Shown here piece after piece: positions 1 through 64,000 of a DNA stretch of 64,000 nt. The stretch is from Ferruginibacter sp. Lineage in GTDB: Bacteria; Bacteroidota; Bacteroidia; Chitinophagales; Chitinophagaceae. Each line of letters starts with the position of its first letter. Within the stretch, counting starts at the first letter, position 1. The position numbers were made by a program, and so were the translations under genes. Where the stretch lies: NCBI RefSeq assembly GCF_028288465.1, contig NZ_JAQBNR010000015.1:1-64000 (forward strand), written 5' to 3'. The notes below the pieces were generated by a model that ran no database searches, was not told where the DNA came from, and worked only from the letters and a program-made list of their open reading frames with translations.

Positions 1-1
1 A

Positions 2-2545
2 GTGGACCCGGGCGACGACGCTTATGTAGTTAAGACTGCACAATACGGATATGCGCAGGTGCTATTTATTTCGCAATTTGACGCATCCAATCGTTTAACC
101 TGGTCCACAAGAATAGAAGGTAACGCCGATGATGACCTGGGAGCCAGAGTGTGTACCGACAGAGTAGGGAATATTTGCCTTGCCGGCAATACAAGATCTT
201 CTAACTATCCGCTGGTAAATGCCGGGGGCTATTATAACCCTGCAGCCTGGGGCGCTGTAGTTACAAAATTTAATCCTGCAAGGCAAATGACCTGGTCGAC
301 CTATTTTCCTTATCCCTATGGGGTAGATGATGTAACTGCTGACGATAGCTGCAATTTGTATGTTGTTACAGATAAGACCGTATCAAAATTTGATAGTAGT
401 ACACGGTTGGTTTATGAAAAAGTGATCAATACCGACAAGATGTATTTCTGGAATAAGATTAATTATGATCCGGTACACGATCAGCTTCAATTGCTTGGCG
501 TAATGAATGAAAGCTACGCGGGGTTTCCTGCCATTAACACAGCCTGCAATGGAAGTTTTTTTTACGATGGGTCATTTCCGCAAACGTATAACAACGCTAC
601 CGGGCCAATTTTTGGCACCATGGGCACAAATGGAGAATTTAGTTACCTATCCCTGGCAGATTGGGTTTACGAATATTATGATCAAAATGAAATGGCGATA
701 GATGCGAAAGGTGATCCTGTTTATTTATTCTGTTATCAACAGGATGGATACACTATGCCTAATCCCCAGCTTACCAACCCGGGCAATGGTGCTTATTTTG
801 ATAGTACTTGTTGTTACCTTGCTAACAGCAATAGTTCTGCGTTGCTTCTTAAATTAAATGCTTCTGACCTCTCTGTAAAAACTAAGGTACAAGCCCCTGT
901 TGGTTGCAGTTGCAACGGCACTGTCGCCGTTACTACTCAATGCGGGGTAGCTCCTTTCAAATATCTCTGGAGTAACGGCGATACTTTGGCAACAGCTAAA
1001 AATTTGTGTGCTGGTAATTACTGGGTAAAAGTAACGGATGCCAATAATCTTTCTTCCATAGCAAAGTTTGTGATAGATCCGCCATTGGGCAGCATCAGCA
1101 GCGCTATCACCGTTGTTACTCCGGAAAACTGTAATCTTAGGAATGGAACCATTCAAATGCAAACTGTACAAGGCGGAACAGCACCATTTAGTTATTCGCT
1201 GGATGGCACTACATTCCAGTCATCATCATCATTTACAGGGCTGAGTTCTAAAGTCTATAATTTTTATATAAAAGATGTTAATGGTTGCCTGTACACCGAT
1301 ACACTATCTGTTTCAAACCTGGCAGGGCCATCTGCGGTAACCTATGAGATTAAAAAGAGTTCCTGCATTGCCAGCGATGGACAAATAAAGGTGACTGGTG
1401 TCACGGGTGGTTCAGGTACATATCATTTTAATTTGAGCGACGGGCAAACAAACAGCACGGGCATTTTTACGAATCTTGCTGCAAAAACTTACCAGCTGGA
1501 GGTTATAGATAGTGCCGGTTGCCCACTGATGCAAACAGTAGTTGTTGCCAATGAAACTGCAGCTTCAGATGCAACCTACGTGATTGCAAATGATCATTGC
1601 AAGCAGGCAATAGGTAGTATACAGGTAAGCAATGTTACCGGCGGAATGGCTCCCTATACATTTTCAATTGATAGTATTAATTTTAATGCAGGTCCTGTTA
1701 AACAGCTACAGGAGGGTAGTTATAACCTGTATATAAGGGATGCCAATGGTTGTGTGCTTAAAAAATCGCCATTGGTGGTGGCAAACGAAGCAGGGCCAAC
1801 GATCCTTACGCTCACTACAATCAATGCTTATTGTGGAAGTGTAACCGGTAACATAAAGGTCACTTCTCTGCAAGGTGGTTCAGCACCTTACCTCTATTCA
1901 GTTGACAACGGCGTAAGTAGCGAAACTGGCAATTTTACAGGGCTTCAGCCTGGTATTCATACCACGACTGTGCAGGATGCGTATGGGTGCAAGGACAATA
2001 AGTCTGTAGAGATTCTATATAAGTTTACTCCATCATTAAAGCTGGCACCGGCAGATACCACGGTTTGTTTTAATGAAACAGTTACATTACGTGTTACTGG
2101 AGATGTCAGCCAGCTAACGAATATTAGTTGGGATATTCCGGCACAGGGTGCCGTAGCGGCTATAAAAGTAACAGGTAACCAGCAGGTGCAGCTAAGTGCT
2201 ACAGACACCAATGGTTGCGTCATCACAGCTACCAGTTTGCTCAAAGCAAAGGCTTGTAACACTGCAGAAAATTGCATTGCTATACCGGCAGCCTTTACTC
2301 CAAACGGTGATGGTATAAACGATAAAGTGGCCCCGATCATAAACGGTTGTCGAATAGACAATATCAGTTTTGTGGTATTTAATCGCTATGGTGAAGCAGT
2401 GTTTGAAATGAAAAATCCTGGTAAAGGGTGGGATGGTATATACAAGGGCACAGCACAGCCAGATGGCGCTTATGTTTACCAATGTACCTATACTTCCGGC
2501 GGAGTTACAATATATAAAAAGGGCACGTTCGTACTTATCCGTTAG
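2..2545 (+). CDS. T9SS-secreted CHU_C / SprB-repeat surface protein, 5' partial
   Basis: The reading frame is open from the window edge, so the N-terminus (signal peptide) is missing. The first ~280 residues look like a beta-propeller-type repeat region. Residues ~300-690 hold five or six ~75-residue repeats with the pattern GG-x-APF/Y-x-YS-x-DG...F-x-GL...Y-x-V-x-D-x-NGC, typical of SprB repeats. The last ~85 residues (from AFTPNGDGIND to the terminal KGTFVLIR) form a gliding-motility-associated C-terminal (CHU_C) domain, the type B sorting signal of the type IX secretion system. The protein is therefore predicted to be exported to the cell surface or medium, perhaps as an adhesin. It marks the host as a Bacteroidota member. 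It reads opposite to the cassette array and is not part of it. Confidence 0.9.
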   Translation: MDPGDDAYVVKTAQYGYAQVLFISQFDASNRLTWSTRIEGNADDDLGARVCTDRVGNICLAGNTRSSNYPLVNAGGYYNPAAWGAVVTKFNPARQMTWSTYFPYPYGVDDVTADDSCNLYVVTDKTVSKFDSSTRLVYEKVINTDKMYFWNKINYDPVHDQLQLLGVMNESYAGFPAINTACNGSFFYDGSFPQTYNNATGPIFGTMGTNGEFSYLSLADWVYEYYDQNEMAIDAKGDPVYLFCYQQDGYTMPNPQLTNPGNGAYFDSTCCYLANSNSSALLLKLNASDLSVKTKVQAPVGCSCNGTVAVTTQCGVAPFKYLWSNGDTLATAKNLCAGNYWVKVTDANNLSSIAKFVIDPPLGSISSAITVVTPENCNLRNGTIQMQTVQGGTAPFSYSLDGTTFQSSSSFTGLSSKVYNFYIKDVNGCLYTDTLSVSNLAGPSAVTYEIKKSSCIASDGQIKVTGVTGGSGTYHFNLSDGQTNSTGIFTNLAAKTYQLEVIDSAGCPLMQTVVVANETAASDATYVIANDHCKQAIGSIQVSNVTGGMAPYTFSIDSINFNAGPVKQLQEGSYNLYIRDANGCVLKKSPLVVANEAGPTILTLTTINAYCGSVTGNIKVTSLQGGSAPYLYSVDNGVSSETGNFTGLQPGIHTTTVQDAYGCKDNKSVEILYKFTPSLKLAPADTTVCFNETVTLRVTGDVSQLTNISWDIPAQGAVAAIKVTGNQQVQLSATDTNGCVITATSLLKAKACNTAENCIAIPAAFTPNGDGINDKVAPIINGCRIDNISFVVFNRYGEAVFEMKNPGKGWDGIYKGTAQPDGAYVYQCTYTSGGVTIYKKGTFVLIR

Positions 2546-2782
2546 CAGAATTTGCGACACGTTTTTGACAGTGTTGAACTGTGGCAGAAGTTGGATACTG
2601 CTGCTGATATTGAAATAGAAAAAAAGGTCCGTTATCCGGAACAACCTCTATTATATAATTACACTCCGCCGGCAAAAGATAAAAAGTGCTGGTGGAAGTT
2701 TTGGGTATTATAAAGGCTTTCAACAACCGGACACCGGATCTGTTTTTTAAAGTATCAAAAAAACCGCTAAACCAGTAACACA

Positions 2783-3232
2783 ATGGAAGAAACAAACCAG
2801 GTCACTAACTATTTAAATGAAGAAAAGCAACAAAAATTGTACAGGTTTAACTATGCAGTACACAAAGCAAAAGGCGCCTTGTTTTTTGCTGCGGGATTAA
2901 GTTTAATCCCAATGATGCTTTCGTATTCCCGAACAGACGGACAATTAGGAAGCTTCGAAATTATTTTGTTCGTCTTACTATTTTGTTCCTTTATTGGTCT
3001 TAGTTTCTTTGCATCAAAAAAACCATTTACGGCGCTCGTAATAGCGGCATTGGTATACGTTGCCTATATCCTCATGCTTGCACTTCCTTTTTTATTTTCG
3101 CAAGGGATTTCCGGCTTAGTTATGGCTATCTACTCCGGCTGTCTTTTTAAAATAATTGTATTAACCATTTTAGGCAAAGCCTCACAAGTGGCTAAACCAA
3201 TGCAACTGCTGAAAGAAGAAATGGACCTTTAA
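2783..3232 (+). CDS. small multi-pass membrane protein, function unknown
   Basis: A 149-residue protein not recognised as a named family. After a charged N-terminal ~25 residues it has four hydrophobic stretches (about residues 30-46, 57-73, 80-100 and 105-125) separated by short loops, and a charged tail ending in EEMDL. ATG start follows an A-rich leader with no clear Shine-Dalgarno, normal for this phylum. It lies 237 bases after the surface-protein gene, on the same strand, and is probably an independent chromosomal gene. Confidence 0.7.
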   Translation: MEETNQVTNYLNEEKQQKLYRFNYAVHKAKGALFFAAGLSLIPMMLSYSRTDGQLGSFEIILFVLLFCSFIGLSFFASKKPFTALVIAALVYVAYILMLALPFLFSQGISGLVMAIYSGCLFKIIVLTILGKASQVAKPMQLLKEEMDL

Positions 3233-3432
3233 GATTTATATACACCTCTTAGACCGCACAAGGTTTAAACAAAATCCTCCCTCGAATGAGTTCTAACAAT
3301 TGCAAATGGTGAAATGAAATATTTAAGAACACCCTGGATCAGGGTAGTTGTAACGTAATATTTAATTTTATTAGTTTCAAGTGCGAACAGGCATTTGCTT
3401 TTTTACTTTTTTCGAAATGAATAACATTGTTA

Positions 3433-3816
3433 TCACCTGTGTCTATTATGATTAGTTAATTTTTCAATTGTTTGAAATGCAGTACTCTGCCAGGTAATTT
3501 TGCCTTCCTTTATCTCGAAGCAATCTGTGGCAAACGGAATATTTATGACTGGGCTGTCAGCCGTCCAAACAATATAAACCTTTTCGTCTTTCGAAATCAT
3601 CTTTTTTATTTCCAAGCTAGACTTATCTTTTGGGAGCAGTGTGAATGCGTATGAAAAAAAGGAAGAGATATTTTCCATCCCTGCAATTATTCCATTTTGC
3701 GTCCAAAGTTCAGATTGTTCTGTGTAGTCGTTTAGAAGTTCCTTTAAGTTGTTATTTCCAAGAGCTTGTAAATGATGTTGAATTACATTTTCTGCAGTTG
3801 TTGTTGTTGATAGCAT
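3433..3816 (-). CDS. SnoaL/NTF2-like protein (DUF4440-type)
   Basis: A 127-residue protein. The N-terminal helix (AENVIQHHLQALGNNNLKELLNDY) followed by T-E-x-S-E-L-W and a beta-rich half with DCFEIKEGKITW is the pattern of the NTF2/SnoaL fold, a small cone-shaped domain used by enzymes and ligand-binding proteins. No catalytic assignment is possible. It starts about 100 bases from the distal-most attC-like site (3921-4111) and has the same orientation as the cassettes, so it may be a last cassette that has lost its own attC, or simply chromosomal. I see no convincing site between its stop and 3232. Confidence 0.7.
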   Translation of the reverse strand: MLSTTTTAENVIQHHLQALGNNNLKELLNDYTEQSELWTQNGIIAGMENISSFFSYAFTLLPKDKSSLEIKKMISKDEKVYIVWTADSPVINIPFATDCFEIKEGKITWQSTAFQTIEKLTNHNRHR

Positions 3817-3920
3817 AAAAATAAATTTGGCAGAAAAGTAATAAAATTGTTTTCAAAAGACAATTATTATTTTGAGTAAATTAGAGTCCACAAATATTGG
3901 TCTGCCATAAGTTTGCCGCT

Positions 3921-4111
3921 AACGAAAAAGGTATTGCTGCAGGTGTGGAATTCATTGCTTGTCCTGCCCGGAACTACTGCCCAATAATGATTTAAAAGTA
4001 CAAGATAACAACTAAAAGCCCAAGAGAATTCAGTCCGCTGGAACTGCTGCTGATAGTGAAATACAGCCGAAAATGACAACGCCCAGCCACACTTGCAGCA
4101 ATACCCATGTT
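3921..4111 (-). repeat. attC-like site 1 (distal end of array 1)
   Basis: 191 bp from AAC to GTT. Left arm AAAGGTATTGCTGCAGGTGTGG pairs with right arm CCACACTTGCAGCAATACC. Three GTCnnGCCC-like boxes lie inside. It is the attC of the AraC-hydrolase cassette: flank GTTAGCGG here matches CCGCTAAC at 6141-6148. Confidence 0.85.
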
Positions 4112-4137
4112 AGCGGAACTGGTTTTTGTCAGCTTGT

Positions 4138-5058
4138 TTAATTAAACGAATTTCTAAATTCCAAAGGCGTTTTATTAGTTTTATGCTTAAACAATTTGCT
4201 GAATGATTGCGAATGTTGAAACCCTAAATCAAAAGCTATTTCAGACACCGATAAGTTCGTTGTCGATAGTTTTTCTTTTGCTTTCTCGATAAGCTTATAC
4301 TGTATGTATTGTTGAGCGTTTTGTCCAATTAGTGAACGCAACATATCACTTAAATAACTTGGCGTAATGTACAATTGTTCGGAAAGGTATTGAACAGTTG
4401 GAATGCCCAGATGTAAGGGCTTTTCTTTACTAAGATAATTATCTAAAATTTCTTCCAATTTATCCAATATATTATTGCTTGCTGTTTGTCGGGTAATAAA
4501 TTGGCGTTTGTAAAACCGATTGGCATAATTCAGTAACAGGTCTATTTGTGCAATAACAACGTCTTGACTAAATTCATCTATCCTGCTGTTTAACTCTTCC
4601 TCAATGATTTTAAATACAGAAAGGATGATTTCTTTTTCCTTAACAGATAAATGCAACGCTTCGTTGACGGAATATGAAAAGTAGCCGTATTGCTTTATTT
4701 GTTTTGATAAGGGATAACCCAGTAAAAAATCTGGATGAAATAATAGCACGAAATCAGAAACAGTGTTGGTGTAATTCACGTCATCTCCAATTACCTGGTT
4801 AGGTGCTGCAAACACCATTCCTCCATCATTAAAATCATAATAATGCTGGCCGTATTTTACCCTGGCGGCTGAATCAGCAGAAAAAGATATTTTGTAGAAG
4901 TTCATAATATGCGACCCTTTAGGCGGTCTTAATTCTCCATCGTTATCAGAAGGTTTGATCAGACTAATTAAAGGGTGCAAAGGCTTTGGTAGCCCAAGCA
5001 CCCCATGTATGTCTGACAAAGAATTAAATTTTACCGGTATACTTTCTTTTTCATTCAT
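4138..5058 (-). CDS. AraC-family transcriptional regulator
   Basis: A 306-residue regulator. The N-terminal ~190 residues are a ligand/cupin-like sensing half; the C-terminal ~100 residues carry the two helix-turn-helix units of AraC/XylS proteins (QYLSEQLYITPSYLSDMLRSL and the second HTH with SVSEIAFDLGFQHSQSFSKLFK). It binds DNA and presumably controls the hydrolase gene located 21 bases upstream in the same orientation; the two share one cassette (4109-6148). A two-gene cassette carrying its own regulator is unusual. ATG at 5058 directly follows the intergenic gap; the family length of ~300 is normal. Confidence 0.9.
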   Translation of the reverse strand: MNEKESIPVKFNSLSDIHGVLGLPKPLHPLISLIKPSDNDGELRPPKGSHIMNFYKISFSADSAARVKYGQHYYDFNDGGMVFAAPNQVIGDDVNYTNTVSDFVLLFHPDFLLGYPLSKQIKQYGYFSYSVNEALHLSVKEKEIILSVFKIIEEELNSRIDEFSQDVVIAQIDLLLNYANRFYKRQFITRQTASNNILDKLEEILDNYLSKEKPLHLGIPTVQYLSEQLYITPSYLSDMLRSLIGQNAQQYIQYKLIEKAKEKLSTTNLSVSEIAFDLGFQHSQSFSKLFKHKTNKTPLEFRNSFN

Positions 5059-5079
5059 AAGAAATAAATCTACAGGAAA

Positions 5080-6018
5080 TTAAACTGATTTAGAATCTAT
5101 TTTCCCTTTTGGATGTTGATTTTTTGCTAAAGCTTCCACTGCGTCTTGCCATGCTTTATTTTCCGGGAAAAGTTTTGTGCGAATGTAAGCTGCGGTCATT
5201 TCGTTTACAAAAGCCACGGTTTCCGGATTTTCATCTTTGGTTTGATCTGTTTCTAAAACATCGTATCCCGAAACTCCACCCAATATATGACCACTGTTAA
5301 AAACGGTTAATAAAGTTTTAGGCGCCGGGCTGAAATTGTAGGCATCCATGCGCCAGTTGTCACGGGCTGAAAAAATTGCACTCTTATCCAGGTCTCCGGC
5401 TACTACCAGTACATCTCTTGTCATTTTAGAATAATCAGTGCTTTTAAGTATAGGATAATGTTCAGATACCCATTCTGCAGCGTCTACTCCAATGCCAGGC
5501 GCACCCATAACCACAAATGCCTTTATACGGGGTTCCTCTATATTTACCGTTTTACCGGAAACAGGATCGGCAACATGCATACCAGCAAGCATAGAAACCG
5601 TATTTCCGCCCAAAGAATGCCCAACTGCCGCAACCCTGGTTTTATCTGTTCGTTCGGTAAGATTGGGAATTGCTGAAAGAATGTCTTCAATGCGATCATA
5701 AACATAGATCATATCTTCTGCCCTGGATTTCCAAAACAGGGGGCCTTCGGGTCCGGTTGGATCGAGTTTTAATGTTTTTGAATCCTGGTGAGTTGGTTGT
5801 ATCACTACAAAACCATGAGACGCATAATAGTCAACAATCGGGGCATACCCCCGGTAGGAAGATAGAAAATTTGATGCTCCATGACCGTGTGATAATAAAA
5901 TAACCGGAAGATTTTCTCCACTTACCGGTGCTGTAATCTTAACTTCTAAATCTACCAAACGGTTTGGAACTTGAAACACGATTGGACTAACTGAAATGAT
6001 CTGATTTTGATGTGTCAT
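5080..6018 (-). CDS. alpha/beta-hydrolase (chlorophyllase/PAF-acetylhydrolase-like)
   Basis: About 312 residues from the ATG at 6018; a longer frame uses a TTG at 6045 and is less likely. The fold is seen from the oxyanion-side motif ILLSHGHGAS (~residue 40), the nucleophile elbow GHSLGG (~residue 130) and a late HILGG histidine. Known relatives hydrolyse esters or lipids. No signal peptide, so cytoplasmic. It is the first gene of the two-gene cassette with the AraC regulator and precedes it by 61 bases on the minus strand. Substrate unknown. Confidence 0.87.
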   Translation of the reverse strand: MTHQNQIISVSPIVFQVPNRLVDLEVKITAPVSGENLPVILLSHGHGASNFLSSYRGYAPIVDYYASHGFVVIQPTHQDSKTLKLDPTGPEGPLFWKSRAEDMIYVYDRIEDILSAIPNLTERTDKTRVAAVGHSLGGNTVSMLAGMHVADPVSGKTVNIEEPRIKAFVVMGAPGIGVDAAEWVSEHYPILKSTDYSKMTRDVLVVAGDLDKSAIFSARDNWRMDAYNFSPAPKTLLTVFNSGHILGGVSGYDVLETDQTKDENPETVAFVNEMTAAYIRTKLFPENKAWQDAVEALAKNQHPKGKIDSKSV

Positions 6019-6145
6019 AATTTTTAATTTTAATTGATGACTCAAAAGTCAGCATTCTCATTTTTTTGAATGTAGCTCTATTAAGGATTATTGTAGTCGA
6101 ATTGAGGGACTTGTTATTAGTAGGGTCTGTCTTACCATTGCCGCT

Positions 6146-6331
6146 AACGTTCAGGGCTTTATGATGTTGGGATATTTCCATTCGTCCGCCCAAAACCGAT
6201 GCTAAATATATAAATTAAAGTTCATTGTTTTTCCTAAACTTCAAAGGTGCTAGTCAAGCCCAGACTGAAGACTGGCTTTGCTTTTAGCTGATGATAGTTG
6301 GTCAAGCCCCAATAGCATAAAACCCCATGTT
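6146..6331 (-). repeat. attC-like site 2 (family B)
   Basis: 186 bp. Left arm GGGCTTTATGATGTTGGG, right arm CCCCAATAGCATAAAACCCC. Belongs to the cassette of the gene at 6478-7095; its flank GTTATGTGCA matches TGCACATAA at 7320-7328. Confidence 0.85.
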
Positions 6332-6477
6332 ATGTGCAGTACTGGCTACTTTGTGAATTAAGATTCTAAACATTCTTATTATTTCCTCACCCATTGATTT
6401 GTGTATCCCAACTGAGAAGCTTAATTTAGAAGATAAGGCCTTATATAATAAACCTAGATTAAATAGTTTTCATTTAA

Positions 6478-7095
6478 TCAAAATACTTTAAGGCAATAAC
6501 TGTGTTTTCTATCATATTCACTTATTGCTCCCACTATATTTTCAAATAAATAAAAGTGCTTATCCCCATTTCCATTGAGTATTTCGAAACTTGCTTTACC
6601 ACATTGCTCCATGTTTTTACGATACACAACTTGCGGAATATCAGAAATTGAAAACACATATGATCCTTTCTTTTTAGCTATAATGCCAATTTTCAAATTA
6701 TACTTGTTGTTAGATTCCAAAAAACTCAGTTGTTTAACCCTTTTAGGATCTAAGGTTTGAACAGAGTAAATTTCACCTTCCACTTTCACAAAATCAAAAC
6801 TATCAACAGCACCTCTTTCATACGTACCAAACTTTTTTATATCTTGAACTAATAGCGTTGTACCAAGATTTACTACTGATACAAAATCTACTTCACTGCT
6901 TGTAGTTAAATCTTGCATACGGGTCGATGTTTGACATATTAACCAAAGGGTGTCTCCCAGAGGAATACTATCGTTCTCACCTAAAAAGGAAGCTGTAATT
7001 GAAAAAGAATAATTTGATTCATTGCAAGGTTTTTGACACGCCGTGAATTGAAGAAGAAACCACGTTAGTAATAAAAGCGTTATCGAAGATTTCAT
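6478..7095 (-). CDS. cassette lipoprotein, function unknown
   Basis: 205 residues. N-terminus MKSSITLLLLTWFLLQF followed by TAC is an SPII lipobox, so the mature protein should be anchored by a lipidated cysteine. The remainder is beta-rich with further cysteines (QKPCNES, MEQCGK, HSYCLKV) that could form disulfides. No family recognised. It stands alone in its cassette; 225 bases between its start and the truncated site at 7325 hold nothing I can identify, an unusually long leader for this array. Confidence 0.75.
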   Translation of the reverse strand: MKSSITLLLLTWFLLQFTACQKPCNESNYSFSITASFLGENDSIPLGDTLWLICQTSTRMQDLTTSSEVDFVSVVNLGTTLLVQDIKKFGTYERGAVDSFDFVKVEGEIYSVQTLDPKRVKQLSFLESNNKYNLKIGIIAKKKGSYVFSISDIPQVVYRKNMEQCGKASFEILNGNGDKHFYLFENIVGAISEYDRKHSYCLKVF

Positions 7096-7324
7096 AAATT
7101 AATAGTGATATTTAAAACAAATTTCTTGGTATCTAATTAAAAGCCTGAAGTTTGATATATTCAAATCTTCATCACACTAACGTAAAATACTTCAAACTTA
7201 GAATAAGTTGTGAATTCAAAAATTCAACCAATATTTTTAAATTGATATTTCTTATTTCCTTAGCCAAGTAAGATAACAAATAAATGTCGATGCTTCTAAC
7301 ATTAAGGGTTAAATTGTATTGCAC

Positions 7325-7339
7325 ATAAAGCCCCATGTT
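7325..7339 (-). repeat. truncated attC-like remnant A
   Basis: Only ATAAAGCCCCATGTT remains where a ~186 bp site is expected. It keeps the right arm end and the GTT core, fused directly to the left cassette boundary GCACATAA. The four-base microhomology ATAA occurs at both deletion ends. Confidence 0.7.
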
Positions 7340-7414
7340 ATACGCAGACATATTTGTACATCTTCAAATTAAGTTCTCGCAGAAAGACTAAAACTCATAA
7401 TAACAATTATTGAA

Positions 7415-7840
7415 TTAGGCTGGCCATTCAAATTCTGAATCCAAAACTCTTTTAATTGTTGAAAAAATTCTCACTTCTCTTTCTTCTCCTTCAAGTAAGT
7501 TGGCATAAAAATATTTTTCTGAAACCAGCTTTTCAAATCCAAATATTATTGTCCTTTCGTTATAAGTATACGAATCACTATCTTCAGCAACTTTCCAAAA
7601 TTTTGACAACCGTCCATCAGATATTTTAAAGCAGCCTGAAAAAAGGTACATTGAATAATTAACGCCAACACCATCGAAATGATCCTCACATACTAAATAC
7701 CACTGAAATCTTTTAAAAGTCGCTATGCCATAAACTGTATATTCTTTATTAATAGTAACTTCAAAATGACTGCTTTTGTTGTAGGAATAAACGCCTTCTG
7801 GTAATGCAGCACCAGTATTATCAATACATTTAACTTTCAT
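7415..7840 (-). CDS. cassette protein, hypothetical (141 aa)
   Basis: 141 residues, no signal peptide or membrane segment, mixed alpha/beta. It begins MKVKCIDNTGAALPEGVY and ends in a polar tail (DSEFEWPA). Small acidic soluble proteins of this kind are frequent among immunity proteins, but nothing in the sequence proves that role. Cassette ends GTTATACGCA (7337) and TGCGTATAAC (7909-7918) match perfectly, defining this as a discrete cassette. Confidence 0.7.
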   Translation of the reverse strand: MKVKCIDNTGAALPEGVYSYNKSSHFEVTINKEYTVYGIATFKRFQWYLVCEDHFDGVGVNYSMYLFSGCFKISDGRLSKFWKVAEDSDSYTYNERTIIFGFEKLVSEKYFYANLLEGEEREVRIFSTIKRVLDSEFEWPA

Positions 7841-7915
7841 AATTTAATATTCGAATACAGTCGTTTTTGATTGATGGAATTTCTAATGAACTTGAACTCG
7901 TATAAGTTTGCGTAT

Positions 7916-8103
7916 AACGAGCAGGGTTTTATGCAGGTTGGGTATTAGTATTTCGTCTGCCCAGAACCGCTGCTGATTGAAAATATGTTGATGAAGTTAA
8001 GAATTAATGCTCAGCGATGTTTGTCCAGCCGACAACTAATGCCTGGCTTTGCAATTTGCTGAAGCTAAGTTTGTCAAGCCCAACTTGCATAAAACCCCAT
8101 GTT
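7916..8103 (-). repeat. attC-like site 3 (family C)
   Basis: 188 bp. Left arm GGGTTTTATGCAGGTTGGG pairs with right arm CCCAACTTGCATAAAACCCC. Its GTTA end supplies the TAA stop of the adjacent gene at 8102. Confidence 0.85.
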
Positions 8104-8644
8104 ATAAGCCGTTTTTTGAACGTTTAGCGTCATAATAAAAACTCCAATGCGGTACATATCCGTGGTCTATGTCACCACTGTCAGGTGATGGAAAAAACTT
8201 AAACTGTTCTATAAAATTATTATGTCTAATTGTATCAATTTCTGCCAATAAAAATTCTTGTGTTGTATTCGGAAAAAACCTTTTTTTTATCGTATCAATT
8301 GCTTCCTGTTTTGTCTTGTCAGTCATTTGAACGCTAATTGCCCAATAGCCACGAACTCTTTGAATTTGTCGAAGATTATCTGTTTCAATGTAAAGTGTCC
8401 CAATCATTGTACCCGTACTTTGTCGAGCAGAAAAGAACTTGTCAAGAGTAATATATGAGTGGCCGTCACCTTGTCTATTAGTTGTGTCTTGGTAAAAATT
8501 AGGTCTTGAAGTTAGCTTGTCAAAACGTTCATTAAAAACAAAAAGGGGTGCCCCTTTATAAAATAAACTTGAAGTGTCTGAATATACTTTTGGTCTGTCA
8601 GCATTACCAGTTTGTCCCGTATACAGGATAACGTCAACAAACAC
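8102..8644 (-). CDS. cassette protein, hypothetical (180 aa)
   Basis: 180 residues, predicted soluble, no signal peptide. C-terminal part ends HGYVPHWSFYYDAKRSKNGL and the stop codon TAA is formed by the core of attC site 3. The start ATG at 8644 is 39 bases from the truncated site B. No family recognised. Bounded by GTTATAAGCC on one side and GGCTTATAA on the other. Confidence 0.7.
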   Translation of the reverse strand: MFVDVILYTGQTGNADRPKVYSDTSSLFYKGAPLFVFNERFDKLTSRPNFYQDTTNRQGDGHSYITLDKFFSARQSTGTMIGTLYIETDNLRQIQRVRGYWAISVQMTDKTKQEAIDTIKKRFFPNTTQEFLLAEIDTIRHNNFIEQFKFFPSPDSGDIDHGYVPHWSFYYDAKRSKNGL

Positions 8645-8679
8645 ATGAATGAGAGAAGAAGCTTCATTTAAAATGGCTT

Positions 8680-8694
8680 ATAAAGCCCCATGTT
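8680..8694 (-). repeat. truncated attC-like remnant B
   Basis: ATAAAGCCCCATGTT, identical to remnant A, directly joins boundary GGCTTATAA to the next cassette GTTAGCTGCC. Same ATAA microhomology at the junction. Confidence 0.7.
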
Positions 8695-8703
8695 AGCTGC
8701 CGT

Positions 8704-9147
8704 TTATTTTTTCCAAAAGTCGTTGTGATATAAATGGTCAACAAATATTTCAAAAGTACTACCTAATGAAATAAAGTCATTTTTGTCTCCAATGTAAGGA
8801 AGGATCCCAAAATTCATTTTATCATCTCGAGTGTCGATTACATACATCTCGTTACCGCCGTCTGTTCCAATAAAAACAATCCAAGGGAAAATTTCACCTC
8901 CATACTCTTTCGTGTATCTTTCGATTTGTTCAACCTGCAGAAATATCGAATACGATTGTCCTACTTTTCCATTATATCCGTTAGTCCTGCGTAAGAACGC
9001 AATATAATCTTCCGGAAACTTTATTGCCAGTAACTTTTCTACCTGTTTAATATTGTCCAAGTCGGCGGCTGGAAAAAATTTACTGATACCGCCATAATCT
9101 TCAGAACTACTTGGATCGCTGAAATATTTTTTTATGATGTCTGTCAT
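8704..9147 (-). CDS. SMI1/KNR4 (SUKH) family protein
   Basis: 147 residues. The SUKH pattern is clear: an N-terminal helix with IKQVEKLLAIKFPEDYIAFLRRTNG, the aromatic-rich middle (IFPWIVFIGTDGGNEMYVID) and the C-terminal helix with FEIFVDHLY. SUKH proteins are best known as immunity partners of polymorphic and contact-dependent toxins. Here there is no toxin gene next to it; it stands alone in a cassette bounded by GTTAGCTGCC and GGCAGCTAAC. The immunity role is family knowledge, not seen directly. Confidence 0.85.
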   Translation of the reverse strand: MTDIIKKYFSDPSSSEDYGGISKFFPAADLDNIKQVEKLLAIKFPEDYIAFLRRTNGYNGKVGQSYSIFLQVEQIERYTKEYGGEIFPWIVFIGTDGGNEMYVIDTRDDKMNFGILPYIGDKNDFISLGSTFEIFVDHLYHNDFWKK

Positions 9148-9185
9148 TGATGTCTTTTACCGAAGTGTGTCATTGAATGGCAGCT

Positions 9186-9371
9186 AACGTATCGGGCTTT
9201 ATGATGCTGGGATATTAACTTCCGTCTGCCCACAACCAAAGCTAAATTAATAATGAAAAGTTCATTGTTAGTACTAATGTTCAAAGATGCTGGTCCTGCC
9301 GAAATTAATGCCTGGCTTTCCTTTTAGCTGATGTTTGTTGGTCAAGCCCCAATAGCATAAAACCCACTGTT
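9186..9371 (-). repeat. attC-like site 4 (family B)
   Basis: 186 bp. Left arm CGGGCTTTATGATGCTGGG, right arm CCCCAATAGCATAAAACCC. Belongs to the cassette with the gene at 9384-10115. Confidence 0.85.
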
Positions 9372-9383
9372 GCGCGAAGGCAT

Positions 9384-10115
9384 TTAGTATTCAATAAGTT
9401 TCTCTAAAGTCAAATGATTCGCAATCCTAACTCTAAATTGTTTGTTGTTAGAAATTGTTTCGCCGTTTTTAGTAAAAGTATAGTCAACTTGCATTTTTAA
9501 AGACTCTGTATGTTCAATCGAATATTGTCCTGATAATGCGAACTTATTCATTTTTGAAAAGTTGTTGATTTCAAAAAAGGAATTCATTTGGATGGGTTCA
9601 CTATGCAAAGAGTCCCAAGCCAGCGGTCGAAATGCTGGCTTTACAATTTCATTTTTATCATTGTAAATCGTCAAATCGAATTTTATAAATTCAATGTCGC
9701 TTCCTTTGGTAATAATCGCTTCGATACTCACTCTGTCAAACATTTCTGGTTGCAATTTGAATTCTACTGTCAAGTCATTCTCCTTGTAAAGGGAAATATG
9801 GTTTATGTTGTCTTTGTCAATAATAAACTGTTTAGTCATATTAGGCAAGCCAGCATAAATTGCTGTCATGGCCAAAATGAAAAGTAGTGCAGCTATAATC
9901 AATAAGAGTTTCTTGCTTTGAAGTTTATTTCTTTGCGAAAACAAATAAAGCAAAGGAATGCTAAGAAGGACTGTCATTATTAAAGCAACTGTTCCGCCTG
10001 CATTTGAAAAGTAAAGTCGTCCGTGACTACCTGCAAGAGCAAATGCTAAAACAAAGAATGAAAGTAGAAGAGCAGTAATTTGAATTGCAGAAAATGTCAA
10101 GACTCGTTTTGTCAT
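9384..10115 (-). CDS. cassette membrane protein, hypothetical
   Basis: About 243 residues from ATG at 10115 (the frame extends to a TTG inside attC site 5, which is unlikely to be used). Three N-terminal membrane spans (about residues 7-27, 35-52 and 65-85), then a ~150-residue beta-rich domain with NKNEIVKPAF and KNGETISNNKQF, probably on the periplasmic side. No recognised family. Single-gene cassette; the two ends GTTGCGCG / CGCCCAAC match with one difference. Confidence 0.75.
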   Translation of the reverse strand: MTKRVLTFSAIQITALLLSFFVLAFALAGSHGRLYFSNAGGTVALIMTVLLSIPLLYLFSQRNKLQSKKLLLIIAALLFILAMTAIYAGLPNMTKQFIIDKDNINHISLYKENDLTVEFKLQPEMFDRVSIEAIITKGSDIEFIKFDLTIYNDKNEIVKPAFRPLAWDSLHSEPIQMNSFFEINNFSKMNKFALSGQYSIEHTESLKMQVDYTFTKNGETISNNKQFRVRIANHLTLEKLIEY

Positions 10116-10143
10116 TAGTGGTGTGTCTGTTTTGCTTACGCCC

Positions 10144-10330
10144 AACGGGCAGGGCTTGCTGCAGGGGTGGAATTCATTGCTCGTCCTGCCCGGAACCGAT
10201 GTTAAATTTATAATTAAAAGTTCATTTTTTTACAAAAGTTCAGATTTGCTGGTCAAGTCCAAACTGAAGACTGACTTTGCTTTTAGCTGAAGATTGTTGG
10301 CTAAGCCCCAATAGCATAAAGCCCCATGTT
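10144..10330 (-). repeat. attC-like site 5 (chimeric A/B)
   Basis: 187 bp. Left arm GGGCTTGCTGCAGGGGTGG is family A, while the centre and right arm CCCCAATAGCATAAAGCCCC are family B, so the terminal arms no longer pair well. Looks like a homologous recombinant between two sites. Confidence 0.8.
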
Positions 10331-10342
10331 GTGCGCAGTTAC

Positions 10343-10954
10343 CTATTTAGGATAAACGATTAACCTAATCTGTCTATATGTATCTATGTCCCTTTTGAAC
10401 ATCAGAAGATAAGCATTGAGTTGGTTTAACCGTTGCCATTTCACATCATCTCTTTCTGTTTCTTCTAAAAACTTACTTTTTATATTCCTAACAGATGGAG
10501 TGCCAAGCAGTTTTGTAAAAGTTAAATCAAGAGTAGAAAACTTTCTGTCGAAAGTCTTGATAATATTTGTTCGAGGCGAGGCTGAATTAACTGAGACTGA
10601 ATCATTAGCAACTTCAGCAACATCCCACTCATGCAAAATTGTTCGAACTGAATCATCGGATGTTGCGTAGTATTCTAATGTATATTCCATTCCTTCATCT
10701 GCGGATGACCGCAAGAACCGTTTGACATTCGTTAATCTGAAATGTGCCTTATTGGGATAAAGACTTGTGTCAATACCGACTGTATACTCATAAGAAATGT
10801 CTTTAGAGCCGATATTTTGTTCCATTTCTATGGCGTTTTCAAGGGTTATGGGAAAAGAGTTCACAGAGATATCTTCTGAATCAATAGCTTTTTTTGTATT
10901 ACATCCTATAAGCAACAAACTGCAGGCAATAACTTTGGACAATAATGAAGTCAT
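10343..10954 (-). CDS. cassette lipoprotein, hypothetical
   Basis: 203 residues with an SPII signal: MTSLLSKVIACSLLLIG then C (LLIGC lipobox). The mature part is soluble and mixed, with WQRLNQLNAYLLMFKRDIDTY near the C-terminus. No family recognised. Cassette ends GTTGTGCGCA and TGCGCACAAC are perfectly complementary. Start ATG lies 34 bases from the preceding site. Confidence 0.75.
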   Translation of the reverse strand: MTSLLSKVIACSLLLIGCNTKKAIDSEDISVNSFPITLENAIEMEQNIGSKDISYEYTVGIDTSLYPNKAHFRLTNVKRFLRSSADEGMEYTLEYYATSDDSVRTILHEWDVAEVANDSVSVNSASPRTNIIKTFDRKFSTLDLTFTKLLGTPSVRNIKSKFLEETERDDVKWQRLNQLNAYLLMFKRDIDTYRQIRLIVYPK

Positions 10955-10988
10955 GTGTAAATATTAATTTGAATGTATAATTGCGCAC

Positions 10989-11174
10989 AACGACCGGGCT
11001 TTATGCAGGTTGGGTATTGTTATTCCGTCTGCCAATTACCGATGTTGTTTGAAAATGTGATTTTCAATTTACAACCTTCTGTTGAAAGTTATTTGTCAGA
11101 CCATGACCGCTGCCTGGCTTTGCACTTTGTTGAAAGTTTGTTTGTCAAGCCCAACTTGCATAAAACCCCATGTT
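10989..11174 (-). repeat. attC-like site 6 (family C)
   Basis: 186 bp. Left arm GGGCTTTATGCAGGTTGGG pairs with right arm CCCAACTTGCATAAAACCCC. The attC of the cassette at 11185-11742. Confidence 0.87.
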
Positions 11175-11184
11175 GGTAGCAATG

Positions 11185-11742
11185 TTATTTGGTCTTGTGG
11201 AATTTGAGTGTCTTTAATGCTTGAAGAAATAATTTTTCGTTTGCTGGCTTTAAATTGTCACCATACAAATTAAATCTGTCTACGTCAGCGCCGCCTTGCC
11301 ATAAACTGTCAATGTAAATGCCTGTTGTTCCAATACCTGGTTTTCTTGGGAAAACAATTTTGGCTTTGCGTCCATCAATTGTGTCCCACGAAATATTATT
11401 CTTCTTGAATTTGTCTGGGTCAATGCCTTTACGGCTATCAACAATAAAAAATTGAGAAGTGTCAAGCACATCTAAATCTTTTAAAATTGAACGCTCAATA
11501 ATTTGAGGCTCGCGTTCAGTCAACGTGTTTGAGTACCAACCTAAGTCAAAATCTATTGTGTCGATATTGTCAATTGCAATTCGTCCGACGTAACTGTCAG
11601 TGCCTTGTGCTTTAACTTTTGTCCAACCGTTTGGTGTCACAATAGAAAATGAGCCAAAGTCCAAAGTCTGATTGTCTGCTTTTGGTTTGTGGTCTGCACA
11701 ACCGATGGTTAAAAGCAGTAAAAGCCGTGGAATTATTTTCAT
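11185..11742 (-). CDS. cassette lipoprotein, hypothetical
   Basis: 186 residues from the ATG at 11742, chosen because it begins a clean lipoprotein signal MKIIPRLLLLLTIG followed by C; the longer frame to 11772 starts inside the attC core. Mature part contains FGSFSIVTPNGWTKVKAQGTDSYVG, a pattern seen in small Bacteroidota lipoproteins of unknown role. Cassette boundaries GTTGGTAGCAATG and CATTGCTACCAAC are complementary over 13 bases, the longest match in the array. Confidence 0.77.
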   Translation of the reverse strand: MKIIPRLLLLLTIGCADHKPKADNQTLDFGSFSIVTPNGWTKVKAQGTDSYVGRIAIDNIDTIDFDLGWYSNTLTEREPQIIERSILKDLDVLDTSQFFIVDSRKGIDPDKFKKNNISWDTIDGRKAKIVFPRKPGIGTTGIYIDSLWQGGADVDRFNLYGDNLKPANEKLFLQALKTLKFHKTK

Positions 11743-11770
11743 AAACGTGAAGTCTCTAAACATTGCTACC

Positions 11771-11956
11771 AACGTATCGGGCTTTATGATTTTGGGATAT
11801 TAACTTCCGTCTGCCCACAACTGAAGCTAAATTAATAATTAAAAGTTCATTGTTTATACTAAAGATCAAAGATGCTGGTCAAGCCGAAGCCGATGCCAGG
11901 CTTTGCTTTTAGCTGATGTTTGTTGGTCCAGCCCCAATATTATAAAACCCAATGTT
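11771..11956 (-). repeat. attC-like site 7 (family B)
   Basis: 186 bp. Left arm CGGGCTTTATGATTTTGGG, right arm CCCCAATATTATAAAACCC. The TTAT/ATAA change in both arms relative to site 4 is compensatory. Confidence 0.85.
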
Positions 11957-11984
11957 GGCAGCTACTCATTTTTTTGGTCTATTG

Positions 11985-12512
11985 TTAAATCGAGATAAAA
12001 TTGCTGTGAAGTCCAAATTCTTTTTTCCTTTTAAGTTTGATATGTTTTATCACGTCATCTTTTGATTTAAATTCCGGAAAACCATAACCTGTCCAAAGGT
12101 CGATAATTCTGTCTCCTTGAAATTTAAACATTAAAATGCTAGTTGATATTCCAATGCCACCAGTCAAATATGTTATAAGGAAAATGTCTTTGCTAGTCGA
12201 AAAGAACAATAATTTTCGACTTGGTAATTTTCCAGATGATGTACAACAGCATCTATAGTCTTCATTTGGATTTGCAAGGGAAAATTTGTCCTTTGTCAAA
12301 CAGTCAAGTTGTTGCTTTATAAAAGCGGGGAGTTTCTTTTTGTCAGTATAGGATTGAAAACTTTCACTTTGTAAATCTGAAAGAAAGGTGTCCAAATTTT
12401 CATCCAATAGGATTTTGATTGTGTCAACAGTTACTCCACAATTATTTTGTCCGAATGAATTATAAGAGAGTGTCAAAAAAAGTAGAAGGATAAAATAATT
12501 GATCTTTGTCAT
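11985..12512 (-). CDS. cassette secreted protein, hypothetical
   Basis: 175 residues. Signal peptide MTKINYFILLLFLTLSYNSFGQ with the Bacteroidota-type FGQ end, so exported. The mature part has conserved-looking cysteines (NNCGV, QLDCLT, YRCCCTSSG). No family recognised. Cassette ends GTTGGCAGC / GCAGCTAAC match with two differences. Confidence 0.75.
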   Translation of the reverse strand: MTKINYFILLLFLTLSYNSFGQNNCGVTVDTIKILLDENLDTFLSDLQSESFQSYTDKKKLPAFIKQQLDCLTKDKFSLANPNEDYRCCCTSSGKLPSRKLLFFSTSKDIFLITYLTGGIGISTSILMFKFQGDRIIDLWTGYGFPEFKSKDDVIKHIKLKRKKEFGLHSNFISI

Positions 12513-12553
12513 GCCTATTTAATTGGAACGGAATTAATATTTGAGTTGCAGCT

Positions 12554-12745
12554 AACGGTCGGGTATTGCTGTCAGGCGGGGAATTCATTGCTGTGTCTGC
12601 CCCCAACCGATGATGAATAAAGATATAAAAAGTAAAAGATAACAAGCAAAAGCCCAACAAAGCTTGTCCTGCCCAAACCGAAGCTGATAGCGAGCTGCAG
12701 CCGAAGATAACAAAGTCCTGCCCTGCTTGCAGCAATACCTTTGTT
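12554..12745 (-). repeat. attC-like site 8 (family E)
   Basis: 192 bp. Left arm CGGGTATTGCTGTCAGGCGGGG pairs with right arm CCCTGCTTGCAGCAATACC. Last full site of array 1 on the recombinase-proximal side. Confidence 0.85.
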
Positions 12746-12762
12746 GTACGCTGCCTTATCAC

Positions 12763-13137
12763 TTACTTCTTTAATAAAAAGGCGATGAAAATGATTGGAC
12801 CAACAACAAATATTACAGTTAGAAATTTCCAAATGTCACGTGTTGTGAAAGATAGCGTGTTATACCTAGCTAAAATAATCTTTACTCTTGTAGGTGAGTA
12901 ATATCGATTTATAAAAAACATAAGTAAGAAAATAAAAGGAAGAGCGAAATATTTGTTGGGCAATGCCATCAATATCAAATTTTGTCCAATTATTTTCGAT
13001 AATACAATTATGAATAGTAATATGAGCATCATGATGCAAAGCGAAACAATACATGCAGCGCTAAACCTTTGAGATTGATTCTTAAATCTTCCATAATAAT
13101 AAAAAGCAGTCGCAAAAACGTTGTTCCAAATCTTCAT
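12763..13137 (-). CDS. cassette membrane protein, hypothetical
   Basis: 124 residues from ATG at 13137 (longer frame begins with TTG in the boundary). Begins MKIWNNVFATAFYYYGRFKN, then three hydrophobic segments (about residues 28-50, 60-80 and 100-120). Function unknown. This is the proximal cassette of array 1: left end GTTGTACGCTGCC matches GGTAGCGTACAAC (13177-13189), but no attC follows on its right side. Confidence 0.72.
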   Translation of the reverse strand: MKIWNNVFATAFYYYGRFKNQSQRFSAACIVSLCIMMLILLFIIVLSKIIGQNLILMALPNKYFALPFIFLLMFFINRYYSPTRVKIILARYNTLSFTTRDIWKFLTVIFVVGPIIFIAFLLKK

Positions 13138-13139
13138 TT

Positions 13140-13503
13140 TAAAAATTAATTTTCGTTTTCGTGAAAAGTGCGAAAAGGTAGCGTACAACACGTAAATATA
13201 TGATATTAGGTGTTAGCGATAGAAAAAATTGGATTTACAAATCAATGAGTTGGTGTTATACATTTTGTATTGTTGTTAGTATAATCTACCATTCATTTAA
13301 TCAGCAATGAAATACGATATTTGTACTATACCATTCAATACGTAATCCGCAACCGTCTTTTACATTGATTAGTTAGTTGTTTAGCAACCCAAAACAATTC
13401 CAGTTATGCTTCACACAGGAAGGCAATCATTTGAATTGAAGCAATATATATAAATGCTTCAAACTTCATCACGAATTTACCTGATGGAAGCGACGGAATA
13501 ATT
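13140..13503 (-). other. proximal boundary of array 1, no gene, possible attI remnant
   Basis: The last cassette boundary AAC is at 13187-13189, followed by ACGTAAATATATGATATTAGG instead of an attC. The array 2 boundary at 62989 continues ATGTGTATTATAG; both share AACAyGTrwAT. The rest of this stretch is AT-rich with no ORF, RNA gene or clear terminator that I can see. If it is an attI, its recombinase gene has been lost or displaced. Confidence 0.4.
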
Positions 13504-13749
13504 TTATTCCTCTGATTTCACAACATGCCCGCCAAAAAATTCAGCCAAGTCTTGCATGTCGTTTTTGGGGTTATGAAAAACCCATTTGCTTGTATAAGAA
13601 AGCGTACCCCAATAGTATTTATTTACCATAAGGTACCAAACGTTACTATGGCCAGCGACTGAAACTTTTGAGAGTATGCCAGTGTATTTTTTTCCCTGGT
13701 ATTCGAAGGACACGGGTTCGCCGGGTGGACTGTAACTAGGTTTTAGCAT
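13504..13749 (-). CDS. small hypothetical protein, paralogue of the 22624 gene
   Basis: 81 residues. The motif (E)YQGKKYTGILSKV...WYLMVNKYYWGTL...W-x-F-x-N...DLAEFFGGHVV aligns with the protein at 22624-22863 (FEHEGKSYNGHFDSV...MWHLTIDKYHYGQM...WIFKSNSG...ELSDYFEAYMI). No function known. The two copies bracket the DNA-repair island. Confidence 0.7.
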   Translation of the reverse strand: MLKPSYSPPGEPVSFEYQGKKYTGILSKVSVAGHSNVWYLMVNKYYWGTLSYTSKWVFHNPKNDMQDLAEFFGGHVVKSEE

Positions 13750-13885
13750 TGTATTTTCTTAAGTTTTAATTTGCTAAAATAGTTAGTATTTATAAACGGG
13801 CAAAGACTTGTGGATTACTTGTTTTTGAAGACATGCTGCCTTGGCGGTCGCCAACCAGGTACGGCCAGTTCAATCAGCTATTTGG

Positions 13886-14119
13886 CTAAACTAGTTTCCA
13901 CCTGTCGGCAAGATAAACCTGCTGAATTACCAACTGGTATTTTTCATCCCATATTCCTTTTTGAAAACTATCACCTACATTCTCATCCCTCGTCCAGATA
14001 GCAACTCCTAAATATTCTCCCTGCCGCCAAAGGTGATACTCTCTGTCGTAGATTAAATCAGCGTGTTCGTGTACGGCGGGATTAAGCGCCTTCAATTCCT
14101 TTATTAATTTATCCGACAT
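13886..14119 (-). CDS. small hypothetical protein (77 aa)
   Basis: 77 residues, soluble, helical N-terminus (SDKLIKELKALNPAVHEHADLIYD) and aromatic C-terminal half (YHLWRQGEYLGVAIWTRDE). Not recognised. ATG at 14119, 104 bases downstream of the ligase gene end. Possibly part of the repair island. Confidence 0.6.
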   Translation of the reverse strand: MSDKLIKELKALNPAVHEHADLIYDREYHLWRQGEYLGVAIWTRDENVGDSFQKGIWDEKYQLVIQQVYLADRWKLV

Positions 14120-14223
14120 GTCATCAATTTAAAGTTTGATAGAACAATGTGCCTGCCCCGTCCTTAACAATGGTGCTTTAAATGCGAGCAGTCAAGTGCA
14201 TGTCTGTTTACATTACCACCCAA

Positions 14224-16233
14224 TCATTCCAATAGTCGTTTTAAAATTTTAGCGTTCTTCATTTGTACTTGCAACAGGCTCTTGTTGTTCTGGATATCCT
14301 GCCACAAATCGCCTTTCTTTTTAACCCTTTCAGTCATGTTGTTGATGGTGAACTGTTGAGGATCCAGCGTTGCCCTTACCTCCTTCCATTCAAGCGGAGT
14401 AGATACGCATGGGATAGTATGCGGCCTAACCGAATAAGGGGCAGCAATGGTATCTGCATAATCGTTTTGATTGGGATCAATGTAGAGTTTTTTTCCGCGG
14501 CTGTCAACACTGACCTCAGTGGTAGTAACCGATGGAACCAGCCGGTGGATCTCACCGCAAATATATTCCGCAACGGTCCGGGCATACGTAAACGCTATGC
14601 CCTTGCAAGGCAACAAAATATGCATGCCGGTTTTGCCGGATGTTTTTATAAAGGCCGCAAGTTTATGTGCATCAAAAAATGACTTTGCAGCCCCGGCAGT
14701 CTCAATCACTTTTTTAAAGTCGGCATCACTGGGATCAAGGTCAATAACAATGTAATCAGGTTCTGCAGGGTTTTGTATGCGGGAAGTCCAGGGATTAACA
14801 TCAATACAGCCCAGATTGATCATGTATAATAAGCTTGCCTCATTATTGCATACCAAGTAGTCAATCTGATCGCGTTTTCCTTTCATTTTATGCTTGCGCT
14901 CATCTGTAAATATGTCTGCACACTCAGGTTGATGGCCTTCCATATCCTTGATGTAAAATCCAGGGGCTATTGCGTTCACTTGTTTTATGTGCAAAGACTG
15001 TGGTCTGTTTTTGATGTAAGGCAAAATCAAGTTGGTCATTGAATGATAATACTGAATAAGGTCGTACTTTGTAACCTCCTTCCACAGTTGCTTTTCAACG
15101 TTGTTTAATTCAATGGTACAACCTCCAATGTCGAACTGCTCGCTGCTGGTAATCTTTTGTTTTTCAATGGACGGCCAATTGGAATCGATTGGGGATGGCA
15201 TAACCGACGGTTTACCACGACTCGTTTTTAAAGCGGAAGGTTTTTGCTTTTCTGCAACATTATTTACAGGTGATTCTCTTACAACCGACGATGCAGGCTT
15301 GTCGTTACGAAAGCCGAGGAAGATGGCAGGCTTCCTTATTTTACCACTTTTAGTCCAGGTGGCGAATTTAAAATTCGCCACCAGTTTTGGCTTCGCCCAA
15401 TGTATTTTACCTTTCGTGTCAACCTCATTTACAAAGGGGTTTTCCGGAACTTCAAGCGCCTTCAGCTTTTTCAAGATAAAGGGCATTTCTGCTTCTTTAA
15501 AGCCACCTCCGCCGTGGCCGATCCACTCCAGAGCCTTGTTATTATAAGCTCCAAAAAGCAGCGAGGCAAATGGCCTGCCCCGGTCGGATTCCACCCAACC
15601 ACCAATTACAAATTCCTGCCTTTTTTCTGTGGGTATTTTCAGCCAATTATTGGCCCGTTCGCCCGGCCGGTAGATGCTTGTTCGCCGCTTCGCAACGATA
15701 CCCTCCATCTGCAGCGCTTCCATCTGTGCAAACAAGGCCATGCCGTCGTCGAAATGTTCGCTATAGCGGATGATTTCGTTTTTGGCAAATAACGCTGCAA
15801 GGAGCTGTTTTCTAGCTGAGAGCGGAAGCTCCATCAGGTCATAACCATCCAGCCAAAGAATGTCGAACACATAATAGTAAAGGGGACTGTCATGACCGTT
15901 AAATTTTTGAAGGGCATCAAAGTCAGGCCGCCCTGCATCATTCAACACAATTACTTCACCATCGAGCACAACATTGAACTTAAGCGCCTTTAATGCATTT
16001 GCTACAGGTGGGTATTTTTGTGTATAGTTTAGCCCACCCCTGGAATTCATTTGCACAGTTCCCTTATTCACAAATGATACGATTCTATAGCCATCCCATT
16101 TTACTTCGTACAAATAATCGGGATCATTAAAGGGTTCCTTCACCAATGTGCAGAGCATAGGTGACACAGCTGAAGGGAGCGCTGACTTCTTACCGCCACC
16201 CTGTATGAGGCTATCAATGCTTGCCCTTGTCAT
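14224..16233 (-). CDS. ligD: LigD-like ATP-dependent DNA ligase with polymerase/primase domain
   Basis: 669 residues. N-terminal ligase: motif I EVKWDGYR with the adenylated Lys at ~45, motif IV EGIVAKR, motif V NNWLKIP, then an OB-fold (AEMPFILKKL...GKIHWAKPKLVANFKFATWT). A low-complexity linker (~310-350) leads to an AEP-type polymerase domain with DLDPSD (metal-binding), GKTGMHILLP and QNDYADTIAAPYSVRP. The usual LigD 3'-phosphoesterase domain is absent. LigD acts in bacterial non-homologous end joining with Ku; no Ku gene is in the window. It heads a minus-strand pair with the DUF3606 gene 6 bases upstream. Confidence 0.93.
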   Translation of the reverse strand: MTRASIDSLIQGGGKKSALPSAVSPMLCTLVKEPFNDPDYLYEVKWDGYRIVSFVNKGTVQMNSRGGLNYTQKYPPVANALKALKFNVVLDGEVIVLNDAGRPDFDALQKFNGHDSPLYYYVFDILWLDGYDLMELPLSARKQLLAALFAKNEIIRYSEHFDDGMALFAQMEALQMEGIVAKRRTSIYRPGERANNWLKIPTEKRQEFVIGGWVESDRGRPFASLLFGAYNNKALEWIGHGGGGFKEAEMPFILKKLKALEVPENPFVNEVDTKGKIHWAKPKLVANFKFATWTKSGKIRKPAIFLGFRNDKPASSVVRESPVNNVAEKQKPSALKTSRGKPSVMPSPIDSNWPSIEKQKITSSEQFDIGGCTIELNNVEKQLWKEVTKYDLIQYYHSMTNLILPYIKNRPQSLHIKQVNAIAPGFYIKDMEGHQPECADIFTDERKHKMKGKRDQIDYLVCNNEASLLYMINLGCIDVNPWTSRIQNPAEPDYIVIDLDPSDADFKKVIETAGAAKSFFDAHKLAAFIKTSGKTGMHILLPCKGIAFTYARTVAEYICGEIHRLVPSVTTTEVSVDSRGKKLYIDPNQNDYADTIAAPYSVRPHTIPCVSTPLEWKEVRATLDPQQFTINNMTERVKKKGDLWQDIQNNKSLLQVQMKNAKILKRLLE

Positions 16234-16239
16234 TGCTCA

Positions 16240-16419
16240 TTATTTCTTTTCCAGTGCCTCTCTCACGGCCTTTACGGAAGTACCCGCTTTTGCAACAACT
16301 TGTATCAATTCTTCTTTCGAAATGCCGAGGGTTTTTGTCCAATAGGTAACTTCATGTTCCTCATGGACATTTATCCGGGCAGCATCCTGCGGACGTGTTT
16401 TATTTAAATTGTCTGACAT
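16240..16419 (-). CDS. DUF3606 small protein
   Basis: 59 residues from ATG at 16419 (MSDNLNKTRPQDAARINVHE). The pattern RPQDAARINVHEEHEVTYWTKTLGISKEELIQVV...VKAVREAL is the DUF3606 signature, a small helical domain of unknown function often found next to repair or stress genes. The stop is 6 bases before the ligase start, so the two are probably co-transcribed. Confidence 0.85.
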   Translation of the reverse strand: MSDNLNKTRPQDAARINVHEEHEVTYWTKTLGISKEELIQVVAKAGTSVKAVREALEKK

Positions 16420-16604
16420 AATTGGATTGTTTAGAATAGAAGCAATACAAATCCCAGACCATTGTAAGCCTGCCCTGGACAGTTCAACACAAAACTGCAG
16501 CAGCACGTTTGAAAAGAAAATTATCAGCGAACGCGGACGATCAGCAATTTGAAGCAGGATGTATGCAACAGTCAACCATTATCACTTATTTTTGTTGATC
16601 GGTG

Positions 16605-16868
16605 ATGAAAACAATAGAATTCAATATAACGTTTACATACAAAGGCCAGCAAATTGAGGCGCATTGCAGTAAATTCCAGGTACATAAGGTGCCTCAAATC
16701 TGGGTTCATTACGGCGAGCCTATGAAAGAATTTGCCTTCACCTTTTATGAGACAGAAGATCCTAAACAAAAATACTTCTGGTTTCCTTTGCCTGACTTTA
16801 GAAATTCCATTGCCAGGAGTATTTCCACCGCATTAGCCCAAAGTACTGAAGCCAGCCAACCTCTCTAA
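16605..16868 (+). CDS. hypothetical protein (87 aa)
   Basis: About 87 residues from ATG at 16605 (a GTG three bases earlier is also possible). Beta-rich: FNITFTYKGQQIEAHCSKFQV...IWVHYGEPMKEFAFTFYE. No family recognised. Divergent from the DUF3606-ligase pair with ~30 bases to the end of a minus-strand spurious frame, so a shared promoter region is likely. Confidence 0.65.
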   Translation: MKTIEFNITFTYKGQQIEAHCSKFQVHKVPQIWVHYGEPMKEFAFTFYETEDPKQKYFWFPLPDFRNSIARSISTALAQSTEASQPL

Positions 16869-16881
16869 TTGAACTTTATTA

Positions 16882-16909
16882 CCCGTCAATAATTTGTGGA
16901 TTCTTTGCC
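16882..16909. repeat. direct repeat copy 1 flanking the Exo VII-like gene
   Basis: CCGTCAATAATTTGTGGATT followed by CTTTGCC. A second copy at 18431-18458 differs only by one base in the shared core (C to T). Confidence 0.7.
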
Positions 16910-18318
16910 TATTGTTTAGAAAATAAAATGGCACCGACTATTAAGCCGATGATCAATGCGATTATTATGGTCAGTATGCTGGGGCTGGAAGTTGATCGCG
17001 CATCCTGTAGTTGTTTCTGATAATTTGTGGCCAGGTTATTTGCTTGCTGAATCATTGCATCTTTTTGGCTTTGCTGATTATGCAAATTTTGTATTTGGTC
17101 ATTCAGGGATTTCATTTTCTCAACCTGCAGTGTATTTATCTGAGTTAACTGGCTTTGGTGTAAAGCGGTAATATCCTCCATTTGCTTCTTTAAATTATTA
17201 ACTTCGGTTAAGTGAAGGGCAGCTTTGTCGGTTGCTGTTTTGCCTACCAGCTCTTCAAAAGATTTTAATTTATCTGTGAGCGTTTGCATTTGCTCTGTAT
17301 AATTCTTTTTTGTGTCAGCCAGCGTCTTTTCATTTAGCTCTTTTGTGGCCTTGAGTTGCTCATGTAAGTTTTCAATTTGTTTGTTGTAAACCGTTGTCAA
17401 TTCGGTTTTAGTATCCTGGATAATCTTTGCCTTTGATCTTTGAAATTCTTCAATCGTAGTGTTGTGGATCTCCTTTAAATAATTGCCAAATTGTGTTGGT
17501 GTAATAAATTTTTTATCGGATAGCTTTTCAAATAGAGTAACATCCGTTGCGTGACCAATGGCTGATGCAATTATAGTTTTGCGCTCCAGTATAGCATTGC
17601 ATATTTCAAGATTTTCAAAGATTTCTAAATTTTCACCTCCACCTCTTGCAACACAGATTATATCTGTATCAGGCGTATCTAATGATATTATTTTATTAAT
17701 GATTTCAGCAGGAGAAGACAATGAAACCCGGTGGTATTCTATGTTGTATAAAGCGATTGCAGCCTCCATCCCTTTTTTAATATCCGAATCTATAATGCCG
17801 GATCTGCCCATTATCACTTTTATGGATAAACGCTTATTATTGAAAATTGCATTTTTTATGTGAGCATCCAGATCCTTAAAACCGGTTGCTACTTTCTTAT
17901 TGATAAGGAGAATTTTTTTTACTTCTTCTTCCGAAAATTTGTTTACTGTTTGGGTTAATAATTCTATCAGGTTAAGGTGTATAACGATGCGGCCTTGCTT
18001 ATCCATCTTGCGTGTTATAAACCCATTTAATTCAATTGTTTTATTATCATCTAATTGATTGTGTAATAATTCAGAGGTTAGTAGTGTGATTGAATAATCG
18101 CTTGCCTCGTCCTTTAAAGTATCGTAGTAGTAGCCGCCATAATTTTGAGTGCCACTTTTTTTGAATATCCCACGCACCTGGATAATTTTCTTTTCTTCTT
18201 TTGTAACCGTGGCAGCATTAAATATTGCAACCAATGATGCAGGTGAGAAAAAAACCGCATGCGCCTGTTGTTCGGTTGCACTAAACTGATTGGGCTGAAA
18301 AGTGGTGTCTACATTCAT
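16909..18318 (-). CDS. Exo VII large subunit-like protein with coiled coil and membrane anchor
   Basis: 469 residues. Residues ~30-110 form an OB-fold-like N-terminal part (IIQVRGIFKKSGTQNYGGYYYDTLKDE). Residues ~130-290 match the XseA catalytic core: IKVIMGRSG, DIICVARGGGENLE, ASAIGHATDVTLFEKLSDKKFITPT. In true Exo VII this core degrades single-stranded DNA with XseB. Residues ~290-440 are a long coiled coil; residues ~447-466 are a single C-terminal membrane helix ending in FSKQ. The anchor is not a feature of XseA, so this is a relative with a membrane-tethered, perhaps defensive or DNA-uptake-related, role (inference). Flanked by direct repeats. Confidence 0.82.
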   Translation of the reverse strand: MNVDTTFQPNQFSATEQQAHAVFFSPASLVAIFNAATVTKEEKKIIQVRGIFKKSGTQNYGGYYYDTLKDEASDYSITLLTSELLHNQLDDNKTIELNGFITRKMDKQGRIVIHLNLIELLTQTVNKFSEEEVKKILLINKKVATGFKDLDAHIKNAIFNNKRLSIKVIMGRSGIIDSDIKKGMEAAIALYNIEYHRVSLSSPAEIINKIISLDTPDTDIICVARGGGENLEIFENLEICNAILERKTIIASAIGHATDVTLFEKLSDKKFITPTQFGNYLKEIHNTTIEEFQRSKAKIIQDTKTELTTVYNKQIENLHEQLKATKELNEKTLADTKKNYTEQMQTLTDKLKSFEELVGKTATDKAALHLTEVNNLKKQMEDITALHQSQLTQINTLQVEKMKSLNDQIQNLHNQQSQKDAMIQQANNLATNYQKQLQDARSTSSPSILTIIIALIIGLIVGAILFSKQ

Positions 18319-18430
18319 GTATGAATTTTGAGAGATAAACCGTTATTCAAAGTTAACCCCGGGAATGTTACTACAATCTATCATTAACAGAAGCTTGGCC
18401 ACAAAAAAGTCCCGAAGCAGTGTTAAATTA

Positions 18431-18458
18431 TCCGTCAATAATTTGTGGATTTTTTGCC
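18431..18458. repeat. direct repeat copy 2 flanking the Exo VII-like gene
   Basis: CCGTCAATAATTTGTGGATT followed by TTTTGCC, near-identical to 16882-16909 and in the same orientation. Confidence 0.7.
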
Positions 18459-18494
18459 GTCCATTCTCATCTTGCAAGCAATTAAATTTGTTGT

Positions 18495-19208
18495 ATGCAG
18501 ACTGATGAGCAACTTCATGAATTAATCATTACAGGCAAAATTTGCCCGTACTGCCTGGGTAAAACTGAATTTGTGGACAGCATCAAAGTATATCCCCGAA
18601 GCCTGGGCATGATTTATTATTGTGACCCATGCGCTGCCTGGGTGAGCGTACATAAAGGCACTGACCGGGCAATGGGGAGGCTGGGAAATGCCAAATTGAG
18701 GGAGTGGAAAAAAAATGCGCATGCCGCATTTGATACTATCTGGAAGTCACAGCTTGACGGTCAGCAGTCAAAATATGTACTGCGGAATGCAGCTTATGCC
18801 TGGCTGGCGGAAAAACTTGGTATGCACATTAGCCAGGTGCATATTGGATATTTTGACGTGGAGGAGTGCAAAAAAGTAGTTGAATACAGTCTCGAAAGAA
18901 CGAAGCATATTGAAAAAATGCCCAGTGTCTTTCCTGCAGATGCCAACCTCAAATCAGGGCTGGCCGGTAAGTTCAAACATTTTGAAAGAGTGCTTTACCC
19001 ACCGTTAAAAACAAAGTTTAAAGATGGTTTTTGGTATGATCCCAAAAAAATGTGTTATACGTTTTATGCTCCCTTAGCTGAATCGCTGGAACTGTATTAT
19101 GATTTTTATCCGGCAAAAAATAAGTTACATCTGCGCAGACAAAACAAATGGTTACCCGATGGCTGGGCCTGGATTGTTCAGCATCTCTTACCGCCGGCTT
19201 CTCCTTAA
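18495..19208 (+). CDS. zinc-finger-containing protein (DUF3268-like)
   Basis: 237 residues. The N-terminal zinc ribbon is visible as CPYC...(27 residues)...YYCDPC, followed by AWVSVHKGTDRAMGRLGN, the hallmark of the DUF3268 'zinc-finger-containing' family. The C-terminal half (AWLAEKLGMHISQVHIGYFDVEECKKVVE) is a typical helical extension. The exact role is unknown; frequently carried on mobile elements. It precedes umuD by ~100 bases on the same strand. Confidence 0.8.
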   Translation: MQTDEQLHELIITGKICPYCLGKTEFVDSIKVYPRSLGMIYYCDPCAAWVSVHKGTDRAMGRLGNAKLREWKKNAHAAFDTIWKSQLDGQQSKYVLRNAAYAWLAEKLGMHISQVHIGYFDVEECKKVVEYSLERTKHIEKMPSVFPADANLKSGLAGKFKHFERVLYPPLKTKFKDGFWYDPKKMCYTFYAPLAESLELYYDFYPAKNKLHLRRQNKWLPDGWAWIVQHLLPPASP

Positions 19209-19312
19209 AATATAGATTATACAACTTCCTGCTTATACATTATCTGCGAATGATTGCTAAATTATTTAGTATTTAACATGAAATGTTGTAATTTGCTTTC
19301 AAATCACCGGCT

Positions 19313-19753
19313 ATGGAAAGTGAAGCAACAATTTTAAAAGTGGATACTAGCAAACGCGTTGCACAGGATATCAATACTGAGCCGACAGGCTTTCCCTCGC
19401 CCGCTGCAGATTTCTTTGAAGAAGCTATCAATATTCAGGACTATTTAACACCGAATCCAACGGCCACGTTTTTTGTTAAATATACAAGCCATTCTATGAA
19501 AGAAGCGGGCATCTTCCCCGGGTCTATCCTTGTGATAGACCGAAGCCTGCGGGTAAAAAATAATGCCATTGTACTGGCTGTTATCAATGGTGAGTTTTAT
19601 GTAAAACATTATATCAAAAATAGCAGCGGCATCCGGCTGGTGGCTGCAAATAAAAATTGTCAGCCCATTCCGATCAGTGATGATATGGATTTCAGTATTT
19701 GGGGAGTAGTTGCTAAAATTATAACAGATGTGGATTGCATTAGTGGATTGTAA
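19313..19753 (+). CDS. umuD: UmuD-like S24 LexA-family peptidase
   Basis: 146 residues, matching UmuD length. Catalytic Ser in [11 protein letters not shown] (about residue 60-65) and general-base Lys in NGEFYVKHY (about residue 100). UmuD self-cleaves with RecA filament help and joins UmuC to make a translesion polymerase. Its 3' end overlaps umuC by 26 bases, a tight translational coupling. LexA-type control is expected but I could not define an operator with confidence in the ~100 bases upstream. Confidence 0.92.
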
Positions 19754-20990
19754 TAACTTTTATGTTTCGTGCGAACGCCTGGGCAGACCCTCCCTGGAGG
19801 GCAAGCCGGTTGTGGTACTCTCCAACAATGATGGCTGCGCTATTGCAAGAAGCGAAGAAGCAAAGGCGCTTGGCGTTAAAATGGGCACGCCTGAATTCAT
19901 GATCAATACTGCAGTACAAGATAAAATCATCAAGTGCAGTTCTAACTATCCGCTGTATGGCGATTTAAGTTCGAGGGTGATGAAAACGATGGCCAGCTTT
20001 GTGCCCCGCATTGAAGTCTATTCCATTGATGAGGCTTTTCTTGATATGGGTGGCATGAGCACGGCCAGCGTGTACAAGACAGCCACCAATATCCGGAATA
20101 CTGTTAAAAAGAATATCGGCCTGCCGGTTTCTGTTGGCATTGCGAAAACAAAAACGCTGGCGAAGATGGCCAACAAGTTTGCGAAAAAACATGGCGACGG
20201 TAAAGGAGTGTTTTTTGCAGCTGATGAAAAACTGGTAGAAGAATTACTGGCCGCCACCAGGGTAGAAGATATCTGGGGTGTGGGGAAGCAATACGCGGAA
20301 TTGCTGAGAAGCAATGGTTTTGAAACGGCCCTCGATGTCAGCAATGCGCCGGAAGAATGGATCAGAAAAAATATGACCGTCGTTGGCCAGCGGCTGCAGA
20401 ACGAATTAAGAGGTATTCCGTCCATCGATTGGCAGTTTAATGCCAGGATAAAGAAGAACATTTGCAGTTCAAAATCATTTGGCAAAATGCTGAAAGATAA
20501 AGTGACGATTCAGAAAGCGGTGTGCAACTATGCAGCCACCTGCGCACTGAAACTGCGTAAAGATAAATCCTGCGCTAAGTCGGTGGCGGTGTTTGTTCAG
20601 ACCAATCCTTTTAGAAAAGGGGATGTTCAATATACCAGGAGTATTATTGTGCACATGCCTTCGCCTTCAAATGATACTTCTGTTATTATCAAGCATGCCG
20701 TTCAGGCATTTAATCTTATTTTTAAACAGGGTTATAATTACATGAAATGCGGTGTTGAAGTTCATGGCCTGGTACCGGAAGCACAGGTGCAGCTGAATTT
20801 GTTTGATGATAGCGATAGCCCCAAAAAGAAAATCATAAAGTCCGCGATGGATAAGGTAAATAAAAGTTTCGGCAAGGATCTTGTCAGGTATGCCATGCAG
20901 GAATCGGATGAGGGATATAAGCTGCGGGCGGCTTATTTGTCCAAAAGATTCACTACGAATCTGAATGAAATTATTGAAGTAAATTTATAA
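19728..20990 (+). CDS. umuC: UmuC-like Y-family DNA polymerase
   Basis: 420 residues. Start [17 protein letters not shown] carries the first catalytic Asp; SIDEAFLDM carries the DE pair; [21 protein letters not shown] is the palm/fingers motif; an HhH-like segment ([24 protein letters not shown]) and the little-finger domain follow, then a C-terminal UmuC extension with LFDDSD (a possible beta-clamp-binding QLNLFD). Translesion DNA synthesis in the SOS response. Overlaps umuD and is followed 8 bases later by the SRAP gene. Confidence 0.95.
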
Positions 20991-20998
20991 TAAAAACT

Positions 20999-21817
20999 AT
21001 GTGCTATATCAATGGGGTGCGTGTAACACACGCTGAATTTATTAGCTATAAACAACAGGAAAAGGAATTGAGGCAGTTAATGGAAGGTAGCCAGCTAAGG
21101 GAAATTCGCAAGGGTTTTGATTATACGCAATGGCCCGTTATAAAACCTTCAGCAGATGGTAAAGATTGGGATCTGGTGTTAATGGAATGGGGTTTTATCC
21201 CATCCTATTTAAAAACCCGGGCGGAGGTGGCCAAATTCAGAAACGGTTATGTAGGTCCGGATGGCAAGTGGGTTAAAGGTTATACTACACTGAATTTTGT
21301 GGGTGAAGAACTGATGGAAAAATTTATGTACAAGGAGGCTGCATTAAAGCGTCGTTGCCTTGTATTGTCAACCGGATTTTTGGAACATCAGCATATAGAA
21401 GTAATGGGCAAACGAGGCAAACCGCTGAAAACTCCGGAAAAATTCCCCTACTATATCACTGTTAAGGACAGGCCGTATTTTTTCTTTTTAGGAATCTACA
21501 ACACCTGGACAGATCAAGAGACTGGTGAAACCGTAGATACTGTCAGTTTTGGTACTACAGAGGCTAATAGTTTGATGAGGCAAATACATAATAGCAAGAA
21601 CAGAATGCCTGTAATACCTCCAATAGAGCTTGCAGAAGAATGGACAGACCCGAATTTGTCACCACGCCGCATTATTGAACTTACATCTTATCAAATCCCA
21701 TCACGAGAAATGCAGGCTCACATGGTTCCTAAAAATTTTCTTGAACTGGATGACCCTACAGTGCCCTGTAAAGATGAAAGAGTGCCTGATTTAATCTACG
21801 ACGAAAATGAAATTTAA
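20999..21817 (+). CDS. SRAP/YedK-family abasic-site DNA-protein crosslinking protein
   Basis: 272 residues. The catalytic Cys is residue 2 (MCYINGV) once the Met is removed; the conserved glutamate region is STGFLEHQH, and the active-site histidine lies in IHNSKNRMPVI. Family members (HMCES/YedK) trap abasic sites in single-stranded DNA through a thiazolidine link. Position directly behind umuDC supports a joint SOS operon. It overlaps the next gene by 11 bases. Confidence 0.93.
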   Translation: MCYINGVRVTHAEFISYKQQEKELRQLMEGSQLREIRKGFDYTQWPVIKPSADGKDWDLVLMEWGFIPSYLKTRAEVAKFRNGYVGPDGKWVKGYTTLNFVGEELMEKFMYKEAALKRRCLVLSTGFLEHQHIEVMGKRGKPLKTPEKFPYYITVKDRPYFFFLGIYNTWTDQETGETVDTVSFGTTEANSLMRQIHNSKNRMPVIPPIELAEEWTDPNLSPRRIIELTSYQIPSREMQAHMVPKNFLELDDPTVPCKDERVPDLIYDENEI

Positions 21818-22124
21818 CATAACCATGAATACCTGGGATCACGCCAGGAAAGTAGCCGGAAATTTTTCTTTCCTGGTTGAGTTAATCTATGCGTCTGACC
21901 AGGTACAAAGATTTAAATTAACCGGCGGTACAAAAGAAATGGTACTGGAAAGAAACTTGCTGATTAAAAGTAAACTTTTCAAAAACTGGAAAATAAAAGA
22001 CCTCAACTTCCGGATGGAAATTGTAAATGAAGCAACGGTGATGACTTTGCATGATATTTATAAAAAGATTGAAGAACAAATGGACGGTGCACGAAGCATT
22101 GCTTATCAAAGACAGGAGTTGTAA
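21807..22124 (+). CDS. hypothetical protein in SOS operon (105 aa)
   Basis: 105 residues, soluble; not recognised. Begins MKFNITMNTWDHARKVAGNFSFLVELIY and contains MEIVNEATVMTLHDIYKKIEEQMDGA. The 11-base overlap with the SRAP gene indicates co-transcription with umuDC-SRAP. Confidence 0.7.
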   Translation: MKFNITMNTWDHARKVAGNFSFLVELIYASDQVQRFKLTGGTKEMVLERNLLIKSKLFKNWKIKDLNFRMEIVNEATVMTLHDIYKKIEEQMDGARSIAYQRQEL

Positions 22125-22187
22125 AGCAAAGCACCAACTGCTAACTGAGGATGTAAATATTTAATAGAACTATAAAAAATCAACGTT

Positions 22188-22499
22188 ATGGAGAATGAAA
22201 TCATGAATGTGGAGTTTACTGAACCGTTAAACCGGTTTCTTGCTGGCAATGGTTATACGCATGTACTTTCACTTGGTGCGGATGATAGTGATTGTAAGAC
22301 TGACACAGATGATAAGGTTGTGTATTGGTTGGAGCCTTTAAAACCCCAGGACGACCGAATTAAAGAAGCTGACTGTGATTATCCAGTAACGCCAATTTTA
22401 GACAGTGAGGTATTTGAGATGGCCGAAGGCCAGGATAATACTGTTTTTATGATTAAGGTGCCGGCAGAAGATTTGAAGCTGTATGAAAGTGATAAATAA
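22188..22499 (+). CDS. acidic hypothetical protein (103 aa)
   Basis: 103 residues, strongly acidic (DDSDCKTDTDDK; PQDDRIKEADCD), no signal peptide. No family recognised. 63 bases after the previous gene; could be the last gene of the SOS operon or separate. Strong acidity resembles DNA-mimic proteins, but there is no specific evidence. Confidence 0.65.
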   Translation: MENEIMNVEFTEPLNRFLAGNGYTHVLSLGADDSDCKTDTDDKVVYWLEPLKPQDDRIKEADCDYPVTPILDSEVFEMAEGQDNTVFMIKVPAEDLKLYESDK

Positions 22500-22623
22500 A
22501 TAATAATCTAGCAAAATCTTGGTTATCATTAGATACCTGTCCATGATTTGTCCGGAAATATTTTGCTGGCACCAATCAATAATTCAATAAGTTTTTCTGA
22601 CAGCATAACTAACTTTTAAGCTT

Positions 22624-22863
22624 GTGAGAGTACCCATCAAATTTGAGCATGAGGGGAAATCTTACAATGGACATTTTGATTCAGTCAATGGGGCGGGTTG
22701 TGGCGCATCCGGAATGTGGCATTTGACAATAGATAAATATCACTATGGGCAAATGTTTTATTCGGAAGGAGCAGGTTGTTGGATATTCAAGTCAAATAGC
22801 GGCAGGTTTGATGAATTATCAGACTACTTTGAAGCGTACATGATCGGATGGTTCGCTTCGTGA
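22624..22863 (+). CDS. small hypothetical protein, paralogue of the 13504 gene
   Basis: 79 residues starting at GTG. Shares (E)xGKxYxGxxxxV...MWHLTIDKYHYGQ and a WIFKSNSGRFDELSDYFEAYMI tail with the protein at 13504-13749. Function unknown. Confidence 0.65.
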   Translation: MRVPIKFEHEGKSYNGHFDSVNGAGCGASGMWHLTIDKYHYGQMFYSEGAGCWIFKSNSGRFDELSDYFEAYMIGWFAS

Positions 22864-22952
22864 AGCAATCAGCAACAAAAGCAAAAATAAATTTTCTGAT
22901 GCGGTCAGTGAAATAATAGGCTAAAGTTTTTATATTTCTGAAAATTACCTTA

Positions 22953-23335
22953 ATGCCTAATATTTTGATTGTTGAAAACTCAGTTGATCTGAAAAATGTT
23001 TACATCCAGTTATTCTCAATGTAAAATGCAATGCCCTAGCGTTATCATCTGGCCAAAATACAGATAACGTGATAATAGAGTTTAAACCTGATGTAATAAT
23101 ATTAGACATTTTTTTAGGTTGCGAAGATAGAAGGGATATATGTAAGGAAATTAAACAAAAACATAAAGCTATTCCTGTTATACTAGTGTCAGTAAGTATG
23201 GGATTAAAAGAACATTCTATTGCATGTGGTGCTCATGATTTTGTATCGAAACCATTTGATATAGACTATTTACTTAGTAAGGTAAATGATTGGGCAAAAA
23301 AGTATCAGCAATTAAAAACCGATTCGACAACATAG
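22953..23335 (+). pseudogene. response-regulator receiver domain, frameshifted
   Basis: The frame from ATG 22953 reads MPNILIVENSVDLKNVYIQL then stops at about 23024. From ~23012 a different frame continues NVKCNALALSSGQNTDNVIIEFKPDVIILDIF (phospho-acceptor Asp), then SVSMGLKEHSIACGAHDFVSKPF (conserved Thr/Ser and Lys region). Together they make one ~125-residue receiver domain interrupted by a frameshift. No output domain or partner kinase is nearby. Confidence 0.8.
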
Positions 23336-23641
23336 AATTCACTACCTCCATTTGGCAAAAGAATTAAAAACAGTCCTTTCTTTGCGACGCAATCGTGCCC
23401 TTCACAAACGCTTATAGAAATCTTACTTTAAATAGCCCGCAGGGCTAATCCTATGGCAACATTGCATATGAAGAGTGGCGTTATATCTCTGTATTTTGTT
23501 TCAAGTATCGACATCATGTCACCCAAGATTTCACAATCATTAGCATGGTTGATCTCTTGTTTTTATCTCTAATACTTATTTCACTCTTAATTACATTAGG
23601 GTACGAATATTGTAAACTTGCTGGTATAAAATTCAACCAAC
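23336..23641. other. no gene seen; small hairpin
   Basis: About 305 bases without a credible ORF. The only structure is a perfect six-base inverted repeat TAGCCC-GCA-GGGCTA at 23433-23447, without a following T-run, so a weak terminator or REP-like element at most. Confidence 0.4.
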
Positions 23642-24061
23642 ATGAAAAGCACTTACGTCTTAGTTGCAACACTATTATTTTCAACGTGGGCATTTGGCCA
23701 AACAGAAATCGAGGTCGGTGAAATCAGCAAGCATACCCGGCGATTCAATTAAAATTTGCACCACGATTTCTGGCGACATTTTTTTAGACAGAAGGAAAGG
23801 CAACCACCACTTTTAAACGCTGGAGGAAGTTATCCGGACAACCCATGAACGCTGGTGATCTGGCCTGATCTGAGACAATCATTTGAAGTTAAACCGGAGG
23901 AATTTTTTAAAGGCAAAGCCGTTTGCATTTTTGGTAAAATTGAAACCTTTAAAGACAAGCCACAATTGTTATTCATTCAAAAAATCAAATTCAGTTACAA
24001 TAATTTTGTAGGTGGTTATGAAGGGAAGCAGGCAATTGAAAGGCTTTGGAATCAGTCTTAA
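23642..24061 (+). pseudogene. secreted OB-fold-like protein, multiply frameshifted
   Basis: ATG at 23642 starts a clear signal peptide, MKSTYVLVATLLFSTWAFGQ, then TEIEVGEISKHT, after which the frame breaks. Continuing pieces occur in other frames: GDSIKICTTISGDIFLDR, LNAGGSYPDNP, then TLVIWPDLRQSFEVKPEEFFKGKAVCIFGKI (from ~23846) to ETFKDKPQLLFIQ. This order is that of small periplasmic OB-fold proteins. At least two frameshifts make it non-functional. Confidence 0.7.
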
Positions 24062-24218
24062 ATTATGTAGGGTATGATACAGGCCGATGCTAAACGATCT
24101 TAAATGCAGAATGTTTCTGTTTGCAAGGATATTCTAAAATAGTAGGTTGTATCTCTTGCCATCAACTTTATTTTTGAAATTGTTTGAGAGCAAATTTTAC
24201 CATTTTAACGCTGGCACA

Positions 24219-24389
24219 ATGGCGAAGCTGAAAAAAACAGACGACGAACACCAGTTAGTAGCAGATGTTGCTAAACTTATTGAAGAAAGCCGTCAACAGA
24301 TAGCCCAAACTGTAAACACTACGCTGTCCATACTTGCGCCCGCCAGTCATTTCAAAGTTCAAATTGGCCGCCATACGGTGTTGCGATAA
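24219..24389 (+). pseudogene. DUF1016 (YhcG-type) N-terminal fragment
   Basis: 56 residues from the ATG at 24219. VADVAKLIEESRQQIAQTVNTTLS followed by QIGRH resembles the start of the DUF1016 N-terminal domain, which precedes a PD-(D/E)XK nuclease. The LYW that normally precedes QIG is replaced by other sequence and the nuclease is absent, so this is a remnant. Confidence 0.5.
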
Positions 24390-24402
24390 CAAATTATTTC
24401 AC

Positions 24403-24684
24403 TTATAAAGCCTGCAATTTCTGATTCATTTCGGTAAGGCCTGCCTTACTTAGAAGATCGGCAGCTAGTACCAATAATTCTTTGACGTTTTCTGCAGTGA
24501 CCATTTCCAGCACATTCGATGATGCATCTTTTTCCTCTTTTGTAGCAAGTCCACGTTCAATTACTTTATTTAGCAACAAGACATTTTTTCGGGGAATATT
24601 GAGGGATATTTTTATTGTTTCATTCATGCCGGGAATGCTTAATACAGTATCATATATCCGGGCAATTTCATTCTTCGCTAACAT
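24403..24684 (-). CDS. hypothetical helical protein (93 aa)
   Basis: 93 residues, almost entirely helical and soluble (MLAKNEIARIYDTVLSI...EEKDASSNVLEMVTAENVKELLVLAADLLSKAGL). No family recognised. It sits between the decayed region and the mobilization module and is convergent with the DUF1016 fragment. Confidence 0.6.
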   Translation of the reverse strand: MLAKNEIARIYDTVLSIPGMNETIKISLNIPRKNVLLLNKVIERGLATKEEKDASSNVLEMVTAENVKELLVLAADLLSKAGLTEMNQKLQAL

Positions 24685-24840
24685 AACATTTCATTTAAAG
24701 TGTACAATCATTTTTTCCAGTCAAAATTAATTCCCTCTTCTGAAATGATCCCCTTCTGTATTTGATCAGGATGTGCATCTGAATATAGCCAGCTGTAATT
24801 TTACAACCGGCAACTGATTCGTGTAAAGAAATAGTGCAGC

Positions 24841-25746
24841 ATGAAAAATAATCAGAAAAGGCTTACCTGCCTGCAGGTGAAAGCAATGGACATAGTAGAA
24901 TACCTCAAAGCTTCCGGCTATGAGCCTCAAAAAATCAAAGGTCAGGACTATTGGTATTTATCTCCCTTAAGAAAAGAAAAGAAAGCATCATTTAAAGTCA
25001 ATCGTAGACTGAACCGGTGGTATGATCATGGAATTGGAAAGGGCGGAAACCTGGTTGATTTTGCAGTTGAGTATTATAGTTGTTCGATTAACGAATTACT
25101 CCAGAGACTAGAGTGCAATTTTTCTTTTCACCAGCCAAATGCTTTAAGCACTGATACTGGTAAGATTAGTGGTGAGCCGGTGATCCAAATTCTTAAGACT
25201 AAACCAATCCATTCACCCGCATTGTTACAGTACATTAAAAGTCGTAATATTCCGATCATTCTTGCTGACAAATATTGCAGGGAAATAGATTACAAACTGA
25301 ACGATAAAATCTATTACTCCATCGGTTTTTTAAATGACGCAGGAGGTTACGAAATGCGCAATGCTTTTTGTAAAAACAGCGGCGCTCCAAAGGCCGTTAC
25401 CACCATCAAAAACGGCGCGAAAAAGATCGCTGTTTTTGAAGGGTTTTTTGACTTCCTTTCATTTGTTTTTCTGCTACAAAATTACTCAGAAACAGAATGG
25501 GATTTTTGTATCCTGAATTCCCTTTCTTTCTTCGAAAAATCAAGATCTTTTCTAGAGCAATACGAAGCCATCCATCTCTTCCTGGACAACGATGTAGCCG
25601 GACAAAATTGCAGCCGGTCTGTTACTGATCTCAATAAAAAGTACATTGATGAAAGTAGTTTTTACGCCGGTTATAAAGATCTCAATGAATGGATTGTCAC
25701 TATGGGTAAACTTCCCAAATCATTCCTGAAAGAGAGACCACCTTAA
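24841..25746 (+). CDS. toprim-domain primase-like protein of mobile elements
   Basis: 301 residues. N-terminal CHC2-like zinc-finger fold without the cysteines (YWYLSPLRKEKKASFKVNRRLNRWYDHGIGKGGNLVDFAVEY), then a toprim domain: IAVFEGFFDFLSF (Glu) and IHLFLDNDVAGQNCS (DxD). Such proteins accompany relaxases in Bacteroidota mobilizable and conjugative elements and probably prime replication of the transferred strand. First gene of the mobilization module. Confidence 0.85.
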   Translation: MKNNQKRLTCLQVKAMDIVEYLKASGYEPQKIKGQDYWYLSPLRKEKKASFKVNRRLNRWYDHGIGKGGNLVDFAVEYYSCSINELLQRLECNFSFHQPNALSTDTGKISGEPVIQILKTKPIHSPALLQYIKSRNIPIILADKYCREIDYKLNDKIYYSIGFLNDAGGYEMRNAFCKNSGAPKAVTTIKNGAKKIAVFEGFFDFLSFVFLLQNYSETEWDFCILNSLSFFEKSRSFLEQYEAIHLFLDNDVAGQNCSRSVTDLNKKYIDESSFYAGYKDLNEWIVTMGKLPKSFLKERPP

Positions 25747-25880
25747 TTGTTTTTTCAGCCGCAAATCGAAAATTATCTTTTTCAAAAATGCTATACCATG
25801 GAAAGATGATCCCGATAGTAAATCATACGAAAGGAGGTTTTGGTAATACCTTAAGTTGCCTTATAGCGCAACTGGCTAGA

Positions 25881-25976
25881 TGTACGTTTGTCGGACAAAC
25901 GGCTTTGCCTTCCGCTCCGGAGTCGCTTCGGGAAAGAGTTTGCAAGGGTAAAGCCCCAGATAATTTAAGATAAAAA
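25881..25976. other. candidate oriT region
   Basis: Non-coding stretch just upstream of the mobilization genes. It contains a perfect inverted repeat GTTTGTC-G-GACAAAC at 25886-25900, then GGCTTTGCC, CTCCGGAG and CGCTTCGGG elements and GGTAAAGCCCC. Position and inverted repeats fit a transfer origin bound by the MobC-like protein. The nick site cannot be assigned by eye. Confidence 0.4.
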
Positions 25977-25982
25977 GTGAGA

Positions 25983-26384
25983 ATGAATATGAAGAGTCAG
26001 CATAAAAAAAACCTTGGAAGGAAAGTTACCATCCGATTTGCAGAACAGGATTATAATAAGATCAACTTGCAATTTAAGAACTCTACCAAGCAGAAATTAA
26101 GTGAGTTTATCCGGGCTGTTGTCCTGGACAAACCGATCACCGTCTACACCCGCAACCAGTCCTTTGATGACTTTCTGGCGGAAATGATCCTGCTCCGAAA
26201 TGAGCTCAAAGCCATCGGAAATAACTTCAACCAGTCAGTCAGAAAACTCAATGCCATGCAGGATGAAAGAGAGATCAAAGCATGGGCTTTGCTCAATGAA
26301 AACAGTAAACAAAGCATCCAGCAAAAAGTAGATGAGATCAATTCAAAAATCGCTCAAATATTTACGCAATGGTCGCAAAAATAA
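25983..26384 (+). CDS. MobC-like relaxosome accessory protein
   Basis: About 133 residues. N-terminal RKVTIRFAEQDYNKINLQF is a ribbon-helix-helix start; NELKAIGNNFNQSVRKLNAM is the classic MobC motif of plasmid mobilization relaxosome proteins. It would bind oriT and help the relaxase. Its end overlaps the relaxase start by 16 bases. ATG 25983 preferred over the GTG at 25977. Confidence 0.88.
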   Translation: MNMKSQHKKNLGRKVTIRFAEQDYNKINLQFKNSTKQKLSEFIRAVVLDKPITVYTRNQSFDDFLAEMILLRNELKAIGNNFNQSVRKLNAMQDEREIKAWALLNENSKQSIQQKVDEINSKIAQIFTQWSQK

Positions 26385-27646
26385 ATAGCGGAAAAAGCAT
26401 TTCAAAAGCGCTCAATTACAATGAGCAAAAAGTGCAACAGGGCAGGGCCGAATTGCTAGAGGCTGCCAACTTTTTAAAGGAGGCAAAAGACCTTAATTTT
26501 TATGAGAAGATGCTCCATTTTGAAAGGCATTTAAATATGAATGAAAGAGCCTCTACAAACAGCCTGCATGTGTCTTTAAATTTTGATGTTACCGAAAAAT
26601 TATCCAATGAAAAAATGGTGGAGATAGCAGCAGTGTATATGGAGAAAATTGGTTTTGGCCACCAGCCCTATTTGGTCTACCGTCACCAGGATGCAGGTCA
26701 TCCGCATCTGCATATTGTAAGCACCAATATTGAAAGAAACGGCAAACGAATTTCTATGCATAACCTGGGAAAAAATCAATCGGAAAAAGCCAGGAAAGAA
26801 ATTGAAGTGGATTTTAAATTGGTGAAGGCGGAAAATCATAAACTTGCTCAGTCGCAGGAACTGTTGACTGTGGATGCAAAAAAAATATCGTATGGCAAAT
26901 CCGAAACCAAACGAGCCATCAGCAATGTGCTGGCTACTGTCTACAATACTTACAAATACACTTCACTGCCGGAATACAATGCAGTACTTCAGTTATACAA
27001 TGTGATTGCCGAACGTGGTGCTGAAGACTCCCGCATGTTTAAACAGCGTGGGCTTAATTACCGGGTATTGAATGAGGCAGGGAATAAGGTGGGTACACCC
27101 ATTAAAGCCAGTGCATTTTACATGAAGCCAACCCTGGCCAACCTGGAAAAAAAGTTCGCCGAAAATGATGCCTTTCGAATGCCGTATCAAAAAAAATTGC
27201 AGACTACCATTGGCTGGATATTGCACCAGCAACTCAAAGGCCTGGAAGATTTTGCAAGGTCACTGGAAAAGCAGCGCATCAATGTCGTTCTGCGCCGGTC
27301 AGCAGAAGGCCAGGTTTATGGCATCACCTATGTTGACCATGCTTCCAAAACGGTTTTTAATGGCAGTGAGCTGGGGAAGGAGTACAGTGCCAAAGCTGTG
27401 CTGGAAAAATGCGGCGAAATGGCGCTGAAGCCTGAACTATTAAAGCAAAAGCAAGTTGATGAAAAGAAGCCTCAACGCAGTCAGCAAAAAGATTTCATCA
27501 GAAAGAAAAGCAGCAGTGCTATACCACATGCAAAGAAGCCTTCAAAAAATATACTGGATACCGTGCTGCGTCCTTCCCGCACGAATGATTTTGTTCCGCA
27601 GGAATTCCTGCAAAAAAAGAAGAAAAGAAAATACCTATCGCTTTGA
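26369..27646 (+). CDS. MobP/MobB-type relaxase (HUH nuclease)
   Basis: 425 residues. N-terminal relaxase domain: MVAKINSGKSISKALNYNEQK, the metal-binding histidine triad in GHPHLHIVSTNI (~residue 112), and HNLGKNQSEKARKEIE. The likely catalytic Tyr is in the first ~20 residues (LNYNE). The C-terminal third is basic (KKPQRSQQKDFIRKKS). It nicks oriT and pilots the strand. Followed 26 bases later by the coupling protein. Confidence 0.92.
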   Translation: MVAKINSGKSISKALNYNEQKVQQGRAELLEAANFLKEAKDLNFYEKMLHFERHLNMNERASTNSLHVSLNFDVTEKLSNEKMVEIAAVYMEKIGFGHQPYLVYRHQDAGHPHLHIVSTNIERNGKRISMHNLGKNQSEKARKEIEVDFKLVKAENHKLAQSQELLTVDAKKISYGKSETKRAISNVLATVYNTYKYTSLPEYNAVLQLYNVIAERGAEDSRMFKQRGLNYRVLNEAGNKVGTPIKASAFYMKPTLANLEKKFAENDAFRMPYQKKLQTTIGWILHQQLKGLEDFARSLEKQRINVVLRRSAEGQVYGITYVDHASKTVFNGSELGKEYSAKAVLEKCGEMALKPELLKQKQVDEKKPQRSQQKDFIRKKSSSAIPHAKKPSKNILDTVLRPSRTNDFVPQEFLQKKKKRKYLSL

Positions 27647-27672
27647 ATCATTAAAAATTAAAATCGGATTGT

Positions 27673-29655
27673 ATGCATACAGGAGAAGATGAACAGGGAT
27701 TGCGCAAGATACTGGACATGACGAGGCTGATCAGCCTGGTCTTACTGGCGCTGCATTTTTATTTTTATTGTTACCGGGCTTTTGAAGCCTGGGGATGGAG
27801 ATCGGCAATTACCGACAGATTGCTCAGTAATATCAGCCGGGCAGGCTTGTTCACAAACTTGCTTAAATCCAAATTAGGGGCGCTTGCTTTTCTGGCGATT
27901 TCACTGATCGGAGCAAGGGCAACCAAGGATCAGCAAAAAAGATATAGAACCGTCGTTATTTATATCATTGCCGGGCTGCTTTGTTATTTTGGTAACTACT
28001 GGATATTGCAATTACATATGGATACCCAAACAGTGGCAGTGATCTATATGCTAATTACCAGCCTTGGATTTATGCTTGTCTTAACTGGTGGCACCATGTT
28101 TACTGCGGTGATTAAAATGCGATTCAATAACAAGAGCGTTTCCAACCGGGAAAATGAAACCTTTCCACAGGAAGAAAGGTTCCTTGAAAATGAATACTCC
28201 ATCAACCTGCCAGCGGTTTACCAGTTAAAAGGAAAGACACGCAAAAGTTGGATCAATATTATCAATCCATTCCGTTCTCTTTTGGTGCTCGGAAGTCCAG
28301 GATCGGGCAAGAGTTATTTTGTTATCCGGCATGTCATCACGCAGCATTTAGCTAAAGGGTTTTCTATGTTTGTCTACGATTTTAAACTGGATGATCTGTC
28401 CATCATTGCCTATAATCATTTCCTGAAAAACCGTCATTGTTATAAAGTGCATCCCGAGTTTTACCTGATTAATTTTGATGACCTTTCCCGCTCGCACAGA
28501 TGCAATCCCCTGGATAAGGAAAATATGCTGGATATTACGGATGCTGCTGAATCCGCCCGTACCATACTCATGGGCTTAAACCGGGAATGGATCAAAAAGC
28601 AGGGTGATTTTTTTGTGGAGTCGCCCATCAACTTTTTAACAGCTGTCATCTGGTTTTTACGAAAGTACCAGCAGGGAGAATTCTGCACCCTGCCGCATGT
28701 GATTGAACTGATGCAGGTAGAATATGATAAACTGTTTTCCATCCTGCGCACAGAAAAGGAAATTGAGGTGCTGATCAATCCTTTTGTGAGTGCTTACGAG
28801 CATGGTGCAAAAGAGCAATTGGAAGGACAAATCGCCAGCGGTAAAATCGCCATGGCGCGGCTGTCTTCTCCGCAGCTCTATTACGTTTTATCCGGCAATG
28901 ATTTTAGCCTGGACATCAATAATCCCCAAGCACCCAAGATTCTTTGCATGGGCAATAACCCGCAGAAAATACAAGTCTATGGTGCAGTACTTTCTTTGTA
29001 TGTCAACCGCCTGGTAAAATTGGTCAACCAGAAAGGCAAATTGAAAAGCAGCCTGGTGCTGGATGAGTTCCCTACGATCTACCTGAACAACATGGACACA
29101 TTAATTGCAACCGCAAGAAGCAATAAAGTAGCCACCTGCTTGGGCGTACAGGATTTTAGTCAGCTTAAAAAAGATTATGGTACCAGCCAGGCAGATGTCA
29201 TTATGAATATTACCGGCAATATTGTCAGCGGCCAGGTAACGGGCGATACGGCCAAACAACTGTCTGATCGCTTCAGCCAGATCCTGCAGGACAGGTCCAG
29301 TTATACCGTGAACCGGAATGAAACCACATTCAGCTTTTCCAAGCAACTGGAGAATTCCATTCCTGCTTCCACCATTGCCGGTTTAAGTTCCGGGGAATTT
29401 GTGGGCATGGTGGCAGACGATTCGGATTGTAAAATTGAGCTGAAAGCTTTTCATGCTGTCTTGCAGAATGATCACAGCGCCATCAAAAAAGAGCAGGAGA
29501 ACTACCAGCCCTTGCCGGTAGTCAGACAGGTAGACAATACCATGGTGAAGCAGAATTATCTGCAGATCAAGCAGGATGTTGAGAACCTTGTGATGGCTGA
29601 AATGGAGCGAATTTTAAGTGACCCGGCGTTGGCAGCGTTGGTTGTTGGCAATTGA
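27673..29655 (+). CDS. VirD4/TraG-type coupling protein (Bacteroidota MobC/TraG)
   Basis: 660 residues. Three to four membrane helices in the first ~150 residues, Walker A LGSPGSGKSYF (~residue 213), Walker B SLVLDEFPTIYL (~residue 460), and a TraG/TraD-type C-terminal ATPase half (GNIVSGQVTGDTAKQLSDRFSQI). It docks the relaxosome onto a type IV secretion channel. No other T4SS genes are present in the window, so the element is mobilizable rather than self-transmissible as far as can be seen. Confidence 0.92.
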   Translation: MHTGEDEQGLRKILDMTRLISLVLLALHFYFYCYRAFEAWGWRSAITDRLLSNISRAGLFTNLLKSKLGALAFLAISLIGARATKDQQKRYRTVVIYIIAGLLCYFGNYWILQLHMDTQTVAVIYMLITSLGFMLVLTGGTMFTAVIKMRFNNKSVSNRENETFPQEERFLENEYSINLPAVYQLKGKTRKSWINIINPFRSLLVLGSPGSGKSYFVIRHVITQHLAKGFSMFVYDFKLDDLSIIAYNHFLKNRHCYKVHPEFYLINFDDLSRSHRCNPLDKENMLDITDAAESARTILMGLNREWIKKQGDFFVESPINFLTAVIWFLRKYQQGEFCTLPHVIELMQVEYDKLFSILRTEKEIEVLINPFVSAYEHGAKEQLEGQIASGKIAMARLSSPQLYYVLSGNDFSLDINNPQAPKILCMGNNPQKIQVYGAVLSLYVNRLVKLVNQKGKLKSSLVLDEFPTIYLNNMDTLIATARSNKVATCLGVQDFSQLKKDYGTSQADVIMNITGNIVSGQVTGDTAKQLSDRFSQILQDRSSYTVNRNETTFSFSKQLENSIPASTIAGLSSGEFVGMVADDSDCKIELKAFHAVLQNDHSAIKKEQENYQPLPVVRQVDNTMVKQNYLQIKQDVENLVMAEMERILSDPALAALVVGN

Positions 29656-29757
29656 GTTTTGGAACCCATAACACCAATGTTTATTTAAGAGATAACGAGA
29701 CAACCTTTGAAAACCGATAAAGGAAAGATGATTTTTTTACAGGTTAAAGAATTTGGG

Positions 29758-30471
29758 ATGACAGAAAACAAGTTGACGTTGATCGATGCTTTCAAACAGT
29801 TTTGGACGGTTTGTGGGGAAGAAGACCGGCGGGCCCTTAGTTGTGCTGGCCTTACCTATTTTTATTTATGCAAGGTATGGAATGCAACGGGGAGGCCTGT
29901 TTCTTTTCGCCGTCAAAACGCGTTGGTCTGTGCTGAATTGTATATCAGCCGGCCGACCCTTGAAAAGCACCGCAATATCCTGAAGCAATCTGGTCTGATT
30001 GACTTCTTTTCGAAGGGTAAGGGTGATCCGAACATTACCTACAAAATTCTGGCGGCAGGAGGTACGGAGAAACTTGATGAGAGCCAAGATAAACATGTTG
30101 CCTTCCTGTCAGCGGAGGATGTTAATCACCCGTCAGTCCTGACAGATCAGCTGCACGTTTTAATTGGTGTAGAAAAGAAAACCTACGACTCTCTATTGCC
30201 GGTCTTTGAAAGGGATGCAGGTTTGGTGAAGTACTACCAGCAGACCGGATTGCCGGAAGGAGAATTTAAAAAAGCTGTTGAGCGGTGGATGATCCAGAAC
30301 AACGGCTTGTGGTACAATAATTACCCTAGTGCCCGAAGGCATTTTCTTTTCTGGATGCCCAATTACTGCCCTCCGGTACCTTACCATCATCGGATGGCAG
30401 GTCCGTTAACATCGTTTTACAAGAAACCGAAAAAAAGACACAGCTCTTCGGATTATAAAAAAGGACTTTGA
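29758..30471 (+). CDS. helix-turn-helix replication-initiator-like protein
   Basis: About 237 residues from ATG 29758; an in-frame ATG at 29728 is an alternative start. Contains a winged-helix-like region (FRRQNALVCAELYISRPTLEKHRNILKQSGLIDFF) used by DnaD-like or plasmid initiators, and a DnaD-like C-terminal part (FKKAVERWMIQNNG...YPSARRHFLFWMPNYCPP). Its place before the DnaC-like ATPase suggests a replication module. Assignment is by pattern only. Confidence 0.65.
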   Translation: MTENKLTLIDAFKQFWTVCGEEDRRALSCAGLTYFYLCKVWNATGRPVSFRRQNALVCAELYISRPTLEKHRNILKQSGLIDFFSKGKGDPNITYKILAAGGTEKLDESQDKHVAFLSAEDVNHPSVLTDQLHVLIGVEKKTYDSLLPVFERDAGLVKYYQQTGLPEGEFKKAVERWMIQNNGLWYNNYPSARRHFLFWMPNYCPPVPYHHRMAGPLTSFYKKPKKRHSSSDYKKGL

Positions 30472-30879
30472 ACGTGGAAGTAACAAATGCCATCGGTTAT
30501 GTGAACCGTGGAAGCAGGAAAAGTAAGGCCGGAAGTACAAAAGAAGAGAGTAAAGAAAGAAGCAAACAAAGAAGTAAAGAAGGAAAATTATTTTACAACT
30601 TCCTTTACTATCCGCTTTACTATCCGCTTTGCATATAAACAGAGTATAAGAGTTACAGAGTAAAGAGTATTTGTTGTAGTAGTAATGGGCGCGCTGATGA
30701 AAAAAAATATTCCAGGCTGCGCTTTAGCTTTTCAACACGGTGCTATTCCAAATCCAGGATATCTGCCCGCGCATTTTTTTGTTTCGCTTTAACTGGAGGC
30801 GGGGCTTTGCTAATTGCTAAAAGCAGTGGGGTGAGAGAATATGGCCACCGCTAATTTTTAATTTAAAAAAACTAAAAAA
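30472..30879. other. intergenic region with tandem and inverted repeats, possible replication origin
   Basis: 408 bases, no gene. A purine-rich tract (30500-30590) is followed by two tandem copies of CTTTACTATCCG at 30603-30626; AGTAAAG at 30573-30579 is the inverse of the CTTTACT element. Lying between an initiator-like gene and a DnaC-like loader, these could be iterons. The end is AT-rich and holds the promoter and leader of the ATPase gene. Confidence 0.4.
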
Positions 30880-31689
30880 ATGAAAGCAAGTAACATGCAA
30901 CCAATCGGAAATATTTTACGTGGCCGAGACAAACGAATGCTGGCCATGCCGCCAGATTTTGATCAGATCAGCCTGACACCGGAAGAAACCGAATATGCGC
31001 TTTATGATGCCCGCTGCGAAAAATATTTTGTTGAAAAAGAGCGCCAGGAAAAAGCCAGGAAGGCCAGAGAATTGCAGGAAGCAATTACGCCGTTCACCTC
31101 AGATCAGCTGGCGGAATTTGTGTTGAAAAACCATCCTGGTTTCCACGTGGATCATCAGTGTGAAAAAATGTTTCACCTGCTCTGCCAGTATTTTGCAAAT
31201 GATCCGGCCTTTGAAAAATCGGGTTATAAATTATCAAAGGGGCTTCTGCTTTCTGGTCCGGTTGGCGTTGGTAAAACTGAACTGCTGAAAATATTCTGCA
31301 AAAACAAACGCCAGTGTTTTCATTTGATTTCAGTTTATGAAATTGAAGCTGCCTGCCAGAAAAACGGCGTGGAGTATTTTCAGACTTTTGCCGGTATGGT
31401 TCCTGGCTGGGGAAACAGTCCGGATTTTTTTTATCAGAAATTCGTCGGTTGGGCCTTTGATGACATCGGGCGGGAGAGTGTAGTATTTGACTTCGGTAAC
31501 AAATCTGACGTGGTGAGTAAGATTATACAGACCCGCTATTTAAATAAGCACCGGATTCCATTTAGCAGCCTGCATCTTACTACTAACCTGACGACACATG
31601 AAATTGAATCGAGGTATGATTATGCTCTTAAGAGTAGGCTGAGGGAAATGCTTAATTATTTTCTATTGGACGGGAGCGACCGCAGATGA
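30880..31689 (+). CDS. DnaC/IstB-like AAA ATPase
   Basis: 269 residues. Walker A LLSGPVGVGKTELLK (~residue 127), Walker B VGWAFDDIGRES (~residue 190), sensor LHLTTNLTTHEIESRYD and arginine-finger region LKSRLREM. DnaC-type ATPases load replicative helicase; in this element it would serve replication after transfer. Start ATG is preceded by an A-rich leader typical of the phylum. Confidence 0.85.
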   Translation: MKASNMQPIGNILRGRDKRMLAMPPDFDQISLTPEETEYALYDARCEKYFVEKERQEKARKARELQEAITPFTSDQLAEFVLKNHPGFHVDHQCEKMFHLLCQYFANDPAFEKSGYKLSKGLLLSGPVGVGKTELLKIFCKNKRQCFHLISVYEIEAACQKNGVEYFQTFAGMVPGWGNSPDFFYQKFVGWAFDDIGRESVVFDFGNKSDVVSKIIQTRYLNKHRIPFSSLHLTTNLTTHEIESRYDYALKSRLREMLNYFLLDGSDRR

Positions 31690-31767
31690 AATCTTTGCCA
31701 GGTTAACCTCTATGAGTAAATACCTAAAAGCATGCAAAGCTTGCTGCGCTAAGACAGTGCTTAAAAA

Positions 31768-31980
31768 ATGCCGGCACCTGCGATTGAAATCAAAACAAAA
31801 CTGCACTGCTGTCCTTGTTGCAAAACAGGTACGCTGATTACCATATCGATCTTTGGCAAACGTAGTCCACCAGCGAAATACAAGACCGGAGAAAAATCAA
31901 TGCCTGATCAATGCGAAGGGAAGTGCTGTGCCTGTCAGCAAAAAAGAGGCATTAAAATACCGGCACACCGGAGAAAATGA
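31768..31980 (+). pseudogene. IS91-like transposase C-terminal fragment
   Basis: The first ~35 residues contain CCPCCKTGTLITISIFGKRSPP, the cysteine-rich tail that ends Bacteroidota IS91-type transposases; the rest of the transposase is absent. The remnant lies between the mobilization module and the distal end of array 2 and may mark an old insertion boundary. Confidence 0.45.
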
Positions 31981-32073
31981 ATCGTTGAAAAAAATAGTAC
32001 CCCTACTATCAACATCAACGCTCAGCTTACAAAACGACAACTCCATAGTACAATACCACCCCAGCATTTTGCC

Positions 32074-32134
32074 GGTTTCGTTCAACATTAGGCTTCCTTG
32101 TCGGTGCTGCGCACCCAACGAAACCTTAGTTGTT
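32074..32134 (-). repeat. probable degenerate, shortened attC ending array 2
   Basis: GGTTTCGTT (32074-32082) pairs perfectly with AACGAAACC (32117-32125); a nested stem GGTGC-TGC-GCACC lies at 32103-32115. The right end CCTTAGTTGTTAGCAG matches the right ends of full sites (compare CCTTTTGTTAGTGG of site 17). The left AAC core is missing. In the expected place for the last cassette's own attC. Confidence 0.45.
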
Positions 32135-32142
32135 AGCAGAAG

Positions 32143-32577
32143 TTAATCTCCTTCGCCCCATGTAAAAGTCAGGGGAAAGGTTTTATTATTTAGTTTGTAC
32201 GACCCAACAAAAACAATGGTCTTACTTGTGATCTGGTTGTCGTTATAAGGAACTTTGCTAGGGGTAAAACGTCCATTGATGACAAACTCGCCGATCAATT
32301 TACTATTGAAAGTTATAGAAGTACTGTCACGATTAATATAATATCTCTTGGTTTCGATATCAGCCCACTTGTCCGTCTTTACATTTCGAAATCTAACGGA
32401 CACAAAGTTTCTGAGGTTTTTAGCTGGTTCGATCATTATCCCAAGCCAGTCAAAACTCCAGTCACCCTTTTTTATCTCGGAATTAGAGAAATAGTATCCG
32501 TCGGGATAATAATTTTTTTGTGCATTGGCTTCTACCACTACGAGAAAGAAAAATAGAAAAATCGCAATAAGTCTCAT
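32143..32577 (-). CDS. cassette secreted protein, hypothetical
   Basis: 144 residues, signal peptide MRLIAIFLFFFLVVVEANAQ, mature part beta-rich (GYYFSNSEIKKGDWSFDW...SYKLNNKTFPLTFTWGEGD). No family recognised. Distal-most cassette of array 2, bounded by GTTAGCAGAA and TTCTGCTAGC (one change in the AAC core). Start 35 bases from site 9. Confidence 0.75.
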   Translation of the reverse strand: MRLIAIFLFFFLVVVEANAQKNYYPDGYYFSNSEIKKGDWSFDWLGIMIEPAKNLRNFVSVRFRNVKTDKWADIETKRYYINRDSTSITFNSKLIGEFVINGRFTPSKVPYNDNQITSKTIVFVGSYKLNNKTFPLTFTWGEGD

Positions 32578-32612
32578 CTTGATATAGTAGGAGAGTTGAA
32601 ATAATTTCTGCT

Positions 32613-32798
32613 AGCGAACAGGGCTTAATGCTGGTGGGATATTAACTTCCGTCTGCCCACAGCCGCTGCTAAATTTATAATTAAATGTTCATTGTTTTTA
32701 CGAAAGTTCAAAAATGCTGGTCAAGCCCAAACTAAAGACTAGCTTTGCTTTTAGCTGAAGATTGTTGGTCAAGCCCCAATAGCATAAAACCCAATGTT
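32613..32798 (-). repeat. attC-like site 9 (family B)
   Basis: 186 bp, left core mutated to AGC. Left arm GGGCTTAATGCTGGTGGG, right arm CCCCAATAGCATAAAACCC. Its GTTA end forms the TAA stop of the adjacent gene. Confidence 0.82.
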
Positions 32799-33564
32799 AG
32801 TGGCAGCTTTTTGTACGGGTTTCAATTTTATCAATTGCGTTTTCAATTAGCATTCTTAAGCCGCCATCTCTTGTTTTTTTATGAGCTTCTTTTAAAATTG
32901 GAATTGATTTTAATGTTCCAACTGTTGATAGTGGTCCGCAAATTGTTCCCTTCATGTGTTTATCTGAAATTCCAAATTCATTTAAAAATATGTCTTCAAC
33001 TTCAGGATCATTTGTATTTGACAAAGCTCTTATTGCTGCTCGGGTTTCACCTTCCGTCCCATCCCTGACTATTGTTTTAATTGGTTCTATATTATAACCT
33101 GAACCTTTCTCAATGTCTTGAAGCCTTGATAGAATAGAGATTCTTGTACTTTCATCATCTTCTTGCTGGATTTTGTCAATTAAGAAATTAAAAAGGTCTT
33201 TGTCATTGGTATTGGAGCAAATACTTGCCAGGCAGCAATAAATGTATTTTTTGTAGTTGGAGAACTTTTCATTTGTAAGTAATCTTAAAAGTTCCGTTTT
33301 ATCTTCGTCTGAATGTAATTTGTCTGATTGTCCGTATGCGTATCATGAGACGCTGTCTTCGCTTTTATAACTAAAATCAATTTTTCGTCTTTCTAAAATC
33401 AAGTCGGAATATTCTTCATTGCTTCCCATTTTAGTAATTAAAAATGCCATTCCGTTTTTTTCCAAATCGGAAATAAGTTGTTGTTTGGCAATTTCTAATT
33501 TGTCAGCTAAAGCATTAGCTTTAATATTTCGCTTACTCTCTTTTCGTCTGAATATGTTGAACAT
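32797..33564 (-). pseudogene. HEAT-like repeat protein with in-frame TGA
   Basis: A single frame of 256 codons from ATG 33564 (MFNIFRRKESKRN) to a TAA in the attC core, interrupted by one TGA at 33343-33345 (context SEDSVS-stop-YAYGQSDK). Beyond it the frame continues LHSDEDKTELLRLLTNEKF...IQQEDDESTRISILSRLQDIE...AIRALSNTNDPEVEDIFLNEFG, helical pairs like HEAT/PBS repeats. A W-to-stop change would explain it. Function unknown; cassette ends GTTAGTGGCA / TGCCACTAAC are intact. Confidence 0.8.
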
Positions 33565-33590
33565 AGAAGGGTTTCGATAAAGTTGCCACT

Positions 33591-33778
33591 AACGGGCAGG
33601 GCTTGCTGCAGGGCTGGAATTCATCGCTCGTCCGCCGGAACCGCAGCTGATTAAAGATATAAAAGTACAGATTAACAAGCAAAAGCTCAACAATGTTGGT
33701 CGAGCCCAGATGAAGCACAACAGCTATAAAATGACCATTGCTTCAACGTCCAGCCAGCCTTGCAGCAAACCTAATGTC
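33591..33778 (-). repeat. attC-like site 10 (family A)
   Basis: 188 bp. Left arm GGGCTTGCTGCAGGGCTGG, right arm CCAGCCTTGCAGCAAACC. Right core is GTC instead of GTT. Confidence 0.85.
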
Positions 33779-33790
33779 GCACGCAGCTTC

Positions 33791-34291
33791 TTATTCTACT
33801 GAAAGAAGCATTGCCACGTATGGTCGGTATTCATATTCTTTTTCTTCGAATTCAATTGTCTCATTGTTTTCGTCAATATTAACATAAAGTTCCGCATATT
33901 CATCTTCTCCATTTCCTTCAAGAAACACTTTGACATAATTTATATGACTTAGCCGTTTCTGTCCATCACTTTTGTAAACCAAATCATTTAGTCCAGTATA
34001 GTTAAATGAAATACTATCTACAAATTTTAAATTGTTTTGTGGGTAGAGACCGTAAATTGAAAAAAGTGCTTTTATGAAATTATCGCTTATGTTTCCTAAA
34101 GATTTAAATATAACTCCTTCACCGAAAGTTTTAATGTCAGTTGGAATTTGTAATTCAAAGCCAATCTCATTTTCTTCATACAATGAACAAACTGTATAAA
34201 CGTAAGAATTGTCTTTGATTTCTTTGCTTTGAATATGGAGTTTGAAGTTTCCTCCCCAATCTGTTACTTTGTCAATTACTATATTTTCCAA
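33791..34291 (-). CDS. cassette protein, hypothetical (166 aa)
   Basis: 166 residues, acidic, soluble (C-terminus ENNETIEFEEKEYEYRPYVAMLLSVE). No signal peptide. Contains GNFKLHIQSKEIKDNSYVYTVCSLY. Not recognised; size and acidity are similar to immunity proteins but that is not demonstrated. Boundaries GTCGCACGCA / TGCGTGCAAC. Confidence 0.7.
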   Translation of the reverse strand: MENIVIDKVTDWGGNFKLHIQSKEIKDNSYVYTVCSLYEENEIGFELQIPTDIKTFGEGVIFKSLGNISDNFIKALFSIYGLYPQNNLKFVDSISFNYTGLNDLVYKSDGQKRLSHINYVKVFLEGNGEDEYAELYVNIDENNETIEFEEKEYEYRPYVAMLLSVE

Positions 34292-34343
34292 AGGGAATTA
34301 ATTCTTTTTTACGATTAAAAGGGTAGTGCTGATAGTTGCGTGC

Positions 34344-34535
34344 AACGAACAGGTATTGCCGATGGTGGGGAATTTTATATTCGTCCGCCCGGAGGCCGCA
34401 GCATGGCTTTTTGATAAAGTTAAATATTAAGAACTAAAGCAGGGCTTTATTCGTCCAGCCCCGAACCGCCGCATAACAGAATTACCGCTGCTGACTGATC
34501 CATTGTCCAGCCCCACTATTGGCAATACCAATGTT
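34344..34535 (-). repeat. attC-like site 11 (family D)
   Basis: 192 bp. Left arm AGGTATTGCCGATGGTGGGG pairs with right arm CCCCACTATTGGCAATACC. First of three consecutive family D sites. Confidence 0.87.
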
Positions 34536-34549
34536 GTGTGCTGCCATTT

Positions 34550-34981
34550 TCAGCTGTCGATGGACGCTCCAACCACTTTACTGTTTAAAAGGAAAACGTT
34601 GAAATGATATAAAGATTCTTTCTCTTCGAAAGTTATCGATACTTCATTGTTCATTGTCGACATAGTAATACAATTAAAGTGAGTTTGCCAGTTAGAATAT
34701 TCTTTATCGCCTTGTTCATATTGAATTCGTAATACCTCATTAATTTGCGGTTCTATGACGGCTTCATTTTTTAAGGTATTTAACAACTTCGTTTTTTCTG
34801 ACGAGTTTAGCCGGTCTGAATTTCCTGACATATACAACGAAATTGTTTCGTTAAAAACTTTAGTCTGACCTTTCCAGGTCATCACGTCTCCATGATGTGT
34901 TAACTCAGTAAAGTCACCCAGCTCACCGTCGTGAAGCAACCCTTTTTTACTACTGCCAAACAATCCAGTTAGCAAGCCCAT
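34550..34981 (-). CDS. cassette protein, hypothetical (143 aa)
   Basis: 143 residues, soluble. N-terminal MGLLTGLFGSSKKG leader is like that of small Bacteroidota proteins of the 'GLFG/LFG' start type, followed by TWKGQTKVFNETISLYMSG and a C-terminal beta-hairpin FNVFLLNSKVVGASIDS. Not recognised. Boundaries GTTGTGTGCT / AGCACATAAC. Confidence 0.7.
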   Translation of the reverse strand: MGLLTGLFGSSKKGLLHDGELGDFTELTHHGDVMTWKGQTKVFNETISLYMSGNSDRLNSSEKTKLLNTLKNEAVIEPQINEVLRIQYEQGDKEYSNWQTHFNCITMSTMNNEVSITFEEKESLYHFNVFLLNSKVVGASIDS

Positions 34982-35027
34982 AGTATTAATTTTTATTTTT
35001 TTGTAGATGAGCTGTAAAGTAGCACAT

Positions 35028-35219
35028 AACGTGAAGGTATTACCCGATGGTGGGGAGTTTTATATTCGTCCGCCCGGAACTGCTGCCTGGCTTTTTGATA
35101 AAGTTAAATATTTAGAACTAAAGCTGGGCTTTATTCGTCAAGCCCCCAGCCACAGCACAACAGAATTACTGCTAGGGATTGCTCTAATGTCGAGACCCAC
35201 TATTGGCAATACCAATGTT
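35028..35219 (-). repeat. attC-like site 12 (family D)
   Basis: 192 bp. Left arm AGGTATTACCCGATGGTGGGG, right arm CCCACTATTGGCAATACC. Highly similar to site 11 throughout. Confidence 0.87.
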
Positions 35220-35230
35220 ATGTGCATACC

Positions 35231-35746
35231 TTACTCTGTCCACCAAAACACTTTGTCAACTTGTTGAGCTTTTTCGTTTATGTCAGCTCGTACAACGATT
35301 TCAAAATTTACTTTTCCTTGTGGGTCATAATTGAAGTCTTCCGGGTCAAATAACTGCCTGATTTGAAATACGTGTCTTCCGTTGTCTAAGTTAACAGATA
35401 AGCCAGTGTTATGTTTAGCAGGAATTTTTTCGTCATCATATTGTGCAGCCATTGTTAAGTCTTCGTAATTAGTCAGGAATATTTTTCCATTGGTGACTTC
35501 AAGTGTCTTGTAAAACTCTCTAAATGATTTAGTGCCTGATGGCTTATTTACAAAATTTACAGTCCAAGTATTTTCAGAGCCGGTCGACCAAAGTATTAAA
35601 TTGTCATTGTTTATTTCGTCAACGAAGCGATTAAATAATTGCGTCAATTGCCAATCTTCACTTACAAAGGAATTGTATTTGTCAGTATTGACAATACCTA
35701 AAAAGCCGGAGTCGTCTGTTATAGTAAGGGTTGTTGAATTTTGCAT
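35231..35746 (-). CDS. cassette protein, hypothetical (171 aa)
   Basis: 171 residues, soluble, with SFREFYKTLEVTNGKIFLTNYEDLTMAAQYDDEKIPAKH, a conserved-looking segment I cannot attach to a named family. No signal peptide. Boundaries GTTATGTGCA and TGCACAGAC (core changed from AAC to GAC). Confidence 0.7.
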   Translation of the reverse strand: MQNSTTLTITDDSGFLGIVNTDKYNSFVSEDWQLTQLFNRFVDEINNDNLILWSTGSENTWTVNFVNKPSGTKSFREFYKTLEVTNGKIFLTNYEDLTMAAQYDDEKIPAKHNTGLSVNLDNGRHVFQIRQLFDPEDFNYDPQGKVNFEIVVRADINEKAQQVDKVFWWTE

Positions 35747-35799
35747 TGTCTTGTCAAAACTTATATAGTTAACGGAATGTTCAAAAAAAAGGTTGCACA

Positions 35800-35990
35800 G
35801 ACGAGCAGGTATTGCCGATGGCGGGGAATTTTATATTCGTCCGCCCGGAACTGCTATCTGTTTTTTTGATAAAGTTAAATAGTAAGAACTAAAGCAGGGC
35901 TTTATTCGTCAAGCCCCGAACTGAAGTACAGGAGAATTACCGCTGCTGATTGTTTCAATGTCAAGCCCCAGTATTGGCAATACCAATGTA
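35800..35990 (-). repeat. attC-like site 13 (family D)
   Basis: 191 bp. Left core GAC, right core GTA. Left arm AGGTATTGCCGATGGCGGGG, right arm CCCCAGTATTGGCAATACC. Confidence 0.85.
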
Positions 35991-36004
35991 AGCCGTAGTT
36001 TTTG

Positions 36005-36604
36005 TCACTCGTCATAAACAAAGTATTTATCTATCTCTTCTGGATTAGAAATATCAACAACAATTGATTTCCACCAGTCAGCAAGTAATAAATTGAATTT
36101 GTCTGCCATTGTTAACAGAAATTCTTTGTAAATGTCATTGTCTAACTGATGAGGTGAGTCGTTGTGCCAAATATCATCTACTATGTCACCTTTAAAATCA
36201 ATGCAAAGTACAATAGATTGCCTTTTGAATGCCCTTATGTTGTCACAGGGAAACACCGTCGTACTATAGCCTGTCGTCACACTCGGATATTCCGAAAAGC
36301 CTTCATTAATTAGAAAGTCAACCAAATGTCTCACTTTAATATTTTTGCTAATTGTCGGAACGCTTGCCTCACTGCGTATGTAACAGCCTTTCCACCCATA
36401 ACCGTCAAATGTTTTTTCAGAGTGCTCGATTATTTCTGTCGCAACTTTTGAAGATGTGCTAAAGTTTTCTTTTGGCAAATATTCTATCTGGCAATAATAG
36501 TCCTCGTGAAAATAATAAGCGTTTGAGTCGGGCTTAAACTTTGTCTCTTTTTGTCGAGCAGATTCTGTCTTGAAAATGTTTTTTATAAAGTTGAGGATGC
36601 TCAT
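36005..36604 (-). CDS. cassette protein, hypothetical (199 aa)
   Basis: 199 residues, soluble, starts MSILNFIKNIFKTESARQKETKF. Contains RAFKRQSIVLCIDFKGDIVDDIWHN. Not recognised. Its cassette has ends GTAAGCCGTA and TACGGCTTAC, i.e. a GTA/TAC core instead of GTT/AAC at both ends. Confidence 0.7.
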   Translation of the reverse strand: MSILNFIKNIFKTESARQKETKFKPDSNAYYFHEDYYCQIEYLPKENFSTSSKVATEIIEHSEKTFDGYGWKGCYIRSEASVPTISKNIKVRHLVDFLINEGFSEYPSVTTGYSTTVFPCDNIRAFKRQSIVLCIDFKGDIVDDIWHNDSPHQLDNDIYKEFLLTMADKFNLLLADWWKSIVVDISNPEEIDKYFVYDE

Positions 36605-36617
36605 TCAAATTACGGCT

Positions 36618-36801
36618 TACGTATCGGGCTTTATGATGTTGGGATATTAACTTCCGTCTGCCCACAACCGAAGCTAAATTTATAAATTAAAGTTCATTGT
36701 TTGTACCAAAGAACCAAGATGCTGGCCAAGCCCAAACTGAAGACTGGCCTTGCTTTTAGAATGTTAGTTGATCATGCCACAATAGCATAAAACCACATGT
36801 A
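36618..36801 (-). repeat. attC-like site 14 (family B, TAC/GTA cores)
   Basis: 184 bp. Left core TAC, right core GTA. Left arm CGGGCTTTATGATGTTGGG, right arm CACAATAGCATAAAACCAC. Confidence 0.83.
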
Positions 36802-36811
36802 AGCTGCCGTT

Positions 36812-37270
36812 TTATTCCCGCAAGTAAATTTTCATTAGTTGGGCATCATTATCTTCCATTCTGTCAGGGTCAAAGGCAAAAAGTTGTCCTGATTCAGTTC
36901 TAATATTAGGAGTGTCGTAATAAGGCCCACGTTCTATATGCCAATGCACTTGTAACTCGGTAAGCTTTGTACTTACATTTTCAAAAGATAATTCTTGGGT
37001 TAGCCATCCGGGGTCTATGGACTTTGTCTGTATTCCCTTGTAAAGTGAAATAGGTTTAATTATGATTTCATTCAAGCCAACAAAATTAATATCGTCACTA
37101 AAATAAAACTCTACAAAATCGATTATTATAAATGGATAATGTCGTTGTTTCAATGAAATTATTTCTCCAGATGAATTGGAAAATAGATGACTAATTTCTT
37201 CAGAAGAGTCACCCCAATTCAGAGGAGTTATGCTTCCATTTTTTATCCAATCTGTAATTATTAATTTCAT
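36812..37270 (-). CDS. cassette protein, hypothetical (152 aa)
   Basis: 152 residues, soluble. Contains HWHIERGPYYDTPNIRTESGQLFAFDPDRME near the C-terminus. Not recognised. Second consecutive cassette with GTA/TAC ends (GTAAGCTGCC / GGCGGCTTAC). 83 bases separate start and site 15. Confidence 0.7.
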   Translation of the reverse strand: MKLIITDWIKNGSITPLNWGDSSEEISHLFSNSSGEIISLKQRHYPFIIIDFVEFYFSDDINFVGLNEIIIKPISLYKGIQTKSIDPGWLTQELSFENVSTKLTELQVHWHIERGPYYDTPNIRTESGQLFAFDPDRMEDNDAQLMKIYLRE

Positions 37271-37353
37271 GGTCAGTTGTCAGAGCGTAATAATAATTAG
37301 TGTCAATGTAAAAAGCGGTTTCAGCAAGTAGATTGTCAAAGTGAATGGCGGCT

Positions 37354-37540
37354 TACGAGCCAAGTATTTGCGAAGGCTGGGGAATACACTTGTGTCCGCC
37401 CGTACCGCTGCTGATTAAAATTATTAGTTGAAGTTGCGTATAGCTGCCCGTTGGTGTTTGTCCAGCCCGGAACTAAAGCTGATCAAATAAAAACTGATGA
37501 TTGTTATTCCGTCCGACCAGCTTTTGCAAATACTTTTGTT
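37354..37540 (-). repeat. attC-like site 15
   Basis: 187 bp, left core TAC. Left arm AAGTATTTGCGAAGGCTGGGG pairs with right arm CCAGCTTTTGCAAATACTTTT, an arm sequence unique in the array. Confidence 0.83.
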
Positions 37541-37554
37541 GTGCGTTCGCCTTG

Positions 37555-38064
37555 TCAAAATTCCACTCGTACTGCTTTTGCATCTTCCTTTTCCCGAAAT
37601 TGCAAATCAGGTCTATTAAATGTTTTGCAACTTTTATTGTATTCATACCTGGCAACTACAATTCTATTTTCAGCTCCTTCAAGTTGAGCCATAAGATTCA
37701 TAACATCGTTTCGTTTATTAAATTTTTTGTCGTTCTCAATTGATGTGATTGTCTTTGTCAATATTTTATTAAGAGAGTGATTTTTTTTCATTGTCACGTC
37801 GATTGAAAGACTGTCGAATTGTTTTAATGTGTCAAGATACTTGGAAATGCCAGTAGCAATCATTTTTAATTTTGCAAGCTCTTTTTTGTCTTTGTTGGAA
37901 TTGTTCAAAGTTTGAATAAAGTTAATTACAATGTTTGTTCGTCTTTGTAGCTGAGTTTTGAGTATAGCCCAATTCTTTTCGATAGATGTTGCCGTGTCCT
38001 GCCCAAAGCTGTTTTGAGAATATAGAAGAAATAAGATAATAGTAAATTGAAGAAACAGTTTCAT
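37555..38064 (-). CDS. LemA-like secreted helical protein
   Basis: 169 residues. Signal peptide MKLFLQFTIILFLLYSQNSFGQ; the mature part is all helical. RRTNIVINFIQTLNN and QLEGAENRIVVARYEYNKSCKTFN are the two hallmark segments of LemA proteins (cytoplasm-excluded four-helix proteins of unclear function). LemA normally has one N-terminal anchor helix; here it looks like a cleavable signal. Cassette ends GTTGTGC / GCACAAC. Confidence 0.75.
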   Translation of the reverse strand: MKLFLQFTIILFLLYSQNSFGQDTATSIEKNWAILKTQLQRRTNIVINFIQTLNNSNKDKKELAKLKMIATGISKYLDTLKQFDSLSIDVTMKKNHSLNKILTKTITSIENDKKFNKRNDVMNLMAQLEGAENRIVVARYEYNKSCKTFNRPDLQFREKEDAKAVRVEF

Positions 38065-38118
38065 TGAGCTTTTAAATTAATTTGTCTATTTAACGGAGTG
38101 TCATGTAAGGTGAAGCAC

Positions 38119-38307
38119 AACGTACGAGGCTCGCCGCAGTGCTGGAATTGTTGCTGTGTCCGCCCGGCAACTGAAGTCGATTGAAAAACTGAAGTTGAAG
38201 TTAACAACTAAAAGCCAAATAGAATTCGGTCAAGCCCGATGTTAGCTGATAGTTGTACAACTGCCGATGTTTATTCCGTCAGCCAGCCTTGCGGCAAACC
38301 TTTTGTT
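38119..38307 (-). repeat. attC-like site 16
   Basis: 189 bp. Left arm GGCTCGCCGCAGTGCTGG, right arm CCAGCCTTGCGGCAAACC: the CGC/GCG change relative to family A is compensated. Confidence 0.85.
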
Positions 38308-38315
38308 GGTGGCAG

Positions 38316-38912
38316 TTATTCTGTCACTATGAGCTTTGTTTTCTTAGGTACTTCTTTTAGCATTTCGTTTTCGGCTCTCAATAACTCTTCGTTTAGAAAA
38401 TCTGAAAAACTGCTCCATTCATTTACAAGTTTTCCATTTTTTCGTATTGACATTATTTTGCCTTGTCCATAAAAATAGCCTGTATTCTCTTTGTCAGAAT
38501 AATAGCCTCCTCCAAAATGAAAAAAACTTTGGTCAACATTAAATCCCTTTATCCAGTCATTGTTCGCAGTTGTCAAACTATGGCATTGCAAAAAAGAACG
38601 CGTCAAAGAATGTATTAACCCAAACATTGAAATGTCGTAGAGAAAGCAACCATTAATATTTGTCAAGAAGCATTTATAAAAATTAGGAATTGTCTTGCTA
38701 ATAGTTGCCTCTGCTTCGTCAATCCGTTTCGTGTCTGCACCCTTGTAAATCATAAGTCCCCAATTCAAACGTGCAACCCAAGGTCTATGAAGAATATTTA
38801 CTCCTTGATTGTCGTCAATGTTAGAAGCATTTTGAACATATTTCTTTGCTTGCTTTTTTATAGCGAGATACTCGTCTGGATAAGCGTCTATTATTTGATT
38901 AATGTCGTTCAT
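38316..38912 (-). CDS. SMI1/KNR4 (SUKH) family protein
   Basis: 198 residues. SUKH core: GADTKRIDEAEATISKTIPNFYKCFLTNINGCFLYDISMFGL, followed by FHFGGGYYSDKENTGYFYGQGKIMSI and a C-terminal helix WSSFSDFLNEELLRAENEML. SUKH proteins commonly protect against nuclease and other polymorphic toxins. A decayed close paralogue is at 46054-46650. Cassette ends GTTGGTGGCA / GCCACCAAT. Confidence 0.85.
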   Translation of the reverse strand: MNDINQIIDAYPDEYLAIKKQAKKYVQNASNIDDNQGVNILHRPWVARLNWGLMIYKGADTKRIDEAEATISKTIPNFYKCFLTNINGCFLYDISMFGLIHSLTRSFLQCHSLTTANNDWIKGFNVDQSFFHFGGGYYSDKENTGYFYGQGKIMSIRKNGKLVNEWSSFSDFLNEELLRAENEMLKEVPKKTKLIVTE

Positions 38913-38938
38913 TTTGAAGTAGGTCTGTTGATTGCCAC

Positions 38939-39127
38939 CAATGTTCGGGGCTTTGTGCAGTTGGGGAATTGACCAACTCTCTGCCCAGAACTAAAGCTAA
39001 ATTTATAACTAAAGCTGAAGTTAAGAACTACTTCCCAAGAGAATTACGTCCGCCGAAACCAAAGCCTGGGTATGCACTGCCGATGATTGCTTCAACGTCA
39101 TGCCCGAATTGCACAAAACCTTTTGTT
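38939..39127 (-). repeat. attC-like site 17 (AAT core)
   Basis: 189 bp, left core AAT. Left arm GGGGCTTTGTGCAGTTGGGG, right arm CCCGAATTGCACAAAACC. Confidence 0.83.
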
Positions 39128-39137
39128 AGTGGCAGTT

Positions 39138-39671
39138 TTATACTTTCGAATTACCATGTACCTTGAATGAAAGTTTGTATTTCGAATTTTGCACTTCCAA
39201 TTTCCCTCCATTATAAGACTTGCCGTCACCTAAATATTTAATTAAATGAAGCGTAAGAAGAACTGTATACCCGTTACCTAAGTATACATCTCGAAAAGTA
39301 TTTTTAGAAGTTTCTACTGATTTTTGATAATCCTTTACTAAGTAAATCTCTGCTCCATTTATTTTGACAACAGCAAAGGTTGCTAAATCTGAGAGAAAGA
39401 TATATTTCTTGTCAATCAATTTTGTTGTGTCATAAGTATAAAACTCACCACTACTATCTGAAATTGAACTTGGAAGTTGTGTGAAAAAATCGACGCTAAA
39501 AGAAGATGTGTCTATTTTATTTAATACGGTAAAATTCTGTTTTCGAATTTTCAAATTATTTGAAGTGTCTACCGGTATTATAACAGTCTTTGGCTTAGGC
39601 TGCTTGTTGTCAAAGCAAGCAATTAAGTTTGAAAGAACAAGCATTAAAGCAAAAAGTCTAAATAGCTGCAT
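39138..39671 (-). CDS. cassette lipoprotein, hypothetical
   Basis: 177 residues. SPII signal MQLFRLFALMLVLSNLIA then C (lipobox LIAC), charged spacer DNKQPKPK, then a beta-rich domain. No family recognised. Boundaries GTTAGTGGC and GACGCTAAC correspond partly. Confidence 0.75.
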   Translation of the reverse strand: MQLFRLFALMLVLSNLIACFDNKQPKPKTVIIPVDTSNNLKIRKQNFTVLNKIDTSSFSVDFFTQLPSSISDSSGEFYTYDTTKLIDKKYIFLSDLATFAVVKINGAEIYLVKDYQKSVETSKNTFRDVYLGNGYTVLLTLHLIKYLGDGKSYNGGKLEVQNSKYKLSFKVHGNSKV

Positions 39672-39703
39672 TTATAAACGGATCATTTTTTGAAATTGAC
39701 GCT

Positions 39704-39889
39704 AACGGACAGGGCTTTATGAGTTGGGATATTTACTTCCGTCCTGCCCGGTACCGCTGCTAAATATATAATTAAAAGTTCATTGTTTTTACAAATGTTC
39801 AAAGGTGCAGGTAAAGCCCAAACTGAAGACTGGCTTTGCTTTTAGCCGATGTATGTTGGTCAAGCCCCAATAGCATAAAACCCACTGTT
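39704..39889 (-). repeat. attC-like site 18 (family B)
   Basis: 186 bp. Left arm AGGGCTTTATGAGTTGGG, right arm CCCCAATAGCATAAAACCC. Confidence 0.85.
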
Positions 39890-40018
39890 AGCGGCAGTTA
39901 TTTTACTTCGTAAATTGTTTTTACAATATACTTAATCTGACCTATGGACGTTTAGAAACTTTAAGGCACTACTGCCCGTATGTTATTTTTGCAATAACGG
40001 GATGACCTCACCTTCGTG

Positions 40019-41134
40019 CTACATCTTCTTGTATTGCTGAAGCCTGGACTCAAATGCGGTCAACTCGGTCGCGGAAAAATCCTTTTTGCTTTTCAGCGCT
40101 TCAATAGCTTTTTGCTGGGCATCTATTGCTTTTGATTTATCTTTTACACGCCAATACCACTCTGCCATTTTGTTATAACGCTTGGACTTGTTCACAAGTT
40201 CCGGATACGGAATTTCATCAATTTCTGCCCGGTAAGCGTCAGCACCTAACTGGTAAATTTCTGTCGGTAGATTCAGTTTGCCTGAATACCACTCGATAGC
40301 ATCAATAATGGAATAATAGGCAGGCTCCGTATAGGTAGGTGTTACTATCACCGCTTTGCCATACTCATAGGCCTTGTGTGGAGACGTTTTGAGTAACGCA
40401 GAAAATGTATGAAAGGCAATCTTTGGAGCGTATTTCAACTTTGGCTCATTTCTAACCGTTTCATTAATCACTAAAAGGGCTGAATCAGGTTTCCCAAGAT
40501 AATCCTGTCTAAAAGCATCGCCGGTGTACTCATTCAATTTGCGATTTACTGAATCATCCAGCTCTATTAAATGTATGTCCAAATTTCTTTTGGCCAGTGC
40601 TTCTTTTATATCCCAAGCATTGTTCACTATTTCGCGTAAAACTTCATTAAGGTCTTTAGGGTGCCCAATCCAGGCAATCCTTCCTTCTGCATTCACCACA
40701 AAAGTTTTAGGAATGCCCCGCTCACCGGAAGCATCGAGCCAACCAGCCTCCATAAAATTACTATCCTCCGCCGCAACATTATAGTCCATCCTATGTCCCA
40801 TACTGTCGACAAAAGCCTTTAATTTTTCAATAGACGTTGTCTTCTTTTCAGATACTTCAATACCCAAAATGGTGGCCCTGTCCTTGTATTCAATGGCTAA
40901 GGCGGAGAGATGAGGCATTGCTGCTTTGCAAGGTCCACACCAGGTTGCCCAGAACTCTAACACATATACGCTTCCTTTTTCGAATTGTTGAAGCGGTGTG
41001 CCTTTTAACCAACTACGCAGACGCAACGGTGGAGCGGGATCACCTATGTTTAGCAAAGGGGATTGATCATTTTGTCCTTGGGCGGAAACTGCTATGACAC
41101 ATAACAGCAGAAATAACTGAAGCTTGGATCGCAT
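40019..41134 (-). CDS. TlpA/ResA-like thiol-disulfide oxidoreductase with C-terminal helical extension
   Basis: 371 residues. Signal peptide MRSKLQLFLLLCVIAVSAQG; thioredoxin fold at ~25-165 with the active site FWATWCGPCKAAMP and the cis-Pro region GIPKTFVVNAEGRIAWIG. Residues ~180-371 are an all-helical, TPR-like extension (WYWRVKDKSKAIDAQQKAIEALKS). Predicted periplasmic reductant. GC content looks higher than that of neighbouring cassettes, suggesting another donor. Cassette 39887-41305, ends GTTAGCGG / CCGCTAAC, with ~165 bases of non-coding leader. Confidence 0.9.
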   Translation of the reverse strand: MRSKLQLFLLLCVIAVSAQGQNDQSPLLNIGDPAPPLRLRSWLKGTPLQQFEKGSVYVLEFWATWCGPCKAAMPHLSALAIEYKDRATILGIEVSEKKTTSIEKLKAFVDSMGHRMDYNVAAEDSNFMEAGWLDASGERGIPKTFVVNAEGRIAWIGHPKDLNEVLREIVNNAWDIKEALAKRNLDIHLIELDDSVNRKLNEYTGDAFRQDYLGKPDSALLVINETVRNEPKLKYAPKIAFHTFSALLKTSPHKAYEYGKAVIVTPTYTEPAYYSIIDAIEWYSGKLNLPTEIYQLGADAYRAEIDEIPYPELVNKSKRYNKMAEWYWRVKDKSKAIDAQQKAIEALKSKKDFSATELTAFESRLQQYKKM

Positions 41135-41302
41135 GATTAATATATTGAATACTTTATAATGCTTTGCTCTAGTTTCAATTTATGCACTGCTCATGAAACA
41201 TTAAAACAGTTTAATAAGGTATCGCATTTTATTTGACGAGTTTAAAAGTTGACTCATAAAAATCTCTGATCGGAAATAATTCACGTCTATACAATTTCCG
41301 CT

Positions 41303-41491
41303 AACGGGCAGGGGTTGCTGCTTTGCTGGATTCATGTTTGTCCAGCCGGAACCGAAGCCTGATTAAAAATATGATGATGAATTTAACAACAAAAAGCTAA
41401 ATAGCATTACGTCTGACCACAACCACTGCTGATAAGCAAACCCAAAGTTGAGAATTTATTCGTCTGCCAGCATAGCAGCAACCCCAATGTT
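41303..41491 (-). repeat. attC-like site 19
   Basis: 189 bp. Left arm GGGGTTGCTGCTTTGCTGG, right arm CCAGCATAGCAGCAACCCC: perfect compensation of the GGGG/CCCC change. Confidence 0.87.
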
Positions 41492-41505
41492 GTGCATTCG
41501 TACAT

Positions 41506-41964
41506 CTATTTATGAAAGCCGTCATTGTCATAAATTAAGTATGGTTTACCCAACTGAACTAAACAACTGTCATTGCAACTACCACAACCTCCAAATTCTT
41601 TAAAGCAGTCTTCAGTGTTTACCAATTTAAGAGTTGAATAATCATAGAAATTTTGTCCGGCAAACTGATCAACGATTGATAAAACTTTTTTTGAACTTAC
41701 TGTGTCAATGAAGAAATATCAATTTGACTCTAATGAAACATAAGTAGTTTTCATTGTTGCCCTTGTCTTACTATTCATAATTGTGATTGTCTTGTCATTG
41801 TTAAAGTCTTGAAAACCCAATATGCCGTCGTCAATTCGTAGTTTAATTTTTATGGTGTTGTCAATTGTGTAGCTGCTGTGTCTGACCCAAAATATTTCAC
41901 GAACTCCTTTGTAAATTGGATAAAGCAGTAAAAGAATAACCAATAATTTTATACCTTTTTTCAA
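41506..41964 (-). pseudogene. small membrane-anchored protein with in-frame TGA
   Basis: One frame of 152 codons from a TTG at 41964 (KKGIKLLVILLLLYPIYKG membrane helix) to TAG at 41506-41508, broken by a TGA at 41719-41721 (SLESN-stop-YFFIDTVSSKK). The continuation ends with a cysteine-rich tail, EDCFKEFGGCGSCNDSC. A W codon would restore it. The missing ATG start also suggests decay. Function unknown. Ends GTTGTGC / GCACAAC. Confidence 0.75.
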
Positions 41965-42017
41965 TTACTTTGTCAGTGACTATTGTTGGTTACGGAATGT
42001 CGGTTTGTATGACGCAC

Positions 42018-42202
42018 AACGAACGGGCTTTATGCAGGTTGGGAATTAGAAATTCGTCTGCTCATAACCGCTGCTGATTGAAAATATAAAGTTGAATTTA
42101 AGAACCAAAGTTGAAAGTTGCTTGTCCTGCCCGAACCACAGCTTGGATTTGCAATTAGGTGATGTTATAATGTCGTGCCCAACTTGCATAAAACCCAATG
42201 TT
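42018..42202 (-). repeat. attC-like site 20 (family C)
   Basis: 185 bp. Left arm GGGCTTTATGCAGGTTGGG, right arm CCCAACTTGCATAAAACCC. Confidence 0.87.
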
Positions 42203-42212
42203 GTGTGCCGTT

Positions 42213-42776
42213 TTATTCTGCTTTGAGGTTGTCTTTAAAGAATTGTTTAGCGTTGTCTTCAACGTTTGTGTCTGATTGTCCGTCCCACGCAATGTCAAAC
42301 ATTTTTTGGTCGCCATTTTTACTGTAACTCAAAGTAATTTGTTTGTCTTTAATCCTCGCTGATGCCCAATTAAAATTATAATTGTCTTTTGTCTGTGATT
42401 TTTTTAAAACATTCGTTGTCAAACGCTCGACTTTTCTTTTAATATCTTCCCAACTGTAATCATTTTTAGCTGCGCCAATTGAATGGTCATAGTCTTGTTT
42501 GTCAAAAGCTAAGTTTAGTCCGTTATGATTTGTCCATAAAATAGTGTTTTGATTAACCGCAACAGTTACTGGATAATCACAACAGCCCTCAACTCCGCAA
42601 GTACATCGCCCAATCATTAATTCTCCGTCTTTGTCAAAGTTGTCTTGTTCAAAAAAAGAAGGTGGGTCAAGTCCCAAATAGTCATCGCCCAAGAAATCTT
42701 CATTGTCAATTAAAACCCGAATCTCGTGGTCATTTGTTTCTGAACTTGGTAATATTTTGAAAGATATTTTATTCAT
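42213..42776 (-). CDS. cassette protein with Cys-rich motif, hypothetical
   Basis: 187 residues, soluble. GRCTCGVEGCCDYPV is a possible metal-binding cluster (C-x-C-x5-C-C); similar CxCGxxGC segments occur in uncharacterised Bacteroidota and Firmicutes proteins. No named family assigned. Ends GTTGTGTGCC / GGCATACAAC. Confidence 0.72.
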   Translation of the reverse strand: MNKISFKILPSSETNDHEIRVLIDNEDFLGDDYLGLDPPSFFEQDNFDKDGELMIGRCTCGVEGCCDYPVTVAVNQNTILWTNHNGLNLAFDKQDYDHSIGAAKNDYSWEDIKRKVERLTTNVLKKSQTKDNYNFNWASARIKDKQITLSYSKNGDQKMFDIAWDGQSDTNVEDNAKQFFKDNLKAE

Positions 42777-42816
42777 TTTTTGTTGTCATTCTGGAACGTC
42801 TTGCAAAATGGCATAC

Positions 42817-43007
42817 AACGAGCGGAGCTTTGCGCAGCTTGGGTATTTGTTGCTGTGTCCGCCCCCGCCTGGATGTAAATTAAGAAACGCAATTTATAAA
42901 GCGAAAATAAAAATACTTAGTTAACGGTCCAGCCCATAACCAATGATTGGTAGCGAACCGTTGCTGAAGATTGTTTGTCCTGCCCAAGTTGCGCAAAACC
43001 TGATGTT
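42817..43007 (-). repeat. attC-like site 21
   Basis: 191 bp. Left arm AGCTTTGCGCAGCTTGGG, right arm CCCAAGTTGCGCAAAACC. Closely similar to site 40. Confidence 0.87.
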
Positions 43008-43034
43008 GGCTGCCGTTTAAAATAGTCTGTAAAG

Positions 43035-43397
43035 TTAATTGTCAAGTAAATAGCTATTGTAATATGGTTCTTTTGAATATTTAAATTCCTTTTTTCCTGT
43101 CTGTCCGCCCATTCTTGTCGTGATACGTAAACTGTCTTTTGCGAGCTCAATTCTATAAGTTCTTGTCCATACTTTTTGCTTGTTGACGAACTTATCTAAA
43201 TAAAATTTGTCGTCCGTTATTTTTCTGCCAACAAGAAGAACTGAATCATTTAAAGACTCATCAGAGGCAATCTTTGATTTATAAAAATATCTGAAATAAA
43301 TTTTTGTTGAGTCAATAACTAACTTGACAGTCTTAGATTGCCCAAATGAGAAACTGAATAGTCCCATTAGAATAATTATAAAAATCAGATGTCTCAT
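43035..43397 (-). CDS. cassette secreted protein, hypothetical
   Basis: 120 residues. Signal peptide MRHLIFIIILMGLFSFSFGQ; mature protein basic and beta-rich (TRTYRIELAKDSLRITTRMGGQTGKKEF). Not recognised. Ends GTTGGCTGCC / GGCATCCAAC (two differences). Confidence 0.72.
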   Translation of the reverse strand: MRHLIFIIILMGLFSFSFGQSKTVKLVIDSTKIYFRYFYKSKIASDESLNDSVLLVGRKITDDKFYLDKFVNKQKVWTRTYRIELAKDSLRITTRMGGQTGKKEFKYSKEPYYNSYLLDN

Positions 43398-43429
43398 TTG
43401 AATTTTTTAGTGCGGCAATAATGGCATCC

Positions 43430-43620
43430 AACGTCGAGTCTTGCCGCAGATGGGATATTTGATGCTGTGTCTGCCCGCAACTGCGGTCGAATAATGATTT
43501 AAAAGTACAAGTTAACAACTACCAGCCGAACAGAATTCCGTCAAGCCTGGATGCAGTACCGTAGCGATTTGCAGCCGATTGTTCTTCCGTCAAGTCCCAT
43601 TTGACGGCAATACATTTGTT
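43430..43620 (-). repeat. attC-like site 22
   Basis: 191 bp. Left arm AGTCTTGCCGCAGATGGGA pairs with right arm TCCCATTTGACGGCAATAC. Its GTTA end forms the stop of the ATPase gene. Confidence 0.85.
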
Positions 43621-45808
43621 AGGCGAGTGTGCTTTCCAGCTCCTTTATGTCCTTATATAATGTAAGTAAATGGTCTTCTGATAAATCCATTAGTGGCTCA
43701 TACATAAATGAATTTAAGTGTAAGTTTTCTGCCGTCATTAAATTAACTCTGTCAAAAATTTCAATTTCTTTTTTGTTACCAGGAAACTCCGTTTTGTATT
43801 GTCCTACAATTTTTCCTGTTTCTTTACTCCAAATGTTAGTGAGGAATGTTGCATCGGTAACTTTATGGATTATGTATTCTTCTGCTTTAAATCTTATGGC
43901 AATTGATAAACATAGTTTTGATTTTAAGTCTAAAACGGGCTCAATTCCTTTGCTTGTCTCAATTTCTTCTGCAATTGAAATAGCTAAGTCATATACCTTT
44001 TTTGCTGGGTCAGCCAAAACCACAGAGGTTCCAAAAACGCTATTGAAAATTGTTACAATATCTCCAGTTGTATGTGCTTTGGTTTCCTTTATACTTTCAG
44101 CCACATTTGCCGGTTTAATATGTAATAAGGAAGTTAACGTAAGATAATTTGCATTTTTTGTCCCTACCGTATATTCAATAAGATTCCTTACAAATGGAAT
44201 ACAAGAGATAAATGACTTTTCACAAGTAGAAAAGTTTTTTCGCAGTAGTGGAAAAACATCTTGCTTTTCACCCGCAACCAAATTCACCTCAGTTGCCGAC
44301 TTTACTGCTTTGAAATTGCCTTCCCAATTGTTTACGCTTTCTAACCTTTTCTTAATTGTTTTATAAAAATCAAAATTGTGTGTTAGAATAATCATTTTAA
44401 ATCTTGGGTCATCTGCAATGTCTTTTAAGTACTCAATAATTGCATATTTGTTTTTATAATCGAACGAGTCAGCAATGTCATCAACTACAAATAACTGGTC
44501 GGCTCCAATTTTCTTTCGTGTTTCAAATTGGAAAATGATATTCAAGAGATAAAAAACTCTTTGTTCGCCAGTACTCAAGCTTTTGCTTATTTCGGTTCCC
44601 CCTAAGTCTTTCTTTGATGCACCATCTTCGTATGTGAAGATCAAAGAAGCAGGTTCATTTTTCAAAATAACATCTTCTTGATTTTTAATTTTAATCTTAA
44701 ATGGAACTGTAAATCTATTTTTAAAAATGTCAAGTACTTTCAGCCATTCAGCTTGTTCCTTTTTTGCCTCAATAGTTATTGCATTACGCTTTGTCTTCGT
44801 TTCAGCATACTGTTTTGCGAAAAGATCAAATTCGCTTTTGTGATCTGCAATGTAATTTAGAATAAGCTTCTTTTTGAAGTTTTCTAGGTCTATAAATTCT
44901 TTTATAATTTCTTGATTGTTTTCAACGTAACTTCTGAAATTGCGAAGCTCATTATTTGAGTTAAGGGCTTTGTCAATTTCATTGAACTTTGACGTTAATT
45001 CAGGGTCATTTAAAACTTTCTCTTTTTCTTCCTTGATTACATTTTCTAATTCTTCAATGTTTCCAATTTCTACATTTTTAATTTTGACTTTATGTTCAGC
45101 CTTGAAAAAGCCATTGTCTTTTAATGATTTCGTTACATTGTCGGCATTATTATGATTAAATTGTCCTTTCTTAAACAACGTTGTATTTTCATTTACTAAT
45201 TTGTCGTAAATAGTAATATACTCTTTGATTTTTGTATTAAAAGACTTCTCTTGCAAAAATTTCGATACTTTATCATTGAAGATTTCATTGAAAACAATGT
45301 TTGTTAAATTTGGAGTTGTTATTGCATTAATTTCTTCTTTTCTGCCTTCAACAAAAGCATAAATGTCTGTTTTAAATGTCTCTGTAATAGTTTGTTCGAT
45401 TGCATTTTCTTTCAGCCCGAAATAAGGTTGAACTGTCTTTATAAATTCTTTTTTAGTATCGGATAGTTTTATATTAATTTCATCATATTCCTTTTTGAGT
45501 GTTTCATTAGCTAAAATTGTTGAAGCTTCTTTGAAATCAGCATCCTGCATTCGATTTATCACAAAAACTTCTTCCTTTAGAATATCCCTACCGTCCACAA
45601 GAGCCGACCTATGATTTACTCGTTCACTAAAAATTCTATCTTCCGATACTTTGTCAAACGATATATCTTCTAACGTCTTTGCAAACGAAGACTTCATGGC
45701 TCCGTTTGGTGCATAAATGATTTGTACTTTTGATTTGGTGAAGTCAAATGTGTGTTGCAGTTTCTTAATTCCGTAACAATTCTCAAAGTGTATTGCTAGT
45801 TGGTTCAT
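43619..45808 (-). CDS. large AAA/ABC-type ATPase (AAA_13-like), probable defence protein
   Basis: 729 residues, the largest cassette gene. Walker A-like APNGAMKSS at residues 33-41 (the usual G-K is A-M-K), a long central coiled-coil region (~80-400), ABC signature LSTGEQR near residue 410, Walker B LFVVDDIADSFD near residue 440, and a His switch ILTHNFDF. This SMC/RecF-like layout is shared with anticodon nucleases PrrC/RloC and several phage-defence ATPases; the C-terminal ~250 residues (from NLVAGEKQDVFPLLRK) would be the effector but show no motif I recognise. Stop TAA is built from the attC core; ends GTTAGGCGA / TCGCCTAAC are perfect. Confidence 0.85.
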   Translation of the reverse strand: MNQLAIHFENCYGIKKLQHTFDFTKSKVQIIYAPNGAMKSSFAKTLEDISFDKVSEDRIFSERVNHRSALVDGRDILKEEVFVINRMQDADFKEASTILANETLKKEYDEINIKLSDTKKEFIKTVQPYFGLKENAIEQTITETFKTDIYAFVEGRKEEINAITTPNLTNIVFNEIFNDKVSKFLQEKSFNTKIKEYITIYDKLVNENTTLFKKGQFNHNNADNVTKSLKDNGFFKAEHKVKIKNVEIGNIEELENVIKEEKEKVLNDPELTSKFNEIDKALNSNNELRNFRSYVENNQEIIKEFIDLENFKKKLILNYIADHKSEFDLFAKQYAETKTKRNAITIEAKKEQAEWLKVLDIFKNRFTVPFKIKIKNQEDVILKNEPASLIFTYEDGASKKDLGGTEISKSLSTGEQRVFYLLNIIFQFETRKKIGADQLFVVDDIADSFDYKNKYAIIEYLKDIADDPRFKMIILTHNFDFYKTIKKRLESVNNWEGNFKAVKSATEVNLVAGEKQDVFPLLRKNFSTCEKSFISCIPFVRNLIEYTVGTKNANYLTLTSLLHIKPANVAESIKETKAHTTGDIVTIFNSVFGTSVVLADPAKKVYDLAISIAEEIETSKGIEPVLDLKSKLCLSIAIRFKAEEYIIHKVTDATFLTNIWSKETGKIVGQYKTEFPGNKKEIEIFDRVNLMTAENLHLNSFMYEPLMDLSEDHLLTLYKDIKELESTLA

Positions 45809-45856
45809 TGTCGATGGTTTAGGTAGTGGGCGTAGGGTCGCTATAGCATATCGCCT

Positions 45857-46045
45857 AACGTTCAGGTATTGCTGCAGATGTGGAATTCATTGTTTGTCCT
45901 GCCCGGAACCGCTGCTAAATAAAGTTATAAAAGTACAAGTTAACAAATAAAAGCCCAGCAATGCTTGTCCTGCCCAGCTGATGTTGATAGCGATAAAATG
46001 CCCATTGATACAACGTCCTGCCAGACTTGAAGCAAACCCAATGTT
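45857..46045 (-). repeat. attC-like site 23
   Basis: 189 bp. Left arm AGGTATTGCTGCAGATGTGG, right arm CCAGACTTGAAGCAAACCC; arms partly mismatched, so probably diverging. Confidence 0.82.
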
Positions 46046-46053
46046 GGTGGCAG

Positions 46054-46650
46054 TTATTCAGTCACGGACAGCTTTATTTTCTTTGGCACCTCTTTCAACA
46101 TTTCCTTTTCCGCTCTATCTAATTCGTCGTTTAAGAAGTCAGAAAAATCACTCCATTCGTTTACTAACTTTCCATTCTTCCTTATTGATATAATTTTACT
46201 TTCTCCATAAAAATATCCTGTATTCTCATCGTCAGAATATGTCCCCCCACCAAAATGAAAAAAGCTTTGGTCGATATCAAACTCCATAATCCAATCACGG
46301 TTTGCACTTGTCAAGGAATGGCATTGTAAGAATGAACGTGTTAAAGAATGAATTAAACCAAACATTGAGATGTCATATAAAAAACAGCCATTGATATCTG
46401 TAAGGAAGCGTTTATAAAAATCGGGGATTGTCTTTCCCATAGTTTTTTCAGCTTCGGTAATCCATTTCATGTCAGCTCCCTCATAAATCATAAGCCCCCA
46501 ATTTAGAGGAGCAACCCAAGGTCTATGAAGAATATTTAATCTTCCACTTTTGTCTATGTCAAAGCCGTTTTGAATATATTTTTTTGCTTGCCTTTTAATG
46601 GCAATATATTCGTCAGGTTAAGAGTCTATAATTTTGTAAAGAGTTTCCAT
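46054..46650 (-). pseudogene. SMI1/KNR4 (SUKH) protein with in-frame TAA
   Basis: Close paralogue of the 38316 gene. From ATG 46650 it reads METLYKIIDS then TAA at 46618-46620, then PDEYIAIKRQAKKYIQN and on without interruption to 46054; the paralogue has IIDAYPDEYLAIK, so a Tyr codon became TAA. Translation could restart at the ATG at 46491 (MIYEGADMKW), leaving a 145-residue SUKH core. The SUKH residues (IPDFYKRFLTDINGCFLYDISMFGL) are intact. Confidence 0.8.
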
Positions 46651-46678
46651 AATTGAAGTGTGTCTGCTAATTGCCACC

Positions 46679-46864
46679 AATGTTCAGGTATTAATGCAGT
46701 CGGGATATTTATAAACGTCCAGCCCGGAACAAATGCTGATTGGAAGTATTTTGTTAAAGTTAATGACTAAAGTTAGATTACTAACGTCCAGCCCGAGCCA
46801 AAGTACAGCGATGCAAACTGCTGAAGTTACAATGTCCGGCCCCGCTTGCTGCAATACTCTTGTT
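46679..46864 (-). repeat. attC-like site 24 (AAT core)
   Basis: 186 bp, left core AAT as in site 17. Left arm AGGTATTAATGCAGTCGGG, right arm CCCCGCTTGCTGCAATACT. Confidence 0.82.
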
Positions 46865-46878
46865 AGGCACAGCACATT

Positions 46879-47415
46879 TTAATTTATCAATGTTATTATT
46901 GTCTCCAATTTCCCGAATAAATATTTTTCAAGCTTGTCAGCGTCACCTTCGTTGTTGTAATAAAATTTGAAACCATCTTTTTCATTTATTGTATTAATAA
47001 TCTTGTCAACCTGTCCTTTGGGGTTATAGGTCACGGTATAATTATATGGAAAACTTGAACAAATAAAACAACCTGAATAAGTAAAGCTTGTTACTCGGTT
47101 AAGACCGTCATAAGTGTAAGTGGTTTCCCAATTCTCCTTATGGTCATTTTTCCCTTTCAAGTTTGCCCAAACAGAAATCTTTTTACTTTTATATCTTTTG
47201 TCAACAAACTTGTCTGGCAAATAATAAGGAATGTAAAAATGATTTTTATAAAAATAGACATCAATCCTGTCGTTAGAGAGCCCTATAGTGTCAAATAGTT
47301 GTCTGTAAAAGTTTCCATTGATATACTCTGTTCTTTTAAAGATTTTAGCCTTTCCAGTCTGAGCGTAAGAACTAAATAAAACAAATGTCAATATTGAAAT
47401 TAGGAGTGGTCGCAT
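46879..47415 (-). CDS. cassette secreted protein, hypothetical
   Basis: 178 residues. Signal peptide MRPLLISILTFVLFSSYAQ. The mature part has RHS/YD-like phrasing (TYTYDGLNRVTSFTYSGC...YTVTYNPKGQVDKIINTINE), seen in secreted Bacteroidota proteins of unknown role. Ends GTTAGGCACA / TGTGCCTAAC are perfect. Confidence 0.75.
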   Translation of the reverse strand: MRPLLISILTFVLFSSYAQTGKAKIFKRTEYINGNFYRQLFDTIGLSNDRIDVYFYKNHFYIPYYLPDKFVDKRYKSKKISVWANLKGKNDHKENWETTYTYDGLNRVTSFTYSGCFICSSFPYNYTVTYNPKGQVDKIINTINEKDGFKFYYNNEGDADKLEKYLFGKLETIITLIN

Positions 47416-47427
47416 TGTATTGTGCCT

Positions 47428-47616
47428 AACGGGCAGGGCTTGCTGCAGGGCTGGAATTCATTGCTGGTCCGCCCGGAACTGCTGCTGATTAAAGCTATAA
47501 AAGTACAGGTTAACAAACAAAAGCTCAACAATGTACGTCCAGCCCAGATGAAGCACAATAGCGATAAAATGACCATTGCTCCAACGTCCTGCCAGCCTTG
47601 CAGCAAACCAGATGTT
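47428..47616 (-). repeat. attC-like site 25 (family A)
   Basis: 189 bp. Left arm GGGCTTGCTGCAGGGCTGG, right arm CCAGCCTTGCAGCAAACC. Confidence 0.88.
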
Positions 47617-47638
47617 GGCGGTAGTTTTGGTTGGAGTG

Positions 47639-48136
47639 TTACTCCGTCTCGAAATTGTAAATGTCACCGTACTTTCCTTTACACTTTCTAAAAAAATGCT
47701 TTGGTAACCCATTTTTAAGATTGATAACAGTTGTCAATTTTTTATCGCAATCTTCGTCAGCATTTTTAAAGATGAGATTACCATTTTTAATTTTTGTCGG
47801 TAAGTCTGAAGTAACCGTTACATAATAATTCCCTAAATACTGGTTGTTACCATTAAAAATTAATATTCGGGAAGTCGCTCTGTGTGAAAGTCCCCAAAAC
47901 CACATTGAGTTTATTATTTTAAAAGTCTGCCCGTGTTTTGAAGTGACTTGTCCTAAGTATTTTAAGTGAGTTTCTGTCCCGTCTTTTTCTATCCACTTAC
48001 CGAAAATGAAAGTACTGTCGACAATTGATTTTTGTAAAACTATTTGTCGGATATTTTGGTCATTAACCTGTCCGCTTGCATAACTAAAAGCAATTGTAAA
48101 AGTCAGGATTAAAAATGTCGTGGAAAATGTTTTCAT
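47639..48136 (-). CDS. cassette secreted protein, hypothetical
   Basis: 165 residues from ATG 48136, where a signal peptide MKTFSTTFLILTFTIAFSYASGQ begins. Mature part beta-rich (FGKWIEKDGTETHLKYLGQVTSKHGQTF). Not recognised. Ends GTTGGCGGTA / TACCGCCAAC perfect. Confidence 0.74.
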   Translation of the reverse strand: MKTFSTTFLILTFTIAFSYASGQVNDQNIRQIVLQKSIVDSTFIFGKWIEKDGTETHLKYLGQVTSKHGQTFKIINSMWFWGLSHRATSRILIFNGNNQYLGNYYVTVTSDLPTKIKNGNLIFKNADEDCDKKLTTVINLKNGLPKHFFRKCKGKYGDIYNFETE

Positions 48137-48149
48137 AAAAATTACCGCC

Positions 48150-48338
48150 AACGGCCACGGCTTGCTGATGGACTGGTATTCTGTGATCCGTCAGCCCAAC
48201 CAATGACCTTATTATGAAAATTAATTTGCCGGTTTACGTGTTTACCATTGTGAAACGGTCGCCATACAGTTGCAGCTAACTAATGATATAATGCCCATTG
48301 CTCCAACGTCAAGCCAGCCTATTAGCAAACCGCATGTT
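48150..48338 (-). repeat. attC-like site 26
   Basis: 189 bp. Left arm CGGCTTGCTGATGGACTGG, right arm CCAGCCTATTAGCAAACCG. Confidence 0.84.
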
Positions 48339-48351
48339 GTGCGTTCGCTTA

Positions 48352-48783
48352 TCAGTTGCGGCTCATTGTCCAAGTCCCGCCTTGCCGAGTAACAAATCTT
48401 GGTAAAAATCCAAGCCATATAATTCCTGGTTTAAAATGCCACTCTCCACTAACCACGATTTTGTCGGTCGAAAAATCCCCCGAATAGTATATCGGCCGAT
48501 GCTTTTTTTTAAGAACCTTTCTTGTTCCATTCTTGTCCATAATTAGGGTCATAATAGGCATCAGCTTCGTAAACTTTATTTTATTGGCATTAATTGCACC
48601 TATTATTTTACCAACTCCCTCAGTCCCGCCGGTTGCCAAGTCGTCTTGCACTGTCCCGGTAAAGCGGTTGTCAATTATGTCAATAATTTCAATAGTAAAT
48701 TTTGTCGAAGTAAGCCCGCTTATAAGCGTTTTTGTTCTCTCTGCATGGTCGTAATGCCCAGTCCAAACACCTTTAGTAATCAT
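48352..48783 (-). CDS. cassette protein, hypothetical (143 aa)
   Basis: 143 residues, soluble, beta-barrel-like pattern (GVWTGHYDHAERTK...IEIIDIIDNRFTGTVQDD...GEWHFKPGI...GGTWTMSRN), reminiscent of lipocalin-type or 'DUF' sensor folds, no name assigned. No signal peptide. Ends GTTGTGCGTTCGC / GTGACGCACAAC. Confidence 0.7.
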   Translation of the reverse strand: MITKGVWTGHYDHAERTKTLISGLTSTKFTIEIIDIIDNRFTGTVQDDLATGGTEGVGKIIGAINANKIKFTKLMPIMTLIMDKNGTRKVLKKKHRPIYYSGDFSTDKIVVSGEWHFKPGIIWLGFLPRFVTRQGGTWTMSRN

Positions 48784-48816
48784 CTTTTAAAAATTATTTT
48801 TATTTAAGTGACGCAC

Positions 48817-49000
48817 AACGTCCGGGGCTTAGCGAAGTTGGGGATTTGAAAAACGTCCGCCCGTACGTCTGCTGAATTATAATTAAAAGTTGATGTTTGC
48901 TTTAATGCCCGGCGATGTTGTGTCTGCCCGAACCAATGCTGATAATGATAAAATGTTGAAGTTAAGTTTGTCCAGCCCCAATTTTGCTAAACCACATGTT
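48817..49000 (-). repeat. attC-like site 27
   Basis: 184 bp. Left arm GGGGCTTAGCGAAGTTGGGG pairs with right arm CCCCAATTTTGCTAAACCAC. Confidence 0.86.
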
Positions 49001-49011
49001 GGCTGCAGTGC

Positions 49012-50015
49012 TTAAATTTTAAAAACCTCTTTTACATCTAGTTCATGTTTGATGGATTGGTATACAATTGCAATTAAATCTGTGGTGTTAGCGATAAATA
49101 ACGAAAGTATAAAAAGGGTGATTTTATAAGTAAGTATGTCATTGAGCTGTATAGCATAGAAAAGTAAAGAAAAAATTAGTAAAATTAAAAACACTAACAT
49201 GTTCAAAAAGTTAATCTTGAAAATATCTGGGAATATGTTAGAATTTAAATTACTTAAATAATAATGCTTTTCAAAAACTCCTTCGTCAAAAGAGCTAAAC
49301 AAATCTTTCATATCTTTTCGATAATCAGTTTGATTAATTGGATTGCCGGTAATCTTTAAATATAGCTCATCAATAAAATTCAAGTGATATCTATGTACAC
49401 GTTGAAAATTATAAACATCTCTATCAGAGCGATCCAAAAAATACCAAAAAGAATTAGTATACTCTTTATATCTGGCAATATCGCTTAATGAGTAATTTTT
49501 CGGATTGAATTCAGTGTAAAATGAAAAATCATTTTCGTTATCTTCCAAAGCTTTTAAAGCTAAATATCCTTGACCATCAGACCCAAAAATTTGTTGATCA
49601 ATATCGGATATTTCAGTGTACGTAAATTTTCTGAATTTAGGGCCTTCATAACCTCTATACTCTTCAAATAACAAATCTGGAAATTTATTATCAATGATAG
49701 CTTTTAAATCGTGGTCTTGGTAATGCCAAAAACTGTACTTTTTTCTAATGTGGAAAGCTACACTTCTTAAGTATGTAATTTTTTTTTTGAAAATTCGTCT
49801 ATTTCTTTTTTTCGTTCAATCCTAATTGTTTTTTCTGCAAATAGTTTGGAAAATAAATAAGTAACTAGTATCGCAACAATTATTGAGATAACAGAAACCA
49901 TCATGCTAAGTAATTCCTTTTTGTCAAACGCATTGGTGGGTGTAAAGTAAAATAGAATAATCGACGAGATTGAGAAGATAACGATATATAGGATTATTCT
50001 AAAATTGTTATTCAT
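49012..50015 (-). pseudogene. membrane protein, frameshifted in a T10 run
   Basis: Two frames that belong together. From ATG 50015: two membrane helices (FRIILYIVIFSISSIILFYF; MMVSVISIIVAILVTYLF), then RKKEIDEFSKKK at a run of ten T (plus strand 49779-49788), where this frame stops. The next frame continues ITYLRSVAFHIRKKYSFWHYQDHDLKAII, KFPDLLFEEYRGYEG and two C-terminal helices. The full product would be ~333 residues. Could be decay, sequencing error or slippage at the homopolymer. Function unknown. Confidence 0.75.
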
Positions 50016-50045
50016 GACCTTAATGTATAAGCTCGCATTGCATCC

Positions 50046-50235
50046 AACGGGAAGGGCTTGCTGCAGGGCTGGAATTCATTGCTGGTCTGCCCTGGAACCG
50101 CTGCTGAATAAAAATATAAACGTACAGGTTAACAAACAAAGGCCCAACAATGTTGGTCCAGCCCGGATGATGCACAACAGCGATAAAATGACCAATGTTC
50201 TAATGTCCAGCCAGCCTTGCAGCAAACCCAATGTT
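50046..50235 (-). repeat. attC-like site 28 (family A)
   Basis: 190 bp. Left arm GGGCTTGCTGCAGGGCTGG, right arm CCAGCCTTGCAGCAAACCC. Confidence 0.88.
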
Positions 50236-50245
50236 GGCAGTAGTA

Positions 50246-50983
50246 CTATTCTACTCTTAGTCCGTCTAAAGAAAAATCTTTCTTGTCACCAACTTTTACA
50301 GGTGTCATTAAAATCTCTGTCTTGCTGTTGCTTAAACTTTCAATTTTTACGGTAAAGAAAACATTTGCTGCATCGTTGATGAAATACTTATTAACGATTT
50401 TCCCTTTTATTAATAAATCCTTTTTTGGGTTAAATGTCCATTCTATTGTTGGGCAATTATAAAGGACTGCATTTCTATAATTGGCGGAAACGTCAACAGG
50501 CATAAAAATTGAAATATTGTCGCCAGCTTTAAACTTGTTATAGATGGAAACCGCCGCTTCTTTTTTCTTAGTGTCACAATCTGAAATTTCTTTCCAGTAC
50601 TTTTTATAAGGCTCAATTTGTTTGTTAAGGTCTATTGCCTTTTTATTAAGCGTCCTATGTAATGATGTGAAAACAATTGAGCAAATGTCGTCAGGAGCGA
50701 ATATTCCTAAAGAATGGAAATAGTTGGTAAATGTGGTATCTCGGTCGCCTCTCACCCAGTTATTCCTTAGCCACATGCCAGCTCCAAAATGGACGTCAGC
50801 GACGGCTGCTCTTTCGTCCTTCATTTTAAAACTGTCCAACTGTTGCTTTGTCCAGGTTTGCTGAAAATATAAAATTGCTTCGTTAAGATTTTTTGGTAAA
50901 GTGATTTTGACTGGCTGAGATTTACAACTAGTCAGAGTGATAATAAAAATAAAAGTTATAAACTTTAAAATTCTAAAAGTCAT
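50246..50983 (-). CDS. cassette lipoprotein with DUF6794-like region
   Basis: 245 residues. SPII signal MTFRILKFITFIFIITL then TSC. Residues ~30-110 (NLNEAILYFQQTW, then LRNNWVRGDRDTTFTNYFHSLGIFAPDDICSIVF) match the DUF6794 pattern. The C-terminal half is an additional beta domain. Function unknown. Ends GTTGGCAGTA / TTACAGCCAAC (one difference). Confidence 0.75.
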   Translation of the reverse strand: MTFRILKFITFIFIITLTSCKSQPVKITLPKNLNEAILYFQQTWTKQQLDSFKMKDERAAVADVHFGAGMWLRNNWVRGDRDTTFTNYFHSLGIFAPDDICSIVFTSLHRTLNKKAIDLNKQIEPYKKYWKEISDCDTKKKEAAVSIYNKFKAGDNISIFMPVDVSANYRNAVLYNCPTIEWTFNPKKDLLIKGKIVNKYFINDAANVFFTVKIESLSNSKTEILMTPVKVGDKKDFSLDGLRVE

Positions 50984-51018
50984 TTTGATTATTAGGGTGT
51001 TGTCGAAGTATTACAGCC

Positions 51019-51205
51019 AACGTTCAGGGCTTTATGCGGTTGGGATATTTGCCAACGTCCTGCTGGTACCGTTGCTAAATTTATAATTAAGTGTTTATTG
51101 TTTGTACAAAAGTTCAAAGATGTTTGTCCTGCTGAAACTGAAGACTGGACTTGCTTTTAGTTGATGATTGTTGGTCAAACCCCCAATAGCGTAAAACCCC
51201 ATGTT
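51019..51205 (-). repeat. attC-like site 29 (family B)
   Basis: 187 bp. Left arm AGGGCTTTATGCGGTTGGG, right arm CCCCAATAGCGTAAAACCCC: GCG/CGC compensate. Confidence 0.86.
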
Positions 51206-51222
51206 GGTGGCTGTTTTGTCCG

Positions 51223-51765
51223 CTAATTAAATGAATACAATTGTCCCCACCTGCCAATTTTCATTTCTTTGCTAAATATTTCGCCGATTTTGTATTTTCT
51301 AGTTGCGTTAAGTCTAATAGCAGAATTGTCAATTGGATTTTTGAACGTTATGTAGTGTATTAAATTTCCTGCTCTATTTATGAATGGTTCATATTTTATT
51401 ACGGGTTGATTGACGAAAATAATTCTTTGTGGACCTAAATAAGCATTTGTCGTAATAAGACCAGAAAGTGTCAAACCATATAAAACTAAAAAAACTAGGG
51501 GTAGCAATAAAATTGCAACACTAATGTCTTGCAATCTTGATTTTGGCTTCAAAGCCATCTTTTTCTCAATTTTTTTAAAATATTTAAACTGTAAAAAGTA
51601 TGTTGCGATTAGTGCAAGAACTAAAGTTGGAATTGAAAAGTAGTGATAAAATATTAAGGTGAATTGGAAAGTGTCAAAATATTCAATTTTAATAAATGGA
51701 TAGGCGATCCCAATACCAATAAGTATCAAAGTCAAATACGTTTTACTTTTCCAGTCTAATTTCAT
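51223..51765 (-). CDS. cassette membrane protein, hypothetical
   Basis: 180 residues from ATG 51765 (the longer frame starts inside the boundary). Three to four helices (~9-27, 35-57, 80-102), then a ~70-residue soluble tail with LIHYITFKNPIDNSAIRL. Not recognised. Ends GTTGGTGGCT / AGCCACCAAC perfect. Confidence 0.73.
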   Translation of the reverse strand: MKLDWKSKTYLTLILIGIGIAYPFIKIEYFDTFQFTLIFYHYFSIPTLVLALIATYFLQFKYFKKIEKKMALKPKSRLQDISVAILLLPLVFLVLYGLTLSGLITTNAYLGPQRIIFVNQPVIKYEPFINRAGNLIHYITFKNPIDNSAIRLNATRKYKIGEIFSKEMKIGRWGQLYSFN

Positions 51766-51793
51766 AGTAAATCCTGCTTGTAAAATAGCCACC

Positions 51794-51983
51794 AACGGGC
51801 AGGGCTTGCTGCAGGGCTGGAATTCATTGCTCGACCTGCCCGGAACCGCTGCTGAATAAAGATATAAAAGTACAGGTTAACAAACAAAAGCCCAACAATG
51901 TTGGTCCAGCCCAGATGAAGCACAACAGCGATAAAATGACCATTGCTCCAATGTCCTGCCAGCCTTGCAGCAAACACAATGTT
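51794..51983 (-). repeat. attC-like site 30 (family A)
   Basis: 190 bp. Left arm GGGCTTGCTGCAGGGCTGG, right arm CCAGCCTTGCAGCAAAC. Confidence 0.88.
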
Positions 51984-52009
51984 AGCAGCATACTCTATTC
52001 TGTGAACAT

Positions 52010-52723
52010 TTAGAAAACTTGAAAGTCAACAATGAGGCTGCAAATTTTTCCATCGTCATTTGTCCCCCAATAACAAGGATACATACCGTCGCCATAACCT
52101 GAATGAAACATAATTACATTTAAGTCCGGTCTGTTGGGCAAATAAAAGTTTAACCAGTCTCCGATATCTTGGGGGTCATTTTGGTCAATAGCATTTTTCT
52201 TAAATTCTGCTGCAAAGAAGTCATCATAAATATTTCCGTCTGGATTTCTTTGCATAAAATCTGTGTCAAACTGGTTATAAAATTGCTGAGTTTCTAAGTC
52301 ACAAAAGCAACCAAGTCCTGCGTCAACTGGAAAGCCGAAAAATTCATCATCTTCATTTAACTCTTTTATGTCTTGATGTTCTGTCACGGCCATTTCCCAT
52401 TTTGTTGCTCTATCCTTATAAAACTCAAGTTTTACTACCGCATAACGGTCTCCTGAATTTTCGGTCTTTGCGATGCAAGCAATTACTGGATATTTTCCAG
52501 GTTGTACTTTTCTCGTGAAAGGCGAGGTGTCATACAAGCAAACTAAGGGGTCGCAAGCAATGATTTGTCCTGTAGATATATTTACTTCCCCTAAATTAAG
52601 AAGTTCAAGAGGTGTATTGTCAACAGTTTTGTTTTCAAAAAATTGGTTATAGTCAACCAATGAAGGTTTAACCTTATTTAGGTCTTTATCCTTGTTGCCA
52701 AAAAGTTTATTGAATAGTCCCAT
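52010..52723 (-). CDS. DUF4241-domain protein
   Basis: 237 residues. The pattern GQIIACDPLVCLYDTSPFTRKVQPGKYPVIACIA...AVVKLEFYKDRATKWEMA...GFPVDAGLGCFCD...IMFHSGYGDGMYPCYWGTNDDGKICSLIVDF is that of DUF4241, a soluble domain of unknown biochemical role sometimes found near toxin-immunity loci. No signal peptide. Ends GTTAGCAGCA / TGCTGCTAAC perfect; start only 13 bases from site 31. Confidence 0.85.
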   Translation of the reverse strand: MGLFNKLFGNKDKDLNKVKPSLVDYNQFFENKTVDNTPLELLNLGEVNISTGQIIACDPLVCLYDTSPFTRKVQPGKYPVIACIAKTENSGDRYAVVKLEFYKDRATKWEMAVTEHQDIKELNEDDEFFGFPVDAGLGCFCDLETQQFYNQFDTDFMQRNPDGNIYDDFFAAEFKKNAIDQNDPQDIGDWLNFYLPNRPDLNVIMFHSGYGDGMYPCYWGTNDDGKICSLIVDFQVF

Positions 52724-52736
52724 AAGAGTTGCTGCT

Positions 52737-52925
52737 AACGAGCAGGGCTTGCTGCAGGGCTGGAATTCAATGCTTGTCCTGCCCGGAACCGATGCTGACT
52801 AAAAATATAAAAGTAAAAGTTAACAAATAAAAGCCCAGCAATGCTTGTCCTGCCCAGCTGATGTTGATTGTGCTAAAATGCCCATTGATACAACGTCATG
52901 CCAGACTTGAAGCAAACCCAATGTT
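52737..52925 (-). repeat. attC-like site 31 (family A)
   Basis: 189 bp. Left arm GGGCTTGCTGCAGGGCTGG, right arm CCAGACTTGAAGCAAACCC; right half nearly identical to site 23. Confidence 0.86.
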
Positions 52926-52952
52926 AGCGGCATGCTCTTTTTCTTGCTGTTG

Positions 52953-53726
52953 TCAGTATGCCAGTTTTAAAGTATCACCGTCAACAAATTTACCTTTTGA
53001 AAATGAAATTGGAATTATTTCATTAGCCGACATCCCACAAGTTTGTCCATCTTTAAATGTCACATCATAATCGAGAACATAATGAGTAATGTTGAATAAA
53101 AACTTGCTAATTTCAGCTATGCTTTTTGCTGAGTCAATAATCTCCATTTCGTTTTTGTCGAACTCTTTAAGTCCATATGTATAGCTGCTATTGCCATTGT
53201 CAGTAACTCTATAACCAAAATAAATCCAAAGATTAAGCGGCAAATAATCGTTAGTCATTAATGATGCTTCTTTAATATAATCATTTTTTGGAATTAGTAA
53301 AGATTGATTGCCTTTATAAACGCCAACAGAATTTGTTGTCCGAAGCAATGAACAAATTACTTGTGTGAATATTTTGAAACGTTTGATTTGGTCTTGTCCA
53401 CCACTTGTGATAGAAACAATCAAATGGCTTTTATGATTTTTTAAATCTTCTAATGCTGTCTCCCAATTGTAAGCATACTTTGCTGTCCCTTCAATGTCGC
53501 CATGGGGAATTGGTATAGGCATGTGTCCAATTACTATTAATTCGTCGTCAACTTTAAAGGCAAATGAAGAACTGTCGCCACTTGGCTTATTAATAGTTTT
53601 GCGATAGTTATCTTTAAAGTCTTTACGAAAAGCTTTAGTGTCAAACGAATTATCGTCTTGAAGAATTACCATTCCCAGAATTATCTTTCTTTCCTTACCG
53701 TCTTGCTTTTTACTTTTCCAAAACAT
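52953..53726 (-). CDS. DUF4261-domain protein
   Basis: 257 residues. N-terminal GMVILQDDNSFDTKAFRKDFK, AFKVDDELIVIGHMPIPIPHGDIEGTAKYAYNWETALEDLKNHKSHLIVSI and the C-terminal AEISKFLFNITHYVLDYDVTFKDGQTCGMSANEIIPI fit DUF4261, a family whose members occur with SUKH and other immunity proteins. Soluble. Role not established. Ends GTTAGCGGCA / TTGCCGCTAAC. Confidence 0.82.
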   Translation of the reverse strand: MFWKSKKQDGKERKIILGMVILQDDNSFDTKAFRKDFKDNYRKTINKPSGDSSSFAFKVDDELIVIGHMPIPIPHGDIEGTAKYAYNWETALEDLKNHKSHLIVSITSGGQDQIKRFKIFTQVICSLLRTTNSVGVYKGNQSLLIPKNDYIKEASLMTNDYLPLNLWIYFGYRVTDNGNSSYTYGLKEFDKNEMEIIDSAKSIAEISKFLFNITHYVLDYDVTFKDGQTCGMSANEIIPISFSKGKFVDGDTLKLAY

Positions 53727-53753
53727 TAGAGAGTGTCATTTAGAGTTGCCGCT

Positions 53754-53943
53754 AACGGCCGAGTATTGCTGCAGGCGGGATATTCATTGATCGTCCAGCC
53801 CAGAACAACTGATGATTGAAATTATATTGTTGAAGATAACAACTAAAGCTTAATAGATATTCGTCAAGCCCAAGCTAAAGTACAGCGATGCAAACTGCTG
53901 AAGTTTTGATTGTCCACCCCCGCTTGACAGCAATACTTTTGTT
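53754..53943 (-). repeat. attC-like site 32 (family E)
   Basis: 190 bp. Left arm GAGTATTGCTGCAGGCGGG, right arm CCCCGCTTGACAGCAATAC. Confidence 0.86.
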
Positions 53944-53968
53944 AGCGGCTGGCAAGGTTTGTAGGCAT

Positions 53969-54622
53969 TTACGGATTTAATGAACACGGTCTGCCATTTT
54001 TAATTTCTTCATATGCTGTCGGGAATGCAAAAACTTCTTTCTTTCCAATTGGGTCGTTGCTCCTTGGTATATGTGTCGCAACTTTTTTTGCCATGCGTTT
54101 AAGTTTACCCCAGAACTTTTCAGTTGATTCATTTGCACCATTCCCAATAATCCTATAGTGATTGCCAATCCAGCCAAAGTTTGACATTCTGATTTCTTGG
54201 TCATGCGGAAGATTTATTTCCAAATGAATTACGCCTGGGTGTCCTGCCCCGAAATAAGGTATTCGTGAATTTGCTCCTGTTCTAATTTCTGTCCAACCTA
54301 ACCATGGATTTTCAACTTTACCATCTTCGCCCCAATCTTCTTTACCAAATTTAATTTTAACACCGTCCTTGTTTGCGTCAAGTAACGGAAGTTGTCCTGA
54401 AGGAACATGCCAAAGATTGTACTCAGCATAATTTGGAATTGCAAAGTCGTGTCCGTCACCAAATTTTTGTGTTCCAATGTCTGCTTTTATATTATGCTGT
54501 TTTTGGGCAATCCATTTCTTATGTCCGCCAGAAACTAAGAATGCAATTTCGTCCTCTTGATTAAGCCAATCGTTCAAGAAGTCAATGTCATTGTCTAATA
54601 AATACATTGGAAGCCATGCCAT
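53969..54622 (-). CDS. cassette protein, hypothetical (217 aa)
   Basis: 217 residues, soluble, rich in Trp/Gly: WLPMYLLDNDIDFLNDWLNQEDEIAFLVSGGHKKWIAQ, then YNLWHVPSGQLPLL and GAGHPGVIHLEINL, IGNHYRIIGNGANESTEKFWGKLKRMAKK. Homologues of this type are scattered in many bacteria without known role. Ends GTTAGCGGC / GCCGCTAAC perfect. Confidence 0.74.
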   Translation of the reverse strand: MAWLPMYLLDNDIDFLNDWLNQEDEIAFLVSGGHKKWIAQKQHNIKADIGTQKFGDGHDFAIPNYAEYNLWHVPSGQLPLLDANKDGVKIKFGKEDWGEDGKVENPWLGWTEIRTGANSRIPYFGAGHPGVIHLEINLPHDQEIRMSNFGWIGNHYRIIGNGANESTEKFWGKLKRMAKKVATHIPRSNDPIGKKEVFAFPTAYEEIKNGRPCSLNP

Positions 54623-54650
54623 AGTAGAGTGTTATTTTTTGCTTGCCGCT

Positions 54651-54838
54651 AACGGGCAGGGCTTGCTGCTGTGCTGGCATTCAATGCTTGTCAGCCCGGA
54701 ACCGAAGCTCAATTAAAAGTTAATGATGAAGTTAACAACAAAAAGCCACATAGATATTCTTCAGCCGGAACCGATGCTGATAGTGAACAAAAAGATGAGA
54801 ACATATTCGTCAGCCAGCATAGCAGCAAACCCAATGTT
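54651..54838 (-). repeat. attC-like site 33
   Basis: 188 bp. Left arm GGGCTTGCTGCTGTGCTGG, right arm CCAGCATAGCAGCAAACCC. Its GTTA end forms the stop of the next gene. Confidence 0.87.
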
Positions 54839-55604
54839 AGCGGCTGGCTTTTTTTGAACCGTAAACCTTTTTTATCAGTCCTGTCAAGCAGCCATTACAA
54901 ATTATTGTCTCCGAATTCCGTTTTTTGACGTGATTTATTATTGCTTGTGTCGCTGCATTAGTTTGAAATTTATGTTGCGCTAACATCTCAAAGCCGCTTA
55001 TTGCGTATGCTTGTGTCTCAATACAAATACTTTGCAGCATTTTAGTCAATTCACTAACATTTTTATTGTCAACAAGTTTTTCAATGTGAATCCCGTCTCC
55101 AGTTTTTGAAGAACCCATGCCACAATAAAAAGCAAAGACTTGATATTTTGAAATCTCGCTTGTGAGGTCTGAGATTGATTTGTTTGAATAGTAGAATTTG
55201 TTTCTTAAAGTGAGGTAATCAAAATTCATCGCCGACTCTGCATTAAAGTATTTTGTCGTAGTATCTATTTCCGCCGGATTGTGATAATCTTTAATAACTT
55301 TTACAAATATGCTGTCGTTTCTTTTAAGCAGGTCAATTTGATACCAGTGAAAATTTAGTTGAATATTAATCCTTTGGTGCCTGTAGCCAAAATCTATGTC
55401 TCGGTCAAAATATGTGCTAAGGCTACTTCTTGATGGAATAAATTTAGATTTTAAATTGTCAAGTTGAGCATAGAGTTTAGTGGCAGAATTTTCTGTCATT
55501 ACGATGCTGTCCGCCAGTTTGAAAAATACTTGTACTTCTTGTCCAGATGTCTGCAAGAAAACAAGTAAAAAAAATGTCAGTATGTTTAAACGAAGGCTTG
55601 TCAT
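54837..55604 (-). CDS. cassette secreted protein, hypothetical
   Basis: 255 residues from ATG 55604, start of signal peptide MTSLRLNILTFFLLVFLQTSGQ. Mature protein mixed; C-terminal ATQAIINHVKKRNSETIICNGCLTGLIKKVYGS includes a C-x2-C pair. The stop codon comes from the attC core. Not recognised. Ends GTTAGCGGC / GCCGCTAAC. Confidence 0.74.
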   Translation of the reverse strand: MTSLRLNILTFFLLVFLQTSGQEVQVFFKLADSIVMTENSATKLYAQLDNLKSKFIPSRSSLSTYFDRDIDFGYRHQRINIQLNFHWYQIDLLKRNDSIFVKVIKDYHNPAEIDTTTKYFNAESAMNFDYLTLRNKFYYSNKSISDLTSEISKYQVFAFYCGMGSSKTGDGIHIEKLVDNKNVSELTKMLQSICIETQAYAISGFEMLAQHKFQTNAATQAIINHVKKRNSETIICNGCLTGLIKKVYGSKKASR

Positions 55605-55616
55605 ATGCTTGCCGCT

Positions 55617-55804
55617 AACGTTTTGCATTGGCGAAGTACGGGGAATTCATTGCTGGTCCTGCCCGGCCAACGAGCTTTAATTGAAAACGAGAATTACAAG
55701 ATAAACGAAAGATCAGCCGGAGAGGTCCTGCCCCAAACTAAAGCTGATAGTGAGTTATAGCTGAAGTTACAAGGTCTAGCCCCGTTTTTTGCCAATGCAT
55801 TGTT
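55617..55804 (-). repeat. attC-like site 34
   Basis: 188 bp. Left arm TGCATTGGCGAAGTACGGGG pairs with right arm CCCCGTTTTTTGCCAATGCA; arm sequence unique in the array but still self-complementary. Confidence 0.86.
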
Positions 55805-55826
55805 GGGCGCCGTTTTAATTTTGACA

Positions 55827-56408
55827 TCAATATGTACCCCACTTTCTAAAGTTAAAAATCTTTCTGAATCCATGTTTAATCTTATAGGTTTTTTCGGTAA
55901 GCATTGTGTTGTAGTCTTTCTTTGTTTGGTCCACCAGGAAACTCCTTGCTTCTATCATCATAGGATGTTCATCTATTTGTTGCTCAGTCAAATCACCACT
56001 TTCTTGAATTTTAAAGTCCACTGTATCTGAGAGGCAAATACCCACGTCATGAACGTGCTTTGGATTATGATCAACTAGGAATTGTAGAGTTTCATATACA
56101 GCAACGCAAGCATTTAATGCATAGGAGCTAATCTCATCGCCAAAATCGTCCATATCAGGAGTGATAGAATTTATGGCTTCGATGAATTGCTCCAATATTA
56201 ATTTGTCAACTTGATTAAGTTTTGCTTTCTCACACACTAAGATGGCATCAAGCAGTTGGTCTGGATTACCAAATTGATATCTCTTTGAGAAGATTTCATA
56301 ATCGAAAAACAGCTTTTTGCAAACTGTTACGGCGAAGTCTAGCTGATCTTCAAAATGAAGCGATAAAACCTGCTGGTTATAACAATAAAGGAAGTCTCTA
56401 TAATTCAT
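55827..56408 (-). CDS. DUF416 (YjaG-type) protein
   Basis: 193 residues. LDFAVTVCKKLFFDYEIFSKRYQFGNPDQLLDAI, then DDFGDEISSYALNACVAVYETLQFLVDHNP and ICLSDTVDFKIQE match the all-helical DUF416 family. Function unknown; members appear in some toxin-immunity neighbourhoods. Ends GTTGGGCGCC / GGCGCCCAAC perfect. Confidence 0.85.
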   Translation of the reverse strand: MNYRDFLYCYNQQVLSLHFEDQLDFAVTVCKKLFFDYEIFSKRYQFGNPDQLLDAILVCEKAKLNQVDKLILEQFIEAINSITPDMDDFGDEISSYALNACVAVYETLQFLVDHNPKHVHDVGICLSDTVDFKIQESGDLTEQQIDEHPMMIEARSFLVDQTKKDYNTMLTEKTYKIKHGFRKIFNFRKWGTY

Positions 56409-56430
56409 GAGGTTCGATTAAATGGCGCCC

Positions 56431-56619
56431 AACGAGCAGGGCTTGCTGCAGGGCTGGAATTCATTGCTTGTCCGCCCGGAACCGCTGCTGATTAAATATA
56501 TAAAAGTACAGGTTAACAAACAAAAGCCCAACAATGTACGTCTAGCCCAGATGAAGCAGAACAGCGATAAAATGACCATTGCTCCAATGTCCAGCCAGCC
56601 TTGCAGCAAACCCAATGTT
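56431..56619 (-). repeat. attC-like site 35 (family A)
   Basis: 189 bp. Left arm GGGCTTGCTGCAGGGCTGG, right arm CCAGCCTTGCAGCAAACCC. Confidence 0.88.
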
Positions 56620-56672
56620 GTGCGTTCGCTTTTTGTCCACCGACAAAATTCATTCTTGTCTTAGGAAAATGG

Positions 56673-57134
56673 TTAAGAAAGATTGATTTTAATTTCATCT
56701 TTGTCAACTGAAATTAAAACTAAGTCAGCTTCATTTTCGGGTGTCAACACAACCGTTTTATTGAGAACTTTTGAAAGATTTGTCATATAGTTCATCAAAT
56801 TATTATGGTCGTCCATTGAGTTGATTTCATTTGGCGTTATGTCGTTTTCAATTTCTTCGGCTATAAAAAAATGGGCATTAACTTGAATTTTGTCAATGAA
56901 AACAGTTGCAGTAGAGCAATTCTCTTGAGTCCCGTTCCAGTAGTCAAATATTTTTGTTAGGTCAACCTTATCTTTTTTTACTTCTGTGTCATAAATGTGA
57001 AAAGATGTCTTATAGTTCTTGTTCACAAAGTCTGCCCAAATTTGCCAATCTTCCTTTGTTGTGTTATGAACATAAATGTCACGATAAGAACCGTCCCTGT
57101 TATAAATTTTGTCTTTAAGTATTTGCCAATCCAT
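56673..57134 (-). CDS. cassette protein, hypothetical (153 aa)
   Basis: 153 residues from ATG 57134 (MDWQILKDKIYNRDGSYRDIYV). Soluble, acidic; TKEDWQIWADFVNKNYKTSFHIYDTEVKKDKVDL. The start matches small immunity-like proteins that open with 'W-x-x-L...R-D-I-Y-V', but no family is assigned. Ends GTTGTGCG / ACGCACAAC. Confidence 0.72.
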   Translation of the reverse strand: MDWQILKDKIYNRDGSYRDIYVHNTTKEDWQIWADFVNKNYKTSFHIYDTEVKKDKVDLTKIFDYWNGTQENCSTATVFIDKIQVNAHFFIAEEIENDITPNEINSMDDHNNLMNYMTNLSKVLNKTVVLTPENEADLVLISVDKDEIKINLS

Positions 57135-57168
57135 AGTCGGAGAGTAAGGCCTGTTTAAAGTGACGCAC

Positions 57169-57354
57169 AACGGGCAGGGCTTTGTGCAGGTGTGGCATTA
57201 GTATTCCGTCCGCCCACAGCCGCTGCTGATTGAAAAACTGATGTTGAAGTTAAGTACTAAAGCTCAAAGTTGTTTGTCCAGCCCGAACTACAGCCTGGAT
57301 TTGCAATTGGCTGATGTTAGTTTGTCCAGCCACACTTGCACAAAACCCAATGTT
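57169..57354 (-). repeat. attC-like site 36
   Basis: 186 bp. Left arm GGGCTTTGTGCAGGTGTGGC, right arm GCCACACTTGCACAAAACCC. Confidence 0.88.
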
Positions 57355-57368
57355 GGCTGCCGTTAATT

Positions 57369-58076
57369 TCACTTAGGGTCATTTAATTTAAAAAAGTCCT
57401 TGATGTTTTTTTCGTCAACGACCTTACGGTGTATCCAGTCAACTAAGTATAGTTTTTCTGTCGCTAACAACTTTGAAACTTTGGCAATTGACCTTACCAA
57501 ATCTTTATCTGTGTCCGCCCCATAAAAACATAAAACAGAAACATTGTTGTTGTCATCTTTTACTCCGTAATAGCTTAAGCCTTCGGATGAAATAGAAAAT
57601 CCATTTTTTATTTGCCCGCCGTTTCCATTAACAGTAATTCCTGCGATTTCAATCTTCGCGTCGCCCAAATAATTTTTAACCTTTTCAAATGATAGTGAGA
57701 TTGGCTTTGTTATAAGTCGTCTAACGTAGAGATTTTTAAAAGCAGAATAATCCTTGCCTTGATGCATCTCGTGTTCAAAAATATAAGTGATGCTGTCAAT
57801 TTCTTGGTCAATTGAAGTCTTTTGGTCTTTTGAAATAAATTCTATTTGTCGCCAATCGTCCTCAAGAATATTTAAATTGTTGCTATCAGTTTTATTTTCA
57901 AAGTCAGGGAAAGTATTTTCAATCGTCGGAATTGTCATTAAGAGTTCGTTAGGATTTATAGTCTGAACATTTCCTGAAGAGTCGGTCGCAATAATTTTAC
58001 TTTCCTTTTGATTGTTGCAACCAAAAAGCGAAAACAGTCCGGCTATAAGTCCCATAAATATTAAAAGTTGTTTCAT
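57369..58076 (-). CDS. cassette lipoprotein, hypothetical
   Basis: 235 residues. SPII signal MKQLLIFMGLIAGLFSLFG then C, followed by NNQKESK. Mature part long and soluble (VKNYLGDAKIEIAGITVNGNGGQIKNGFSISSEGLSYYG). Not recognised. Ends GTTGGCTGCCG / CGCAGCCAAC. Confidence 0.75.
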   Translation of the reverse strand: MKQLLIFMGLIAGLFSLFGCNNQKESKIIATDSSGNVQTINPNELLMTIPTIENTFPDFENKTDSNNLNILEDDWRQIEFISKDQKTSIDQEIDSITYIFEHEMHQGKDYSAFKNLYVRRLITKPISLSFEKVKNYLGDAKIEIAGITVNGNGGQIKNGFSISSEGLSYYGVKDDNNNVSVLCFYGADTDKDLVRSIAKVSKLLATEKLYLVDWIHRKVVDEKNIKDFFKLNDPK

Positions 58077-58097
58077 GTCGAATGTTTAATCGCAGCC

Positions 58098-58289
58098 AAC
58101 GGGCAGGGCTTGGCGAAGTGGGGGAGTGTTGTTCCGTCCGCCCCGGCAAACCGAAGCCCAATTTATAAATTAATGTTGATGATTGGCACTTAGCTTAATT
58201 ATTAACGTCCAGCCCGATATGAAGCACAACAGAATTACAACTGCTGAAACACAGCTTCCGTCCGCCCCCATTTTGCCAAACCCGATGTT
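58098..58289 (-). repeat. attC-like site 37
   Basis: 192 bp. Left arm GGGCTTGGCGAAGTGGGGG pairs with right arm CCCCCATTTTGCCAAACCC. Confidence 0.87.
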
Positions 58290-58298
58290 GCCAGCAGT

Positions 58299-58925
58299 TT
58301 AGTAGAGTGCTTTTGAAAGGTTGTTTAAGAATTCACTTAATGCAAAAACCCGGTCTTCAGATATTACCTTTTTATCTCCGATTAGTAATTCATCTCTTTT
58401 AATTTCAATAATGATTTCGTTAAGACTGATTTGTTTAATTAACTCTCTAAAAGTATTGGTGATTTTCAGTTGAGCTTTTAGTTTGTCATTGGTTACTACA
58501 AAAAAGTGTCGGCTGAAAGCTTTATCATCTTCGAAATCCAACTCTATTGGATTGATAAGTTCATGAATTTTGTCCAAGAAGGTTTCTGTCCTAATTAAAA
58601 TATGCCCATAATCTTCCTTCAGTTTGTAATAACCCCAGGGTTGAAATTCTACGCTGGGCCCTGGAGAATATCTCGAGTTGCGAAGCCAATCTTGAATATC
58701 GGGGAAGCACAAAAAGAATGGTCGATGTCCATTGTTGATTTTAAAGACAGATCCTTTATCATTTAAACCGTTGCTCCTAAATATTTCAAAAGAAGCAAAA
58801 GGCAAATTAAATTCGTGATCTACTTCAACTGAATAAGTGACTTTGAGTCTAGTATAAATGTCGAAAAGTCTCTGAGCCTCATCTATGCTCATGTCAAAAG
58901 TGCTAAAAGGGAATGGTACTGTCAT
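58299..58925 (-). CDS. cassette protein, hypothetical (208 aa)
   Basis: 208 residues, soluble, no signal peptide. MSIDEAQRLFDIYTRLKVTYSVEVDHEFNL at the start, a middle domain with FEPWGYY-like aromatic cluster (VEFQPWGYYKLKEDYGHI). Not recognised. Start 12 bases from site 38; ends GTTGCCAGCA / TGCGGGCAAC. Confidence 0.72.
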   Translation of the reverse strand: MTVPFPFSTFDMSIDEAQRLFDIYTRLKVTYSVEVDHEFNLPFASFEIFRSNGLNDKGSVFKINNGHRPFFLCFPDIQDWLRNSRYSPGPSVEFQPWGYYKLKEDYGHILIRTETFLDKIHELINPIELDFEDDKAFSRHFFVVTNDKLKAQLKITNTFRELIKQISLNEIIIEIKRDELLIGDKKVISEDRVFALSEFLNNLSKALY

Positions 58926-58937
58926 AAAATTGCGGGC

Positions 58938-59126
58938 AACGGGCAGGGCTTGCTGCAGGGCTGGAATTCATTGCTGGTCCGCCCGGAACCGCTGCAGATT
59001 AAAGATATAAAAGTACAGGTTAACAAACAAAAGCTCGGCAATGTACGTCCAGCCAAGATGAAGCACAACAGCGATAAAATGACGATTGCTCCAACGTCCT
59101 GCCAGCCTTGCAGCAAACCCAATGTT
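58938..59126 (-). repeat. attC-like site 38 (family A)
   Basis: 189 bp. Left arm GGGCTTGCTGCAGGGCTGG, right arm CCAGCCTTGCAGCAAACCC. Confidence 0.88.
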
Positions 59127-59139
59127 GCCTGCTGTACAT

Positions 59140-59937
59140 CTACAACTTTTCCTTTAAAATCTTTTCCAATGACAAAGGAACTTCGGAATTATGAGTTTCA
59201 CCGTTCCAAATGTCATAGTCATAGGTCAAATTAGCGTACTGCCTGGTGTCAAGAAATACTTTTGCTTCATTAGTGCCTTTCAAGATTTTGTTTACAGTCT
59301 CCTTAGAACCCGAAGCAAAGTATAGATACTTATTTTGACTGAACCCTGTTTGTACATGATTGAACTTATAAATTGAATATTTATCAATCCATAAGGCCGG
59401 ACTAAGAGCAAAATATTTTGAAAATAAATTGTCTGATTTAAAGAGGCAGAAGAATGCAAAAAGTCCGCCTAATGAATGTCCTAATATGCTATTGCTGTCT
59501 ACGTTTGTTTTAAATTTTGAGTTTATGGATGGAACTAATTCATTTTTGAGATATGAATAAAATTTTTCTGTCTGCCCGTAATTTTTATCTCGTCCAACTG
59601 TGTCATAGCCGCTTATCGTTGGCAAAATAAAATCTCTACGGCGCAGAACATGAAAGTTGCCTATGTGTCCAATACCAACAAAAATTGAGTTCCGTAAGTT
59701 ATTATACTGGTTTGTTGAAATAAGTTCCCGTAAATGTGTGCCTGATTTTAAATTAGCGTCGCAGTAATAAACTATGCTGTAAGTATCATTGAGATTGTAA
59801 GCGGGTGGCAAAGAAATGTATATTTCAAAACTGTCGCCTACAGTTTTTGAATATTCAATTTGCATTTTTGTGTCAAACTGTCCATGAGCAGATGCCAACG
59901 AAAGCAGCAGGAAGTAGAACAAGAAATGTCGTTTCAT
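59140..59937 (-). CDS. secreted esterase (Fes/IroE-like alpha/beta-hydrolase)
   Basis: 265 residues from ATG 59937. Signal peptide MKRHFLFYFLLLSLASAHGQ. Esterase-D-like layout: YSIVYYCDANLKSG, FVGIGHIGNF, YSYLKNELVPSINSKF, nucleophile elbow ILGHSLGGLFAF (~residue 145), FALSPALW and a late acidic/His region YDYDIWNGETHNS. Predicted periplasmic or extracellular hydrolase; substrate unknown. Ends GTTGCCTGCTGTA / TATAGCAGGCAAC. Confidence 0.87.
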   Translation of the reverse strand: MKRHFLFYFLLLSLASAHGQFDTKMQIEYSKTVGDSFEIYISLPPAYNLNDTYSIVYYCDANLKSGTHLRELISTNQYNNLRNSIFVGIGHIGNFHVLRRRDFILPTISGYDTVGRDKNYGQTEKFYSYLKNELVPSINSKFKTNVDSNSILGHSLGGLFAFFCLFKSDNLFSKYFALSPALWIDKYSIYKFNHVQTGFSQNKYLYFASGSKETVNKILKGTNEAKVFLDTRQYANLTYDYDIWNGETHNSEVPLSLEKILKEKL

Positions 59938-59965
59938 AAACGGAGGGTTCAATTGTATAGCAGGC

Positions 59966-60155
59966 AACGGGCAGGGCTTGCTGCAGGGCTGGAATTCATA
60001 GCTCGTCCTGCCCGGAACCGCTGCTGATTAAAGATATAAAAGTACAAGTTAACAAACAAAAGCCCAACAATGTATGTCCAGCCAAGATGAAGCACAACAG
60101 CGAAAAAATGACCATTGCTCCAATGTCCTGCCAGCCTTGCAGCAAACCTGATGTT
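59966..60155 (-). repeat. attC-like site 39 (family A)
   Basis: 190 bp. Left arm GGGCTTGCTGCAGGGCTGG, right arm CCAGCCTTGCAGCAAACC. Confidence 0.88.
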
Positions 60156-60172
60156 GGTGGCAGGCGTTTACG

Positions 60173-60688
60173 TCAAGCTGTTTTGAAAATCCTTTTCAGT
60201 TTAGTTATGAAACGATTTTTATTTTTTTCGCCGTCCCAGTACTTTTTCCAATTGACATCAAATTTATCGCCCTTCATAATTTTACGATTGTCAGGCGGCA
60301 TACCGACAACAGCTTTAAAAGGACCAGTTCCTCCCTCTAAATAATAAACCTCATTGTCGTCTCTAAATTCTCGGCTGAAAAACAAATGAACAACTGTCAA
60401 ATTTGTTGTCGAGAAATAAATGCTGCTGTCAACCCATTTTGGTGTTTTGTCGTCCTGGTAAAATAAGTCGACAACTTGGTCAAATGAAATTTGTCTGCCT
60501 TGCAGTTTATTCCAAACTCTTAAATAACCATTTTCCTTTTCAGTCAAATGGTCGCTAACTGTTCGTTCGCTTGGTTCAATAATAAATTTATAATTGTCTG
60601 AAAGTTCGTTAAAGCAATTTTGAGATGTCCAGTGGTGCAAATGAACAAGTAGAAGTTTAAAATGGTCTATAAAAGTGTGTCTGTCCAT
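60173..60688 (-). CDS. cassette protein, hypothetical (171 aa)
   Basis: 171 residues from ATG 60688 (MDRHTFIDHFKLLLVHLHHW); the frame happens to run on through attC site 40, but that part is site sequence, not gene. Soluble; EVYYLEGGTGPFKAVVGMPPDNRKIMKGDKFDVNW near the C-terminus. Not recognised. Ends GTTGGTGGCAGGCG / CGCTTGCCACCAAC. Confidence 0.72.
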   Translation of the reverse strand: MDRHTFIDHFKLLLVHLHHWTSQNCFNELSDNYKFIIEPSERTVSDHLTEKENGYLRVWNKLQGRQISFDQVVDLFYQDDKTPKWVDSSIYFSTTNLTVVHLFFSREFRDDNEVYYLEGGTGPFKAVVGMPPDNRKIMKGDKFDVNWKKYWDGEKNKNRFITKLKRIFKTA

Positions 60689-60722
60689 TGCGATAGTAGG
60701 GTGTGTCTTTACGCTTGCCACC

Positions 60723-60913
60723 AACGAGCGGGGCTTTGCGCAGCCTGGGTATTTGTTGCTGTGTCCGCCCCACTGATGATGTAAATTAAGAAATGAATTT
60801 TGAAAGCCAAACAAAATTTGCTTTAATAAACGGTCCAGCCCATGACCAATGATTGGTAGCGAACAATTGTTGAAGATTGTTTGTCCTGCCCAAGTTGCGC
60901 AAAACCTAATGTT
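60723..60913 (-). repeat. attC-like site 40
   Basis: 191 bp. Left arm GGCTTTGCGCAGCCTGGG, right arm CCCAAGTTGCGCAAAACC. Confidence 0.87.
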
Positions 60914-60946
60914 GGCGGCTGTGTTACTTCGTGGACTATCTAGCAC

Positions 60947-61486
60947 TTAATTTTTAGTCGTTGATGTATCGCTGTAAACAGGGTTTCTGTAAGAAGTAAT
61001 TTTTTCTAAATAGGGGCCTATTGCATCCTTTCTCCATTCGTTTGATGGGGTATAAACTACAGTTCCATTATTTTCTGTTTGCTGAATTTTTATTTCAAAA
61101 CTGTCCTTTTGCAAACTAACAAAAATCATTTTTGTCTCCCAAATTCGTGATGGGTGTCCTGGGAAATATGCTTCTACATTTTGAAGCAAATTAATGATTG
61201 TGTCAATTTGATTTTGGTTAGATATAATAAAGTCTTTGCCTGTCAAATTCACATTCCAATCAGGTGCTGATGGTCGTAACAGAATTTTAGATATTGTTTT
61301 GCCTTCTACTTTTGAAATCGCATTCCATTTGCCCCAAAGTTGTCTTGGTAGAAATTGTCCGATAAATATAAGCCCCATTAAAACTCCAAGTGTAACATTC
61401 AATTTTTTATTATTCCATTTTCTTACAATTGAGAATGTTATTAGTAATGCCCCGAAAAGAAGCCAAAGTACTGTATGATAAGTCAT
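60947..61486 (-). CDS. cassette membrane protein, hypothetical
   Basis: 179 residues. Two N-terminal helices (TVLWLLFGALLITFSIV; NVTLGVLMGLIFIGQFL) then a ~130-residue soluble domain (ISKILLRPSAPDWNVNLTGKDFII...IWETKMIFVSLQKDSFEIKI). Not recognised. Ends GTTGGCGGCT / AGCAGCCAAC. Confidence 0.73.
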   Translation of the reverse strand: MTYHTVLWLLFGALLITFSIVRKWNNKKLNVTLGVLMGLIFIGQFLPRQLWGKWNAISKVEGKTISKILLRPSAPDWNVNLTGKDFIISNQNQIDTIINLLQNVEAYFPGHPSRIWETKMIFVSLQKDSFEIKIQQTENNGTVVYTPSNEWRKDAIGPYLEKITSYRNPVYSDTSTTKN

Positions 61487-61541
61487 TTAAAATATTTGTT
61501 TCATACACTGTAAATAATTGGAGTGTCGCAACATAGCAGCC

Positions 61542-61727
61542 AACGTTCAGGTATTGCTGCAGGCGGGATATTTTATAATGTCCTGCCCGTAACTACTGCT
61601 GATTGAAAATATTTTGTTGAAGTTAAAGACTAAAGCCAAATTACTAACGTCCAGCCCGAACCAATGTACAGCGATGCAAACTGCTGAAGTTCCAATGTCC
61701 TGCCCCGCTTGCTGCAATACCACTGTT
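61542..61727 (-). repeat. attC-like site 41 (family E)
   Basis: 186 bp. Left arm AGGTATTGCTGCAGGCGGG, right arm CCCCGCTTGCTGCAATACC. Confidence 0.86.
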
Positions 61728-61741
61728 GGGCGTAGGTTTTT

Positions 61742-62362
61742 TCACAACGGATAGTGTTTTAAATATTCGGTTTTGGGATTAATTTTTGTCCATTCGCCAA
61801 GTCCAACCCAATCGTAACCTTTACTTAAAGGAATAACTGGCATTTCAATATCGTCTAAAGAATATTGTTGCTCGTCAAAACTTGCTGGAAATACAAAACT
61901 CTCAATATAATTTTTGTCTAATTGTAGAATTAATTTGTCGAAAACTTCTTTGTCAAATTTCTTGTAATTGCTTAAAAGAAAGTCTGCAAACATTTTAAAA
62001 ACGACTGTAGCATATTCATGAGGTGTTATTGATTGGTCAATATCGTCAGCAATGACACTTAGGGTAGCCCATTTTTCTACTTTCTCAAACGTTCTAAACC
62101 CTTTTTGTCCAAAAAATAATCTGGTCTTAGTCGCAAATGGACTTGTATATGGAAACGGGAACTTTCGATTCTTAGGTATTGACGGCGAAAAGGAAATAGT
62201 GAATACATAAACATATTTGTCACTTTGCAGCACTTTGTTTGGCTTTAATATATTTTCATTAATAAAGTCAAACACATACTCACTCACTTTATGTGAAATG
62301 CGAGGTCGAGCCAAAAGGCTTTTATAATTAACACCCCAACTTCTTTTAATCACAAATGGCAT
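61742..62362 (-). CDS. cassette protein, hypothetical (206 aa)
   Basis: 206 residues, soluble, basic N-terminus MPFVIKRSWGVNYKSLLARPRISHKV. Contains KYVYVFTISFSPSIPKNRKFPFPYTSPFA and a C-terminal KGYDWVGLGEWTKINPKTEYL. Not recognised. Ends GTTGGGCGTAGG / CTTACGCCCAAC. Confidence 0.72.
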   Translation of the reverse strand: MPFVIKRSWGVNYKSLLARPRISHKVSEYVFDFINENILKPNKVLQSDKYVYVFTISFSPSIPKNRKFPFPYTSPFATKTRLFFGQKGFRTFEKVEKWATLSVIADDIDQSITPHEYATVVFKMFADFLLSNYKKFDKEVFDKLILQLDKNYIESFVFPASFDEQQYSLDDIEMPVIPLSKGYDWVGLGEWTKINPKTEYLKHYPL

Positions 62363-62395
62363 TGCTAAATTTTAGGGTCTTGTAAACTTACGCCC

Positions 62396-62581
62396 AACGA
62401 ACAGGGCTTTATGCAGGTTGGGTATTAGAATTGTGTCTGCCCATGCCGCTGCTGATTGAAAATATGTTGTTGAAGTTAAGAACTAAAGTTCAGCGATGTT
62501 TGTCCTGCCCGAACCAAAGCCCGGCTTTGCAATTGGCTGAAGCTTAGTTTGTCAAGCCCAACTTGCATAAAACCCCATGTT
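62396..62581 (-). repeat. attC-like site 42 (family C), proximal site of array 2
   Basis: 186 bp. Left arm AGGGCTTTATGCAGGTTGGG, right arm CCCAACTTGCATAAAACCCC. Confidence 0.88.
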
Positions 62582-62600
62582 GTGGGCTGTTGCCGTCAAG

Positions 62601-62954
62601 TTATTTTGTCTCAGTTTGTTCACGCAATTGTGACATATACCAATTGTGATATTCTTCTAACCGAGTAAAATATAATGTCAGTGCTTTATGTTCATCATTT
62701 CCTGTTTCCGCTAAAAAGTAGTCCTGCCAAAAACTTGTTTGTGCCGGATTATATCTTGAAGTGTACCATTCTATAAATCCTTTCTCTCCAAAATAAAAGT
62801 CAATTTCATTTTGCGAAATATTACTACAAAACTGATACCCAAGAATAAAATTGGGCAGTTTGCTAATTTTTGCTAATCCCAAATACATTCCCGGTCGCTC
62901 TCTTATCAGAGTTAGAAGTAGTTCCGTCAAGTTATTATATTGATAGGTTTTCAT
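62601..62954 (-). CDS. cassette 1 of array 2, hypothetical (117 aa)
   Basis: 117 residues, soluble. LTELLLTLIRERPGMYLGLAKISKLPNFILGYQFC is a recurring pattern ('RPGMYLG...I..L..FI.GY') of small proteins of unknown function. As the recombinase-proximal cassette it is, by integron logic, the most recently inserted and best expressed. Ends GTTGTGGGC (62579) and GCCCACAAC (62983-62991). Confidence 0.75.
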   Translation of the reverse strand: MKTYQYNNLTELLLTLIRERPGMYLGLAKISKLPNFILGYQFCSNISQNEIDFYFGEKGFIEWYTSRYNPAQTSFWQDYFLAETGNDEHKALTLYFTRLEEYHNWYMSQLREQTETK

Positions 62955-62988
62955 TTGCTACTTAGTGTGTTTCTTGGCAATTGCCCAC

Positions 62989-63030
62989 AACATGTGTATT
63001 ATAGCTAAAGTACGCTACTTTTTATCAAAA
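62989..63030 (-). promoter_or_regulatory. candidate attI and array promoter
   Basis: The first cassette ends at AAC 62989-62991 with no attC behind it, so this is where an attI should lie. On the minus strand TATAAT (62998-63003) follows TTGATA (63023-63028) at 19 bases, which would start transcription at the cassette boundary. A palindrome AAAGTA-CGC-TACTTT spans 63007-63021, between the two boxes: a candidate recombinase- or repressor-binding site. The boxes are sigma70-like rather than the Bacteroidota TAnnTTTG type, so this is tentative. Confidence 0.45.
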
Positions 63031-63114
63031 ACAATTTTTCTAACTTCCTGTGAGTGAATAAAATATCTAAAAAAGCGCGGAAATTTATTTGTAGCGGTAA
63101 TACACAGTTCATTG

Positions 63115-64000
63115 TTATTTTAAGTCCAGATTATCAAGCGGGCTTACAATTTTTATCAGGTCTTTATTGGTCGTGTGAAGATACCGCAACGTTGTTCTAA
63201 GATCATTGTGACCCAGCAACTTTTGTATCATGGAAATATCGGTACCTCTTTCCAGCAAATGTGTAGCAAAGCTGTGCCGTAACGCATGTATACTGCCCGG
63301 CTTAATTACACCGGCTTTTTGCTTTGCCTGCTGTATCACTTCTTCCAGGCTTCGGGTACTGTACGCTTGTCCGGCAACAGCTCCTTCAAACAAATATCCC
63401 TTTTTTTGAGGCTTATATTTTAATGCATATTCTCTTAGCATTACCAGCAATACTGCACTCAATGCTACCAGGCGATCTTTCTTACCTTTGGCCCTTTCTA
63501 AAAAAATACTCATCCTTTTGCTGTCAACCTGGTATGTTTTTAAAGCTACCACTTCACTCACCCGCAGGCCTGCACTGTAGGCCAGCATCAACATGGTCTT
63601 GTGCTTTAAATTGGTAATCGAATTGATTATGCCCGCAACTTCATCCTGGTTAAATACCTGTGGCAATTGTATATGTTTTTTGGGCCTTGGTATTTCCCAA
63701 AAAAATTTCTCCCGCCCCAACACTTGTTCATAATAAAATTTCAGTGCGTTGATCCTGCTATGCAGGGTATTTTCGGCTAGCCTTAATTTTTCAAAACAAA
63801 AAACAAGGTATCTTCTTAAATCAACTGGTGTTAAAGCGTCTGCATTGTTTTTGCCAACCGTTTGCAGTAGCTGGCTCATCTCTGTAAGATAAGTTCTGAT
63901 AGTAGAGGGGCTATAGGCTTTTAAAACAAGCTGCTGCTTCATGGCTGGCAATACATGCGCATTGATCGCTTGTATGGTGCCTGCTTTTATAACCGTCAGC
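63115..64000 (-). CDS. tyrosine recombinase of the cassette array, 5' partial at window edge
   Basis: The frame is open to position 64000 with no stop, so the N-terminus lies outside; the apparent start at 63951 is a TTG inside it. Numbering from that TTG, the catalytic set is complete: Arg130 (AGLRVSEV), Lys in KGKKDR (155-158), His222-x-x-Arg225 (HALRHSFATHL), His248 (LLGHND) and Tyr257 (RYLH), ending in KIVSPLDNLDLK, an end shared by integron integrases and many Bacteroidota XerC/D-like enzymes. Between the Lys hairpin and HxxR there is only YLFEGAVAGQAYSTRSLEEVIQQAKQKAG; the ~20-residue insertion diagnostic of IntI is absent. It reads towards the cassettes, unlike classical intI. Confidence 0.92.
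   Translation of the reverse strand, partial: LTVIKAGTIQAINAHVLPAMKQQLVLKAYSPSTIRTYLTEMSQLLQTVGKNNADALTPVDLRRYLVFCFEKLRLAENTLHSRINALKFYYEQVLGREKFFWEIPRPKKHIQLPQVFNQDEVAGIINSITNLKHKTMLMLAYSAGLRVSEVVALKTYQVDSKRMSIFLERAKGKKDRLVALSAVLLVMLREYALKYKPQKKGYLFEGAVAGQAYSTRSLEEVIQQAKQKAGVIKPGSIHALRHSFATHLLERGTDISMIQKLLGHNDLRTTLRYLHTTNKDLIKIVSPLDNLDLK

Follow-up and report, generated by a model that had tools for sequence, protein, structure and literature searches.

Integron sites share the core RYYYAAC / GTTRRRY, and Xer systems act at dif-like single sites. Integrons are defined by an integrase with an IntI-specific insertion (I2) near patch III (PMC9668308), and the extrahelical bases of the L arm are docked by I2 (PMC7790495). 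In the account of PMC7790495, it was through the I2 helix that IntI acquired the capture of cassettes as single strands; the helix is described there as a requirement for capture and as absent from all other proteins, and a 'lack of intermediates' is noted. PMC8138268 considers that integrons cannot function without the insertion. For Bacteroidetes, the complete integron added by the 2022 IntegronFinder survey is that of Salinibacter ruber M1 (PMC9024848).

Here we describe a locus in the window, the whole stretch of 64,000 nucleotides of Ferruginibacter DNA that was analysed. It is very probably a cassette array of the integron type. A tyrosine recombinase free of I2 is predicted to insert and excise its cassettes, likely by recombining a folded single-stranded site with a duplex attI. 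Judged from its sequence, the system works like an integron, yet is not an IntI integron. Among open PMC papers, preprints excluded, no title or start of an abstract describing this system was found, which does not prove that no description exists.

Array layout and site structure

The window contains 42 full sites of 184–192 bp, running from AAC to GTT and scoring 58–203 bits with nhmmer (Table 1). This search and the base-by-base listing confirm the number and lengths of sites given in the first-pass annotation, which had rightly called them very long; elsewhere in Bacteroidota the sites are ~150 bp by model span. Two truncated sites that it reported fit fragments retaining one arm each. A single continuous array from 3921 to 62991, as annotated, is ruled out. 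Sites do occur over that span, but they form two blocks separated by ~19 kb of site-free DNA with ORFs on both strands, and both this gap and a second attI had been overlooked. Each block has its own attI, with the GTT at 13187–13189 in block A and 62989–62991 in block B; the latter was probably what had been taken for a 'degenerate' site.

Cassettes mostly carry a single gene, and most genes have no Pfam match. The unit is one ORF, as the annotation had noted, plus a 3′ recombination site in the same direction, and the ORF stops no more than 33 nt from the site in 37 of 42 segments. The annotation's placing of all cassettes on the minus strand holds for the longest ORF in 41 of 42 segments, the exception being 32799–33590 (75 versus 85 aa). 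Comparison of the left flank of the window (1500–4300) with Ferruginibacter paludis gave matches only to sites, one gene type and short pieces, and no syntenic flank. A second array of the same genome lies on C84, a contig without a recombinase. A few scattered site copies are also present on other contigs.

Table 1. Features of the window. Numbered sites are taken from the base-by-base listing.
Feature	Coordinates	Strand	Evidence or remark
Cassette block A	3921–13189	-	8 full sites; genes on minus strand 4138–13191
Site 1	3921–4111		
Site 2	6146–6331		
Truncated site, one arm left, inside two-gene cassette	7324–7354		4.4 bits
Site 3	7916–8103		
Truncated site, one arm left	8680–8708		8.0 bits
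Site 4	9186–9371		
Site 5	10144–10330		
Site 6	10989–11174		
Site 7	11771–11956		
Site 8	12554–12745		
Second attI (block A), ~96-bp leader, no recombinase nearby	13187–13285	-	copies elsewhere
Cassette block B	32613–62991	-	34 full sites; genes on minus strand 32797–62954
Site 9	32613–32798		
Site 10	33591–33778		
Site 11	34344–34535		
Site 12	35028–35219		
Site 13	35800–35990		GTA in place of GTT
Site 14	36618–36801		TAC/GTA; TAC pairs across cassette with site 13 GTA
Site 15	37354–37540		
Site 16	38119–38307		
Site 17	38940–39127		
Site 18	39704–39889		
Site 19	41303–41491		
Site 20	42018–42202		
Site 21	42817–43007		
Site 22	43430–43620		
Cassette gene, 729 aa, candidate phage defence PDC-S46	43619–45808	-	PADLOC 800.5 bits
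Site 23	45857–46045		
Site 24	46679–46864		
Site 25	47428–47616		
Site 26	48150–48338		
Site 27	48817–49000		
Site 28	50046–50235		
Site 29	51019–51205		
Site 30	51794–51983		
Site 31	52737–52925		
Site 32	53754–53943		
Site 33	54651–54838		
Site 34	55617–55804		
Site 35	56431–56619		
Site 36	57169–57354		
Site 37	58098–58289		
Site 38	58938–59126		
Site 39	59966–60155		
Site 40	60723–60913		
Site 41	61542–61727		
Site 42	62396–62581		part of cassette adjoining attI
attI of block B and leader to recombinase stop; crossover GTT 62991–62989	62989–63114	-	F. paludis homology ends here
Predicted cassette recombinase (tyrosine recombinase, 407 aa)	63115–64000, running past the window to G000:C13:64338	-	PF00589 8e-35, PF13495 9e-11

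The annotated AAC and GTT termini are exact in 36 and 39 of the 42 sites, respectively. The integron core fits few of them (RYYYAAC 7/42, GTTRRRY 4/42), only the triplets being kept, and there were no Rfam matches at gathering scores. The architecture is nevertheless of the attC type, an imperfect hairpin with R box, unpaired spacer, L box and variable loop; the left spacer is 5 nt in 39 of 42 sites and the right spacer 3 nt in all 42. Self-complementarity of the arms, also noted previously, was upheld: 90.0% of 922 pair cells are paired, compared with 70.9% after shuffling, and compensation is seen in the inner arms (17/22 pairs with changes on both sides). The complementary arms reach 12 nt past AAC and GTT, but in this outer stretch the pairing spans the cassette and not the site. 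No consensus bulge marks an extrahelical base in the L-stem, and 35 of 42 L-stems have no indel at all. Both strands of integrated sites fold equally well, and in a strand-choice comparison G-T exceeds A-C at one outer position only. The difference in spacer length (5 versus 3 nt), and not extrahelical bases, may determine strand choice.

The same cassettes and enzyme could also operate through ordinary duplex sites recombining in a Xer-like manner, with inverted repeats that only place the recombinase. The lack of a consensus extrahelical base, the L-stems without indels and a recombinase without the I2 helix, which is held to permit single-strand recombination (PMC7790495), would all suit such a mechanism. 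Against it speak outer arms that vary in sequence while pairing within the cassette stays, inner arms that change by compensatory pairs, and the lack of fixed bases after GTT. These patterns of variation indicate that pairing is conserved and not duplex sequence, and we consider recombination of duplex sites unlikely. On the favoured reading, the substrate would be a folded single strand of the long attC-like site.

Cassette ends and probable movement between genomes

The two ends of each segment between sites match each other (244/320, versus 140.5, sd 7.9, when permuted; 0 of 20,000 permutations), whereas the two ends of one site do not match beyond chance (156/336, versus 146.7, sd 8.1, permuted). 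It follows that each excised circle would hold one hairpin, restored on closing. In 35 of 40 cases folding is more stable for sites rebuilt as in circles than for integrated ones, with a mean of -32.0 versus -26.8 kcal/mol (-26.4 with swapped arms). Segment ends also matched in 35 other loci, at 6.30 of 7 positions (n=77) compared with 3.24 (sd 0.14) and with 3.39 for ends of the same site; this set leaves out R1 matches that are weak (~30 bits and less), cut by contig ends, palindromic on the plus strand or upstream of the recombinase. The C84 array and those of F. paludis together gave 6.24 (n=21; 3.08, sd 0.31). Matching was near chance in three of nine regions not of the Chitinophagaceae type (L164, 3.5, n=2; L165, 2.0, n=1; L167, 3.0, n=1).

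Four cassette pairs, 90.6–99.8% alike, have their edges at GTT, and three of the four are between genomes. One pair from two genomes (95.9% over 1448 bp) has one copy at attI and the other second in its array; the others are shared by Terrimonas and Sediminibacterium (90.6%, 1588 bp), by two Sediminibacterium (91.9%, 682 bp), or lie within one Agriterribacter array (99.8%, 609 bp). The unit recurring in relatives is one gene with the site at its 3′ end. Cassettes found in different genomes with edges at one exact position have likely moved as antibiotic-resistance integrons move genes. The window's own cassettes had no match above 81% identity among the loci examined. Positions 6306–7340 are shared with F. 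paludis (81%) and end at a truncated site, of which a simple model gives no account. Variation between close relatives, expected from the first-pass annotation, was found in the one close pair available: identity with F. paludis is 96.6% as far as the GTT next to the recombinase, and beyond attI nothing lines up.

Repeated palindromes, with a few scattered copies on other contigs, might suggest MITE- or REP-like repeats dispersed between genes, with no cassette mobility. Insertion of such repeats predicts that the ends of one site match; the match is seen instead across the gene, between neighbouring sites. There is moreover an attI, gene-plus-site units recur with edges at GTT, and all 133 minus-strand matches have a single orientation relative to the recombinase, 6 plus-strand matches being the same palindromes read backwards. 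The end-matching pattern and the recurring units refute repeat insertion, to which we attach a negligible probability. Purely vertical inheritance of dispersed repeats, the annotation's own counter-hypothesis, is contradicted by the same cassettes in different genomes or array positions, and the integron logic that it proposed holds on these sequence tests of cassette organisation.

attI and the adjoining recombinase

attI was recognisable beside the recombinase in 30 of 31 loci, compared with 2.5 (maximum 7) with swapped ends; these are 31 of the 35 loci, L092, L097, L106 and L120 being left out as their first used site is more than 3.5 kb away. It has a near-invariant C at -13, A at -8 and T at -7, followed by GTT, the apparent point of insertion. 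Only 6 of the 31 loci match a Bacteroidota-type promoter directly upstream of attI, and so no cassette promoter is claimed. The recombinase beside the array is the predicted enzyme for insertion and excision, and a cassette would enter as a circle at the duplex attI just downstream of its gene.

The block A attI has copies on C86 of the same genome and on C34 and C32 of F. paludis. Its R′ matches R′′ of the site at 12554 in 7/7 positions; at the C32 copy R′ matches the nearest site, 3.2 kb away, in 5/7, and the C34 copies at 430 kb and 427 kb had no nearby site at useful scores. No recombinase remnants were detected beside these orphan attIs by tblastn (E up to 1) in the stretches examined, which included 12500–33000 of the window. 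Cassettes with matching ends are also found at orphan attIs, copies lying elsewhere in the genome that have no recombinase beside them and would be served in trans.

Residues R259, K284, H351, R354, H377 and Y386, which we take to be catalytic, are invariant in 49 rows. The window protein scored 161.6 bits against the integron integrase model TIGR02249, short of the cut-off of 265; a positive control (G052, same order) reached 421.9. The window protein has a KGxxxR–HxLRH spacing of 61; the spacing is 58–61 in the relatives measured and 63 in the distant L049 and L127, compared with 64–66 in Xer and 100 in the true IntI L124. With another start motif it is 107 in 13 of 14 IntI and 66 in the sole family member fitted; in L160, counted from the sequence, the motif spacing is 63, without an insertion. 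IntI4 aligns to the window recombinase in two blocks, skipping the insertion. I2 is therefore absent, and the nearest solved fold (Foldseek) is nonetheless that of IntI4 (2a3v). In a careful tree, with two Xer rows only as outgroup, IntI (7 rows, 100/99) and the recombinase family (34 rows, 91/87, unstarred) are separate; in a larger quick tree IntI is one clade and the family is not (3 changes, forced). These results bear out the earlier statement that the recombinase is not a canonical IntI. Nor is it an orthologue of XerC or XerD, with 157.2 bits against TIGR02224 (cut-off 335.15) and 149.7 against TIGR02225 (cut-off 329.6). Pfam DUF5710 matched the N-terminal domain (residues 1–82) weakly in 21 of 49 members (E up to 0.1, best 1.5e-4), so any role for this domain is a guess.

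The adjoining recombinase would be a bystander if this were an ordinary integron with its IntI degenerated or located elsewhere. The layout is integron-like, a codirectional integrase is described from Treponema (PMC3607928), and 84 of 296 sampled Bacteroidota genomes have a true IntI above the cut-off. However, IntI had no match in the window's own genome at E 1e-30, and none passed the cut-off in 35 same-genus relatives, though 29 of these hold sites, or in 11 genomes of the same family among those sampled. attI, too, adjoins this recombinase family in all but one of the 31 loci. A degenerated or remote IntI is largely refuted and seems very improbable.

Sites of the window type occur in 57 of the 296 (GTDB) Bacteroidota genomes, with 8 candidates scored per genome. 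Among the matches listed, site and recombinase are no more than 15 kb apart in at least 19 of 36 genomes holding both, compared with ~0.92 expected, an upper-bound estimate; recombinase rows G226:C11 and G348:C75, on contigs without listed sites, were left out. The other 17 had no listed site within 15 kb among 8 candidates per genome. Of 36 near pairs, 10 deviate in relative strand and 9 in the side on which they lie. This association is less biased than 20 additional regions chosen by hand, several for a nearby recombinase, where the family recombinase was found in 8.

Comparison with known integrons and Xer systems

A broader reading, to which we give slightly less than even weight, is that these arrays form a second type of integron, lacking I2, sister to IntI and widespread in Bacteroidota. 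It would combine folded-strand capture, sites without extrahelical bases, perhaps hairpin recognition by the N-terminal domain, and orphan attIs fed in trans. If true, this I2-free sister of IntI would be the missing enzyme kind for the origin of integrons. The arrays give access to a pool of cassettes that searches based on IntI can be expected to miss, and one cassette holds a phage-defence candidate (PDC-S46).

The locus resembles sedentary integrons (IntI/attI/attC) in its tandem, mostly single-gene cassettes with the site 3′ of a mostly Pfam-less gene, in its attI beside the recombinase and edges at GTT, in its variable but paired outer arms and unpaired spacer, and in having a close relative with different cassettes next to attI. 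It differs in its recombinase, which lacks I2, falls outside the IntI clade, has 407 aa with an N-terminal domain and is codirectional with the cassettes; in its sites, which are 184–192 bp long without a GTTRRRY core or consensus extrahelical base; and in its orphan attI copies. In Treponema, too, intI is transcribed toward attI, in the cassette direction (PMC3607928), but those integrons are described with intI and the window enzyme is not IntI. Archaeal XerA-like enzymes are close to it in fold and score. XerC- and XerD-like proteins of the same genome are separate from the family (100/99), and unlike XerC-XerD the window has many hairpin sites. The family may belong to the 'Integron-like' subgroup of simple tyrosine recombinases in PMC8138268; here, in contrast to the account given there, an insertion-free enzyme adjoins a cassette array. 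Since this array follows the same cassette logic next to a related but I2-free enzyme, and its sites have no consensus extrahelical bases, the claim that I2 is necessary becomes directly testable.

Array layout and cassette content

The window lies on contig C13 of a 6.88 Mb genome and carries 42 full copies of the site, the long attC-like inverted repeat running from AAC to GTT on the plus strand, each of 184–192 bp. About 19 kb of DNA without sites separates the two blocks listed in the table. Minus-strand ORFs were the longest in 41 of the 42 segments, and in 37 of 42 no more than 33 nt separated the stop codon of the longest ORF from the site that follows it. When 47 cassette ORFs were scanned, 12 passed the Pfam cut-off: three SUKH, one AraC-type regulator, two hydrolases, LemA, a thioredoxin-like protein and four DUFs. 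SUKH proteins are often immunity proteins, and two of the three SUKH cassettes were 78% alike over 688 bp. PADLOC, run on 10 of the cassette ORFs, picked out one phage-defence candidate. A second array in the same genome has 22 sites and reaches the contig end (G000:C84:137588-161616); no PF00589 recombinase was found on that contig.

Coordinates and particulars of the arrays, cassettes and attI elements (L-numbers are loci fetched from other genomes or contigs)
Feature	Location	Particulars
Site block A	window 3921-13189	8 full sites
Site block B	window 32613-62991	34 full sites
SUKH (SMI1/KNR4) cassette gene 1	window 8704-9147	
SUKH (SMI1/KNR4) cassette gene 2	window 38316-38912	
SUKH (SMI1/KNR4) cassette gene 3	window 46054-46491	
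Cassette gene, phage-defence candidate PDC-S46	window 43619-45808	729 aa; PADLOC 800.5 bits
Shared cassette	L111 and L119	95.9%, 1448 bp; one copy at attI, other second in array
Shared cassette	Terrimonas pollutisoli and Sediminibacterium sp. C3	90.6%, 1588 bp
Shared cassette	two Sediminibacterium	91.9%, 682 bp; one copy at attI
Cassette copied to attI	within Agriterribacter humi	99.8%, 609 bp
Orphan attI copies with shared ~96-bp leader	window 13187-13285; L158 3672-3763; L173; L172; L174; L175	
TAACAACAATACAAAATGTATAAC-like element between recombinase stop and attI	L082, L107, L117, L112, L084, L113, L098, L110, L081	

Edges and arm pairing of the cassette unit

The closest named relative by recombinase was Ferruginibacter paludis CECT 8366 (Chitinophagaceae; 97% identity). 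Its recombinase and leader sequence aligned with that of the window over 1008 bp at 96.6% identity, as far as the GTT at 62991-62989. Beyond this GTT, over the 5.8 kb and five sites of the F. paludis array that were compared (L051), the matches were limited to the sites themselves and to a single gene, whose 75% homologue lies elsewhere in the window. Shared cassettes were found by BLAST of loci against one another, and their edges were then checked base by base. All four matches took in the complete site that follows the gene and ended 1–2 bases or less past GTT. Three of the four started within a few bases of GTT, and the Terrimonas–Sediminibacterium match started about 20 bp before it, within the conserved arm. 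Since the edges fall at GTT and include the site 3′ of the gene, the mobile unit is the gene together with its 3′ site.

The window's own cassettes had no match above 81% identity among the fetched loci. Window 6306-7340 was 81% identical to F. paludis L155 1909-2954 up to a truncated site's GTT, past which the two sequences no longer matched; this junction is left unexplained by a simple cassette model. In Niastella caeni L095 134-7345, a 3606-bp stretch with recombinase and site is repeated exactly in tandem, either a real duplication or an assembly artefact.

Judged from base pairing, the sites are hairpins, and each hairpin belongs to a cassette, not to the site as integrated. The inner arms form 22 pairs in the 42-site alignment, with 90.0% of cells paired versus 70.9% after shuffling; 17 of the 22 pairs had changed on both sides (covariation 0.449 versus 0.137). 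For the outer 12 nt, the right end of each site was set against the left end of the next (k versus k+1), the two flanking one cassette: 244 of 320 positions paired (permuted 140.5, sd 7.9), a count reached by none of 20,000 permutations. Across one site there was no excess (156/336; permuted 146.7, sd 8.1). Outward position 8 was the sole failing position (0.05), being mostly G-T (30/40). A variant GTA at site 13 was mirrored by TAC at site 14, the other end of one cassette. In 35 of 40 cases the hairpin gained stability when the circle form was rebuilt (mean −32.0 versus −26.8 kcal/mol); with arms swapped between cassettes the mean was −26.4 kcal/mol.

Matching of outer-arm bases across one cassette was also scored in 35 further loci, giving 6.30 of 7 (n=77; permuted 3.24, sd 0.14), and in the C84 and F. 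paludis arrays, giving 6.24 (n=21). It was weaker, at 5.42 (n=33; permuted 3.21, sd 0.23), in a set of sites with a model span of ~150 bp, drawn from other Bacteroidota plus a single genome of the same genus; three regions of this set, with 1–2 segments each, were near chance.

attI beside the recombinase and on its own

A GTT with at least six of the next seven bases matching the outer arm (R'') of the first site was present beyond the recombinase stop codon in 30 of 31 loci. Swapping ends between loci gave a mean of 2.5 and a maximum of 7 of 31. The distance from attI to recombinase was 125–355 bp in 29 of 31 loci. An alignment of 33 sequences (31 loci and the window's two) showed conserved C at −13 (32/33), A at −8 (32/33) and T at −7 (30/33) before the GTT.

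An attI with no recombinase beside it (GTT 13189-13187) belongs to block A. The leader of this attI, ~96 bp long, recurs in contig C86 of the same genome as well as in contigs C34 and C32 of F. paludis, and no recombinase remnant was seen near such orphan attIs within the fetched stretches. The match with the first cassette was 7 of 7 at three of them (block A, C86 and F. paludis C34, 229.9 kb) and 5 of 7 in F. paludis C32; the remaining copies look empty or ambiguous. Orphan attIs would be served in trans.

The orphan leaders contain a 24-nt element, TAACAACAATACAAAATGTATAAC, and 9 of 30 loci have a similar element, with 2–7 mismatches, between recombinase and attI, at a distance of 89–90 nt from the GTT. 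Shuffled leaders gave a mean best of 10.3 mismatches and a minimum of 5, and the weaker of the nine matches therefore rest on constant spacing. The element may be an operator, a promoter or an accessory recombinase site.

Distribution and comparison with integrons

Sites were found in 29 of 35 same-genus relatives and 57 of 296 sampled Bacteroidota, and the family recombinase in 93 of the 296. Site and recombinase lay within 15 kb in 19 of the 36 genomes holding both, with ~0.92 expected as an upper-bound estimate. Among 36 close pairs, 26 had the relative strand of the window and 10 the other; sites were downstream of the recombinase in 27 and on the other side in 9. True IntI was over the cut-off in 84 of the 296 and in none of 11 own-family genomes. 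Persicobacter plasmid CP012862.1 (200870-201994) encodes a full-length recombinase relative (30.5% identity, 99% covered).

These comparisons, made on sequence, establish cassette units with their edges, attI, differing cassettes behind the same attI, and paired arms. They are best explained by a system of integron type whose recombinase is a different one. The neighbouring recombinase would be the acting enzyme, and would act on the folded strand. Judged by title and start of abstract, none of the open PMC papers that our searches listed presents such a system. A passage of PMC7790495 describes I2 as necessary for cassette capture and absent from any other protein, and part of PMC8138268 already notes an 'integron-like' recombinase subgroup in which the insertion is incompletely conserved. 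A survey, as excerpted in PMC9024848, added Salinibacter ruber M1 as its complete Bacteroidetes integron. Codirectional intI is known from Treponema, according to a section of PMC3607928. The divergent layout of ordinary integrons occurs in five genomes with the present sites (G061, G066, G078, G149 and G294), where the recombinase open frames are short (246–311 aa) in four and 397 aa in G149. The unit of gene plus 3′ site has the same polarity as in the canonical integron.
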